Shown here in pieces: positions 1 through 64,000 of a stretch of DNA of 64,000 nt (the first letter of the stretch is position 1; the number at the start of each line of letters is the position of its first letter). Origin of the DNA: Lenzites betulinus. Its lineage: Eukaryota; Basidiomycota; Agaricomycetes; Polyporales; Polyporaceae. The stretch spans positions 124,001 to 188,000 of the forward strand of contig JABYQU010000008.1 in assembly GCA_022264855.1 (NCBI GenBank), written 5' to 3'. The notes under the pieces are model-generated. The model worked only from the letters and a program-made list of their open reading frames with translations, was not told where the DNA came from and searched no databases. The translations under genes and the position numbers were made by a program.

Positions 1-1697
1 TACCAGCCTTCTCTGGCTTGCGTACTCTCGCTTTGAGTGGAATGAACTGGCCTTTGGGCATTTCAGTGTTCGGTTTAGGCCTCGTTCCGTTCGCGGTCAA
101 CGTAGTACGTTACAGGTCTTTGCAAGGCGTGGAGTACGACCAACTGACCCGACGAGATGTAGTGGTTGATGGTTTTGCACGAAATCTCCGGCACGAACCT
201 GCCCATGCTCGGCTGCGGCGCTTTGGAGGACATCACACTCCGCCAAACTATTATGTCAGTCAGCCTCTTTGCTATACCCTACTACCATCACTGACTGTTG
301 TATTCAGAGGTGTGTACATCTTACTGCCTCTTAAGGGGTGTGTAAGTTCAGCTGGGACATAGGTGTTTCACTCTCGCGAGGATCCCTCATCCTGTCAGAT
401 GTGATCGCCATCGTCGTGACATGGAGAACATGGAAGGGCAAGGGCTTACACATAGCCGGGGTCGTATCGACTCTGTCCGACGTCTTGATGTACAACGGTC
501 AGTCATACCTCAACCGATCTCTGGTTACTCTCAATACTTATATCTCGGGTGACTGTCGTATCGCTCAGGAACGATTTACTTCTTGCAAGTACCATGAGCA
601 TCCATGAGCGATAAATAGGCTAGCTAACGCACGCGTGGCCGCAGATTCGTCGTCATCTGCAACACTATTCACCTCTCACTGACGCTCATCTCGGTAACTT
701 CCTCAACTGCCTCTGTCACCGTTCAGACATTGATGCCCGGCACTCTCGAAAATTAGATCGTCACCCCGCTCCAACAATCCAGCCTCGTAACATCGCTAAC
801 CGAACCGTAAATCAAACCCGCTACTTTATCACTGATATCTCACCACTATGACCACGCTTTGCAGCATCACCGCGATCCTCATCATGCGCTTCCTCCTCGC
901 GCTCCAGAGCGCAAACCAGGCGTCCATGGGAAGAGACACCCTCAGCGGCGCAGACCACCGCCCCACGCTCTCCGTGCCAACCGACGGGGACACACTCCGG
1001 TTCGCGTCCATCGTCATCGGGTCCATCGGGGAGTCGTTCGACGGCACCCCGGCTGACCATCGGTACGACGACGACGCTCCACCGGATGTCATGGCTGAGG
1101 ACGAGGAGATGGGGAAGGAGACGCCGAGCTCGGGTTATAGTATGACTGCCGTAAACTCGGGGAGCGCATTCGCCCTGGACGTGGCGCCTGAGGGTCGCGA
1201 GGTAGAGTTTGGAGTACCAGGGTCATCAAAAGATATGTAAGACTCTTCGGATCTTGTCCCCTCGTTATTGTGGTGGTATCGGGAGAGTGTAGTCATGTAC
1301 TTGCAAGCTTGTGAATACAGAGGGCTGTGTCGCTGCCGGACGTCGCAACCAGAAGCATCACTTCAAGCCAAGAATCCTCTGCTAATCAGTATTCGGTACA
1401 GACACCCCATTTTCAACAGCCTCGAGGCTTCAGGGCATACGTCGAACAGTTTTGTCCTTCCAGGGTCGGAGTTCTGCACATGTCCTTGGCTCCGATGGAC
1501 CCTTGCGTACTCCCACAGTGATCATGCGATAATCTACTCGTAGGACCAGGTGGTCGTTGAGCTGCGGAGCGAAGAAGTCGGACAATAGGTCGACGGGGCC
1601 ATATATAATGGCTCAATTGTCTCGAGGGGAAATTAACACGCAGTCTCACCCAACCACCCTTGCACACGTCGCCAACCGCTTCCGCTTCAAGTTCTAG
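1..1697. other. 5' stretch without a recognised gene
   Basis: I recognise no protein family here. Open frames exist, for example 848-1240 on the plus strand (130 codons, starting MTTLCSITAILIM with a weakly hydrophobic N-terminus and an acidic tail). None has a domain, a credible intron structure or a repeated neighbour that would let me call a gene. The 848-1240 frame is the best candidate for a small secreted or orphan protein, but it overlaps equally long frames on the other strand, so I leave it as unassigned. Confidence 0.3.
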
Positions 1698-2294
1698 ATG
1701 TCGCGTCAACTGCTCCGTCACATCCTCCGCCTCGAAGAGTACTCCATCGTCGTTTCCCAGTACGAACGAGGATGCTACAGCGTAGGAAACGAAGAACAAT
1801 TTCACTGGGCTATCGTGATCATCACCAATGAGAACGAAAGAAAGGGCTACATGTACCAGGCCGTCAACAAGGTCTCGCGCACACCCGAAGGACTCGGTGT
1901 GGTAGTGTGGGAACTCTCTACATCTGACGAGGTGTCGCTGGAAAAGTCGCGCAGATGTCTTGGGGCGGTCCGTGTCGGAGTGGTCAAGCAGAAGGAATTA
2001 CAAGACCTGCACAAGGTCAGCAGCTCGTTTTATTATATTCTTCCAGGCTGTCGAATTCGCTGACCATCGCACCCGCGCCAGGCGATTGTCAACCACCCCC
2101 CTGTGGACACAGGCAAGCCTGACGGCTGGAACTGCCGTGACTGGGTCATGGAGTGCATTGAGATCATGAAGGAGGGCGGATGGGCGTACGATGGTATCAA
2201 TCAGCAAGGGGATCTGTTCCCCACGTTGAAGCAGGCCAGCGTCCAGACAAAGGAACTGGGTCGTCTGTCCGTGTTGGCCTTGGGGAAGGTCTGA
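1698..2294 (+). CDS. Basidiomycete hypothetical protein (DUF6914-like), two exons
   Basis: Two exons, 1698-2015 and 2082-2294, joined in phase 0 across a 66-nt GT-AG intron (donor GTCAGC, branch-like CTGAC at 2060-2064, acceptor CCAG), give 176 residues. Visible motifs are FHWAIVI near residue 35, a YQAVNK segment, EKSRRCLGAVRVG near residue 83, and after the junction GWNCRDWVMECI. This arrangement matches a small single-domain family expanded in Agaricomycetes and annotated only as hypothetical; I believe it is DUF6914, but that name is from memory. The conserved His, Cys and Asn are reminiscent of papain-like fold proteins, which is speculation. No signal peptide or membrane segment is visible. 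The 5' leader carries ATATATAATGG at about 1601-1611, possibly a TATA-like element. Confidence 0.62.
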
Positions 2295-2564
2295 AACGGG
2301 CTCTGACTCATTTGTACCATCAATAGTCATGCACAAACGTATACTGCTCCACTAGGGCTCTCGCTAACAATGTCGATGTATTACCGTAGGGTCCTTGGCG
2401 TGCAGTACTATCCAGTGGCGTACTTCAGCATGAGTGTAACGTAGCAAGGATACGGCGAAAAGTGCAAATCCAGGTTATATGTATGTTGGCAAATGTCTAA
2501 ACCTCGACGGTATTAGATCAGTATGAGCAGAAGTACAAGTGAGCGGGCAAAAACTCACGATACT
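2295..2564. other. Convergent intergenic spacer
   Basis: Spacer of 270 bp between the stops of two convergent genes. No ORF or repeat stands out. Confidence 0.5.
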
Positions 2565-3359
2565 TCAAAAGAAGCCCACTATATGTTCCGTGAGGTAGCG
2601 CTCGACCTCCCACTCGGCCTTGTAGTCCTTGTCGAACAAATCCTCGACAACTTCTATCCAGACATCGCCTTCAGACTTGGGTGAGGGGGGGCACCACACG
2701 GCCTTCATGAATTCCCAGTGCTCGGGATACCATCCTGCTTGCTCCCAATCCAGCAAAGCGACGATGGTATCCCCCTTGACCATGATGTTGCGCGGAGCGA
2801 TGTCCCCGTGGGTGAAGACGACGGCATGGTCAACGCGCAAACGCGCCCGAACCTCCGGAAGAGTGGCAAACTCGTTGTAGTTGGCCGTCGTCTGTATAAG
2901 GCGTTCGTTGAATGCGTCCTCGTTTGCGAATGGTCCCACTAGGCCGAATCCGGTGAAACGGGCATCGTTGAGCGCATCGCCATCCAGAGAGCAGATAGAG
3001 CGGCCATGAGGGGACTGCAGCGTCCGGAGCTGAGATACGAACGAGCGTAGTTGCTGAGCGATCCTCCTCCGCTGGTCAGCGTTCAGCGTATGCCAGACTG
3101 CTTCTAAGTTCGTTCCCTCAACCTTCTTCATCAGCAGGTAGCGGTTCCCGTACCCATCGTCTGAAGCGATGACCCGGGGTGTAGGGATGGAAGTGTGGCG
3201 TTGTACAAAACGTATGATATCGGCTTCCTTGGCGCCCCTTGGCGAGGATATCTTTAGGACGAGGTCAAATGGGAGGGGAACTATACGTCCATGAAAGCGT
3301 GGGCCCCCTATAGTACGAACCCAATCGACAACTAGGATGAATATAGTGGCGAGGATCAT
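2565..3359 (-). CDS. Aminoglycoside phosphotransferase-family protein (APH/kinase-like fold)
   Basis: A single-exon frame of 264 residues on the minus strand. It shows the APH catalytic loop HGDIAPRN (His184, Asp186, Asn191), followed by the metal-binding Asp in LLDWEQAGW (Asp204) and YPEHWE. Upstream is a strand with DLVLKIS (Lys36), then EADIIRFVQRHTSIPTPRV and YLLMKKVEG, typical of the N-lobe and hinge. In fungi this family is large and mostly of unknown substrate; resistance to aminoglycosides is not implied. The first residues (ILATIFILVV) are hydrophobic and could be a short anchor, or the true start may lie downstream. No introns are needed. The length is close to the usual 250-300 residues. 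Confidence 0.85.
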   Translation of the reverse strand: MILATIFILVVDWVRTIGGPRFHGRIVPLPFDLVLKISSPRGAKEADIIRFVQRHTSIPTPRVIASDDGYGNRYLLMKKVEGTNLEAVWHTLNADQRRRIAQQLRSFVSQLRTLQSPHGRSICSLDGDALNDARFTGFGLVGPFANEDAFNERLIQTTANYNEFATLPEVRARLRVDHAVVFTHGDIAPRNIMVKGDTIVALLDWEQAGWYPEHWEFMKAVWCPPSPKSEGDVWIEVVEDLFDKDYKAEWEVERYLTEHIVGFF

Positions 3360-4543
3360 TTGTGAAATGGGAGTAGATGAGAGTGGAGTGGTGCCGGTGA
3401 GGGAGAAGTCACGATGAGTGGCCAGGTGTTAATCCGGACTTGCACAGCTTTCGACGGAATCCTCCGCCACTGATAATAATTAACTATTATATATTGCGAC
3501 GCGTCACCCGGTATTACCTGTCGCTGTTGCTATTTGCAATAGCGGTAGGGAATAAAAAGCGAGCGCTAGGCGATTTCCCCAAGTCATGGTTCATTGTGCT
3601 TGCACATTGTAACGTCTGGAGACTATGTCCATGGGCCCTTCGTAGCCCTTCGTAGTATGACCTCAGGCCTCAGATCTTGCAGCATGGTACATATACATGC
3701 CCTTTATAATTCTCTGTATATCTAACGAATCGGGTGCGGAATCACTGCGTAAACGGCCAAGTTTCCATTGCGTGAAATTACCCCGGTTATGTTGGATTGC
3801 ACGCTCCATAGCCACGGATCGAAATCCCGCGTAAGTCCCCGAGGCAACGTGAAATTCCGTTGGGTATTCGCAGTAGTAATCACGGTGGTAATCACGTCGA
3901 ATTGCCTACCTCATTGCCGCAGCGTCACTTGATATAACCACTGCGGCAACGTTCGAGTCTTCGTCAGATTACAGACAGGTAACGTTGTGGCTATCCGTGA
4001 TAATGCCTCGGAAATCCGCCATTTCACGCATGTGTACATTGGTGTAAACCGTCGACATGCGGTGGTGGCAGGCACTCATTCATATGAACATACTAGAATA
4101 TACTGCTGGCCAGAGATATATTGAAGCGGCAAGTACTACATATGTGGTCGATATATATTATGTACTTGGACGTAGTAGGTATACTGGGAGAGCCGGGGGG
4201 CGTGCGTCAGTAAGGAGTTCAGGTAACATGTACTAAGTTAGCGGATCTGTACTACAGCTTGAATCACTTACTTATTCACGCTAGAGCACACAGTACTCAC
4301 CCAAGCATGTGTATGTGTGAGCAGCGATGTTGCACTACGGCGCGGGCGCGGGCGCGGCTGGGACCGTACACATGAAGTCAAGGATGGTGAGGCTCTCATG
4401 TCTCTGGCCACTTATGAGTTAGCAAGGGTGAGTAATCTTCAGAACTGCGCCAGGACATGACACCACATACCTTGAATGAAACTTACATGCTCGAAGACCG
4501 ACCCACCTGCCCACGAAGGCTCGCCCATCACTTGTTGTTAGTT
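3360..4543. other. AT-richer intergenic stretch
   Basis: About 1.2 kb with no gene I can support, upstream of the kinase-like gene and ending at the LTR of element A. It contains a short GC-rich GGGCGC repeat at about 4340-4358. The last five bases before the LTR (TAGTT, 4539-4543) would be one half of the target-site duplication of element A; the partner is not in the window because the other end of A is lost. Confidence 0.5.
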
Positions 4544-4839
4544 TGTAAGAATGACGGGGTAGGTGCCTTACTGGGCTCCTATCCCTTGGGTACTCTGGTC
4601 CGGGCTCGTATTTGGGCTCGGCGTACTCGTAGGGATGGTGGAGGGTAGTAAGGACTTACCCTCCACCAGGCGCCCGAGTTCCGAACACTCGGGACACCGT
4701 ACGCGGTGGCATTACATACATGCGGCTATCCGCGCGCTAATATGCGCGCGTGTACGTATTGTCCGATTCCGTATATTTTAGTTGTGCGTTTCGCACAACT
4801 AAAGGATCCTGTAGGAGCGCAGGATACGCGCTCCTTACA
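4544..4839 (-). repeat. 3' LTR of element A (296 bp)
   Basis: On the minus strand it begins TGTAAGGAGCGCG and ends ATTCTTACA, so the ends are the inverted repeat TGTAAG/CTTACA, as in LTRs. It directly follows a polypurine tract. It is built largely of perfect hairpins: 4637-4667 (11-bp stem GGTGGAGGGTA), 4673-4693 (stem CCCGAGT/ACTCGGG) and 4777-4803 (12-bp stem TTTAGTTGTGCG). The exact left border rests on the terminal TG and inverted repeat only, because the second LTR is not in the window. Confidence 0.7.
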
Positions 4840-4850
4840 CTCTCCCCCAC
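4840..4850 (-). other. Polypurine tract of element A
   Basis: On the minus strand the 11 bases GTGGGGGAGAG lie immediately before the LTR's TG. Retroelements prime plus-strand DNA from such a tract. Element B has a very similar tract (GTGAGGGGGAGA) at the same place. Confidence 0.7.
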
Positions 4851-5182
4851 TAGACCTGATCCCAGGTCTACAGATGTATAGTAAAGAATATAAATAGTAT
4901 ATATTTTTTGAGGGCCACAAATAGCAGTGGCCATTACGCCTATGATACACAGAAGTCGTCGTGGCGTCCGACGGTTCATGGTAGGGGTCACCGATAGGTG
5001 ACCCTGCGTCTGGGTGTACGAACCGTGCTCGACGAGGCTGACGGTAAGAGGCGGCATGCCCGATAATATACTCGTCCACCAATTTCGGTGGGGTTATGAT
5101 AGTTGATTAGCCAATAGTAGTCGACGCAGGTGGGGCAGGCACCTGCGCGGTGATAGTATCATGGGCGGTGAACCACATAGGT
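4851..5182. other. 3' non-coding segment of element A
   Basis: Lies between the accessory ORF stop (5185-5183, minus) and the polypurine tract. No ORF. It contains several short inverted repeats, for example around 4910-4945 (GGGCCACAAATAGCAGTGGCC) and around 4985-5005 (GGGTCACCGATAGGTGACCC), probably transcript 3'-end structure of A. Confidence 0.45.
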
Positions 5183-8100
5183 TCACGACGCCATGGACGT
5201 AGCATCGTCGTAAGGAGGGGGAGCATCGCCTCCCGGCTCTCCTTGAGTCTCTTGACGAGCCCCTGCGTCACCCATTTCGGTGACCGGGGCCGTGGTGGTG
5301 GGCGTAGCCTCGCCCTCCTCGACCTCCATGTTGTCGTTTGACGCGTGAGCTGGAGGGGGAGGAGCGGGGTTAGCGGCCGGAGCCTCGTTGGTAGCGGTCG
5401 ACGTGGGTGTCGCCGCTATGTTTAGGGATTGGGGAGGGGGTACATTGACCACCTCCGATACAGAGTGTATGCCGGGGAGAGCCGTGATAGGTTCCCCGGG
5501 AGTGATTCCTTCGCGAGCGGCGCGGGATCGCGCGGCCGCGTCGCGGTGCTCGTCTGCCCACTCGATGGTGACGCCTAGTCGGGCGTACCAGAGTGCGACG
5601 TGAAACAGGGACAGCGCGTCCTCTGCGAAGCTGCCGGGATATGCCTGCGTGGTGCTCTCGGGGCTGACAGGGTACTGTCCCGTCAGAATGATATGACGGT
5701 ACAGGCCCGGCACTGAGAACAATACGTTCGTCAGCGAGAGCCACCGTCCGCGTTCAGACGGGGTTACACGGCGCCAGCAGCTGTTGTAACAATGATGCAT
5801 CAAATCCCGTACGCGCCCAGGACGCGTTATGCACCACAGGCCGTACGTTAGCGCCTTAAATAAGCGCCCATCTGAGTTACAATATAACCTTCCCAATAAG
5901 GCAGCTGACCCCGGCAAGCCCAACAGGCCCTATTATCACTACTGATAACAGGCGCTTTTTGGTGCACCTTCCCAAAATGGTAAGTACTGATATCTCTTAT
6001 CTCCTCAGCGCTTGTTTGATCATATCTGTGTATCTATCTAATCTGTAGGGCGCTTTTTTGGCCATTTCCGGCCTCCTCGGCTAATGGGACCCTAGGTATG
6101 CCCCTCCTCCCTTGCTCTATCTTGCTCATTTCTCATCCGTTTCGCTTCGTTCTTTTTGCATTAGGTGGCGTTTTCAAATGCGATCAAAACGCGCTACTTT
6201 TCGCGCCGTATAGTGAGCTACAAATAAATTCGAAAAAAACGCGCAGATTGGGCGCTTCCTGGACAAATTGGCCTACTGCAGGACCAGTTTGCGTCGCACC
6301 GCGGTCGCGCTGGGCTCGTTCGAAAGCGATTATCCGTCGCTTTCGAACGAGCCTAGCGCGACACGAATCGAACGAGAACTCGCTGAGATGTTGTCCTGCC
6401 AATGGGCAGGAGGACATCCTGCAATATCTTCACCAGTTTTCACTCGTTTCCCTTCGTGTTTCTTCACTATTGTACCCACTGATGTCTCTGAAATAGGTGT
6501 ACAATTCGTTCCGTGTAAAAACGAGGTCAAATTGCCCCAGGAGGCGTCCAGTGCTCGTTCACTGGGCGCCTCCACAAGCGATTGCCTTGCGAGCTTTGCC
6601 CCGAGCGCGGCGCAAAGTACACCGTTGGAAAGCGGTGTGCAGCCGCTTTCCGGCGATGTACTTTTCGTCGCAGTACGAGCATTGGCTGTCTCAGTACGCT
6701 ATTTTTACTAGGCCGCCCTTTCTTCGCTTATTACACTCTCAATAATGCTTCAATGCGCGCGAAAACTGGTACATACGTGTCGTCCATATATACGAAGATG
6801 TGTACCAATTTACAAGGGAAACAGACGTCTTATGCTATAGTTACTTGTATTATACCCTCAGGAGGGTAAATAGGCGCCCGTGGAGCGTCTTAAGACGATG
6901 TGGGCGGCTATGGGCCGTTTTGCAGCCACAGCATGCCAAAACTTGAAGCACTGCAAGCCTCTAACTATAGCTATGCCTCTAATACATATCTCAGCCATTA
7001 CTCATCCTATCAGTATGATATTAGGCTTGTTACAAAGCTATAGACTGTGCCAATCTACCTGTATACATCTGGTAATATATATATTTGTACAAACTGTCTA
7101 AATAGTAAAATATGGGCGACATTTTGCTGTTTCAGGGGTTTCAAGCAGTATCTAAGCACTGTATTATGTTCTATATACTGTACAGACCCTGAAACACCCT
7201 CAGGGGGGTCTAATACACTGTATAAACATGGTCTGTGGGGATGTAATACTCCACTCCCTGCTGTGGAAGAAGTGGAGAGTAAGTCTAAATGTGAGGAGAG
7301 GGCAGGGGGAGAACATCAACTTGTAACACACAGGGTGGTCGCCTTGCCACGCAAAAAATACTGTCGGAAAGCTGCATTCAGCCGCTTTCCGACGGCATGT
7401 TTTGCGCGGAAATCGGACGCGAACTGGTGGAGGTATTGCCCAAGGAAGCGCCCAGTAGGTGAACACTGGACGCTTCCCTGGGCAACCACATGTTCGTTTC
7501 GCGCAAAACGAAAGGTATATCTAGTTAGAAATAGTTAGCAGGTATAATCGTCAGCAAACACCAAGCAAAACGAACCAGAGCTGAGGGCGATATCGCAAGA
7601 TGTCCTCCTGCCCATTGGCAGGAGGACATCTCGACGGGTTCTGGTCCGATTCGCGTCGCGCTAGGCTCGTTAGAAAGCGATTGATAGTCGCTTTCTAACG
7701 AGCCCAGCGCGACCGCGGTGCGACGCAAACTGGTCCTGCAGTAGGCCAATTTGTCCAGGAAGCGCCCAATCTGCGCGTTTTTTTCGAATTTATTTGTAGC
7801 TCACTATACGGCGCGAAAAGTAGCGCGTTTTGATCGCATTTGAAAACGCCACCTAATGCAAAAAGAACGAAGCGAAACGGATGAGAAATGAGCAAGATAG
7901 AGCAAGGGAGGAGGGGCATACCTAGGGTCCCATTAGCCGAGGAGGCCGGAAATGGCCAAAAAAGCGCCCTACAGATTAGATAGATACACAGATATGATCA
8001 AACAAGCGCTGAGGAGATAAGAGATATCAGTACTTACCATTTTGGGAAGGTGCACCAAAAAGCGCCTGTTATCAGTAGTGATAATAGGGCCTGTTGGGCT

Positions 8101-10027
8101 TGCCGGGGTCAGCTGCCTTATTGGGAAGGTTATATTGTAACTCAGATGGGCGCTTATTTAAGGCGCTAACGTACGGCCTGTGGTGCATAACGCGTCCTGG
8201 GCGCGTACGGGATTTGATGCATCATTGTTACAACAGTAGGTGACGGCGCGTCAAAGCGCGGCGACCCATCTGGTGGAACTCGACGTGGACCAGTTGCGGC
8301 CGACCGTCGGGGGCGACCGTCATCCACGACGGACGAGACGACGGGTAGTTCTTCATCCACTTGCGAAGCTCCTTCGCAGTGGAGTCCAGCCGTGGCTGCG
8401 CGAGCTTCACGTGCGGCTGCTGCTTGGAGCGATACGGCCGTCCTGCAATCGGGCGGTCGTTGCGGGTGGTGGGCATCGGCAGATGCGCCGTGCTTGTAGG
8501 GATTAACCCCGGCGGCGTATATGCAGCCGGGTGGGGCTGGTCTACGGTGGGACCTGTCCGATTGGATGGGCCACCCGAGGGACCAGCTCGGTCGGGGTTC
8601 CGCCAGCTGCTCACCAAGACTTGTAATCCCCGCACGCTGGTCAGTGCGGGGTTGGCGTTGACCTGCGCCAGCAGATGTTGTATGCGATGCCGCGCCTGAC
8701 CCATGTCAGTGTGCGAGGCATCCAAGATTTGCCGGGCCTCCTCTTGAGTCATTGGCACGAAGTCATACCAATGGTTGGTGAGCTTGGGGTCCGAGTTCGC
8801 CGGTGCGGCTAACTCGTCGTGGGGCCAGTTGGGGATGAGCGACTGATGAGAGGCGGCAGTCGTGCCTGTCCACGTCATCGTGCCCGGGCGCGGAGGAGCT
8901 GGTACTCCTCGACGCGCGTTCCACATCACTTGCCGACTCGAAATACGCCGCGCCCGTTTGGCGTCGAACGTAGCCTCGTCTTCCGACGAGAAGTCGTAGT
9001 CGACCATGGGGTGCGGGGCCGGCTCTTCCCGCGGCGGCTCGATTCTTTGGGTCTCGGGCGACGTCTGCGTCGGCCGAGTCGTGGTAGACGATCCTTGTCG
9101 GAACATGTCAAATCCACGAACGTCCCCTGCTGATATTGGCGGGGGAAAGCGGGACGACATGTCCTCGTGCCTATCCCCGCGCCGCACCGTCCTGTCCTCG
9201 TTGGGACAGCTGTAAGGTTGGTAACGAGCAGTTTCTGCTCGAGACTCCTGTTGTTTCTTCATATCCTCCAGCTGCTGCTGGAGTCGATCCTTCTCGTCTT
9301 GCAGATCGTCGTACCGCTCGCGCTCGTCGTTGCGCTCGCGACGGTACCGCTCCATCGTCTCACGACGCTCATCTGCGAGCCGCCGTGCCTCCTTCAACTG
9401 CTCTTGCAGTTCGGCTATACGCCGCTCGTTCTCCGCGGCGTCCCCTCCCTCCTTGGAGCGACTATGCTCCTCGAAGTACTGCCAGAACCGGGCTTGAAGC
9501 TGAGCTTGCACGCTCATTTGAGCTTCGCGCAGCGATGGCTCCGACTGCGCGCCCCGAAGATGGCGGATGAACTCGGCGCAGATCACGCAGCCCGTCGTAT
9601 GCGCGACGAGGAGCGGATGCTCTGCTACCGGTCCCCAGGCCAGGTTCATGCTCAGTGGCATGATGGGCGGCATCCCTGGCATTACGCCCATGGGAGCGAC
9701 CTGATTTTGGGGCGGAGCAAACGCTGAGACCGACACCCCGTGTGCTTGAGGGTACGCGGGCGGGTACGCGTAGCCGTATCCCGGCTGCGGATATTGATTC
9801 GTAGGCGGTGTCTGCGTTGGGGCACCGCCGTACTGGTACTGGGCCGGATATGGCGCAGGATACCCAGCTACTTGCTGATGCACGGCTGGGGCGGCAGGAT
9901 CCGGGAAGGCCACGTTTGGTGGCATGGCGGTAGAGGGGGGTGCTGGGCGGTCCACTACCATTTCGGTAGTGGCGCTCGGGGGTGCATTGAGGGGCGCGTG
10001 AGGCGGCTGGGATTGGTCGGGGTTCAT
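5183..10027 (-). pseudogene. Element A accessory ORF (coiled-coil protein), split by a foldback insertion
   Basis: Coding segments are 10027 to 8243 (595 codons) and 5767 to 5183 (194 codons and stop). They are separated by the foldback element and one copy of its 7-bp duplication; without these the frame is continuous and 789 residues long. Visible parts in order: a Pro/Gln/Tyr-rich N-terminus (about 1-130), a segment with CVICAEFIRHLRG, a long Arg/Glu/Gln-rich coiled coil (about 170-270), a variable linker, then PMTQEEARQILD, VSSWRNPDRAGP, WMKNYPSSRPSWM and, after the junction, LTNVLFSVPGLYRHIILTG. I recognise this as a protein type that recurs beside Ty3/gypsy elements in Agaricomycete genomes, always as hypothetical; I know no function. 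As it stands, translation from 10027 runs 4 codons past the insertion point into the foldback and stops at 8228. It follows pol in the same orientation, so it is not gag in the usual place. Confidence 0.75.
5775..8242. mobile_element. Foldback element FB1, copy 1 (2468 bp, long inverted arms)
   Basis: Flanked by a perfect 7-bp duplication ACGGCGC (5768-5774 and 8243-8249). The ends are CAGCAGCTGTTGTA and, on the other strand, CACCTACTGTTGTA. Inverted arms of roughly 0.65 kb match closely from both ends (5775 to about 6440 and about 7560 to 8242), and the mirrored pattern of stem-loops continues inward. No transposase or other credible coding region is present, so it is non-autonomous. Successive hairpins in the left half (6307-6358, 6388-6417, 6540-6573, about 6609-6672) are mirrored by hairpins in the right half (about 7350-7421, 7444-7477, 7599-7631, 7658-7710). 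A second, nearly identical copy lies at 13443-15875 in the opposite orientation. I cannot assign a transposon superfamily. Confidence 0.9.
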
Positions 10028-10350
10028 GGCGGTGGTGCGAGTGTTGAGGGCGAGTGGGTGAGTGAGAGAGTCGTAGTGAAAGCAAGAGAGACGAGTGTGA
10101 AGTTAGGCGAGCGCGAGCTGGCAATTCGCCAGTCGCAGGGTCGCGGAGCCACGCTAAGCGCTGGCTGAGCTCGAATCTGAGCTGTAATTACGCGACGCGT
10201 CGCGCGTAGCACATGTGACCGCGTGCGAGCGCTTGCTAGCAGGTGGCTGTGCTCGCGCCTTCAACGCCGGACGCACAAGTCCTTTTCTCCTTTGACGCCG
10301 CACTGGCTACACTCGCCGTATCGGCGTAGCTACTCCCCACCGCACACGTA
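10028..10350. other. Spacer between pol and accessory ORF of element A
   Basis: About 320 bp on the minus strand between the pol stop and the accessory ORF start. GC-rich, with several short palindromes (for example ACGCGACGCGTCGCGCGT near 10191-10208). It could hold a promoter for the accessory ORF, but no defining motif is visible. Confidence 0.35.
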
Positions 10351-12194
10351 TTAGTGTGCGGCTGGTTTCCGGGGTAAGGCTCGCCATGAGCTGACTCCCA
10401 TGAGCATACAATACTCGTCCAACGCTGCGAGATCTTTACAGCTCTCATACGGCTCCCAAGTATGGTCGCCCTGGGTCCACCGTACGTGAAACCGACATCT
10501 GGCGCCTTGCCACTCGTGGCCGACTATCTCGTCGACCAACCATTCAGCGTCGTCGCTGAGCCCGAAGTCGTAGAAGGCTTGGGCATCGCGATGCGGGAAT
10601 ACCGCATCGTCGTTGGCTTCATGTCTCCTAAGTAGGGAGACATGGAATTTGGGATGTATTTGCCGCTCTCGTAATTCCGAGGGTAGGTCCAATACATAGT
10701 TGGAAGTGCGAGGTATGCACTCCAAAATCTTGTATGGCCCGATGTACTTAGGCACGAGCTTGCGTGCTCGACCTTTGGGCACGGTTAGGTTCTTAGTCGA
10801 GAGATAGACTAAGTCTCCAATCTGGAACTCAGGTTCCTCCTGCCTATGCTTATTCGCATGGTAGGTTTGAGACACACGAGCGTCGATTATGGCATCGTGC
10901 GCTATCTCAAGATTAGCACGAGCTCGCTGTGCGAACTCGCGTACTCCCGCGAACGGAGTTTCCGTTCTGATTCCACTCATCGACCGAGGTAAATACCCAT
11001 AGTTCAATTCGAACGGGGCAAACCCAGTAGTAGAGCTGGCGGCAGAATTCAATGCGAATTCTGCCAAGGGTAGTTTCTCGTACCAATCGAGTTGATTGGG
11101 TGATACTATAGCACGGAGAATCTGAGTAATTGAACGAATAGTTCGCTCACTCAGTCCATCCGTTTGCGGGTGGAAAGAAGTGGACATGAGCAGCTTCGCG
11201 CCCATGAGTCTATGAAGCTCACGCCAGAACTTCGACGTGAACTTGCTGTCTCTATCAGATACGATAGATTCAGGCAACCCGTGGAGTCGTACTACCTCTC
11301 GCAGATATACGAGAGATAGTTCCGCGGCCGTGTCGGTCGTTCGTACAGGTATTAAGTGTACCATAGACGTCATGCGGCATACGACTACCCATACGTAGTC
11401 GTATCCGTGTGACAATGGAAATGGACCGACAAAGTCCATGGAGATCGAGACCCATGGGGCCAGGGCCAGGGGTAAGCTATGTAGTAGCCCCATAGGTAGT
11501 TGAGTGGACGACTTTGCGGTATGACATGTACCGCAAGTTATACAAAATTTATCTACGTCTTTGCGTAGAGTCGGCCACCAAAACCAACGTCTGAGATACT
11601 CAGACGTGCGTTGCGGACCGAGATGTCCCAACGTACTGTGCGCGCGATCAATCACGATCTCGTGTAGTGATCGTTTGTTCAATAGAACCCGGGGTAGGCA
11701 TAACACAGCCTCGCCTTCGCGGTTCTTGGAGAAAATCAACCCATCGCGAGTGGCGAATGCGCTAAACTGAGATGGTTTAGCCATAATTTTGCCAAACGTC
11801 TTGTCCGTAACATATCCGTTACGGACGGCTTTCATGAACCCATCTTCGTTTTCGAAGTGGGTGCGCAGTGAGGGGCCGGACGCTAGCGACATCGCTAGCG
11901 TAGGGTCGTCAGGCGACGTTGGTTCAGATGTAACCTCAGCCGCTGGAGCGTGTGTGGCATACCGTGCGCTCTCTATGACTCGCTCCTCCACTGGCTCCGG
12001 CAGCGTGGTAGCTGTCGGCTTCGCTTTTGCCGGGAGAACGACTTTGTTCTTCGGGCGTGCTACTGGCGCCTCGTCATCGGAGTCACGATAACGAGCAGGT
12101 TTCCGAATGACTCGTCCAGCTCGTATCTCGAGCAGACGACTCTGAGGTAGATCGTCTCCCTCAGGATCTAATCGCGTGTCAGCGTTCACGACGT
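10351..12194 (-). pseudogene. Element A pol remnant: integrase with chromodomain
   Basis: The minus-strand frame runs through the LTR of B to 12444, but only 12194 to 10351 belongs to A; residues before about 84 are translated LTR. Numbered on that frame, the integrase zinc finger has His269, His274, Cys304 and Cys307. The DDE triad is Asp337 (SMDFVGPF), Asp397 (VSDRDSKF) and Glu433 (HPQTDGLSERT). A GPY/F-like module follows (KYIGPYKIL, about 566-574), then a C-terminal chromodomain at about 634-680 (EWLVDEIVGHEW, FHVRWTQGDHTWEPYE, LDEY). The reading starts in the linker that normally follows RNase H, so RT and RNase H were removed where element B joins. No stop or frameshift interrupts the remaining part. 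Confidence 0.88.
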
Positions 12195-12833
12195 TGATGC
12201 GACCTGCGGCCCGCTGAGACCGGAAGGGTACAGCTAGGCGCGGGCGTAGCAGGCTGAGGCGCAGCCGTCGCAAGCCGTCAAGCCGTCGCACGCCCGGCTG
12301 AGTCGCGGGCGCCTGAGGGCGGTAGTCGCAGCAGGAGGAGTCTGGCCGTGCGACCGGCTGATCTCGGACTTTGGGAGAGCGACCCGGTATTGTCCATGTA
12401 TATATTCCGTAGTCCGTAGTTTTCAGAACGCAAGCAATCCCCACCCCTCAGATCTCATAGACCGGCCCTGGTATCGACTGCGACTGCGACTGCGACGGCG
12501 ACTGCGAACTGCGAACTGCGACCGCGAGCTGCGACGTGAACTTGTGACCGCGATCGCGGCTTCCTCTGACCATCGCGACTGCCCCGTCCACGCCTCCTTA
12601 CCAATTTGCTGGCACTGCGACCGGTTGCGATAGAACCGGCGGACCGCGTACCCACCTTCCCTCTGCGATAGCAGGACGACTGCGACCTGCGACGCTTCGT
12701 GGAAGCCCAGTGAAGGGAAACCGGCCCTTACTCGCAGGCATTATCCTTCCCTCCCCGCACTACGTCCGGCCTCGCCCCCTAGGCTCTCGGCCGCGCCCTC
12801 TATCCTGCTGTTATAGCAGGTTTCAGTGCATCA
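12195..12833 (+). repeat. 5' LTR of element B (639 bp)
   Basis: Begins TGATGC and ends GCATCA, a perfect terminal inverted hexamer with the canonical TG...CA. It differs from the 3' LTR at three positions that I can find: near 12430 (GAACG versus GAACC), near 12580 (GCGACT versus GCGACC) and near 12597 (CTCCTTA versus CTCTTTA). It includes a short tandem run of TGCGAC units at about 12477-12535. Confidence 0.93.
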
Positions 12834-12836
12834 TTT

Positions 12837-12854
12837 TGGAGCCCACCGCGAGGG
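12837..12854 (+). other. Putative primer-binding site of element B
   Basis: TGGAGCCCACCGCGAGGG begins three bases after the LTR. It opens with TGG, as expected for pairing with a tRNA 3' CCA. I could not name the tRNA; it is not the common initiator-Met type as I remember it. Confidence 0.5.
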
Positions 12855-12862
12855 GGATATAG

Positions 12863-15800
12863 CAAGCAGTAGTCCGCATTCCTCCTTCCCCGGGCCAAAC
12901 GGCAGTCGTCGCAGCAGCCATTGAGCCGGGACAACGCACACAACAGGCGCCGAAGCGCAAGACAAGAGCAGCGACCAAGGATCCCGATCTCGGTTCCGAG
13001 CTACTCGTCGCAAGATTCAAGCTGCTCATCACCCAGTTCAGCCACCACCTAGACGACGAGAGGCTCTCTGCGATCATAGAACCGGTCTTTGTTCTCCTCG
13101 ACCGCGGCTGCGAACTTCTGCGACGCGACCCCGCAGCCTGCGACTGGTTCCGCGACGCGGCCCTAGCCATCGCAAACCTCTCCCCGACCAGCCTCTCACC
13201 CGCTAGTCCCACACCACGCGACTCGGAAGGCCGCGAACCGACTGAATACCAAGCGCCAGCCTTTCATTCCCCCCTGTCCCCCTTAGAGGACCTCTTCGAG
13301 AACCCATTCGTGGACGTTATGCCAGAACCACAGGAAGCGCCACCACCAGCGCCGCAGTTGCGACCGGCCATGCCAGCGCGAGGTCACTCGACCGCGCCCA
13401 CCTTCACTCCGGAACAGCCGCGTACGCTGCGACGCTTCTTTCCAGCAGCTGTTGTAACAATGATGCATCAAATCCCGTACGCGCCCAGGACGCGTTATGC
13501 ACCACAGGCCGTACGTTAGCGCCTTAAATAAGCGCCCATCTGAGTTACAATATAACCTTCCCAATAAGGCAGCTGACCCCGGCAAGCCCAACAGGCCCTA
13601 TTATCACTACTGATAACAGGCGCTTTTTGGTGCACCTTCCCAAAATGGTAAGTACTGATATCTCTTATCTCCTCAGCGCTTGTTTGATCATATCTGTGTA
13701 TCTATCTAATCTGTAGGGCGCTTTTTTGGCCATTTCCGGCCTCCTCGGCTAATGGGACCCTAGGTATGCCCCTCCTCCCTTGCTCTATCTTGCTCATTTC
13801 TCATCCGTTTCGCTTCGTTCTTTTTGCATTAGGTGGCGTTTTCAAATGCGATCAAAACGCGCTACTTTTCGCGCCGTATAGTGAGCTACAAATAAATTCG
13901 AAAAAAACGCGCAGATTGGGCGCTTCCTGGACAAATTGGCCTACTGCAGGACCAGTTTGCGTCGCACCATCGCTTTCGAACGAGCCTAGCGCGACGCGAA
14001 TCGGACAAGAACCCGTCGAGACGTCCTCCTGCCAATGGGCAGGAGGACATCTTGCAATATCTCCCTCAGCTCTGGTTCGTTTTGCTTGGTGTTTGCTGAC
14101 GAGTATACCTGCCAACAGCTGCTAATTAGATATACCATTCGTCTTGCGTGAAACAAACATAGGGCTGCCCAGGGAAGCGTCCAGTGTTCACCTACTGGGC
14201 GCTTCCTTGTGCAATACCTCCTCCAATTTGCGCCCGATTCCCGCGCAAAACATGCCGTCGGAAAGCGGCTGAACGCAGCTTTCCGACAGTATTTTTTGCG
14301 TGGCAAGGCGACCACCCTGTGTGTTACAAGTTGATGTTCTCCCCCTGCCCTCTCCTCACATTTAGACTTACTCTCCACTTCTTCCACAGCAGGTAGTAGA
14401 GTATTACAGCCCCACAGATAATGCTTATACAGTGTATTAGAATCCCCTGAGGGTGTTTCAAGGTCTGTACAGTATATAGAACATAATACAGTGCTTAGAT
14501 ACTGCTTGAAACCCCTGAAACAGCAAAATGTCGCCCATATTTTACCATTTAGACAGTCTGTACAAATATATATATTACCAGATGTATACAGGTAGATTGG
14601 CACAGTCTATAGCTTTGTAACAAGCCTAATATCATACTGATAGGATGAGTAATGGCTGAGATATGTATTAGAGGCATAGCTATAGTTAGAGGCTTGCAGT
14701 GCTTCAAGTTTTGGCATGCTGTGGCTGCAAAACGGCCCATAGCCGCCCACATCGTCTTAAGACGCTCCACGGGCGCCTATTTACCCTCCTGAGGGTATAA
14801 TACAAGTAACTATAGCATAAGACGTCTGTTTCCCTTGTAAATTGGTACACATCTTCGTATATATGGACGACACGTATGTACCAGTTTTCGCGCGCATTGA
14901 AGCATTATTGAGAGTGTAATAAGCGAAGAAAGGGCGGCCTAGTAAAAATAGCGTACTGAGACAGCCAATGCTCGTACTGCGACGAAAAGTACATCGCCGG
15001 AAAGCGGCTGCACACCGCTTTCCAACGGTGTACTTTGCGCCGCGCTCGGGGCAAAGCTCGCAAGGCAATCGCTTGTGGAGGCGCCCAGTGAACGAGCACT
15101 GGACGCCTCCTGGGGCAATTTGACCTCGTTTTTACACGGAACGAATTGTACACCTATTTCAGAGACATCAGTGGGTACAATAGTGAAGAAACACGAAGGG
15201 AAACGAGTGAAAACTGGTGAAGATATTGCAGGATGTCCTCCTGCCCATTGGCAGGACAACATCTCAGCGAGTTCTCGTTCGATTCGTGTCGCGCTAGGCT
15301 CGTTCGAAAGCGACGGATAATCGCTTTCGAACGAGCCCAGCGCGACCGCGGTGCGACGCAAACTGGTCCTGCAGTAGGCCAATTTGTCCAGGAAGCGCCC
15401 AATCTGCGCGTTTTTTTCGAATTTATTTGTAGCTCACTATACGGCGCGAAAAGTAGCGCGTTTTGATCGCATTTGAAAACGCCACCTAATGCAAAAAGAA
15501 CGAAGCGAAACGGATGAGAAATGAGCAAGATAGAGCAAGGGAGGAGGGGCATACCTAGGGTCCCATTAGCCGAGGAGGCCGGAAATGGCCAAAAAAGCGC
15601 CCTACAGATTAGATAGATACACAGATATGATCAAACAAGCGCTGAGGAGATAAGAGATATCAGTACTTACCATTTTGGGAAGGTGCACCAAAAAGCGCCT
15701 GTTATCAGTAGTGATAATAGGGCCTGTTGGGCTTGCCGGGGTCAGCTGCCTTATTGGGAAGGTTATATTGTAACTCAGATGGGCGCTTATTTAAGGCGCT

Positions 15801-17427
15801 AACGTACGGCCTGTGGTGCATAACGCGTCCTGGGCGCGTACGGGATTTGATGCATCATTGTTACAACAGTAGGTGTTCTTTCAAGATATCGAAGCGCTCT
15901 TCGAGCGCAGCGGAGTAGAGGAGGACCGACAGCGCAAGCAGTGGGTAGTGCGGTACCTACCGATCGACGTATCCGAGCTCTGCGAGAGCCTCCCGGCCTA
16001 TGAAGCTGGAGTCGCGTATCGCGAGTTCGTCAAAGCGGTTACAGACCTATACCCTGGCGCGGAAGAGTCGCGCAAATATTCGGTCGCAGATGTCGAGGCA
16101 CTCGTCGCAAGACGAGCGGCCGTCGCAATCACTAGCATCACCGAGCTATCCAGCTACTATCGCGACTTCTTCGCGATGACCACCTACCTCATATCGCAAG
16201 CGCGACTGTCGACGTCCGAGCAGTCGCGTCTGTTCGTCAAAGGAATCCGCGCTCCCCTATGGGACCAAGTGTCGCAGAGGCTGCAGCTCAAAGACCCGGA
16301 CCACTATCCGGACGACCCTTACGAGCTAAACAAAGTGTACGAGGCCACGAAGTTTGTCCTCCACGGAACGCTCGCAACCGCCCCCCTCCCATCTAGCGCC
16401 AACGCGACCGCAAATGTCGCGAACCCGTCAGTAAAGGTGGAAGACCTCGCCCCTCTGTTGCGATTGCTCGCACAGTCCGTGAACGAGCGAGGAAACGCCC
16501 CTGGTCCTGCCGCACAGTCGCAACAGAATCGCTTGTCGGGGAGCTACGCGACGCAGGACCAGAACGACGGCTTCTGCCACTATTGCGGGAACGCCGGCTG
16601 CATGCTACGGAACTGCCCCTTTGTCCAGGAAGACGTCGACGCAGGGCGGTGTATCCGGAACCACGAAGGACGGGTCTGTCTACCCAACAGGATGTATGTG
16701 CCCAGGTTCATGCATGGCTTCAATGGCCTCACTATGCGCGATCGAGTCTACGAGTGGCATCGTCGCAATCCCAATCAGCTCGCGTCGCGGCCGACGTCGC
16801 AGATGGTGTTCGAGATCGCAGAGGACCCGTACACGGCGAGTGGCTTTGCGCTTGCGACGGAAGACCGGATCGCACAGCTGGAGTACGAGCTTTACGCTCT
16901 GCGACGGACCAAAGAACGCTTCGACGGAGTAGAGGTACCTTCCTATCGGCGACCTACCCAACGGCCACGACCGGGGACTCCGCCCCCAAGCGGATCGCGC
17001 GATCCGCGACCGCTACCCCCCCCTCCTGTTCAGACGAGCCCGCGCGTACTGCCACCGAGCAACGGCCCAAGTTCGCGAACGCCGGTCGCAATGTCGCGCG
17101 ACGCAAACACGGGACTGTCGAGCTATCCAGCGAGCCAGCCGGGACGCGGCGGAATGACACAGGACACTACGTTTAGGACGGCGCCCAGTCGCGACAGGTC
17201 GCAAGAGCGCTCAGCCCATAACGTCGCACGCCTCCGCGAGGCAGGCCACGAACACTGGAGGGGTACCCGAGCACCCGTTCGCAAAGTCGCGCGATGCGAC
17301 TTACGCGCCACCGACCACACGCAACTTCGGGGCACCCCCGCCGAAACCGAAGCCAGGAGAGCCCGCGTACAGGAACCAGATCCCAGTACATCAGACCAAG
17401 ATCGCAGAGGAAATCTTTGCACGCACG
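12863..17427 (+). pseudogene. Element B gag, split by foldback copy 2
   Basis: An open frame runs 12863-13442 and resumes in register at 15883 once the foldback and one copy of its duplication are removed. The first ATG in this frame is only at 13310, so the true start is unclear. After the junction come helical capsid-like sequence (ALFERSGVEED, YLPIDVSELCESL, EFVKAVTDLYPG, and ARLSTSEQSRLFVKGI), then a knuckle at about 16572-16616 reading CHYCGNAGCMLRNC. This is C-X2-C-X4-C-X4-C, with Cys where retroviral knuckles have His. A Pro/Ser/Arg-rich tail follows. From about 17150 the protease frame (offset by one) is also open, so gag and protease overlap for some 250 nt; either a programmed shift or an indel could join them. 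Confidence 0.8.
13443..15875. mobile_element. Foldback element FB1, copy 2 (2433 bp, inverted relative to copy 1)
   Basis: Flanked by the perfect 7-bp duplication TTCTTTC (13436-13442 and 15876-15882), with the same ends as copy 1. The interior is the reverse complement of copy 1: sequence unique to one half of copy 1 (for example 6880-7101) reappears at 14549-14770 on the other strand. The two copies are nearly identical over long stretches. The main difference is that copy 2 lacks about 36 bp in its left arm near 13970, which removes half of the outermost hairpin. No coding region of its own. The near-identity implies recent movement by a transposase supplied elsewhere. Confidence 0.9.
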
Positions 17428-18168
17428 ATGAAAACACCGGTCATCACCCTGTCCACCGAGGAGCTGCTATCGGTCGCGCCCGAGATCAGCGCGCGTTTCC
17501 GGGAGGCGGTCACGCCAAAGAGAGTTCCCCCTGCGACTCGTACGGTCGCATTCGCAGACGTGGACGAAGTCATCGACGAGTTTGCGACGCAGCTATCATG
17601 CAGCGGCGACCCGCTCGAACCAGGAGGCTTCATACTGCCGGACCCTTACGAAGTATACCTGCGCGAGACTGCGCCGGGGCCGGACAAGGCTTCCCTTACG
17701 GTCGCAAAGGAGTCGCACGCCCTGCGCTCCATCGTGGGGCTGGTAGACTCGAAAGAGTATGTCGAGGCTATCGTCGACCCGGGATGTATGATCATTGCGA
17801 TGTCCGAGCACGTCTGCCACGCGCTAGGACTCTCGTACGACCCTACCATTCGCCTCAATATGCAGTCTGCGAACGGAGAGGTTGACCAGTCACTGGGGCT
17901 CGTGCGGAACGTCCCCTTCGCGGTCGCAGAGATCGTACTGTACCTCCAAGTACATGTGATACGGAACGCGGCCTACGACCTCCTACTAGGGCGACCGTTC
18001 GACGTCCTTACCAAGAGCGTCGTCAAGAACTTCGAGAACGAGGACCAGACGATCACGATCAAGTGTCCGAACACAGGACAGATCGCGACTATCCCGACCG
18101 TAACCCGCGGTCGCGCTCGCTTTCGGGCCCAACCAGCCCCCAAGCCCGCGACTAGAGGATCTGACTAG
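17428..18168 (+). CDS. Element B aspartic protease (retropepsin-like)
   Basis: Open frame of 246 residues from MKTPVITLSTEEL, with the same frame open upstream to about 17150. The core reads SIVGLVDSKEYVEAIVDPG, then IAMSEHVCHALGL, a strand region SANGEVDQSLG, and LYLQVHVIRNAAYDLLLGRPFDVL. The last is the hydrophobic-hydrophobic-Gly-Arg motif of retropepsins and is diagnostic of Ty3/gypsy proteases in basidiomycetes. The catalytic triplet is Asp-Pro-Gly (codons near 17774) where Asp-Ser-Gly or Asp-Thr-Gly is expected, which may impair catalysis. The frame ends at TAG 18166-18168. The RT frame opens 23 nt later in another register. Confidence 0.8.
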   Translation: MKTPVITLSTEELLSVAPEISARFREAVTPKRVPPATRTVAFADVDEVIDEFATQLSCSGDPLEPGGFILPDPYEVYLRETAPGPDKASLTVAKESHALRSIVGLVDSKEYVEAIVDPGCMIIAMSEHVCHALGLSYDPTIRLNMQSANGEVDQSLGLVRNVPFAVAEIVLYLQVHVIRNAAYDLLLGRPFDVLTKSVVKNFENEDQTITIKCPNTGQIATIPTVTRGRARFRAQPAPKPATRGSD

Positions 18169-18190
18169 TTGCGACGGCGATGCGATCGCG

Positions 18191-21100
18191 GTGGTCATTA
18201 CCGAAGAGTTCGGCATACCGCAGATCTGCGCATATACCCAGTTACCGGACGTTTCTCTCTCTATCCCTGCTATCTACCTATCTGCGTGCGACCGTCTCTC
18301 GGGCCTTATGGAAGCCCACTTATTATCAAAAGAACCACAAAGCGAACCCAGTATCCCGTCTGCGACCCGTGATTTCTCGTCTTTCTTCTCTCCTGCGACT
18401 CCCCTGAGGGCCCAGCCTGCGACCGCCCGCGGGCCAGGCAAAGCCTCTGCGACCGCGGCGCAACCTGCGGTCCCCGATACCCCCCTAGCCTCTGGGCGCC
18501 AGCAAAGGCCGTTCGCATTCGCGTACAAAACCGACGCCGGTTCCTTTGTGGTCGCACCTCGGTCGCAAACCGCGACGCAGGCATCCCCAGCCGGGATCTT
18601 CATACAGTCCAAAAAGAAGTACAAGCCCGTGGCGCAGAAGGTGCGACCGGTGCTAGGCACCGTACCGGGCCAGTTCCGCATAGAGCGCAACATCACTGGC
18701 GACCCTTTAGCGGGGATGCCTAGACTGAATCCGCGACCGCCCCCGTTCGTACCGACTGGGCGCTACACCGAGGAGCGCAAGCAAGCCATGGACGAGGCGC
18801 ATGGAGGCGACTTCCTATGGGCAGAAGAGCGCAAACTGCTACACGACTTCATGCGACAACACAACGAGGCGTTCGCGTGGGATGACACAGAGCGCGGCTG
18901 CTTCAAGCCAGAATTCTTCCCTCCCGTCGAGTTTCCCGTGCTACCACACACACCCTGGGTGGAGCGCAATATCCCTATACCCCCAGGCCTCTACCGCGAA
19001 GTCTGCGACATGCTCAAGAAGAAGATCGCAGCCGGCGTCTATGAGCCATCCAACTCCTCCTATCGGTCGCGATGGTTCTGCGTCCTCAAAAAGGACGCGA
19101 AGTCGCTGCGAATCGTACACAGTTTAGAGCCACTCAACAAGGTTACCATCCAACACTCTGGAGTAACACCTACGCCCGACTACCTAGCCGAACAGTTCGG
19201 AGGTCGCGCCTGCGGCGCGATCTTCGATCTCTACGTGGGGTACGACGAGAGACTGATCGCAGAGTCCTCGCGCGACCTCACGACCTTCCAGACGCCCTAC
19301 GGAGCGCTGCGACACTGTACCCTCCCTATGGGATGGTCAATTCCGTACCAATTTTCCACGACGACGTCACCTACATCCTGCGACCGGAAATACCCGAGAT
19401 CACGGTCCCCTACATCGACGATGTACCCTGTAAAGGGCCTGCGTCAGACTATCGCGACGAAGGAGGGACCTACGCGACCATCCCAGAGAACCCAGGGATC
19501 CGGCGTTTTGTGTGGGAACACTTCCAGAACAACAATCGCATCGTCCAGCGCATGAAGTACGCAGGCGGGACGTTCTCTGGGAAGAAGTCCATCCTCTGCG
19601 CCCGCGAGATACTGGTGGTAGGGCACCGGTGCACCCCCGAAGGTCGCAAGCCAGACGAATCGCGCGTCGCAGCAATCAAGAAGTGGCGCACATGCAAGGA
19701 CCTCTCGGAGGTACGCGCCTTCTTGGGGACCGTAGGCGTCGCAAGGATCTTCATTCGCAACTTCGCGCGACGGGCTCACGCGCTGGTCGCACTCACAAGG
19801 AAAGACGCCCCATTCGAATTCGGAGAGGCGCAGATCGCGGCAATGGACGATTTGCGAGAGGCGCTCCTGGCCTCCCCTGCGCTACGGGCGATCGACTACG
19901 ACAATGGAGCGCCAGTGGTGCTCGCAGTCGACACATCCTACATCGCAGTAGGCTACCACCTCTGCCAATGCGACCCAGACGACCTTCGCAAGCGCTATTA
20001 CAGCCGCTTCGGGTCCATCACCCTCAACAGCGCGAAGCGCGCTTCTCGCAACCAAAACTAGAGCTCTACGGTCTGTTCCGCGCACTACAAGCGACCAAGA
20101 TCTACCTAGTAGGAGTTCGCAACCTCATAGTCGAGGTCGACGCGCGGTATATCCGCGGAATGCTACAGAATCCGGACCTCGCGCCCAGTGCAAGCATCAA
20201 CCGCTGGATCTTGGGTATCCTCACCTTCCACTTCCACCTGGTACATGTGCCGGGCACGTCGCACGGCCCAGACGGCCTGTCGCGTCGCAACCCACAACCC
20301 GACGATGACCCCGCGGAAGACCCAGACGAATTCGAGGACTGGATAGACAAGGTCCACGGCTTCATGCACCATATCCTAGCCCCCCCATCGCGTCTGCGAC
20401 GCAAGACGCCCGCGATCGCAATGTTGGAGTTATCCGAAGCGACCGAGGACGGTCGAAATTTCAGTGAGGGGGAGGATCGCGCGAGCAGCGACACGGGAGC
20501 AGAGGCGACCGCGATAGACCAAGAGACCGAGCTACCGTCTAATGAGCACTCGACCAAAGCCGACGCGCGGCTGCGACTAGTTGCGGACTGGCTCCGAACG
20601 CTCCAGCGACCACTGGGCCTCACGGATAGCCAGTACGCGTCTCTGATCAAGTACGCGCAAGGATTCTTCTGGACGACCAACGGTTGTGGAAGAAGGACGC
20701 ACAAGGCGCACACAAGATAGTAGTGCGACCCGAGCGACGCTTCAGCATACTACGGGGAGCGCACGATGAGCTAGGACACCGAGGCAACTATGCGACGCTC
20801 CAGATGGTCGCAGAACGCTTCTGGTGGCCCTCCCTACGAGAGGACGTGTCCTGGTACATCAAGACGTGTCACCTGTGTCAGGTGCGATCGCATCGCAAGA
20901 TCCTGATCCCACCCACGGTCGCGCGACCAGGCGCGCTCTTTGTACGATGGTACGTGGACACCATGAAGATGCCGGCGTCCGGCGGGTTCCGCAATATCGT
21001 CGCAGCGCGATGCTCCGTATCAGCATGGACGGAATGGCGCATGTTGCGAGTAGAAACGGACAAGGTCATCACCGACTTCCTCCTCCAAGACTTGTACTGC

Positions 21101-21970
21101 CGATGGGGTGCACCCTCGGAGATCGTGACCGACAATGGGTCGGCCTTCGTCAGTGCAGCCGGAAGACTACAGCGCAAATATGGCCTTCCCCATATTCGTA
21201 TCAGCGCGTACAATTCCAAAGCCAATGGGATCGTCGAGAGGTCGCATTTCGATCTGCGACAACTGCTATTCAAGGCGGCGGACGGCGACCAGACCAAGTG
21301 GTCGCAGGTCGCACCCTACGTATTCTGGGCGGATCGCATCACGGTCCGCAAACGTATGGGCTGCTCGCCCTACTTCGCGGTCACAGGGTGCCACCCTATC
21401 CTCCCTATGGATATCGCAGAGGCGACCTACCTCATGCCCGCACCAGAAAAGCTCCTGTCAACCGAAGACCTCATCGCGCGACGTGCGATCGAACTCCAAA
21501 AGCGGCAAGGGCAGCTAGCTACACTACACTCAAGGGTCTACCGAGCGAGAGTGGAGGCCGCCCAAAAGTTCGAGCGCGATCACGCTGCGACCATACGCGA
21601 CTTCGACTTCAAACCCGGGGCCCTGGTCCTTATGCGACATACGCAGATCGAGAAGTCGCTGAATCGCAAGATGCGGCCGCGGTACACAGGCCCGCTAGTG
21701 GTAGTGTCCCGCAATCGCGGAGGCGCATACGTACTCTGCGAACTGGATGGCTCAGTGCTCCACCGACCGGTCGCAGCCTTTCGAGTCATCCCGTACCTAG
21801 CTCGCAAGGCTATACCCCTACCTGAAGGGTTCGCAGATATCTCAGGCAAAAGGCTACACGAGCTAGTCGCATCCGAGGACGACGGTACAGAAGACCCGGA
21901 ACCAGAAGTCTTAGACGAGCCGCCAGTATTCGCAGGGCCAGGGGGCAGCGAAGGCGACGAATCAGATTGA
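18191..21970 (+). pseudogene. Element B reverse transcriptase, RNase H and integrase (frameshifted)
   Basis: Three overlapping registers encode one pol. 18191 to about 19337 carries the linker and RT N-terminus (PPGLYREVCDMLKKKI, SRWFCVLKKD, GALRHCTLPMG). About 19337 to 20050 carries the RT core with YIDD, then GIRRFVWEH, FSGKKSILC and the start of RNase H (VVLAVDTSYIAVG). About 20050-20686 carries the RNase H end (LELYGLFRALQATKIYLVG, HVPGTSHGPDGLSRR). From about 20684 comes integrase: finger HDELGHRGNY...CHLCQVRS, triad in WYVDTMKM, VTDNGSAF and NSKANGIVERS, and C-terminal RPRYTGPLVVV. Each register change is explained by a single missing base (within GGATGGTC near 19337; GG for GGG near 20672). 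There is no chromodomain; the end is acidic. As written the polyprotein cannot be made. Confidence 0.88.
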
Positions 21971-22250
21971 GGTCGCGGTCGCAAGCGTACCGTCGTCGCA
22001 AGGGCGACCCTATACCCCTAGTTATGTATCTCAGAGAGATCGCACTTGCGATCTCTCCATTCACACTCTTTCAAGCAAGGCGCGGGCAAAGAGGAACGAG
22101 GCGTAGATTGCGACCGGCTCGCGGCCGCAAGGATACAAGAAGACGAGGGGAGACTATCGGAGTACAAACTTGCGATCGCACGCGACTACTTACAGGTCCG
22201 AACCCAAGAAAACTATCTACATGTCCGTCCAGCCAGCCTGCGACGCTGCC
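21971..22250. other. Junction between sense pol and antisense block of element B
   Basis: About 280 bp between two converging stop codons (integrase on plus, accessory gene Z on minus). No independent gene. Same TGCGA/TCGCA-rich composition as the flanks. Confidence 0.4.
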
Positions 22251-24436
22251 CTAGTCCTCGGGCTCCAAGTCGGCCGCGCTCCACTCAAGTCCGAGCAGTA
22301 TCCTCTCGCGCTCCTGGAGGTCCGCGACCTGATGGGTCAGTGCGGAGATGCGGGCCCGTAGGAAGGCGCGCTCCTGGCGATAAGCAAGGATGAGCAGGCG
22401 GCGGTCTTCGGTCATCCCGGGGACGTTCTCCAAGTCTTCCACCTCCTCGTCGCGCGGTGGCTCCGCTCGCAGGAGGGAGGTGGTCCGCGTCGCAGCCGGG
22501 TGAGCGCGGGGCGCGAGGCGGGAAGGACCCGCGACCGGTGCGATCGCAGAGTGTGTGGCGGCGGAGTCCGGGGCGCGCGATCGGGAAGTCGAGGGGCTGG
22601 GCACGCTCGCGATGGTACGCGAGGCCCCGTACGTGCGCGTGGGTCGAGCCTGGATGTGGAGGAGGTCCTCCTGGCCGGGGTAGGTTACGATCAGTCGGGT
22701 GTACTCTACCGGAGGGAAGAGTTGGCTCACCAAAACCGACGGGAGGCGCTCCGCGTCCTGTGCAGCGCTTGAAGGGGCCAGCGTGATGTCCTCCTCGCGA
22801 GCAGCGCGATCGCAGAAGGAGGGGTCGGAACGCGAGGCGCGGGCGGAGGCGTGGCGACGCGAGGAGGGAAAGGCCGAAGAAGGAAGGTCGCGGTCGTGGC
22901 CTTGGGCGCAGGCGCCGCGACGGGCACAGGCGTCGCGACGGGCGCTGGAGCCGCGGCGGTCGCAGATGTCGCGGTGGTCGCAGGGGCGGGCGCGATCGCA
23001 GGGGCGGGCGCGATCGCAGGGGTAGTCGCAGCGCGCTCCGCCGTAGCGGCGGCCAGGAGGGCGTTGAGCTCCTGTGCGGTCGCATCTTCTTCCGTGACAC
23101 CTTCGGGCAGCCGGCAGCATTCGGGAATGTCGGAAGGACGACCTTTCGCGGTGAGGACCGCGCGCCAAATGTGTCCGACGGGCGAGTTCGCTAGGCCAAG
23201 GCAAAAGAGGTCAATATCGCAAGAAACGGGAAGGCCGCGCAGCTTGCGACGTACCGCGGTCGAACCCGTTACTGTCGTACCACTCCCCGTAGTCGATGTG
23301 CCCCGGCGCGTAGCACCCCTTTTGGGAGTACACGCAGCGGTCGCACTTGCGCACCCCGCGACGCAGGACGCATCGGGGGCGCACAAGCGTCTGGCACTGC
23401 ACGCACTGTGGGGAAAGGGAGTTAGCGCGATCGCAAGTGGATAAGGGACGGGAACTTACCGTCTCCTTGCCAGAGGGCACGCGCGCGCCCGGTGGATAAG
23501 TCGCGGGCTCAAAGCCCTCAGTGGTCCGTGGTCGCTTCGTGACCAGGACGAAGTCCTCGTCGTCGCGGACGTGCTTGCGCGACGGGCCAGCGGGGGAAGG
23601 GGCGAGGCCGTGGAGGAGGTCGCAGCTGCGACCGCGGGCTTCGTGGGCGTCACTGGAGCGGGCAGGGGCACGGACTTGGCAACCGGGGTGACCTTCAAAG
23701 TGACGGCCGCCTTGGTCGCAGGCGCCGCCTTGGTCGCAGGCGCCGCTTTGGTCGCTGGCGCGGCCTTGGTCGCGGGTGTTGCTTTGGTCGCGGGCGCCGC
23801 TTTGGTCGCAGGCGCCGTCTTCGTCGCGGGTGGGGGCCTGGTCGCGAGTGGAGGGGCGTTGGAGGCACGCATCATGGCGCGGGTCCTAGGTGCTGCGGCG
23901 GCGGCTGGGGCTGCGACGGCGAGCGGGATGTCCTCCTCGTCGGAGTCGGCGGCGGCTGCACGCGCGTCCGCCCAGATCTTGCGACGCGCCGCGACCTCCC
24001 GCTGTTCCTCGGCCTCGCGGGCCTCGGCCTCTGCGGCGCGTCGCGCGACCAAAGCGGCACCGGCTCGCTCGCGGGCGGCAACGTACATGGGGTCCTCGGA
24101 CGGACTGTCCTCGCCCATGTAACCGTCGAGCTGCGCGTCGACGGCCTCGAACAAGCGATCGCCCCAGGCGGCGATCAACCCGTCGTCACCGCCGTAGCGC
24201 TGCAAACGCCGCTGGGAGAGGGTCAGTGGGAGAACTCGGTCGCAGTCGCAAAAGGGAGGGCGTACCAGCCATACCAGCGCGGAGGTCGCAAAGTCCGCAT
24301 AGTCGGCCGCAGTGGCCACGCCGTCGGGGGCCGCCCTGAAGAGGTCCTCCAGGTTGGTGATCGTGTCGGCGCGCATGAGCGCGGGGTCGGCGCGGTTCTT
24401 ACCCTTGCGGGACGCGGAGGTAGAAGAGCCAGCCAT
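22251..24436 (-). CDS. Element B antisense gene Z: Zn2Cys6-like cluster with histone-H1-like tail
   Basis: Starts at ATG 24436. Exon 1 encodes a conserved-looking block (ADYADFATSALVWLVRPPF, LPLTLSQRRLQRYGGDD), a Glu/Ala/Arg helix and seven near-identical Ala-Thr-Lys-Ala-Pro repeats (about 23700-23830). Near 23595 the frame slips by one base in a C run, then continues DDEDFVLVTKRPRTTEGFE to a GTAAGT donor. Exon 2 holds CVQCQTLVRPRC...KCDRCVYSQKGC, spacing C-X2-C-X7-C-X8-C-X2-C-X6-C, close to a fungal Zn2Cys6 cluster. A second intron (GTACGT to CTAG) leads into ANSPVGHIWRAVL and GVTEEDATAQEL, then a Pro/Ala linker. The C-terminus (SVLVSQLFPPVEYTRLIV; RQERAFLRARISAL coiled coil) is again one base out of register. 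Probably a DNA- or RNA-binding accessory protein; function unknown. Confidence 0.72.
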
Positions 24437-24751
24437 GAGGAGAGAGGGTCGAAGCGGAGGAGAGAGAGAGGGAGGAAGAAAACGGGAGGAAAGCACGAAG
24501 TCCAACGAGGGATGCGACGGGTACTTAGCCGTCGCAGCGCCCCTCCCGCGGGCGGTAGCGGTGCAGGGTCGAGGAGCGCTAGAGGTCGCAAGCACGCGGC
24601 ATGTCAAGCGCCGAAGCATCGCGGAAGCAAAATTTCCAGCGTACGGAGACTTAGCGCTGACGCGCCGCGACCCAGTCGAACGGGCGCTACGCGGGTGCAT
24701 TCAGAGCGCAGCGGGGCGCGCGACGCGTTCCCACCAGATCGTGTCCCGATC

Positions 24752-27309
24752 CACCAGCTGTGGTACCCATAATGTATTACGAACCGTTCATGTGCCCGCG
24801 CAGCATTACATTATAAACCGTTCGTGTTCATAATGTATTACGAGCAGCCGGGGGCGCCAGCGCTGCCCTCCGGGACCTGCCTAATATGGTAGGCAGGCCC
24901 GGGGACAGTGCTGGCGCCCCCGGAAGCCTCTAATCTCTTATCTAACATAGATAATGGCCATATCTAATCTCCCTGGTACTTTCACGCGCGCCTGTGCCTC
25001 CCTCGCAGCCACATCCCGATTAGGCAGGTCTGCCTCAGCCACCCTCCCCTGCCTGCTTGCTCCCCTTCTACCTCGCTCAAATCCCGGCCGATTCGCTTCA
25101 AAAGTGGCGCGTTTTACTCGGATGTGGTCACGCTACAATCTCCCGCAAACGGAATAGAAATACGGTAAGTACTGACTGCGCCACACTACATACAGTAACA
25201 GGGTACAATAGGCGACAAAGAACGGGCGATATCTCGCTCGTTCTTTGTCGCCTCTGCGCGCAGATTACGTTCCCATAAAGAGGGATCGTAGCGCATTCGA
25301 ACGAGCCCGCACGCGCGCGATTCGGCCCACGGACGGTGGAGCTGCGTTCCGCCCACCCCGGGGGGAGTGCAGCTCCTCCTCCTGTGCTTGTATTTCACCC
25401 GTTTTTTCTCGCACTTGCTCTATACAGTCACTAATACACTCTATGTCATAGGTACAGCGTTTTATGAACATAATACGGCCAAGAAACACGTCGAGGAGGG
25501 TGGGTAGTAGCCCAGCTACTACCCACCTTCCTTGATGCATATCTCCGTCACCTCTGTGCGTATCGTCGCGCAAAAGGCACCTCCAGAAAGCGGCGGATTG
25601 CAGCTTTCTTTCGGTGTCTTTTGCGCGACGATACGACCGCACAAACCCTCGCAATACGGCATCCTGTGTTCCATACAGTGTAATAACATGTTGTAGCAAT
25701 ATAATCATGTATAATTCTTTAAATGACATTCTTTTTCCTTAAACATATCAGTGATGGCCATCGCTATGCGTACACGAAGATGTAGGACAATCGGAGCCCG
25801 TTCAGACTTGGAAATCACTTATCAGTGCTCGGAATGTACATCTTTACCACAGGAGATCCGCTCAATCGATTTTAATATAAACTGACGCAACTAGCATCCT
25901 ATCGAACCGCTATCTATGTACAAAGCTACATGGAAAACGGACTAGAACTGACGGAGATATCGTGTTTTCACTGTAGACATGCAGGTAGCCGCCCACCGTC
26001 TTAAGACGGTCTCGGGCGGCTTCAGCATGTCTGTATGTATAGCACAGTATATACAGACCCTGTAGAACACTTTATAGAGTAGTAATTCGAGTTCTTTGCC
26101 TATTTACATGTTCTTGGGCTCGTCTGAAAGCTGTATACGAGTGCTATCCAGTCACATACTTTATGGATATAATTGTGCTTTCAGTAGCTATGTATCAGCT
26201 AACTTAGTGTACATCAGTCACAGTTTTCGAGTTTTTGATGACTTCCTGTGTTTGTTCAGGACAGATGGATCTACATTGTTATATATGAGGTATATATAGT
26301 GTATTAGGTATCAAGTAACATGTATGCAGCATTCTAAAGTACCTGTGAAGAGATGGAAGGGAGGTGAGCAGGTGGGGGGGAGGGAGGAGGAGCAGATATG
26401 GATAGCGAAGCGCTATGTGGTCGTATCACCGCGAGAAAGGCACCGACAAAAAGCTGCATTCAGCCGCTTTCTGGCGGTGCCTTTTGCGCGGCGATACCCG
26501 CAGATGTCACGTAGATATGCGTCGAGGAAGGTGGGTAGTAGCTGGAGTACTACCCACCCTCCTCGACGCGTCTGTGGGCTGTAGTTTGTTCAGAAGACAT
26601 TATAACTGTGGAGTAGAGTGTATTAGGTACTGAACAAAACATGTGCGAGCAAAAACGAAGGTTATCTGGGTACAGGAAGTGGAGCTGCACTCCCCCCGGG
26701 GTGGGCGGAGCGCAGCTCCACCGTCCGTGGGCCGAATTGCGCGCGTGCGGGCTCGTTCGAACGCGCTGAGCTTCCTCTTGATGGGAAAACAGTTTGCGCG
26801 CAGAGGCGACAAAGAACGGACGAGATATCGCCCGTTCTTTGTCGCCTCTTCTGCACTTTCACTGTATCTACTGTAGAACAGTGAGTACTTACCTGATTCC
26901 CATTCCGTTTGCGCGCAATTGTAGCGTGATTACACCCGAGTAAGATGCGCTAGTTTTGAAGCCAATCGGACGGGAATTGAGCGAAGGAGAGGCGAAGCAG
27001 GTAGGCAGGGGAGGGAGGACAAGAGTGTACCTGCCTAATCGGGATGTGGCTGCGAGGGAGGCACAGGCGCGCGCGGAAAAGCCGCAGGGAGATGAGATAA
27101 GACATAATCTATTAAGAGATAACAGATTAGAGGCTCCCGGGGGCGCCAGCACTGTCCCCCGGGCCAGCCTACCATATTAGGCAGGTCCCGGAGGGCAGCG
27201 CTGGCGCCCCCGGCTGCTCATAATACATTACGAACACGAACGGTTTATAATGTAATGCTGCGCGGGCGCATGAACGGTTCGTAATACATCAGAACTACAA
27301 CAGGGGCTG
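24752..27309. mobile_element. Foldback element FB2 (2558 bp), second family
   Basis: Flanked by the perfect 7-bp duplication CCCGATC (24745-24751 and 27310-27316). Ends are CACCAGCTGTGGTA and, on the other strand, CAGCCCCTGTTGTA, which fit the same pattern as FB1 (CA[GC]C, two variable bases, CTGT[TG]GTA). Long inverted arms include a conserved block at 24850-24935 and 27130-27220 (GGGGGCGCCAGC). Inside are many hairpins: 25210-25255, 25335-25376, 25490-25535, 25568-25630 and 25990-26020, with mirrored ones at 26440-26490, 26525-26575, 26680-26735 and 26805-26850. No transposase. It lies in the gap between antisense genes Y and Z of element B. Confidence 0.88.
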
Positions 27310-27434
27310 CCCGATCGCAACGGGCCGCAAATGCCAGAGCTATGATTGGAGCGCCAGAAATACACCGAAGACGGCAAACGGCGGCCGCACCGGGCTTCCC
27401 TGCTCATCCGTTTCAGGCGGCCCGCCTCCCCTGA

Positions 27435-28038
27435 CTAGTCCAGTCCCGCCCCCGCGGCACCGAGGCCGACGACCTCCATCTCCCCTAATTCGGTAAGCGC
27501 ATGTTCAGTTCCCCGCAAGGCGCGCGCCGAAGCCCCTCGGATGCTGGAAAGAGCAGAAGACAATGTATGCCCGGCTCCGCCCGCGCGACTGGCCACTCCG
27601 CGAGCCGCGTCGGCCCGTGACACCAACAAACGTAGCTGGGCGCGAGTCACTTCGAGAGTAAGGCATTCTTGAGCGGCTGTGTACCGAAGTCTCTCTCGCA
27701 GGAACCAGGGGGCGAGGTCGGGGTACGCGGCCTGCGATCGCAGGACCGAGAGGGCGCGAGTGGTCGCAACATCCACAAGAGCTGGGTCGCAACCGATCGC
27801 AATACAGGCTTCCTGCGACTACAAGTCAATGACCGCGCCGGGAAGCCGTTAGCATACGCACTATAGCGACCAGGACACGCGTCGCAAGGACATGCCAGTG
27901 GCGGATATCGGGCGGGTCCACGGAAGAAGGGGCGGCCTCGATGGTCGCAACCTGCGACTCTAACTGGTAGAGGGCGGGATCGACAAGTTCGCCGCAAAGG
28001 GAGTCTATAGTGCGGACCAGGTCAGGAAGAGGATCCAT
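27435..28038 (-). CDS. Element B antisense gene Y: helical protein, two exons
   Basis: ATG at 28038. Exon 1 (28038-27862, 59 codons) reads MDPLPDLVRTIDSLCGELVD and ends LATRVLVAI. A 50-nt intron with donor GTGCGT, branch CTAAC and acceptor CAG (27861-27813) joins in phase 0 to exon 2 (27812-27435), which begins EACIAIGCDPALVDVATTRA and ends with TAG. The product is 184 residues, predicted mostly helical, with the Ala/Arg/Leu-rich stretch LTLEVTRAQLRLLVSRADA. I recognise no domain. The clean intron and lack of internal stops argue for a real gene. It lies 180 bp downstream of gene X on the same strand. Confidence 0.62.
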
Positions 28039-28217
28039 GGTGCGGAGTACCGGGGCGTGCGATACCAGGCTGGTCGCATCGCAGGTCGCAGACTTATAGG
28101 GGAAGCGGGCCACACGAGGTCGCAATCGGGAAACGATCGCAAGGTATCTAATCCATCGATGGGCTAGACTACACACATCGCAATCCGTCTCCTGCCTCCA
28201 GGTGCCCTCCCTCCCTC

Positions 28218-28879
28218 CTAACCCAATCGACTAGTCACAACCTCCTCCATGGCCGCGACCCACCCAGCCTCCTCAGGGCGGTCGACCAGTACCGTGCGCT
28301 CCCCACTGTGATAGGCGTCTTGGGCGGCCGCGACGTCGCGCTGGAGGCGGGCGATCGCGCCCGCGATATCCTGCGACTGGGCCATGTCCACGGACCGGTC
28401 GGCGCCCGCGATCGCAAGAACGTTGTGGATCGCAGAAGAGCGAGAGCGTAGAAGGACCAGGCGTTGGCGGGCGGCAGCTAAGAAGACACCTTCCAGGTCG
28501 CGCGACATGGCAAAAAGCCGTCGGTCGAAGTCTGCGACCGCGCCGCGGTACTCGCTGTGTCGTTCCAGGGCGCGCAAGGCCACTCGGGCGCGAGTAAGGA
28601 GGGGCGTCATCACGGTATCGCCGAGGGAAATCAAGAAGTATGACTCCTAGGAAGGCGGGCTCAGTATCGCATCGCTCGCAGGGCAGGAGACTGGCCGATA
28701 GGACGTACCGTGCGATACAAGAAGCGGTCGATGGCGTCCTCCCAATCTGCGACACTATAGCCGGTCTCGACCATCTCCTCCATAATGGCCGCCTGTTCCT
28801 CGACCTGTGCACGGGCTAGGGCGATGGTAGTCTGCCGTAGGCGAGCCGACGCGGCCTCGATTTCGACCAAGTTATCCAT
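28218..28879 (-). CDS. Element B antisense gene X: helical protein, two exons
   Basis: ATG at 28879 (an in-frame ATG at 28897 is an alternative). Exon 1 (28879-28709) encodes MDNLVEIEAASARLRQTTIA and YSVADWEDAIDRFLYRT. A 62-nt intron (GTACGT donor, CTAG acceptor, 28708-28647) joins in phase 0 to exon 2 (28646-28218), which begins ESYFLISLGDTVMTPLLTRA and ends EEVVTSRLG and stop. The product is 199 residues, almost entirely amphipathic helix, with no Cys-rich or catalytic motif. It is the first antisense gene after the 3' LTR; a promoter reading leftward out of that LTR would transcribe it about 140 bp in. Function unknown. Confidence 0.65.
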
Positions 28880-29008
28880 GGTGGCAATACCGCGCATAGG
28901 AGGGAGAGCGAAAAGGATAGGTGGGCCCCAGTGGGCAGATGGTAGCCTTTATCGCAGGGTCTATCGCGCGATCGCATCGATGACCGACCGAGGGCGGTCG
29001 GGATCTCA

Positions 29009-29020
29009 GTGAGGGGGAGA
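29009..29020 (+). other. Polypurine tract of element B
   Basis: GTGAGGGGGAGA immediately precedes the 3' LTR. Position and composition are as expected for plus-strand priming. Confidence 0.8.
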
Positions 29021-29659
29021 TGATGCGACCTGCGGCCCGCTGAGACCGGAAGGGTACAGCTAGGCGCGGGCGTAGCAGGCTGAGGCGCAGCCGTCGCAAG
29101 CCGTCAAGCCGTCGCACGCCCGGCTGAGTCGCGGGCGCCTGAGGGCGGTAGTCGCAGCAGGAGGAGTCTGGCCGTGCGACCGGCTGATCTCGGACTTTGG
29201 GAGAGCGACCCGGTATTGTCCATGTATATATTCCGTAGTCCGTAGTTTTCAGAACCCAAGCAATCCCCACCCCTCAGATCTCATAGACCGGCCCTGGTAT
29301 CGACTGCGACTGCGACTGCGACGGCGACTGCGAACTGCGAACTGCGACCGCGAGCTGCGACGTGAACTTGTGACCGCGATCGCGGCTTCCTCTGACCATC
29401 GCGACCGCCCCGTCCACGCCTCTTTACCAATTTGCTGGCACTGCGACCGGTTGCGATAGAACCGGCGGACCGCGTACCCACCTTCCCTCTGCGATAGCAG
29501 GACGACTGCGACCTGCGACGCTTCGTGGAAGCCCAGTGAAGGGAAACCGGCCCTTACTCGCAGGCATTATCCTTCCCTCCCCGCACTACGTCCGGCCTCG
29601 CCCCCTAGGCTCTCGGCCGCGCCCTCTATCCTGCTGTTATAGCAGGTTTCAGTGCATCA
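29021..29659 (+). repeat. 3' LTR of element B (639 bp)
   Basis: Same TGATGC...GCATCA ends and same length as the 5' LTR, with three substitutions between them (about 99.5% identity by my reading). Right after it begins the first of two 232-bp direct repeats rather than the missing part of element A. Confidence 0.93.
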
Positions 29660-29891
29660 GCGGCCGAGCGCAACCAGGTAGCAGCGAGACGCGTCCGAGA
29701 GGCGCGACGCGACGATCACGTGCAGCCACAGGTCACGTGACCAGCCCGGAAGACTTTCGTCTCCCCCCACCCCCGGAAACTAGCACTTAGCTTGAAGCTG
29801 GAAAGCTCGGAGTTCAAATCCGACTAGGGAGTTCAACTAAGTGCGGAAGACTAACGTACTCGTACTATCGAGAGCACGTTATTAGGAAGCG
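29660..29891 (+). repeat. 232-bp direct repeat, copy 1
   Basis: Starts exactly at the LTR border and may therefore be truncated. Contains CGATCACGTGCAGCC and GGTCACGTGACC (E-box-like palindromes). It also holds a near-perfect hairpin GCACTTAGCTTGAA/TTCAACTAAGTGC enclosing GAGTTCAAATCC, which resembles a tRNA T-loop / Pol III B box. Differs from copy 2 (30186-30417) at one base that I can see. Confidence 0.85.
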
Positions 29892-30185
29892 TGCTGTTAG
29901 GCCCAAAAGGGAGGAACGACCTGTGAGCCTAACGAGTGCTTACTAAGAGTGCGGCCGAATGAGGAAGAGAGCGAATCGGGCGCTTGAGCGCCAGTCGCCT
30001 TCGCTCTCTTCCACCACGTCTCCCACTCGGTCGACGTTGTTTTTTGACCCACCCACCATCCCCTAGCGCTTTGGGGGCGAGTCGGTCTCGCATCCTCGCG
30101 CTCGAGCGAGAGTTTTCCGGCATCAGCGTTTGCTCGCAGCGAAACGCCTGGGATTCGCGGCACGCGGCCAGTCTCATCACGGAGA

Positions 30186-30417
30186 GCGGCCGAGCGCGAC
30201 CAGGTAGCAGCGAGACGCGTCCGAGAGGCGCGACGCGACGATCACGTGCAGCCACAGGTCACGTGACCAGCCCGGAAGACTTTCGTCTCCCCCCACCCCC
30301 GGAAACTAGCACTTAGCTTGAAGCTGGAAAGCTCGGAGTTCAAATCCGACTAGGGAGTTCAACTAAGTGCGGAAGACTAACGTACTCGTACTATCGAGAG
30401 CACGTTATTAGGAAGCG
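30186..30417 (+). repeat. 232-bp direct repeat, copy 2
   Basis: Second copy, 294 bp downstream of the first, same orientation, near-identical. It lacks TG...CA ends, so it is not an obvious LTR pair. The intervening 294 bp has no gene. The tRNA-like hairpin is repeated here at about 30307-30371. Confidence 0.85.
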
Positions 30418-32149
30418 CACATGTGCGCATATACGCAGCCACAACATGAGCCATGCTTTAAAGCTTCTCGAGCGCAGAGAGAATGCGTTGGATCGTGCTC
30501 CGAGTCCCCTCCCTCGACGAATGCACCACGCTCTCAGACGCCCGCAACGACGACGACGACGCGAGAGCCCCTGAACCCGCCCCCACAAGATGACATAGCA
30601 GGCGCTATCAACGCACTCAATCGCGGGAGCAACAGGGGGCGAAGTGGACGTACTGAACATTGTGGCAACAGCAGCGCAGTCGCAATTGGGCATTTTGAAG
30701 CACGAATCCTGGAGGGTTTGGTGCTAGGACGACTGGAGCACGCCCCCAAAGATGCTCACTGTAAACAAAATGTAGTACAGGTGAGTATTTACATGCATGG
30801 GCGTGCCGTCCGATTGCTCATCTATTCAAAGGGTGCTGCCAGTGTGCGTGTGTTTTCTACCAAGCCGCTGGGGAACGACCATTTCTAGGAAGCGACTACC
30901 ATGTTAGACCCTAAGTCCGGTGATGAGGTGCCCTCACGTCGCTTTCGCCCACGATGGGAATAGTGCTGAGGTAACAACAAGACAGGCTGCCCGCTCCCAG
31001 ATATGATCCACCGTGGATTACAGGATCAACTGAAACAACCCTGCCGGCCTTCCGTATGCGCCCGTACCTTCTTGACACCCCCTCCACTGGCCACACATAG
31101 GATCGCTTTCTTTCCTTGGCCTGTCGCACTCCAGACAGGCTCCCGCTGATTCCCGCCTCTTCATCGATGCGCGCGCGCAGCTCCCGGGATGGCGACAGAG
31201 GATCGCCAGAAGGGCGCAGGAAGACTGAGGTGTGGCCAGTAGGGCGGCAATACACCGAGCGTAAGTAGACGGGAGGGTAAGCCATTGAGAACCTACAACG
31301 ATTCGTTTCTGACCTAGAGAGTCTACTAGAGGCAGTGGGATGGATCCGTCGCTGCGCGCGTGCTGTGCTCGCGTCACGTGGGCGCGTCGAGAACGCCCGC
31401 GGAGGAGATGAGCGGCGCGTGCAGCTGACCTTCTGCATTCAATCCGCGGTCGTCATCTTATGGTCTCGCGACCTCCTCCATTTGACCTTGCTTCTTTCGG
31501 CCAGATCTCTGCCGTATTCTCTCCGGATTCCCCAGCACGGAATTGACATGGACCACAGACGAACAGCCCGGGCCTCCTCTTCGTTCGCGACGGTCCCACG
31601 GCCCCATCGGCTGGCTTGCCTGAACGGTCCCGCTCGCAACGTACGTACGGACATCTTCTGGAGCAGGACAGGGCAAGAACACCTGCGGGGCCCCGTGGGG
31701 AAGACGCATGTCCATACCCGAAGCACCCACCTGCCCAGCTGCTTCCGCACCATCACCTGACGGTGCCCCTGTGGGCTCCCGTGCCCCCGCCTCCTCGCCC
31801 ACGCCTCCCAGTCTCACCCCAAGCACATCCTGCCAGTGCTTGCACCCATCAACAGAGGCCGTTCCGACTCCCGCCTCGTCGCTCCCATCGGTACAGCTCG
31901 GCCTGCAGACCACCCGGCGAGCCCCTAATTCCCTAAATACCCCCGGGATATTCGAACATCGCGCGTTCGCACACACGTACGTCGTCTCCCCCCATATCCC
32001 CTGTGTTTCGACTCGCCCATACGACGACGATCCGCTCGTACGACCCGGTAGAGGCCCACAGTCCCGCAGTTGAACGCGCGCCCATCTAGAGAATACAAGA
32101 TCTCCATCGCCCGCACTATAGTTAGACAGCATACCCTGCCGCCGCCGCC
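30418..32149. other. Unassigned region upstream of the dicarboxylate carrier
   Basis: About 1.7 kb. Several overlapping frames on both strands reach 100-240 codons (for example 30421-30888 plus; 32183-31458 minus), but none shows a family motif and they shadow each other. The last 60 bp before 32150 is a plausible leader, ending in a CCGCCGCCGCC run directly before the carrier's ATG. Confidence 0.4.
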
Positions 32150-33602
32150 ATGTCCAAGACGATAGAACAGTCCGCCGCGGCACTGCCCGCCAACGTCGTG
32201 GAGAAGACGATCGCCGCGCCGTCGCCCGCGAAGAAGAAGCAGCCGTATCCGTTCTGGCTGGGAGGTACGTACGCCGAACTCTGTGTGTGTGCGCGCGCAG
32301 CGCTCATGCCGTACCGGGTGCCCCCACCACAGGTGTCGCTGCCACCATCGCCGCGTCCATCACGCAGTACGTCTCCGCCCTGTCTGAGCGCGTCGTGTGC
32401 GGGAGCGCTGACCGGTATGCAGCCCGCTCGACCTGACGAAGGTGCGGCTGCAGGCGACGGGCGACAAGCGCATGATCGAGTCCGTGCGCAAGACGGTGCG
32501 CACCGCGGGCGTCCTGGGCCTCTTTGATGGCATCTCCGGGACGTGGCTCAGGCAGATGACGTACTCGATCTGCCGTTTCTGGGCGTACGACGAGAGCAAG
32601 AAGCTGATTGGAGCCAGTGGGTCGCTTCCTCGTGCGCAGCATGCTGTGGATGCTAACCATGGACGGGTAGACGAGAAGAGCCCTGCATGGCAGCTTGCCC
32701 TTGCGGGCGGTATGGGTGGGTGAAGTCGAACGGCATGTGTGGTTCGACGACTAACATTATATACAGCCGGGGGTATCGCGGGTGTCGTGGGCAACCCCGG
32801 AGGTGAGCGAGCTCTCGCGTATGCCTATCCACGCCGTATGCTAACTTTAATACGCGTCCTCGCACGTAGAAATCATCATGGTTCGCATGCAAGGTGACTT
32901 CGCCAAGCCGCCCGAGAAGCGTCTCAATTACAAGAACTGTCTGTCCGGCCTCTACCGCGTGCGTTCGAGGCCTTGCCCGTCGTTTCAGTAGGAATGTGTT
33001 CACTCATTACGTTGTGGTACAGATGATTCGCGAGGAGGGTGTGTCATCTCTGGGACGCGGCGTGGGCCCCAATGTGTTCCGTTCGATCCTGATGAACGCC
33101 AGCCAGCTCGCGTCGTGAGTATAGCGTTACGCGAGAAAGAATCGTGCTGAAGTAGATCGGCAGGTATGACTTCTTCAAGGCGGAGCTGCTGAAGAGCGGC
33201 TACTTCGACGACAACATTTACTTGCACACGACTGCCAGTTTCGCAGCCGTACGTCCCTTGCACACCGACGCGTTGCGTTAGCTCACTCAGTATATTCCAG
33301 GGTACTGTGGCCACCACAGTCTGCTCCCCCGCGGACGTGCTCAAGGTGAGTTCCTTCACTCTCCACGAGTTCCTCAACTAACCGGGACCCCGCGACCGCA
33401 GAGCCGCATCATGAGCGCGTCAGGCGCAGAGGGCCGTTCGACGATGCAGATGATCCGGACGTCGATGCGGAACGAAGGCGCGATGTTCATGTTCAAGGGC
33501 TGGCTGCCCGCGTGGACGCGTCTGCAGCCGACGACGATGCTCATCTTCATCACGCTCGAGCAGCTCAAGCGCGGCGTCGACTGGTACCGCGGCGACCTCT
33601 AG
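32150..33602 (+). CDS. DIC1: Mitochondrial dicarboxylate carrier
   Basis: Ten exons (32150-32264, 32333-32366, 32423-32616, 32671-32715, 32767-32802, 32870-32958, 33023-33114, 33164-33248, 33301-33345, 33402-33602) join without a break to 311 residues, a normal length for an inner-membrane carrier of six helices. The three repeats each carry a carrier signature: HPLDLTKVRLQ, a degenerate NPGEIIMVRMQ, and CSPADVLKSRIM. The first and third match the yeast dicarboxylate carrier closely, which supports exchange of malate or succinate for phosphate. The N-terminus is Lys/Pro-rich (AKKKQPYPFWLGG). Introns are 49-68 nt with GTACGT/GTGAGT-type donors, typical of Agaricomycetes. An oxaloacetate or 2-oxoglutarate carrier is the main alternative. 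Confidence 0.92.
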
Positions 33603-34881
33603 GCAGCACCGCGCTTCTGCCGCACTCGCGCCGGGATCGGCCCATGCTCGCGCGCACTGCGCACGTCCCAGCCCCTCCAGCAGCCCATCTCCGGCATCCT
33701 TCCCCTTCCCCTCGCCCAGCTTCCCCTCTTCCTGCGCTTCCGCTCACACGCGCACTCCCACGGCCGCATTCAGCGCACGGCCTTCTACGAGACGATTCGC
33801 CGAGCGCCGCCCGCGCGCGTTCCCATGTTGTATTTTCCTGTACGTTCGCGCGGCGGCGTGGTGGCGACCACGGTCTGTACGTCTGTTCCCTGTTCCCCGT
33901 TCCTGTATACCACTGCATCACGCGCTGTATGTACCACTATCACTATCACCGTCGCCCGAACCCGAAGCTCGCGCGTGGGAGCGTGCCCGGCAACTCCGCC
34001 CGCCCGAGTCCTGGGAGGTCCGAGGCTTGTGCGCGAGGCTCCCAGTCTCTCCCGGTGCAATGTGCAATGTGCAATATCTTGAATATGCACACGCAGGCGC
34101 AGCCCAAATTCCAATGTGCTACATAAGCTTCAGGCTCGTGCGCGTGCTCGTGCCTGCGATCCCGGTTTCGCCCTACCATCCTGGGCGCAGATGCGGCCCG
34201 GGGGCACTTGTGATCAACGCTGTGCGCCGCGGGGGTTTGGGGCAACGGATGCACCCGACTCGCACCGTGTCCTGCCGGCGCTGCGCGTAAGTATTACACG
34301 GTTGTCTCGTATGAATGCCGGGGCTTAGTGAGCAGGCTGGTGCGATAGCATGGAGCACATGAACGGGGGCGGGAGCTGTAAATGCGTCGCGAAGACGAGA
34401 TCGCCGCTGCTAGCTGCCGCGGGGTGCGTCGATTATGTTGCTCATGGTGCGGGGTATGCGCTTGGCAATGCGGGGGCGGTCAGAGGGACGGTGGTGGCGG
34501 CGGACCAGGCTCACAGGCGGGAGTCGGGATTGGGGTGCGCCCGTGCGCGCCCTGCAGGCGGGGACACACCGTCGCGGAGCGTCGGACTTCGTCTGTCTCT
34601 CAATTCTGTGTCCTTGAGCCAATAGGGATGGGTGTAGAAGGAGGAAGTTGAGGCGGAGAGGACGAGGAGGGTTCAGAGAATTAGTCATAGCAGTACGGCG
34701 GATAATGGAATTTGGCGGGTGCCCCGCACTCTAGCATCTGACTTGAATCCGAGCCGCCGTCGACTGCTCTCAGTCCTGGCTCCGTTACATTCTCTAACTT
34801 GCTCCGCATCCACCAGCTGCCCCCTCCCGCCCCCACGTTTGCACGACCTATGCTCTGACTCTCCCCCGGAACGTACCCGCC
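33603..34881. other. Intergenic region between carrier and transcription factor
   Basis: About 1.3 kb without a recognised gene. Long GC-rich shadow frames on both strands, no motif. A short tandem TGCAATG repeat is seen at 34059-34075. The 5' part is presumably the carrier's 3' UTR and the 3' part the promoter of the Zn2Cys6 gene. Confidence 0.45.
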
Positions 34882-37800
34882 ATGTCCACCACCCCTACCC
34901 CCGATGATCAGCAGCAGTCCCAGTCGCCCCAGCAGTCGTCTGCGCAGTCGCCTTCCCCCGGTCAGCACGATATGTCTCTCCCTGGGTTCTCGGAGCAGAA
35001 GCCGTCCGCGTCCGCGTCGATCCTCAAGGAACGCCGCTTCAAGCTCAGCAGGTGCGTTTCCTGTCTCGTTCTCCATCCGTCCGAGTCAAGGCAAGGAGCG
35101 GAGATGCAGGCGCAGACGCTGATGAGACTTTTGCTCCTTATTGTGTGCAGGGCATGCGACCGATGTCGGCGCAGGCGCATCAAGTGCGACGAAGGCCACC
35201 CGTGCCAGTCGTGCCTGACGTCAAATTCGCCCTGCACCTTCGAGGAGCCCGGCAAGCGCACCCATCCGCACAAATCTAAACGCGCTGCGACGCTCGAGGA
35301 CCGCATGCAGCAGCTGGAGACCCTCATTCAGGCCATTCCCCCGCAAGTGTTTGCAGGCGCAGGAGCTCTTGGGGCGGGCCTGCCCCAATCGCCCGTGGAC
35401 CCCACCTCCAGTCCGCATGCCTCGTTCGCATCTTCCACACACATCTTCCCGACCGCAGTGCCCCCTCCGTCGCTGACAGCATACCCGCTCATCAACCCGT
35501 CCACCTTCTTCGGCCCCATGAAGGCGCGATCGCGCAACTCGAGCCCGAGCACGGGCATGTCCTTCGGCCCGTCCTCGAGCAGTATGGTGCAGGACCAGAT
35601 CATGGAGGACTCATCCCGCATGTCCCTCGCGTCCTCCTATCTTTACTTTGACGACGAGGGCTACACGCGCTGGCAGGGCGAGACGTCCGGTCTGCCGATC
35701 CTGGACCTGCTCGTCGAGCGCCACGCGGTCGTCACGAAGCCCGACCCTGATCACGGGCCGGCACAGCAGCACCCACAACACCAGCAGCATTGGAAGGGCG
35801 CAAACGGGAACGGGCAGCCCCCCAACGACTGGTTTCCCGACCGCCAGCCGCGGCGGACGGAGACGAACCCGGAGCACATCTGGAAGCTCATCACAACGTT
35901 CATCGTGCCGGAGCTGATGGACAGGTAGGGACCCCGCTCGCCCTTGCGCCGTAGCTGTGCTCACCCGTAGACATGTTTGTCTGCGCGACAGCCTCGTCCA
36001 GTGTTATCTGTCGACGTCATACTACCTCATGCCCTTCCTCCATGTTCCAAGCTTTCTAGCGGTGGGTCTTCTGGGCTTCTTTCGCTCTGCAGCGGCACGT
36101 GATTTAATACGCCCCGCAGGACTATGGCAATCCCCGGAAATGGGGCGAGCCTGGGTTTGCGGCATTCATCGTCGCGATATGCTGCCTATCCTCACGGCAC
36201 ATCGACGATCCGCGCGTGCGCGCAGACCCGAATGACAGCAACAGCGCGGGCACGCAGTGGTTCGACCTCTACCTGCGCCTGCGGACGCTGCCGGGCGCGG
36301 ACAAGCCGACGCTCTACACGATCCAATCGGTGCTGATCGCGGGCGTGTACGCGGTCGGGCTCGGGAAGCTCTCGAAGGCGTTCGCGCTCCTGTCCGAGTC
36401 CGTGACGCTCTCTTTCGACGCAGGCCTGCACCGCTCCGCGGACGACTACGACCTGTTCGACCCGATCGAGGACGAGGTTCGGAAGCGCACGTTCTGGTGC
36501 GTGTACCTGTGGGACAAGCAGGCGAGCGCGCACTTTGGGCGGCCGCCGGTGCTGCGCCTGCGCGACTGCGACGTCGGGGAGCCGACGATCGTCGACGACG
36601 AGTTCATCACGCGCGACGGCGTCGGGCTGCAGCCGCCCGAGACCGAGAGCCGGATGGGTGCGTTCGTGAGCTGCGTGCGGCTGTTCATCGTGCTCGAGTC
36701 TGTGATCGACGTCCCGCCGTCGCTGCCAGGCGAGGGCGCGCCGTTCCTCGCGCGTGCGGCCGCTGTGCTTACGGGCTTCCGCCGCGGAAAGGAGCTGCGG
36801 GAGGAGGAGGCGCTGCTGGACGAGATCGCACGCGCGGTTCCCGCGCACTGGGCGCACTCGGTCGACACGATGACCAGCAACGACGTGATCCGGGTGACGC
36901 AGGCGGAGCGGCTGCACTGTGTGGAGCAGTACGTGCGCATGCTCATCTACCGCCACCGGTTCTCGGAGAACGTTGCGGAGCGCATGCACAACCACGTCCC
37001 GGACTCGGAGCAGGGCGAGGCGGAAATCGAGGCGATGCGTGCGGCGCATGCGTGTGCGCTGCAGATCATCTCGTCGCACCTGCACATTGCCGCGAAGGGC
37101 TTGATGACCTACTGTGGGTGGCGTGATTTTCCGACGTGCACATGAGATGTTGACGGGGGTTTCTAGATGGAGTGCATGTCATTCACCAGCTTACGGCGGC
37201 TGGTCGCACTCTGGTCGCGATGCTGCTCAACTGCCATTCGGACTCGCTGCGACAGCTCATTCCGCCAGCCCTGGACGCACTACGCTCGTGTGTCGGGCTC
37301 CTGCGGCGCTTCAGCGGCCGCTACATCTGCGGCCAACGCTCCGGAGACCTCATGGAGGAGTTCTGCAGGAGTGCGTAGACCGGCCGTGCCCCACACGCTC
37401 CCCGCTGACCTCCCTTTTCTCCAGTAACGCAAATACCGCTCGAGACGCCGCGCGCGCAGGACGGGGCGAGCTCGAGCAACCGCCCGCCGTGGGTGCGTCC
37501 GGTGCGCAAAAAGGCGTCGTCGAACGCGCGCTCGCCCGCCGGCTCGGGCGACTCGCCCTCGCACCACGGCAGCCCGGAGGACTTCGCGCCGACGGACGCG
37601 TTCCTCGACCACCTCGGCAGCCCGCGCGCCGCCCCGCAGCCATTCGCCGGGCCCTCCCAGCAACAGCAGCAGCAGCAGCCGCAACAGGCGCACGCCCTGC
37701 CCCCCGGGGCGTTCGGACTGCCTGCCGGCGCGCAGAGCATGCCGACGTTCATGGACACGAGCGGCGGCGGGCTGCCGCCGGACCCGGGGCTCGTGGGCGG

Positions 37801-37963
37801 GATGTCGACGGCGGACATCATGGCGTTCTTGAACGCGGACCCGGGCGCGCTGGACATGGGTGCGATCCTCGCGTCGCCGGACCTTGGCGCGAACGGGCTC
37901 GGGTTCTATGCGCACCTGGGGGCGTCGCCGGCGTCGGGGCCCGCGGGTGCGCTGTCGCCGTGA
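34882..37963 (+). CDS. Zn2Cys6 transcription factor with Fungal_trans region
   Basis: Six exons (34882-35051, 35151-35924, 35992-36061, 36120-37113, 37167-37370, 37425-37963) give 916 residues. The zinc cluster [12 protein letters not shown]...C85 uses Cys59, 62, 69, 75, 78 and 85 with X2-6-5-2-6 spacing, followed by a basic linker and a short coiled coil ([13 protein letters not shown]). The N-terminus is Gln/Ser/Pro-rich. The middle (about 330-660) is a Fungal_trans region with [19 protein letters not shown] and LRDCDVGEP. The C-terminus has a poly-Gln tract near 37663 and a Gly/Pro-rich, weakly acidic tail, probably for activation. The layout resembles XlnR-type regulators of basidiomycetes, but the target genes cannot be read from the sequence. 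The first intron falls just before the cluster, as is common in this family. Confidence 0.92.
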
Positions 37964-38763
37964 GCGCGGGCGCTGGCGCGAAAAGGCGGAGGGGCGTTGG
38001 ACTGCGCGAGGTGCGCGGAGGGGATGGAGAGACGGCGAGGGTGGCCGTGGGGGTTTTGGGGCTTGTGTGAGCTATCCGCGACTGCTGCAGTGTAACTCCT
38101 GTCCAACATGCTTTGTATCCTGTAGCTACTGATGTCGTTTTCTTCATTATCATTTCTTCTCGCATCGGCTGTGGTGGCAGGGTTTTTGGCGCCCATGCGT
38201 TGGTCCTGACAGTCATCCTACGTATACTTGGCACGCTAAGTTATTCACTTCTCACAGCTAAACGTTGAACGTTGAACGTTTGAACGTGAACCCTAGAGCT
38301 AGGCTCCCCTACTACAGTACGCACCTCTCTCTCTATGTATCTCTTCGCCGAAAGTGTCATCCCAGTCACAGTGACATTGGCACTGGTGCATCGTGTTCGG
38401 GTGTCCAGGACGACCTCAACACGGCGTACAAATCTGACATACCGCGCTTTCCAGCCTTTCTAGCACAACATAGCATCGTTCTCAGAAAGATTCACACGGA
38501 ACGCTTAAAAGGTACGACACAGGCGACCGCAGTCAAATGCGTCAAGGTACAATGTCGAGCGCCGCGCAGTGCCAGCGCGAGTAGCAACCGTCGCCATTTC
38601 GCGGTCACCTCCTTTGGCAGCATATAGCGCTTTGTATGCTTAAGAGAACCCACCACTCTCCGGTATGTAGCTCGACATCTGGAGGGCCCGCATATATATG
38701 TTCTAACTGGTCGGTGGTAGATCTCCGTGACGACAGTCTTGGCTTGAGCGAAGCCTTTCTATC
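37964..38763. other. Intergenic region before the HET-domain gene
   Basis: About 800 bp with no recognised gene. Holds the 3' UTR of the transcription factor and the promoter of the HET gene; a short AACGTTG repeat at 38260-38285 is the only feature that stands out. Confidence 0.4.
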
Positions 38764-41387
38764 ATGCGGCTGCTGGATACCACGACACTTGAGCTGCACG
38801 ACTTCCCGGATGCTACGCGCTGCCCCCCTTACGCCATTCTGTTCCATGTTTGGATAAAAGAGTCGTCGTTACAGGTTAGTATGACACATAGTAGCGCTTG
38901 GAAGGCTCACCCTTCACGTTGTTGCAGGATCTCCTCCGGTTCCTCGCGGAGTGCCGCACGTCTGTGGTAGACCCCCATGGAGACCTCTCCTCCTTCAACA
39001 CCAAAATCTCGCAGAAGATCGTCCGGTGCTGTGCGCACGCAAAAGCGGACGGGTACGCGTACGTCTGGATTGATACCTGTTGCATAGACAAGACGAGCAG
39101 TGCCGAGCTCTCCGAGGCGATCAACTCGATGGGCGAGTGGTACGCGCAGGCCGCCGTCTGCTATGTGTACCTCTTCGACGTGGACGATCCGAGCGAGAAC
39201 CCGAGGGGCCCGGACTCGAAGTTCCGAAAGAGCAAGTGGTTCACGAGGGGATAGACCCTACAGGAGCTCATCTTCCCGAAGCACGTCATCTTCTTCTCCG
39301 CGGATTGGCGCGCACTAGGCACGAAGGCGTCGTTGTGTGCAGTAATCAAGGAGACTGCCGGCATCACGGAGCGTGTCCTTACCGGTGTAGAGGATTTGCA
39401 CTCGCTCAGTGTCGCTGCGCGGATGGTCATCAGGAAACACCTCGGGAACCAGGGGCGCTGTATGGTAACGCATGGCTGGATGGAGCGCTGGAGACACCCC
39501 CCCATCATATGGAGACACCCTGTCTCCATCAATGGCAAAATGACTGCTATGGAGGCTTTCTCACGGCTTCCCCGCGCGACTCGCAAACGCCACACCGCTT
39601 GTTCACCTTTAAAAAAATCGTGGTCAGGCTCTAGAAGAGCAGAACTTCATGTTCACAGGCGGAAATAAGCAAATTTTGAAGGTCCGTCAACGGGATGGAG
39701 AACATGTCTCCAGATGGAGGCCCACGGAGCGCTGGAGGCACGTGTCTCCATCCGGACGATCCAGCGTTTCCTGATGGTGTGGGCTTCACGGCGAGAGACC
39801 ACCAGGGTCGAGGACGAGGCATATTCCCTCCTGGGAATCTTTGGGGTTTACATGCCAATTATCTACGGCGAAGGGCGAAACGCGTTCATCCGCCTCCAGG
39901 AAGAGATCCTGAATCGTACCTCGGATCAGAGCGTGTTTGCCTGGGGGCCCTTTGCCACGCTACAGCTGACCACTGTACCATATGCTCGAAACCCTGCCCC
40001 ACCCGTCTTTCGAAGTGCATCCCCCGACACATTCCGCAATCTACTAGCACCATCACCAACCTTCTTCGCGGACTGTGCCGATATTCGCCCGCTCCTACCC
40101 ACAGAGCACCGTGGACTCCGCAACCACAAATGTGTCACGAAATGGGTGTCGGCACTTACGAACGAGTACCCAGCAACTCCCCGCGGACTGCGCACACGAT
40201 TTCCCATTCTCCCTTTACCCCATTTTTTCGTGGGCCCCAGTATAATCCTTGCGCTTCTACCCTTCCAAGATGCAAACGAACGCATTCTCAGCCTCGTCGT
40301 TAAGCGCATCGGGTGGAGCACAGACCGGAAGGTCTACAGGATCACGAACGACTTGGATGACTTCCCCGACCTCTACTCCAGGACTTGCCAACTGTCGTTC
40401 AGTGTCCGATGTCCCGAAGGATGCGGCCCCTCCCGCATTCGCATAGTCGCTCTCGACCCCGCGGTGTTCGAATTAGCGATACGCAACACGCTGGTCTTCA
40501 TGCAGCCAACAGAGCTCTATATCCAGGTCACAGGCCCCATGCGTCCCCAGATCCCGATACAGGATACACAAAGCCTCTCCCGAGATAAAAACAGTGTAAA
40601 TACGATCATCTTCCCGCCCTGGCTCAAGCAGCATGCCCAGAACTCAAGATTCGACGTCAGCGCGTACAAATACGTACATCCAACGAGCGGCGAAGAGCCA
40701 GGAGTTGGCGTCCAGGACATGGAGAAGGCCGTCGTCCTCGCAGTACCGGCCCCGTCTTTCGCAGGTGACCTACTCATCGTCCATTTCCGCGGAATTCACG
40801 ACGATCTGTCCGCGGACGAGCCCAATCCCTGGGACGTCACGCTCGTCGTCGCACAAGCTCTTGGACCCAGACCGTTCGCCCGCATGTCAACGAAGCTCCC
40901 GGGCGTGTTCAGCGTCGCTGCGCTGAAGTCGCCCTCCGCCTCCCAGCATGCGCCCGATGCGCTGTGGCCGTGCCTGCGCCCGGCCGTTGGTGGCAAGCCG
41001 CCGCTCCCGCCGCATGTGGAGCAGCTTCCGGCCTGGGATGAGGACTCTTACCGCCACCTTTACCCGTTGGACGACATAGAGCCGGGGCTGTGTCTCACGG
41101 TCACTTTCTGGGAGTCCCCGGGGCATGGCACGGCGACCGGCAAGGGGGGTTCAGGCCGGGCTGAGAGATGCTATACGATGGACGTCGTGTTCGAACACCA
41201 TCTGCCGTTGAGCCGGCCGACCACCGACCCGCCGCTCATGTCCGAGTCCCGGTCCCAGGCGGACTCGGCTGAGCTGGATGATAGGAGGCAGATGGATTCG
41301 TCTCCTGCACCGCGCGAATGTGGTTGGATGCAAATGTGTCTCTCGGCGTTTAGAATCAATAAGAACCGCGAACATAATAGGCGGTAA
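38764..41387 (+). pseudogene. HET-domain protein gene, broken by a nonsense codon and a MITE
   Basis: Exon 1 (38764-38874) starts MRLLDTTTLELHDF and ends VWIKESSLQ; a 53-nt intron leads to exon 2 at 38928. HET-domain motifs follow: YVWIDTCCIDK near 39060 and INSMGEWYAQAAVCYVYL. The conserved R-G-W-T-L-Q-E-L motif has TAG in place of the Trp codon (39252-39254). The frame otherwise continues to 39425. There a 349-bp element interrupts it and adds a stop at 39666. Beyond the element the frame resumes as VWASRRETTRVEDEAYSLLGIFGVYM, another hallmark, and runs to 41387 with an unrecognised C-terminal domain. HET proteins mediate allorecognition and cell death in filamentous fungi; in basidiomycetes their roles are mostly untested. 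This copy is probably inactive unless the element is spliced and the stop is an error. Confidence 0.87.
39428..39776. mobile_element. 349-bp MITE in the HET gene
   Basis: Ends are the inverted repeat CATCAGGAAAC / GTTTCCTGATG, flanked by GT on both sides (39426-39427 and 39777-39778). Removing 351 bp rejoins ATG-GTG-TGG in the conserved reading frame. The subterminal parts hold many copies of TGGAGACA or its complement and paired GGAGCGCTGG blocks. No coding capacity. The superfamily is uncertain; a 2-bp duplication is short and could be coincidental. Confidence 0.7.
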
Positions 41388-41796
41388 AGGGCTTGCTAGC
41401 AAGTATATTGTATCTCCCCGCTTATAATATATTGCCACTTTATCAACGGATGTTCACTCCGAGATAGTGGTGATTGGCCGCTCGCATAGGGCGGGGTCAG
41501 TAGAAGTGCTGTCAATGGAACCTCGCCGGTCTCTTATCGTGAGATGCCAATGGCATATAAAGTTCTATTTTGGTCTCACGACGGGCTGTATGGTCTAAGA
41601 GAAGCAAACACTGATCTGCTAGCGCAGCTCAAGCAGTTAAAGGATCAACGCAATGCGAGTAGTAGAGATAAAAATCGCGTTAAGTCTCGTAAGTATACGT
41701 GTCGACGACATGCAGTGCTAAAACAACAGCTACTGATACAAAGTCTAGCGGCAGCATCTAGAAATATCGGTCTCTAGCTCAAAACAATCTGTTCGT
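41388..41796. other. Intergenic spacer between HET gene and ferric reductase 1
   Basis: About 400 bp, AT-richer than the flanks. No gene; presumably the 3' ends of two converging transcripts. Confidence 0.45.
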
Positions 41797-44219
41797 CTAT
41801 GCGTATCCGAACGACTCGACGTGCAGCACCACGCTCGGCCCGCCGTTGAGCGTCGTCGCGAGGGGAATCCGGAGGGCCGCGCGGCATGCGCGCGCGATAC
41901 CCTGTGAACCACACACTGCACGAAGCACAAACATCTGTGTCAGAAATGACCGCGTTCCAGAAGACACGACCACATGAGAGAAGACGCACCGGTGACGGAA
42001 ACCCGGCCAGCGCTCGCCTCGACCTTGTCCCGGAGGAGCGCGGGCAGGTCCGGGCGGCCCTCCGTGACCTGGACGGACGAGAAGTTGAGGAGCGAGGACG
42101 GCCTGCTCTTCCCGATCGCCGTGCCCTCGTCGGAGTGCACCGAGTCATCATCGTTCCATGTGCGCTCAGGCGCGTTACCCGGCGCGCTGCCGGAGGTCAC
42201 GAAAAGGCGGATGGAGATCTCGAGGTCAGCAGGCGCAAGCTCGAGGGCCTCCGTGAGCGCCTTTGCAATCCAGTCGATATGGCCTGAGTGAGAATACGTC
42301 AGGTCGTTTAGAAGAGGCAGATAACAGGATGGGACGTACTAGCTTCGCGCACCGACCAAATGAAGACCAGTTTGCGGCACTTACTCTTCCCGCTTTGCAC
42401 ATGGCTGAGGACGCCAAGGAACGTGGAGAGAGTGAATGACACGCCAGACCCGCCTATAGGAGTGCTCAGAATCCCGAGCACTGCAATTTCGAAAAGCAGA
42501 CGCACCAGCAACGAGCACGACCGTCTCGTCGTTATCCAGATTTGGCGAGAATCCATAAGGCCCATCGACAAGTACCTTCACCTTCTCACCACGCTTCGCG
42601 ATCTCCCCCAGACGGCGTGTGAAGCCCTCCCGGACGTTCACCAGGAACACAAGTTCTTTCCAGTACGGTGTGGCGTCGGTGCCCGCGTTCTCTTTACCCT
42701 TCGCGCTCACTTTCTCCTGGTCTGCAATCACGGGCGTCTTCGGAAGGCCAGTGAGCTGATAGCGTGCGTCCACGCTCGCGATGGTGAACGGGTGTGACTC
42801 GAGCGGGAATGAGGATACGCCGGGCATGGTGAGGAAGGCGGTCTGGCCAGGCGTCCAGCGGAAATGCGGGGGCCGCTGGATATGCAGGCGGACGAAGTGT
42901 GGGCTGAGAAGCTCCGCAGTGGCGTCGAGCTTGTGCGCGCTCTTGGAGAACCCGAAGTAAAGGTGGTTGTAGAAGACAAGGCGGGCCAAGCGCAGGGCAC
43001 GATCAAGACCCCAGATGAGGAAGCAGGGCCAAATGTAGGTCGCAACGCGTTGCTGCTTCGTGTGGAAGTATCCACCGATGAGGAAAACCCTGAATGTCGG
43101 TGAGGGAATGTTAGAAAGATGGGTACGGATGCCAGGGGAGATGTACTCACAGTACCATGAGGAAGTGCGTGAAGTAGAACAATTCATACATCTGTGCTCG
43201 GACGGGGCGCAGGGATACAAGGATGAGGATGGTGAGCGCGATCAAAGCAGTCAAACCGATGCGGATGAACCACTGGTCGTATGCCACAGGCACAAGGCTG
43301 CGCGAGGAGGTCAGGGACTGTTCAACGGAACACTCCGAACGGTGAGAGAGACGTACTGCGCAATCTGTGATGGTAAGGAGAACATTAACGATTTGAGAGA
43401 TTGACGAGGGAAATGCACCGCTACTTACTTTGGAGCCACCGTGGACCCACAGAAGGACAAATACGACACGAGCGGTCATCCGATGAGCATAATTCAGCTG
43501 TACGATGTTGGTTCAATAACACATCCAATCAATAGCGACTGCAAAAATACCTTGTCGTAACTGATACCGGTGATATCTATCAGTTGGTTGCGGACGGTCA
43601 GTATCGGAAGTTTCAGAACAATGTGTTAACAACCCACATGCGATAGGGTTATTCTTGGTCCCAAGTGCGGTGACCAACGGCAACTGGCTGGATGCGATAG
43701 CCCCTGCCCTACCGCCCCAGTAGCTCACATCCAGCTTGTGTCCGGTCGTCGTCGTCGCTGTGCAAGGCAGTGACGTCAGCTTATCGTACAACAGGGGTTA
43801 CGTTGTGACGTACTGTTGACAAACTCCCAGGTGAAAAGAGCAACAATGTAGCCGACAGTGATAAACACTTCAGCGAGGTTGAGAGTGTACGACTGGCCAA
43901 TCTGGAGCGTCCACCGAAATGCGACGACCCGATAGGCGTTGACAAGAGTAAGGGGAATGTTACGCCACGAGAAGCGGCGCGCAGGTGGGGTAACCCCGGC
44001 CTCGGCGTCCTTCGCCCCCTTGGCCGCAGCCGGACGTCCCGAGGAAAGCTTGGACGTGGCCCAGGAGAGAAATTGGAAAAGGGCGACCAGTGCGATAAAA
44101 CTAGCGATGAACCACCAGACCTCGCGAGGGTACTCCGTGTTGTGACCAGCCCGGATGGCCCGGTTGGGATCCATGGGAGGGCCCGAGTGAGGCGCGGCGG
44201 CAGAGAGCGAAGCGTTCAT
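41797..44219 (-). CDS. Ferric/metalloreductase transmembrane component (FRE family), copy 1
   Basis: Multi-exon minus-strand gene, ATG at 44219, stop at 41799-41797. The N-terminus has membrane helices (VWWFIASFIALVALFQFL; LNLAEVFITVGYIVALFTW). The ferric-reductase core carries the heme His pairs in AHRMTARVVFVLLWVHGG and FYFTHFLMVL...GGYFHT. Next come the FAD-binding HPFTIASVD (near 42775) and VDGPYGFSPNLD. The NAD(P)H part is GVSFTLSTFLGVL and the C-terminal CGSQGIAR motif, ending HVESFGYA. The family moves electrons from cytosolic NADPH across the plasma membrane to reduce Fe(III) or Cu(II). The gene lies 2.3 kb downstream of a paralogue in the same orientation. Exon borders of the small middle exons (about 43500-43800) are not certain. 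Confidence 0.92.
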
Positions 44220-46514
44220 AGCGAAACGTCTGGATGCTCGCGGATACGTCGGCAGGCCTATGTGAGGGGAGGGGGGAATCCTGGCTTCTGCACCTCCGGG
44301 TGCAGGTGTTTAAGTAGCACTGCTAGGAAGAAGAGGAAGCGGTGGGAAGCGGAGCACCGAACATAGATATCGACGCATATGAGATTTTTGATCTGTAATT
44401 TTTGAGGGGCGCAGGGGGCGACGGACCGCCGAGTTGGAGGGCGTCGTGGCACATGGACTCCGTCGACAGGGTCTTCGCCGTGGAAGCAGCGCATCACCGA
44501 GTACGGTCAATCGAAGCTCGATCGCGCGGGCGGTAATCTGCACCTCGCGGGCTTGGTGCGGGTTATTCGCTGTTATTCGAAGAGAAATGGTCCTTGGCCT
44601 ACGTACGTGATTTGCTGCGGTCGACAAAAGCTTCAATCCCATATTTGTCCCCTAACCTGGCAGTGAACATCCCACCCCGGCGTACCCGGCGCAGCGTCCA
44701 AGTAATTTCAGCATGCCAAACTTGGGACAGGGCATTTCCTTGGGTGCACTTAAGCGTATTGTAAGCAGACGCGCTGTGTACGACGTGTTCTCGGAAAAAT
44801 CGGAACCCACTTGATGGACAGAACACCGGTCGACGCGGTGATGCGTACTCTGCTGGAGATCGCTTATTCGCACTGGCAAGGCCGGGAGCAACATCGGAGT
44901 GCATGTTGAAGTCCGAGCAGCATGGATATCCGGATCCCGTTCACACCCCCGATGCGCTCAAGCGCGGCGATCTGTAGAGGCAATGGCGTAAGCGTTGGTT
45001 ACTACCCCAGGGGGACGACGTTCCATGAAGACGCGATATCACCTCCATGATTGCGTGTGGTCTTAGCATGGGCGGGCACAGGGGCCATATGCAGCACGCA
45101 TGGAATTCTCATGTGGTGCAGAAGCGCGTGGCATTGCGTCTTCAACGCCGTTGCAACGCTGGGCAGCATCGCTCAAGTATCAATAGATCACCAGGTTATC
45201 AAAATGGCACCGCCGCATTGTCTTATCGTGTGGCTTCGCCGAGGTTCTGATACGATAAGTAGCTTCGAACGCCTTCGTCGCCGTGTGGAAGAGCGGAAAG
45301 AGGAAGGAGCCGTACTCACCTCTCCATGTAGGCTGAGCGAAAACGCCGAGGAACCACATGTATACCCGGCTCTCGGTCGAAGACTTCCTCCGGAGAACAA
45401 AGTGGCGGTTTGAGTGGAGAGCTTGATCGGTCCAGAACACCGATGGTGAGCATGGCAGGTTGCCGAGTTCGCTATGAGTCGCTGCTGTATCACGATTGTA
45501 GTAACTTAGGGAGGACTGAACGAAGAAGAGACATACCAAGTGCACCGCCTCAAAGTACGACCGATCGCTCGTGGGTAAGTACTTACCTCGGACCCCTGTG
45601 ACCAATGGTTTGTCTCACATTGCGAAAAATCATGCCTCGGTCGGTCTAGCAACCGTGGGTGATTTCCACGGCCGGGAGATCTGTTCGTCGACTCGGTAAG
45701 ATTGCCGTGGCTCCGTGCCCGCGTTGTTCGGATTACACGGGATTATTGCGTGCGCGATGGACTCATGCAGACTTGCATGCATAACGCGCATATCCCGGTC
45801 AAAATCATAGACATCGACGGCATCTAGAACATGCATAAGGCTTCACTTCTGAGGAAGCTGCTGAACGTACGATCGTGACTGCTTCGACATTGCGCAGCGA
45901 GCAAGAATCCCTGCGAGGCTGCGTGATGCGCCCATAGTGGGGCAGAACGCGTGCGCAGTCCGTCATGCGGCTGACCAAGTGACTAAGTGAATTACAATAA
46001 GCTCGAGGGAGGCGGGGATGAAGGAAGGAAGGATTTGAAGAACACGCGCTGCTGCGGATGACCGTGTGAGCGAGGCCTCGGTCCACACTTACGATCGATC
46101 GGGTTTCCGAGAGTCAAGTCCATATCTGTCATCGTCTTGGCTTTCCTTACTTAGCAGATGGGCATAAAGGTTAGAACGATCGTGCGCGAATGGATCCTAG
46201 AGCCCTTGCGTTCAAATGTTCAAGGACCAAGGCGGGCCGCGTCTGTCGTAGTATGCTCAGGTGATGACTTACTAGGGTGTCTTATCTTGCAGGTTGCCAT
46301 TGTGATGGCGGCAGCCACAGGGTAGTGGCAGGAGGCCAGGTAGCGAACACTGTCGTTGACAATTTACGCTGGCATCTAGGGGCTTATGGACGGTAGAACA
46401 GTCATTGCTAACCTATCGCAGGGGCGGCGTTTTAGTTCGTACAACATTTGACACATCGATAGCGCCCTACTAGTCATCCGCGGTCTCCGTACGCCGTCAC
46501 TGGGGTACATTCTT
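44220..46514. other. Intergenic region between the two ferric reductases
   Basis: About 2.3 kb. No protein family recognised; the longest frames (for example 45605-45180 minus) show no motif and may be chance or decayed sequence. Isolated GATAAG sites occur (about 45254 and 46281), but I find no full ATCWGATAA box in the promoter of copy 1. Confidence 0.4.
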
Positions 46515-48906
46515 CTAAGCGTATCCAAACGACTCCACATGCAATACGACGCTAGGCCCACCCTTCAGCGTGGTCGAGATGGGGATCCTGAGCGCGGCGC
46601 GACACGAGCGCGCGATACCCTGCGAGCCACACACTGCCAAGAATAAGATTAATGCCGACAGTCGCACAGAATGGTACTTCTTAATAGACACGTACCCGTC
46701 ACGGATAGCCTGCCTGTGTTCACCTCGATCTGCTCGTGCAGCAGTGCAGCAAGGTCCGGACGTCCTGGGAAGACTTGCACGGCCTCGGAGTTGAGCAAGG
46801 ACGACGGTCGCGTCTTGGTCACGGGGGACGCGTTTTCTGAAGAGTGCAGGGACTCTTCCTCTGCCCACGAGCCTTCCCTGGGAACAGACTCCCCGTTCTG
46901 CGAGGTGACGTAGATCCGGACGGCAATGTCGATGTTTGCCGGTGCGAGCTCCAGCGCTCGTGCGAGTGCCTGTGAGATCCATTCAATGTGGCCTACGCGG
47001 GAACGCAGAGCGACACAGTTAGCCGCGGTGCACAGCTCTATGTTAGTGCTGTGAGAAACTCACTGGCATCGCGGATGCACCACACGAAGATCAGCTTGCG
47101 GCATCTACTCTTCCCGCTCTTCACGTGACTGAGCACGCCCAGGAACGTCGAAAGCGTGAAAGTCACGCCGGAGCTCCCTGCACATGCGGTCGTTAGCAAA
47201 ACAAAGCGAAGAGGAGAACGTTCGGGAATCATACCTGCGACGAGGACGACCGTATCGTCACTGTCCAGGTTAGGCGAGAAGCCGTACGGGCCGTCAATGA
47301 GCACCTTCACTTTTTCACCGCGCGCGGCAGCGTCAGCTAGACGGCGTGTGTACCCTTCGCGAACGTGGACCAAAAACACCAATTCGTTCCAGTAGAGCGT
47401 CCCCTCGTTGGCTGCGTCGACGACCTTCTCGTCATCCGTGATGGGCTTTTCGGTCACATCTTCTAGAGCGTACCGCGCGTCGACGCTCGCAATCGTGAAT
47501 GGGTGTGATTCGATCGGGAAGTGCGATACGCCTGGCATTGCGACATACGCCGTCTGACCGGGCGTCCAGCGGAAGTGCGGGGGGCGCTTGAGGTGGAGGC
47601 GCACGAGGTGCGGTGACAGGAGCTCGACAGACGCGTCGAGCCGGTCGGCGGTGGCCGAGAGCCCGAAGTAGAGATGGTTGTAAAAGATGAGGCGTGTGAG
47701 GCGCATGGCGCGGTCGAGCCCCCAGATGGCGAAACAAGGCCAGACGTAGAACCCGTATCCCTCCGAGTTGGCGTGGAAGTAACCAGCGAAGAGAATGATC
47801 CTGGGGATCACACAGTAAGCAAAAATATGCATCCGAAGAGGTACAAAGACACTTACAACACAGAAAGCACATGCGCATAGTAGAAGAGCTCGTATACGCG
47901 TGCGCGGAGTGGCCGGATGGAGACGATCAAGAGAATGGTGAAGAAGAACATGGCAAGTATCCCGAGTGGCACAAACCAAGTTGGGTACTGAGAGTTTTCG
48001 AGGCTACACGGAGTAAACAGAGTAAGTTCGGTTGTTTGTCAACGATGTAGATATGCTCGTGCTCACTGTGTAAGCTGAACAAACGATCGCCGTCAGTCAC
48101 GTCCGTTAACAACGACTGTGGGAAATACTCACTCTGGCGATACCGTGCGCCCACAGGAGTATAAATACAGAGCGTGCCATCATGCGATGGATGAACTTCA
48201 GCTGCAGAATCCAGGAGATGAGCATCTCCCAGTAGTCCGTTAGACACGAAGCGCTCGCACCCTGTCATAGCTGACACCCGTAATGTCTGTGGTAGGTAGT
48301 CAGGGATACTGTCGCTGTGCAGCATGACGTTGAAGTTTGAACTGCTCACAAGAAAGGGCGTTGTTTTTGGTCCCGAGGGCCGTGATCAGCGGGAGCTGAC
48401 TCGCACTGAGGACGCCTAGCCTGTTCTCCCAGTAGCTTTGATTGAGATTCTGTCCGGCGAGGTTCGTGGCTATCCGATACATGGTGAGTATATAAGGATA
48501 TTCAGCGGTGTATGACACGTTACTCACTGTTGATGAAGCCCCAGGTGTATAGAGCGATGATGTATCCGCAGACGATGGACAACTCCGCCAACGTGAGTGT
48601 GAACGTCGGGCCGATGTTGAGAGTCCATCGAAACGCAACGACTCGGTATGCATTGACTAGAGCCGAAGGAAGCCGACGCCACGACACGGCCCGCGTCGCG
48701 GGAGTCTGGCTGGGAGGAGACGGGCGCCTTGCTGAGATCTTGAGGGCAACCCAAGAAGCGAACTGACAGATGGCAATGAAAGCAACGACGCTAGCGATGA
48801 ACCACCAGAGCTGGTGTGGATAAGCGTTGTTGCGTCCAACGCGAATGGGCTTGTCGGGGTTGGCTGCTGCGCGAGCGAGGTGCGCTGGTGCGGAGGACGC
48901 ATCCAT
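46515..48906 (-). CDS. Ferric/metalloreductase transmembrane component (FRE family), copy 2
   Basis: Same architecture as copy 1: ATG at 48906 (MDASSAPAHLARAAANPDKP), stop at 46517-46515. Helices LWWFIASVVAFIAICQFASW and LAELSIVCGYIIALYTWGF come first, then FIHRMMARSVFILLWAHG and FYYAHVLSVL...AGYFHA with the heme His residues. FAD-binding HPFTIASVD lies near 47490, with DGPYGFSPNLD, SGVTFTLSTFLGVL and CGSQGIARSCRAAL following, and the same C-terminal HVESFGYA. The two copies are clearly paralogous along their whole length but diverged in the N-terminus and the acidic linker before the last exon, so the duplication is not recent. Two iron-GATA consensus boxes lie about 0.85 kb upstream. Confidence 0.92.
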
Positions 48907-51800
48907 CTTGGCGCCGAGTCCGGGGTTATGCGATCGGGGAGAGAGGATGGATGGAATTCCTGCGGCTCGCCCACGACCGTGCTGCTTGCTTTAATACGCC
49001 GCGCTGTACATCCCCCCGAGGTGGGCGAGACAGGGCTGGGAAATAGCTGACGGATGCGGGAAGTTGGTGCATACGAAATCCTGTCTCTGCCGTCTTCTGG
49101 GGGCGTATGGGGATGCGACGGCCCCCCGTTGAGGAAGGCACCGAAGTATAGGATCCATTCTAGAAGCAAGTATGCAGCATGATCGGGCGGCCAAACCTTG
49201 ATCATGTTGTGCGCGCAAAAATTGCGATCCTCCGGCTAAAAAGCGGATCGTTGAGGCTAGCATTTGCTCCCGGCATACCAGCGACCAATGCATTTCGGGA
49301 AGACACATGTTTGATCACTGCTTGAGAGCGTCTCGACGTCATGCCGTGTTCACTACTGAGCTGAATATCTCGCTCAGCTTGGTGCAACTGAGTGGATCTG
49401 CACTCACCGCATTTTTGACCGGGGCGACGATCCGATGCGCTTAACATACGGCCTCCACTAGCGGGCACCGTCATCAATAACATCGGGGGTCAGAACTCGA
49501 GGGAGACGGCCAGGTCCCACCAAGACGCGCAAGATTATCCGGGTCGGTGCCCTGACGGACCTCGAGCGTTTGGCAAAGCCGAGGTCGTGAAAGCGAATAC
49601 GCCGCCTCGGAGCGTGGTGTGCATGTGCAGCCGACGCATGACATTACGGCTTCCACGTCGCTGTAACACTGCGCGAGCATCACAGGATCGGTCGGAGATG
49701 GCGTTGCGGTCTTATCTGGGGTTCGCGAACCACCCCACGGGCGTCTGTCATATCAGATAAGACAAAGAGCGCGCCGTGGCTGGCTTATCTGATATGATAA
49801 GGAAGCTTCTCCGCCTTCTCCGAAGCGGCCAGCACGGGCAACGTTGAGCACCCTCGCCCTTGCCGCCTCAGATCTGTGTCGCTGCCCAGCCTAGCGGTAT
49901 GTTTCATGATTGCGCTGTCCTGCATTGTCACCGGGATCTCCGGCGTCCGGTCAGTTTTCGCACAACATGAGGAAGATGGGGCTCACTAGCGGACGCGCAC
50001 CGAGACATCCACAACTTCAGATGGAAATGAATCACGTCTGGGCCGCCCTAGTCCTAGCTGAATGGGGTGTGCTGGTAATGGCTCGGGATGTGGGCCTTGT
50101 CTTGGCAACCTGCATCCGCAACATACGGGAGGGTGCGCATGCGATCGCCGACGCTACCTCAGCCGCGATTCCCCCGGAGGTGGTGTGGTGACAACGGGCG
50201 CAGTAGCGAATTCCCCGGCTTCAGAATGGCCCATCCGGGAATAGATGAGTGATCCAGATGACATATTCCTCGAGCGAAGGTGCAGCTTCCCGAGAAGTGC
50301 GTTCCAATGCGCGCACCAATGATAATCTGTGCTGTCAAACCACACATGTGAACATGGGAAACCGAGCGAGCCAAAACTGAGGTCCCCGCACTCGCCACGC
50401 ACCATGCACCACGCTGCACACCTCCCCTTACGCAAGGCGATTTAAGCACGCCGCAGAAATAGTACTACAGCAGCGTAGTCTTCATGGCGATATCTTTGGA
50501 CAGCGGGTTACGGTACGACACGGGGCTCCGCTGACGATGCGCCCGCCGTCGTCGGAGCTCTTCTAACGCAACGTCTAGAAGGTGCGCAGTCTGTGGACCC
50601 TGCAGGGAGGCCCTATGATGCGCATGAAGGCGCTTTAGGCGACGTCAATTCAGGAAGATTACTCTGTACGTTGACAGTGGCGACAGACCCTCACCTCTCA
50701 GCGGTTCCGTGTAGCAGCAGTATGCCCGAAGTTGGGTAGAGATTCACATGGATGTATTCTGGCGATGTCAACGACTCTTGAGCAGGGGCAGACGGGGACG
50801 TCGCTGTCGCCGTTCGGAGGCTGAGCTCAGGCTGCGGCTCCTCCAAAGCCGTAATCGTTGTCACTTTGACGAATGGTTCTGTCATCCAGCGGGCCCCGAC
50901 GGCATTGTGTGGCGATAATGCTGCGATGGCGGCAACGTCGTGCAGGGCTGGATTTCCGAACTTGAAAGCGAGAGCCACGTTGCTCAGGTTCTTTGCAAGA
51001 ACGTTGCACCGCAACGGCTGGCCGCCCATGAGGTTCCCGGTCCGTGCATGATGGTGCTAAAACAATCTAATCAGATAGTGTGCACGCCTCTCCGAGTCTC
51101 CGTCGGTGGCGAGCGCTGAGGAAGAGCGCGTCTTCCAGTGGCCGCCCTGGTGGGAACGCCCAACTCAAAAACCCTCGGGTGCATAGTTTTGCAGCTTCGC
51201 GCCGCTCTAGAAGAGCTGGAGAGGAAGGTGTGCTCTCTTTTTGTCTGTCAGGGCTCGCACGCTATTTGTGGGAGGAGGCGGGAGAGTCGTGATGGCGGCG
51301 TGCATTGTCATTTGCGCTCAGCACATGAGGCATGGGCGATTGGAAAGCACTGGACTGCGTGGCTTGGGCAAGGTGCCGGTTTGTCATACGACATGCGGGA
51401 GTCTTCTGCCGCGTCGGCCATTTTCAAAGGTAGCAGGCGGCCGAGGAAGAAGCCTTCCGGCTTTCTTGCTTCTTCATTTCCAGACTCCAGAGAAGAGGTG
51501 AACGCTGCCGCGAGTCGAGGGCGCATAGACGGTCTAGAGCACAAGACCCGTGAAAAGGCGCGATAACACCCGAACCGGCCACACACCTGTGTAGTCTATA
51601 AACAATTGATACCCCGGGAAGTAAAGGTTATGACGATCAAACAGTGGGAATACCTCTAAGTTCTATTCAACTAGGTGATGTGTATATAGTCTATGACGGG
51701 GTCCGAGGGGATGTCAGAATAGCGCAACTTATTCACGGCTCACGTCGCTAGAAGACACGCGTTAGTGAATTTTGGTGGCCATTGAAGCAGTGGCAAGGGT
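48907..51800. other. Long intergenic region upstream of ferric reductase 2
   Basis: About 2.9 kb with no gene I can support. The best candidate, 51029-50691 on the minus strand, is a 112-codon frame that looks protein-like (SLTSPEYIHVNLYPTSG) but has no recognised domain; it could be a decayed fragment. The stretch includes the GATA-box cluster at 49711-49801. Confidence 0.4.
49752..49793. promoter_or_regulatory. Paired iron-responsive GATA-factor boxes (ATCAGATAA)
   Basis: ATCAGATAA occurs at 49752-49760 on the plus strand and at 49785-49793 on the minus strand. Both are exact matches to ATCWGATAA, the consensus bound by fungal iron-regulatory GATA repressors (SreA/Urbs1/Fep1 type). Further GATAA cores lie at 49796-49800 and, reversed, 49712-49717. 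The pair is about 846-887 bp upstream of the ATG of ferric reductase 2, and no other gene lies between. Iron-replete repression of that gene is the natural inference. Confidence 0.6.
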
Positions 51801-54120
51801 TTACCGTCCAAAAAGCTTGACGTAAAGCCAGTCCGTTGCAACAAGAGTACGGTTGCGTACGGAGAACAGCGTGCTCAGGTATGCGCTACGCCAGAAAAGG
51901 AACTAAAAACGCGGGTCAATAATCACTCCGTGCTCTGGCTCTTGCAGACTTACAGTCGCAACACCACCGGTTGCCAGCTATGCAAGAATTGATCAGTTAT
52001 AAAGAGCAGTGCTAGACGAAGAAAGTGGCGTACGTTTCCGTTGAAGAACGGAAGATCCGCGATAGCTTTGTCCGAGCCAATGTACCTGCAACTAGTGTTA
52101 AGACTCCTGCAAAGATTGTCTTGAACGGAGACACGCACGCAAGAGAGCCCTGGTGCGAGTACTTGAATGGGCGGATCTTCTCGAGCTTTGCGAGGCGCTT
52201 CTCGAGGTGAACACACTCCGCCTTGGCCTCGGGTTCCGCTGAGGCCTTGAGCTCCTGCACGCGCGCCTCGATCTCATCCTTCTTGGCGATTTGCGCAAGG
52301 ACACGCGCAAGATAGGCACCCTCCTGTGAGGCGACTTGCGCGGTCGGTGCGTACGACGTGGCGGAGCAGTCACCAATGGCAAATATGGTGCCGTTCGAGC
52401 CGTTCATGCGGAGGCATTCTATGAAAACGTCAGAATGCGTGTAACGCTCATATAGAGGGGGCCCACCGTCGACATCGATACCACGTCTGTTCTTCTGGGC
52501 GCTGGGGAATTTGGCCATTAGGTCTTGTGTGACCTGGCGGGATTTGTTGCCCTACATCACCCAACGTTAGTACACGGCGTCAGTAGACGGATGTCGGAAC
52601 GTACCGCGGCCCAGACAACAAGACCGCATGGCACCTCGGCGATGGTCTTATCAGGTAGCTGCAGGACAACACTCTTATCCTTAACTTCCTTCACCATGGT
52701 CTTCGTGAGGATATCAATCTTGGCCTCCTTGAAAGTAGACTCCGTGTAGTCGATCAACTGCTTGCTGAACATGGGCAGCACCGAGGGCAGAGCCTCCACG
52801 AGGGAGATGCGGACGTGCTCAGCAAGTTCGGGATACCATGAACGAAGATCCTGTTCGAGGAAGTCGTGGAGTTCACCGCTGCGTACGGGGTAAGATGTTA
52901 GGGGATCGTAATTAATGTGACTACGGCAAACGGACCTCAATTCGATACCCGTGGGCCCACCGCCGACAACAACCTGGTAGAGAATGTTAAAAATACACCA
53001 TCAGAAGCAAATGATATCGCACCATGTGGAGTAATCTCTTGACCTCCTCCGGGCTCTGGCCAGGGAACGCAGCAGATTCGAGGCCTGATACTAGCTTAGG
53101 TGCTGTCCCACGCATTTATAAAGGCAAGCCTTACAGTCCAAGAAACGGCGCTGCATCTTCTCCGCATCCTCGAGTTCCTTCATGAAGCATGCATTCTCCT
53201 TGACACCAGGGATGTTGAAGGTCTGCACCTCTGCTCCAACAGCGTAGACTAGATAATCATAGGGTATCGTCTTGGTAGAGACCAGCCCCTGGATCTCGGA
53301 GGTATCTGTGGTGTTCATGAGTTTATGTTCCACTTGTTCACCGGTGTCAGCATACCGGCAAAAGAGACTGTCTTCGTGACAGGCTACATGCGCGAGGTTA
53401 ATACCAAAACATGAGGTGGACAAGTCTGCAGCGCTCACGTCGACATCTGTTGCGGACGCTTCAATCACGGTGACTTGTCGCTTTTTATGACGCGTGACAT
53501 AACGCGTCGCTTCGACTGTGGTCAGGCGGTCGTTCGGGGGAAGCACAGCTATGACGCAACTTACGCTGCAGGATGGAGCGCGGGCTGAGCGTACCCACCG
53601 CCACGCTGGGCAGCAAGGGAGTGAAGAGGAAGTAATTCTTCGGGCTGACGATAACCTGGTCGCACAGTCATGTATTGTACATCTCACGTCAATGAGAATG
53701 TGCACTCACGACATTGTAATCAGTTGTGTCCAGTGAGTTAAGCAGACTTGTCGCGCCCCAGCCGCTTCCAAGGATGACGAGGGTCTTCTTAGTCGGGTCG
53801 TGAGGAAGCTGAACGCCGGGAGTTCGATCCTTCTGAGCTACAAACAACAAGCCTGCACCGGTGGCGAGAGTGACCAAAGTGACAGTGCCAGTGATCTGGA
53901 GGAAACGTTTCCAGAGTGGTGTTCTCGGCGGTGGGGGCGGCTTCCCAGGCGCGGTACATGTGAGAAAGCGACAAGCGAGGCGGCCGAGACCAGAGACATA
54001 CCGCAGATGCGCCCTCCGTCCCCGTGGTCAGCAATCTCCTGGAGAACGAGGAGCGCGGAAGCACGGCTGGTCGAGATCTGACCAGGCTTCGGCCGAGAAC
54101 TGGAGGGCGGTATATGTCAG
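51801..54120 (-). CDS. Mitochondrial alternative (type II) NADH dehydrogenase
   Basis: Minus-strand, multi-exon. Near the N-terminus is an Arg/Ser/Leu-rich presequence-like segment ([18 protein letters not shown]), then a hydrophobic stretch [15 protein letters not shown]. The first dinucleotide fold is [20 protein letters not shown] (FAD), and the middle has [20 protein letters not shown]. The second fold, [12 protein letters not shown] near 52950, binds NADH. The C-terminal part has [12 protein letters not shown], the helix [10 protein letters not shown] and ends [12 protein letters not shown] at 51803. This family oxidises NADH and passes electrons to ubiquinone without pumping protons. 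Whether it faces the matrix or the intermembrane space is not decidable here. The start is uncertain: the presequence frame is open up to 54382 and a first intron is likely near 54110. The end lacks the few residues that usually follow LFGR. Confidence 0.9.
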
Positions 54121-54573
54121 CACCCGCCTGGATTCCTAGCGATGATAAATGTTTTTGCGGGACATACGTCGTGAAGCTTGCATGGCCATTTTGCGACGAG
54201 GGCGACACCTGCGCGTCGAGAGTGGGGAAGTGGGGTAGGGGACACGCTACGGGCGTCGAGGACGTTGTGGTCGATGATGAAATTCTGCACACGGAGTCGC
54301 GCCCGTCCCGTTCACTGGCGGTTTTCGCCGACATTTTTTGGCATTTTAGGCTTATCGTTGCATTAATCAATATTAATGCCAATCAAACCTCCGTCCTTCT
54401 CGGACCGGCCCGGGAGTCATGAAGAAATCAATATTGGCCTGTCTCTGCGCTCCGACTCGGAACGCGGGTGAGAAATTGGAACTCTCCGACGACCGCGGTA
54501 CGCCCACACCCACAGACGCACCAAGAGCATTCGTTGTTAAGGCTGCGCATAGACCTTGTCAACCACTATCAAC
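54121..54573. promoter_or_regulatory. Divergent promoter region of NADH dehydrogenase and AROM
   Basis: About 450 bp between two divergent starts. It contains ATTAATCAATATTAATG near 54361-54377, an AT-rich inverted motif, and no recognised ORF of its own. The first exon of the dehydrogenase may extend into it. Confidence 0.4.
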
Positions 54574-59672
<5,099 letters not shown>

Positions 59673-59770
59673 TCTCACATGGGGCTCGATGTAGCAGTAA
59701 ATTAACACAAGTAAAGAGAGAGAATCATGTACTGACACAATGTTGAACTACACACTTTCTTGGTGAACGA
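59673..59770. other. Convergent spacer
   Basis: 98 bp separating the stops of AROM and the DUF5695 gene, so the 3' UTRs must overlap or be very short. Confidence 0.5.
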
Positions 59771-62752
59771 TCAGAGCTCCAGCGTGACAGTGGCAATCCC
59801 GCTCTGGAAAGGTATCACCCATGCTCCCGCATCCTGTTTCAAGCTGCCCGTAGCTTTCAACACCCCCAACCCGTTCGAAGCTGTGTTCTGCACCACTAGC
59901 CTAGCGTTGGGGGCGGCCGCGGCGCCCGCCACCCCCGGTGCAGCATCAGCGATGGTCAACGTAACAGACTTCTTCACAGGATCAAAGGCGACCTCCGAGA
60001 ACGCCCCTGCGTCCAAGCTTAGCCAAGCCCCGATGGGCGCGATGAACACCCGCCGGCGCAGCGAGTCGAGTGTCTGCACTCTGACCGTCGGCGAAGTCGC
60101 GAGCACGTCGCCCCCAAACGCCTGCCATCCGAAATCGGGATGGTCAACGATGTACGTCCCCATCTCGAGCGCGTGCCCGACAAAGTTGGGGCCGTAGTCG
60201 CCCGAGTAGCCGTCCCACTTGAGCGTGTCGGCGAATGAGTGGAAGGACGCTGCGGCGAACCCGCCCTGGTCGATGTTGGAGAGCGGGCCGCTGAGGCCAG
60301 CGAAGCCGACGCGGAGGAGGTAGAAGTCTGTTGGGGTAGAGCGGAATTGGGAGATGAGCGGGATGGCGTTGAGCCCGCTGCCGTAGTGGTGAATCTGCCG
60401 CTCGATCCTCTGTAGCTTCCCGCCGTATACGTTGTCCCTGAAAGGATGTGAATAGAAGTAACCACGACGTGACCAGCGAGAACCGACTAACCAGTAACGT
60501 CGAGCGTTGCCGTTGTAGCCCCAATGGGGTACGGTAGGTTGATATGCAAGGATCGAGTTCAGAGCGTTGATAGCAGTGGTAGTGTCGTTGAAGTACGTCG
60601 CCCATGCGAAAACCCCCTCCTGCCCAGTAGAGTCCCAAGCCATCTCCGAACCGAACCTGCACTAAGATCAGCGAAGAGAAGAGTGATCGCACATGGCTGC
60701 TCACGGATATCTCTCTCCAGCCCAAACGTTTTCGCGGGCTCGCATGCGACTCTCAACGAGTGTTGCGTTCGTCGTCAAGCCCTCCCTGTGCAGGTCGTCG
60801 AGTAGGTAGCGAATCACCGTCTCCTCCATCAGACCATCTCCAGCATACCCAACCTGACCGTTCGTCATGCGTGCCACAGTCATGACCGCCTGATTAAGGT
60901 ACCACTCCCAGGTGTGCGTCTTGACCAGGCTTGGATAGTTGCGCGCTACGCGATAGAGAGACCAGTAGGCTGCAATGACGTGTACGTAGTCATATGCCCG
61001 ATCAGTCGCGTAGGAGTCCGCTTGGTTCCATGACCACCAGTTGCCCCAGAAGATCGACGAAGGGTAGTCGTAGTTGGGAACCAGAGCGGGTTGGTAGAAG
61101 TAGACTGCCTGCGATGTAACTTAGCATCAAGTATCGAGGCAGACAATCGCTCGTACCTTCTTGACTGAGCCTGGGGATGCGACGTATGAGTAGCGGCTCT
61201 AGACCACGATATATCTCGTAGGATACGCACCGTCGAAATTCTGGACGGAACTCCAAAGCGTCTCGTTGACAAACTGCTCCATCTTCGCGACCTCCGCGGC
61301 GTTAGGCTGAGCGAACTGCTTGACCGAAGCTGCGAGCCACGATCCCGCACCCGCCTCGTCACTCAAGCCAGGAATCCATGCCCTTGGATCGTCCCTCACC
61401 ACGGCGTTGACTTCGCGGTCGTAGCTGATGACAGACGGAGATCTGTTGAAAGGGTCGGAAGGATCGTCGAACCACGAGTCTGTGGTCAGGAAGTTGCCTA
61501 GGTCTGCGATGGCTTGAGCGGCGGGCTTAATAACGTAGTAGTGTACCGTTTGCACGGTGCCGTCGGCATAGGTGACGCTGAGACGCGATCGACCCCAAGT
61601 GTGTCCGGTGATGGTGTATCCTACCCACTCGGACGACTGAGCGTCGGAGTTTCTGGCCCAGGAGAGCGCACCCGCAGGGCTCACTGAGAGTGACTCGACA
61701 GGAGATGAGAAGCTGAGGAATAGCTTCCCGGATTGGTCTGAGGGGAGTATGTAGCCAGGGATCCCGGCAGCGACCGGACGACCCGCAGATTGCAGAGTGT
61801 CCTCGATCTCCCGAATGGAGGGTGCTAACACGAAACGAAGGCCATACGTGCGAGTCTCTCCGGGCTGCAACGTCGCGGAAGAAGGCGCGTTCCAAGGTGT
61901 TACGTTCTTCCATTCATTCTGAGCGTAGGCGAGCGTGTGAAATTGCCACTCGTATAGACCCTCGAAGGTTTGCGACTGGTATCCCAGAGAGGTGGACGTG
62001 CTCTCGGGAAGAAACCGCCACCCTTCGAGAGGAGACTTCGCTATGGGAAGGACGAGCAACGGGGGAAGGGTGCCGAGAAGGGGCGTCACCTGCACATAAC
62101 CAGCGTCCTGACCGATATACGGGTCGAAGAGGCTGCATAGCTCGTTAGTTTGAGCTGCAGTGCGACCTGTGAAGATCTGATTTATCCGGTGAGTGTTTGA
62201 CATTGAAACACATTTATGAAACGGGCTTACGTTGTTGAATTCGAGGGGCGCGCCCAAAGAACCAATCTCGACCGCTTGCTTCTGCGAATTGGTGACTTCG
62301 AAGTGAAGTTCCAAGTCGCCATCGCTGAGCACCCACCGGCGGGTAATATTCAGCAATGATCCGCTGGGAAGCGTTGGGGATAGGTTGGCAGCCGCCAGAG
62401 TGGCACCGGATACGGCTATGGGGGTAAGATTGCGTCTCTGAGCAGACGTATCCCCACTGGTCCACGCAGACGAGCCCACGACTCTGGCACGAAAGGTAAG
62501 GTCGCCAAGGTGGTAGTTTCCGTTGGACTGCCGTTGCGCCATGACATCGGCGGGGATGAAGTCGAATCCCGGGGAGCTCCCCGAACTCGTCTTCAACGAG
62601 TACAAAGTCTGAGAGTCCTTGACGAGCTGGACGTTGAAAGTGGACGTATTGAAGCTCAGAAACCCATCCTGAAGGCCAAGGGTGCCCGACTGAGCTACGC
62701 AGATACGCAGGAGAGAGCACGCGAGAACCAACGCAAAGTACACACCGCGCAT
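59771..62752 (-). CDS. Secreted DUF5695-type protein (putative glycoside hydrolase-like)
   Basis: Multi-exon minus-strand gene ending at 59771. The start is placed at 62752, giving the signal peptide MRGVYFALVLACSLLRICVAQ; an in-frame ATG at 62782 would add ten residues. The mature N-terminus SGTLGLQDGFLSFNTSTFNVQLVKDSQ leads to beta-rich domains (TFRARVVG, NITRRWVLSDGDLELHFEV). After an intron come EGLYEWQFHTLAYAQ and GETRTYGLRFVLAPS. The C-terminal half is helical and Trp/Tyr-rich: IFWGNWWSWNQADSYATDRA, GYAGDGLMEETV, HWGYNGNARRYW, then HHYGSGLNAIPL, GGFAAASFHSF and YSGDYGPNFVGHALE. I recognise this as DUF5695, an (alpha/alpha)-barrel-like fungal family thought to act on polysaccharide; substrate and catalytic residues are unknown to me. 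Introns lie near 60430-60495, 60655-60725, 61110-61200 and 62170-62230. Confidence 0.83.
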
Positions 62753-62782
62753 GATTGCAGTGGGTGCGAGCAAGGCGATCAT

Positions 62783-63879
62783 CGTGCATTTGTGAAAGGT
62801 TGGATTTATAGCATCTCGCCGCGTCCATGACGTTCCTTCTTCGTCCAGGGGGCACCGCATGGTCAAGAAGCTTCTTTGTAACAATTCGCCGATGGGTGCG
62901 CGGGCCCGCACCATGAGCCACCCGCTGCCCTCAGTCATGCGCTCAACCCATGTCCTAGAGACGTTGAAAATCCATGAACTTTGTTTTGCGTTAGAATGCC
63001 TCTCTCCGAGATACGCACATTTTTACCGGATGCGGTATGCCCGTTGACGTCTGGCCGCCGGCTCAGCCTTCAGTTCATGGTGCCGACTACACAGAAGAGG
63101 AGCATAAGTCTTCGACGTATCATCACCTGAATCGCCGACGGGCCGAAGAACGGACCGTGGCAAGGAAGTTCAAGGGAAGGATCACGAGGGTCGGTCCGAC
63201 ATTAACTGCTAGCAGGCCTGGCAGTTTGCTGACAGCGAGTGAAAGGACTGTGGAAGGATTACTGCAGAGGTATGCCGGGTCAGGTATTGTAAACACGATG
63301 TTTATGTATCAGGATCGTCGTTTGTGCTTGTGGGTGGCATAGGGTTCGATGTACATGGATGTCGCGTGCAAGTCGGGAATGCGGCATACGCCACGCGTAT
63401 TAACCGCGCGCCAGCCAGGCGACGAACCACTCGGCGGGGGCCGATGTCAAGATCTATGAAGGAGATCTACGCCTCCGCGCTCTGAGGGTCAGTTGAAAAA
63501 CACTGAGTTACGTGGCTCTGTGTAACATTTACTTATCGACTCTCCAGAGAGAAGCTACCATGATGCAGAGTGCACACAGCAAACAGATGTAACAGAGAGC
63601 AGGTCCAGAGAACGCGTGCATTATAACTGGCAGGGAACCGAGGTACAACTACTATACATCCGGTGGAAACAACAAATAACAGGCAGGGCGCACGATATAG
63701 CCGGCGATATATAAACAGTCCAGACACGAAAGATATATCCAAGATGAAAAGTCCTCGATGCGGATGCGGGAGCTAGGAATGTGCCGAGAATGTGAGATGG
63801 AAGATACAGATGCGAAGATGGGAGGGATGCAAATGATGCAAATTGGAGATATGTAAAATGTTGGGGACAGGCCAATGAG
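62783..63879. other. Intergenic, no recognised gene
   Basis: Promoter of the DUF5695 gene, then DNA in which I see nothing assignable. A 101-codon plus-strand frame at 63037-63342 has no motif. Confidence 0.4.
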
Positions 63880-63975
63880 ATGAGCGAGAAAGAGATAGAG
63901 GAAAGATGAGACAGAGGAGAGAGGAGGCGGAGGAGAGAGGAGACGGAGAGAAAGGGAGCTTGCGAGAGGGAGAGG
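63880..63975 (+). repeat. Purine-rich low-complexity tract
   Basis: About 95 bp that is almost all G and A on the plus strand (GAGAGGAGGCGGAGGAGAGA type). It reads as a Ser/Leu-rich pseudo-frame on the minus strand. Simple sequence, with no gene evidence. Confidence 0.7.
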
Positions 63976-64000
63976 CCGATAAGGACAACGTTCACGCGCT

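What the first reader, a model, noticed from the sequence alone, without database searches (positions are those of the whole stretch)
5775..27309. A hairpin-array foldback transposon superfamily: three insertions, two families, one terminal code, 7-bp duplications
Seen: 5775-8242, 13443-15875 and 24752-27309 each have long inverted arms and a perfect 7-bp flanking duplication (ACGGCGC, TTCTTTC, CCCGATC). The first two are the same family; the third differs over most of its length. Yet all four distinct termini fit CA[GC]C-NN-CTGT[TG]GTA. A constant 7-bp duplication is not typical of hAT (8), Tc1 (2), CACTA (2-3) or PIF (3) elements, from general knowledge. None of the three has a transposase. 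Inference: a non-autonomous superfamily moved by an unidentified transposase of this fungus. The two FB1 copies are nearly identical, so mobility is recent.
Basis: partly seen in the sequence, partly recalled or inferred. Interest (0 to 1): 0.88.

Follow-up and report, generated by a model that had tools for sequence, protein, structure and literature searches.

The report
Hairpin-armed riders of KDZ transposons
Three non-coding jumping elements in a mushroom-type fungus carry the same kind of ends as long KDZ transposons in the same genome, so KDZ transposase very probably moves them; their conserved array of DNA hairpins and their consistently unlike left and right ends are unusual.

Summary
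In detail: the three elements have the stated ends and 7-bp duplications, and joined flanks match 13-18 uninterrupted copies of each target elsewhere (the four that I read hold the 7 bp once). Of 46 end pairs examined genome-wide, 41 have a perfect 7-bp duplication (39 sites). The 'unidentified transposase' is very probably KDZ: four 12.6-14.4 kb elements with such ends and 7-bp duplications enclose KDZ transposase matches. Published Kyakuja-type KDZ elements also make 7-bp duplications with CA..TG termini, so this is a non-autonomous branch of KDZ, not a new superfamily. Unusual points: (1) the non-coding families are anciently related to one another and keep about 2.5 kb and a hairpin array, yet match their KDZ partners over little more than the terminal 89-100 bp where I could read further; (2) all 41 copies with 7 bp have one CAG and one CAC end, while the three same-end copies lack duplications; (3) FB1 interiors lie in both orientations relative to the ends, suggesting recombination between arms. 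New variant of a known kind. The purpose of the hairpins is unresolved; mispair counts show no sign of one favoured RNA strand.

The parts
5768..5774 (.). 7-bp duplication ACGGCGC, left of FB1a
   Evidence: empty sites
5775..8242 (+). FB1a, non-coding hairpin-armed element (CAG end left, CAC end right)
5775..5866 (+). CAG-type end module (first 92 bp)
8151..8242 (-). CAC-type end module (last 92 bp)
6304..6362 (.). hairpin H3 (26-bp stem), left arm of FB1a
6607..6671 (.). conserved hairpin H1, FB1a
7344..7412 (.). conserved hairpin H1, mirrored copy, FB1a
7655..7713 (.). hairpin H3, right arm of FB1a
8243..8249 (.). 7-bp duplication ACGGCGC, right of FB1a
13436..13442 (.). 7-bp duplication TTCTTTC, left of FB1b
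   Evidence: empty sites
13443..15875 (+). FB1b, same family, interior inverted relative to its ends when compared with FB1a
14238..14306 (.). conserved hairpin H1, FB1b
14979..15043 (.). conserved hairpin H1, mirrored copy, FB1b
15288..15346 (.). hairpin H3, right arm of FB1b
15876..15882 (.). 7-bp duplication TTCTTTC, right of FB1b
24745..24751 (.). 7-bp duplication CCCGATC, left of FB2
   Evidence: empty sites
24752..27309 (+). FB2, second non-coding family (CAC end left, CAG end right)
24752..24843 (+). CAC-type end module, 98% identical to the CAC end of the KDZ-bearing element AUTO1
27218..27309 (-). CAG-type end module, 92% identical to the CAG end of AUTO1
25210..25253 (.). hairpin H2, left arm of FB2
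26423..26497 (.). conserved hairpin H1, FB2
26802..26849 (.). hairpin H2, right arm of FB2
27310..27316 (.). 7-bp duplication CCCGATC, right of FB2

Best explanation
FB1 and FB2 are non-autonomous DNA transposons mobilised in trans by KDZ transposases of a Kyakuja-like type made by 12.6-14.4 kb elements in the same genome. The transposase recognises an end module of about 90-100 bp, one end beginning CAG and the other CAC, cuts the element out and inserts it with a 7-bp staggered cut. The non-coding body is an old lineage of its own whose end modules follow the partner transposon. Its long arms recombine: within one copy, which flips the interior, and between copies, which yields same-end elements without duplications. 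Shown: the shared ends, 7-bp duplications, KDZ matches inside four such elements, empty sites, interiors in both orientations. Inferred: actual trans-mobilisation, cut-and-paste chemistry, the need for unlike ends, recombination as the cause of flips and same-end copies.
For: AUTO1 (C22:87335-101694, 14,360 bp, duplication CACAAGA) has the ends of FB2 (98% and 92% over 92 bp) and carries CxC2 (1.8e-37) and KDZ. AUTO2 (C79:19016-31641, GCTGTAT), AUTO3 (C87:20955-35024, ACACTGC) and AUTO4 (C87:1688-15875, GAATCGG) each enclose KDZ matches. End identities pair up: FB2-AUTO1 98/92%, FB4-AUTO2 93/92%, FB5-AUTO3/4 87/85%. KDZ of AUTO1, AUTO2, AUTO3 and a neighbour of AUTO2 group at 99/98 support among 27 rows. 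41 of 46 end pairs have exactly 7 bp. Empty sites. Published 7-bp duplications and CA..TG termini for Kyakuja (PMC12730594).
Against: No transposition was observed. The KDZ gene of AUTO1 is read in two frames, and the N-terminal KDZ matches of AUTO2, AUTO3 and AUTO4 have stops inside; introns or damage, I cannot tell. FB1 and the related FB6 have no KDZ partner among the pieces held (ends at most 59% to any AUTO end). Published Kyakuja-1/2_LB have no inverted repeats, whereas AUTO1 has about 880-bp arms. Four of 46 pairs have no 7- or 8-bp duplication and one has 8 bp. Most of the KDZ places were not tied to any ends. Transposase phylogeny against reference Kyakuja was not done.
Confidence: 0.9

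Rival explanations
1. The FB families are ordinary internal-deletion derivatives of KDZ elements; the hairpin arms come from arms of an autonomous element that I did not read.
For: AUTO1 also has long arms with internal repeats. AUTO3 shares a second block of 40-45 bp with AUTO1 and FB2 beyond the end module. The interiors of AUTO2-4 are mostly unread.
Against: FB2 matches AUTO1 only over 92 bp at each end across its whole 14.4 kb; FB4 matches AUTO2 for 100 of 347 bp read at one end; FB5 matches AUTO3 for 89 of 394 bp read at one end. FB bodies match one another. The three parts of AUTO1 scanned (1,200 bp of each arm, 2,500 bp of the middle) hold no hairpins by the same scan.
Confidence: 0.2
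2. A Galileo-like P-superfamily transposase (7-bp duplications, foldback arms) moves them.
For: Same architecture and duplication length as Galileo of Drosophila (PMC2775673, passages). One P-element profile match in the genome, C42:3871-4014, 26.9 bits, E 2e-4, above the family cut-off of 23.
Against: The four long elements with these ends enclose KDZ matches; in AUTO1 no P-element domain was found in the frames scanned.
Confidence: 0.02
3. A hAT7-type transposase (7-bp duplications, described in rust fungi) moves them.
For: hAT7 makes 7-bp duplications (PMC12730594, passages).
Against: No hAT domain in the frames of AUTO1 that were scanned; KDZ present instead. hAT was not searched genome-wide.
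Confidence: 0.03
4. The hairpins act as RNA (for example precursors of small RNAs) rather than as DNA.
For: Three H1 copies fold with z of -7 to -18 and H1 covaries.
Against: G-T and A-C mispairs are about equally common (22 and 25), whereas a selected RNA strand should favour G-U; no Rfam match in window 5000-28000 at gathering scores.
Confidence: 0.2

Closest known systems
Kyakuja (KDZ) DNA transposons of Agaricomycetes
   Same: KDZ transposase in the partner elements, 7-bp duplications, CA..TG termini
   Different: The two published Laccaria families are said to have no inverted repeats and to encode TET/JBP; here AUTO1 has long arms and no TET/JBP was seen in its scanned frames
KDZ1-KDZ3 of Cryptococcus neoformans
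   Same: KDZ transposase with a CxC domain, elements of about 9-11 kb with inverted repeats of 139-241 bp (PMC12810828, passages)
   Different: 8-bp or 4-8-bp duplications and CxC1; here 7 bp and, in AUTO1, CxC2; no hairpin-array riders mentioned in the passages seen
Galileo (P superfamily, Drosophila)
   Same: Foldback-like long arms, 7-bp duplications, ectopic recombination with exchanged duplications (PMC2775673, passages)
   Different: P-type transposase and a GTAGTAC target consensus; here KDZ, and by eye I saw no strong target consensus at 39 sites
KDZ and non-autonomous DNA elements of Marasmius oreades
   Same: KDZ elements abundant and their inverted-repeat motifs characterised; non-autonomous DNA elements classified by ends and duplication length (PMC8290104, passages)
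   Different: Non-autonomous elements described as mostly under 1,000 bp; the figure with KDZ ends is in a supplement that I could not read, so whether non-autonomous KDZ families were among them I cannot say

Membership tests
KDZ superfamily | KDZ transposase domain inside a complete element with these ends | tested here: met
   AUTO1-4, (not in the FB copies scanned, which are non-autonomous: FB1b six frames and FB2 three forward frames)
KDZ superfamily | Associated cysteine cluster (CxC) | tested here: met
   CxC2, 1.8e-37, in AUTO1; not tested in AUTO2-4
Kyakuja (KDZ) | 7-bp target duplication | tested here: met
   41 of 46 end pairs; 20 of the 25 pairs not chosen by equal 7-mers
Kyakuja (KDZ) | 5'-CA..TG-3' termini | tested here: met
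   all 46 pairs; CA was part of the search pattern for most ends, so this is partly by construction
Kyakuja (KDZ) | Absence of inverted repeats (as in Kyakuja-1/2_LB) | tested here: not met
   about 880-bp arms in AUTO1; described for two families only, so hardly defining
Kyakuja (KDZ) | Transposase falls in the Kyakuja clade | not tested
   no reference sequences at hand; own-genome tree only
Zisupton / Dileera (KDZ) | 8-bp target duplication | tested here: not met
   8 bp in 1 of 46 pairs
P superfamily (Galileo) | P-type transposase between the ends | tested here: not met
   scanned frames of AUTO1; one profile match elsewhere in the genome
hAT7 | hAT transposase between the ends | tested here: not met
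   scanned frames of AUTO1 only; no genome-wide hAT search

The most novel reading that the evidence does not exclude
The FB bodies are one ancient non-coding mobile lineage defined by a conserved DNA hairpin array. It has outlived single transposons by repeatedly acquiring or converting its 90-100 bp end modules to match different KDZ transposases, whose strand transfer requires one CAG end and one CAC end (a rule like the 12/23 rule of V(D)J recombination, recalled). The hairpins, kept paired at DNA level, would serve arm recombination or end renewal.
Probability: 0.35. Interest if true: 0.75.

Novelty: new variant of a known kind. Interest (0 to 1): 0.56.

Why it matters
KDZ elements are abundant in mushrooms but called understudied (PMC8290104 passages). 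Here one genome offers matched sets of long KDZ-bearing and short non-coding elements, an explicit end module, a testable unlike-end rule and many empty sites, which together make KDZ transposition directly assayable. A non-coding lineage with a covarying hairpin array that follows several transposases would be a clear case of a long-lived transposon parasite.

Tried and rejected
P-superfamily and hAT7 membership: rejected as above. A coding role of the FB elements: no transposase in six frames of FB1b and three forward frames of FB2 (one sub-threshold DUF7949 match); reverse frames of FB2 and all of FB1a not scanned. Rfam: no match in window 5000-28000. A stringent hairpin scan found 1-7 hairpins in FB1a, FB1b, FB2, FB3 and FB4, 0 in three shuffles of each, 0 in four control stretches of the window and 0 in the AUTO1 arms; a looser one found 3-10 in six elements against 0-1 in three mononucleotide shuffles of each and 0 in AUTO1. 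Asking for flanks inside a pattern failed because outer N letters are dropped. Target-site preference: no strong consensus by eye in 39 unique sites. The idea that C24:182259 and C63:99460 are reciprocal products of one exchange was dropped by eye, since their flanks do not match. Paper searches: CxC2 with KDZ transposase and fold-back transposon with fungi and hairpin gave 0 papers; MITE with Zisupton and non-autonomous gave 3, seen as listing only; Galileo, listing only. The original KDZ paper of 2014 (recalled) is not held.

Rows dropped or not reached: from the H1 alignment I left out 7 of the 22 hairpins listed (near-duplicates and short ones); some rows were reverse-complemented by their loop; all 15 used had been found by a hairpin scan, so the paired percentage is raised by selection. 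One of the five measures, further pair types, does not exceed the shuffles (32 against 32.5; 359 of 500 as high). AUTO4 KDZ was not held and is absent from the tree, which holds 27 rows (22 different) of about 40 KDZ places by my count. 9 of the 134 pattern hits were never fetched. End pairs with one side unfetched or off the contig (for example C50:331422, C99:2064) are not among the 46.
Full report
What is there. The three elements are exactly as described: 5775-8242, 13443-15875 and 24752-27309, with perfect 7-bp direct duplications and long inverted arms. The window is C87:124001-188000 of a 37.4 Mb, 108-contig assembly. For a shikimate-pathway gene in the window the first named row of the protein listing is Ganoderma adspersum at 77%; unnamed rows reach 83%. 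A polypore-like agaricomycete is likely (inference).

Insertion is supported by empty sites. With the element and one duplication removed, the joined 233 bp of flank matches 13 other places across the junction for FB1b, 8 of them with the top bit score over all 233 positions, 18 for FB1a (17 over positions 1-232 and one over 42-232) and 13 for FB2, at 92-99%. In the four FB1b empty sites that I read the 7-mer stands once; the rest is inferred from uninterrupted matches. The targets are repeats, probably Gypsy-like retroelements, since integrase domains lie in neighbouring open frames at 10351-12444 and 20684-21970. For both FB1 insertions the best empty copies are listed at 100%, consistent with recent insertion.

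The duplication length holds genome-wide. The terminal pattern has 134 hits against 46 for the reversed control. I hold 125 of these 134; 69 belong to 46 end pairs, 48 look like family ends whose partner I did not find or fetch, and 8 look like chance. Pairs were found by equal 7-mers (21 pairs) or by sequence similarity of the arms (25). Of 46 pairs, 41 have an exact 7-bp duplication at 39 unique sites (C74, C86 and C12 share one site), one has 8 bp (C53:69997) and four have none. Because 21 pairs were chosen by equal 7-mers, the fairer subset is the other 25: 20 of 25 have 7 bp (subtraction), counting the shared site three times.

The transposase. Searching the genome with the KDZ profile gave 77 matches. 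One set lies in C22:87335-101694: 14,360 bp, CACAAGA on both sides, ends equal to those of FB2 over 92 bp (98% and 92%), arms of about 880 bp, CxC2 and KDZ on the plus strand. Three more elements with the same kind of ends enclose KDZ matches and have intact duplications: C79:19016-31641 (GCTGTAT), C87:20955-35024 (ACACTGC) and C87:1688-15875 (GAATCGG). KDZ from AUTO1, AUTO2, AUTO3 and a neighbour of AUTO2, whose own ends I do not know, form a supported group (99/98) among 27 KDZ rows of this genome. The KDZ gene of AUTO1 is read in two frames and the N-terminal matches in AUTO2-4 have stops inside; without transcripts I do not say whether that is introns or damage. Most KDZ places are not tied to any ends here.

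End modules follow partners. Over the first 92 bp FB2 resembles AUTO1 (98/92%), FB4 resembles AUTO2 (93/92%), and FB5 resembles AUTO3 and AUTO4 (87/85%). This exceeds likeness among FB families in most comparisons (FB2-FB4 68-74%), but FB3-FB5 at 78-83% equals FB3-AUTO3 at 78-83%, and FB5-AUTO3 is only slightly higher. Similarity stops at 92 bp for FB2-AUTO1, where the whole of both was compared, at 100 bp for FB4-AUTO2, 347 bp read at one end, and at 89 bp for FB5-AUTO3, 394 bp read at one end. Against a strict module: AUTO3 has a further block of 40-45 bp at 127-189 in common with AUTO1 and FB2. FB1 and FB6 have no partner among what I hold.

The bodies are one old lineage. FB3 and FB5 align along their arms at 68-71%, FB2 and FB3 at 65-71% over stretches of 100 bp or more, FB4 and FB3 in blocks of 50-66 bp at 76-84%, and FB1 joins mainly through the H1 hairpin (72-86%). 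Non-coding copies among the 46 pairs are 2.43-2.56 kb, except 2,099 bp in C42. The hairpin scan finds 7, 6, 7, 7, 10 and 3 hairpins in FB1a, FB1b, FB2, FB3, FB4 and FB5, 0-1 in shuffles, and none in the three parts of AUTO1 scanned. Hairpin H1 sits near 0.85 kb and near 1.55-1.7 kb. On 15 H1 copies from five families 89.6% of cells pair, 17 of 36 pairs have changes on both sides (54 cells), and for four of five measures 0 of 500 shuffles reach the observed value; the fifth, further pair types, is no higher than in shuffles (359 of 500 as high). Sliding drops pairing to 34-46%. Relatedness inflates the shuffle control and the copies were chosen as hairpins. G-T and A-C mispairs are 22 and 25, so neither strand looks like a selected RNA. 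Selection on DNA hairpins and self-templated correction of palindromes both fit.

Unlike ends. All 41 pairs with 7 bp, and the one with 8 bp, have one CAG end and one CAC end. The three same-end pairs (C24:182259 CAG/CAG, C63:99460 CAC/CAC, C52:277382 CAG/CAG with an FB1 left and an FB4-like right end) have no duplication; one unlike pair (C65:150226) also has none. Fisher's exact test gives p = 0.0003, but shared ancestry makes the counts non-independent and only three same-end pairs exist. A simple reading is that same-end copies arose by recombination between copies and cannot, or rarely, transpose.

Interior flips. Relative to the CAG end, FB1 interiors lie forward in C76:964943, C87:129775 (the reference itself), C87:52992 and C52:277382, and reversed in C87:137443, C40:106099, C40:100413 and C24:182259. 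C24 and C52 have two CAG ends, so their orientation is by the left end only; without them the count is 3 to 3. C63 had too little sequence. The FB2 and FB3 copies with enough sequence were all forward, two FB2 copies (C50:331422, C99:2064) having one end not held. Crossing over between the arms of one element would explain the flips.

Comparison with print. Kojima 2025 (PMC12730594; abstract, passages and section 3.2 read) gives Kyakuja 7-bp duplications and CA..TG termini without inverted repeats, and 8 bp for Zisupton and a Dileera family. Cryptococcus KDZ1-3 make 8-bp or 4-8-bp duplications (PMC12810828, passages). Galileo is the closest architectural parallel (PMC2775673, passages). In Marasmius oreades KDZ inverted-repeat motifs were characterised, with details in a supplement that I could not read (PMC8290104, passages). 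The listings of my searches and the passages read mention no hairpin-array KDZ riders; I ran no search for an unlike-end rule as such, and the library is open-access only.

Verdict. Ordinary in superfamily, unusual in form: a new variant of a known kind.

Noticed in passing
C74:159708, C86:95787, C12:400591 (G000): Three FB1-like copies with the same duplication TCGACCT and the same left flank over the 14-25 bases seen, so one insertion site is present on several contigs (segmental duplication, repeat target or uncollapsed haplotypes).
   Followed up: partly
C22:59224 and C50:331422 (G000): Two FB2 copies share the same left 7-mer GATGGCG, possibly the same insertion on two contigs.
   Followed up: no
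C1:1023031, C18:33297, C22:42173, C4:17464, C32:955272, C55:172701 (G000): A further terminal family (CAGCAGCTGTTGTACCCAAATACTGTAA..) with six ends and no partner end identified.
   Followed up: no
C81:51444-56511 (G000): KDZ match followed 4.3 kb on by a terminus of another subfamily; possibly a fifth KDZ-bearing element with an FB4 copy beside it, other end not located.
   Followed up: partly
C42:3871-4014 (G000): Single P-element transposase profile match (26.9 bits, E 2e-4).
   Followed up: no
window 2565-3359: Open frame with an APH-type phosphotransferase domain.
   Followed up: no
window 10351-12444 and 20684-21970: Integrase-bearing open frames; the insertions appear nested in Gypsy-like retroelements that have many near-identical copies.
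   Followed up: partly
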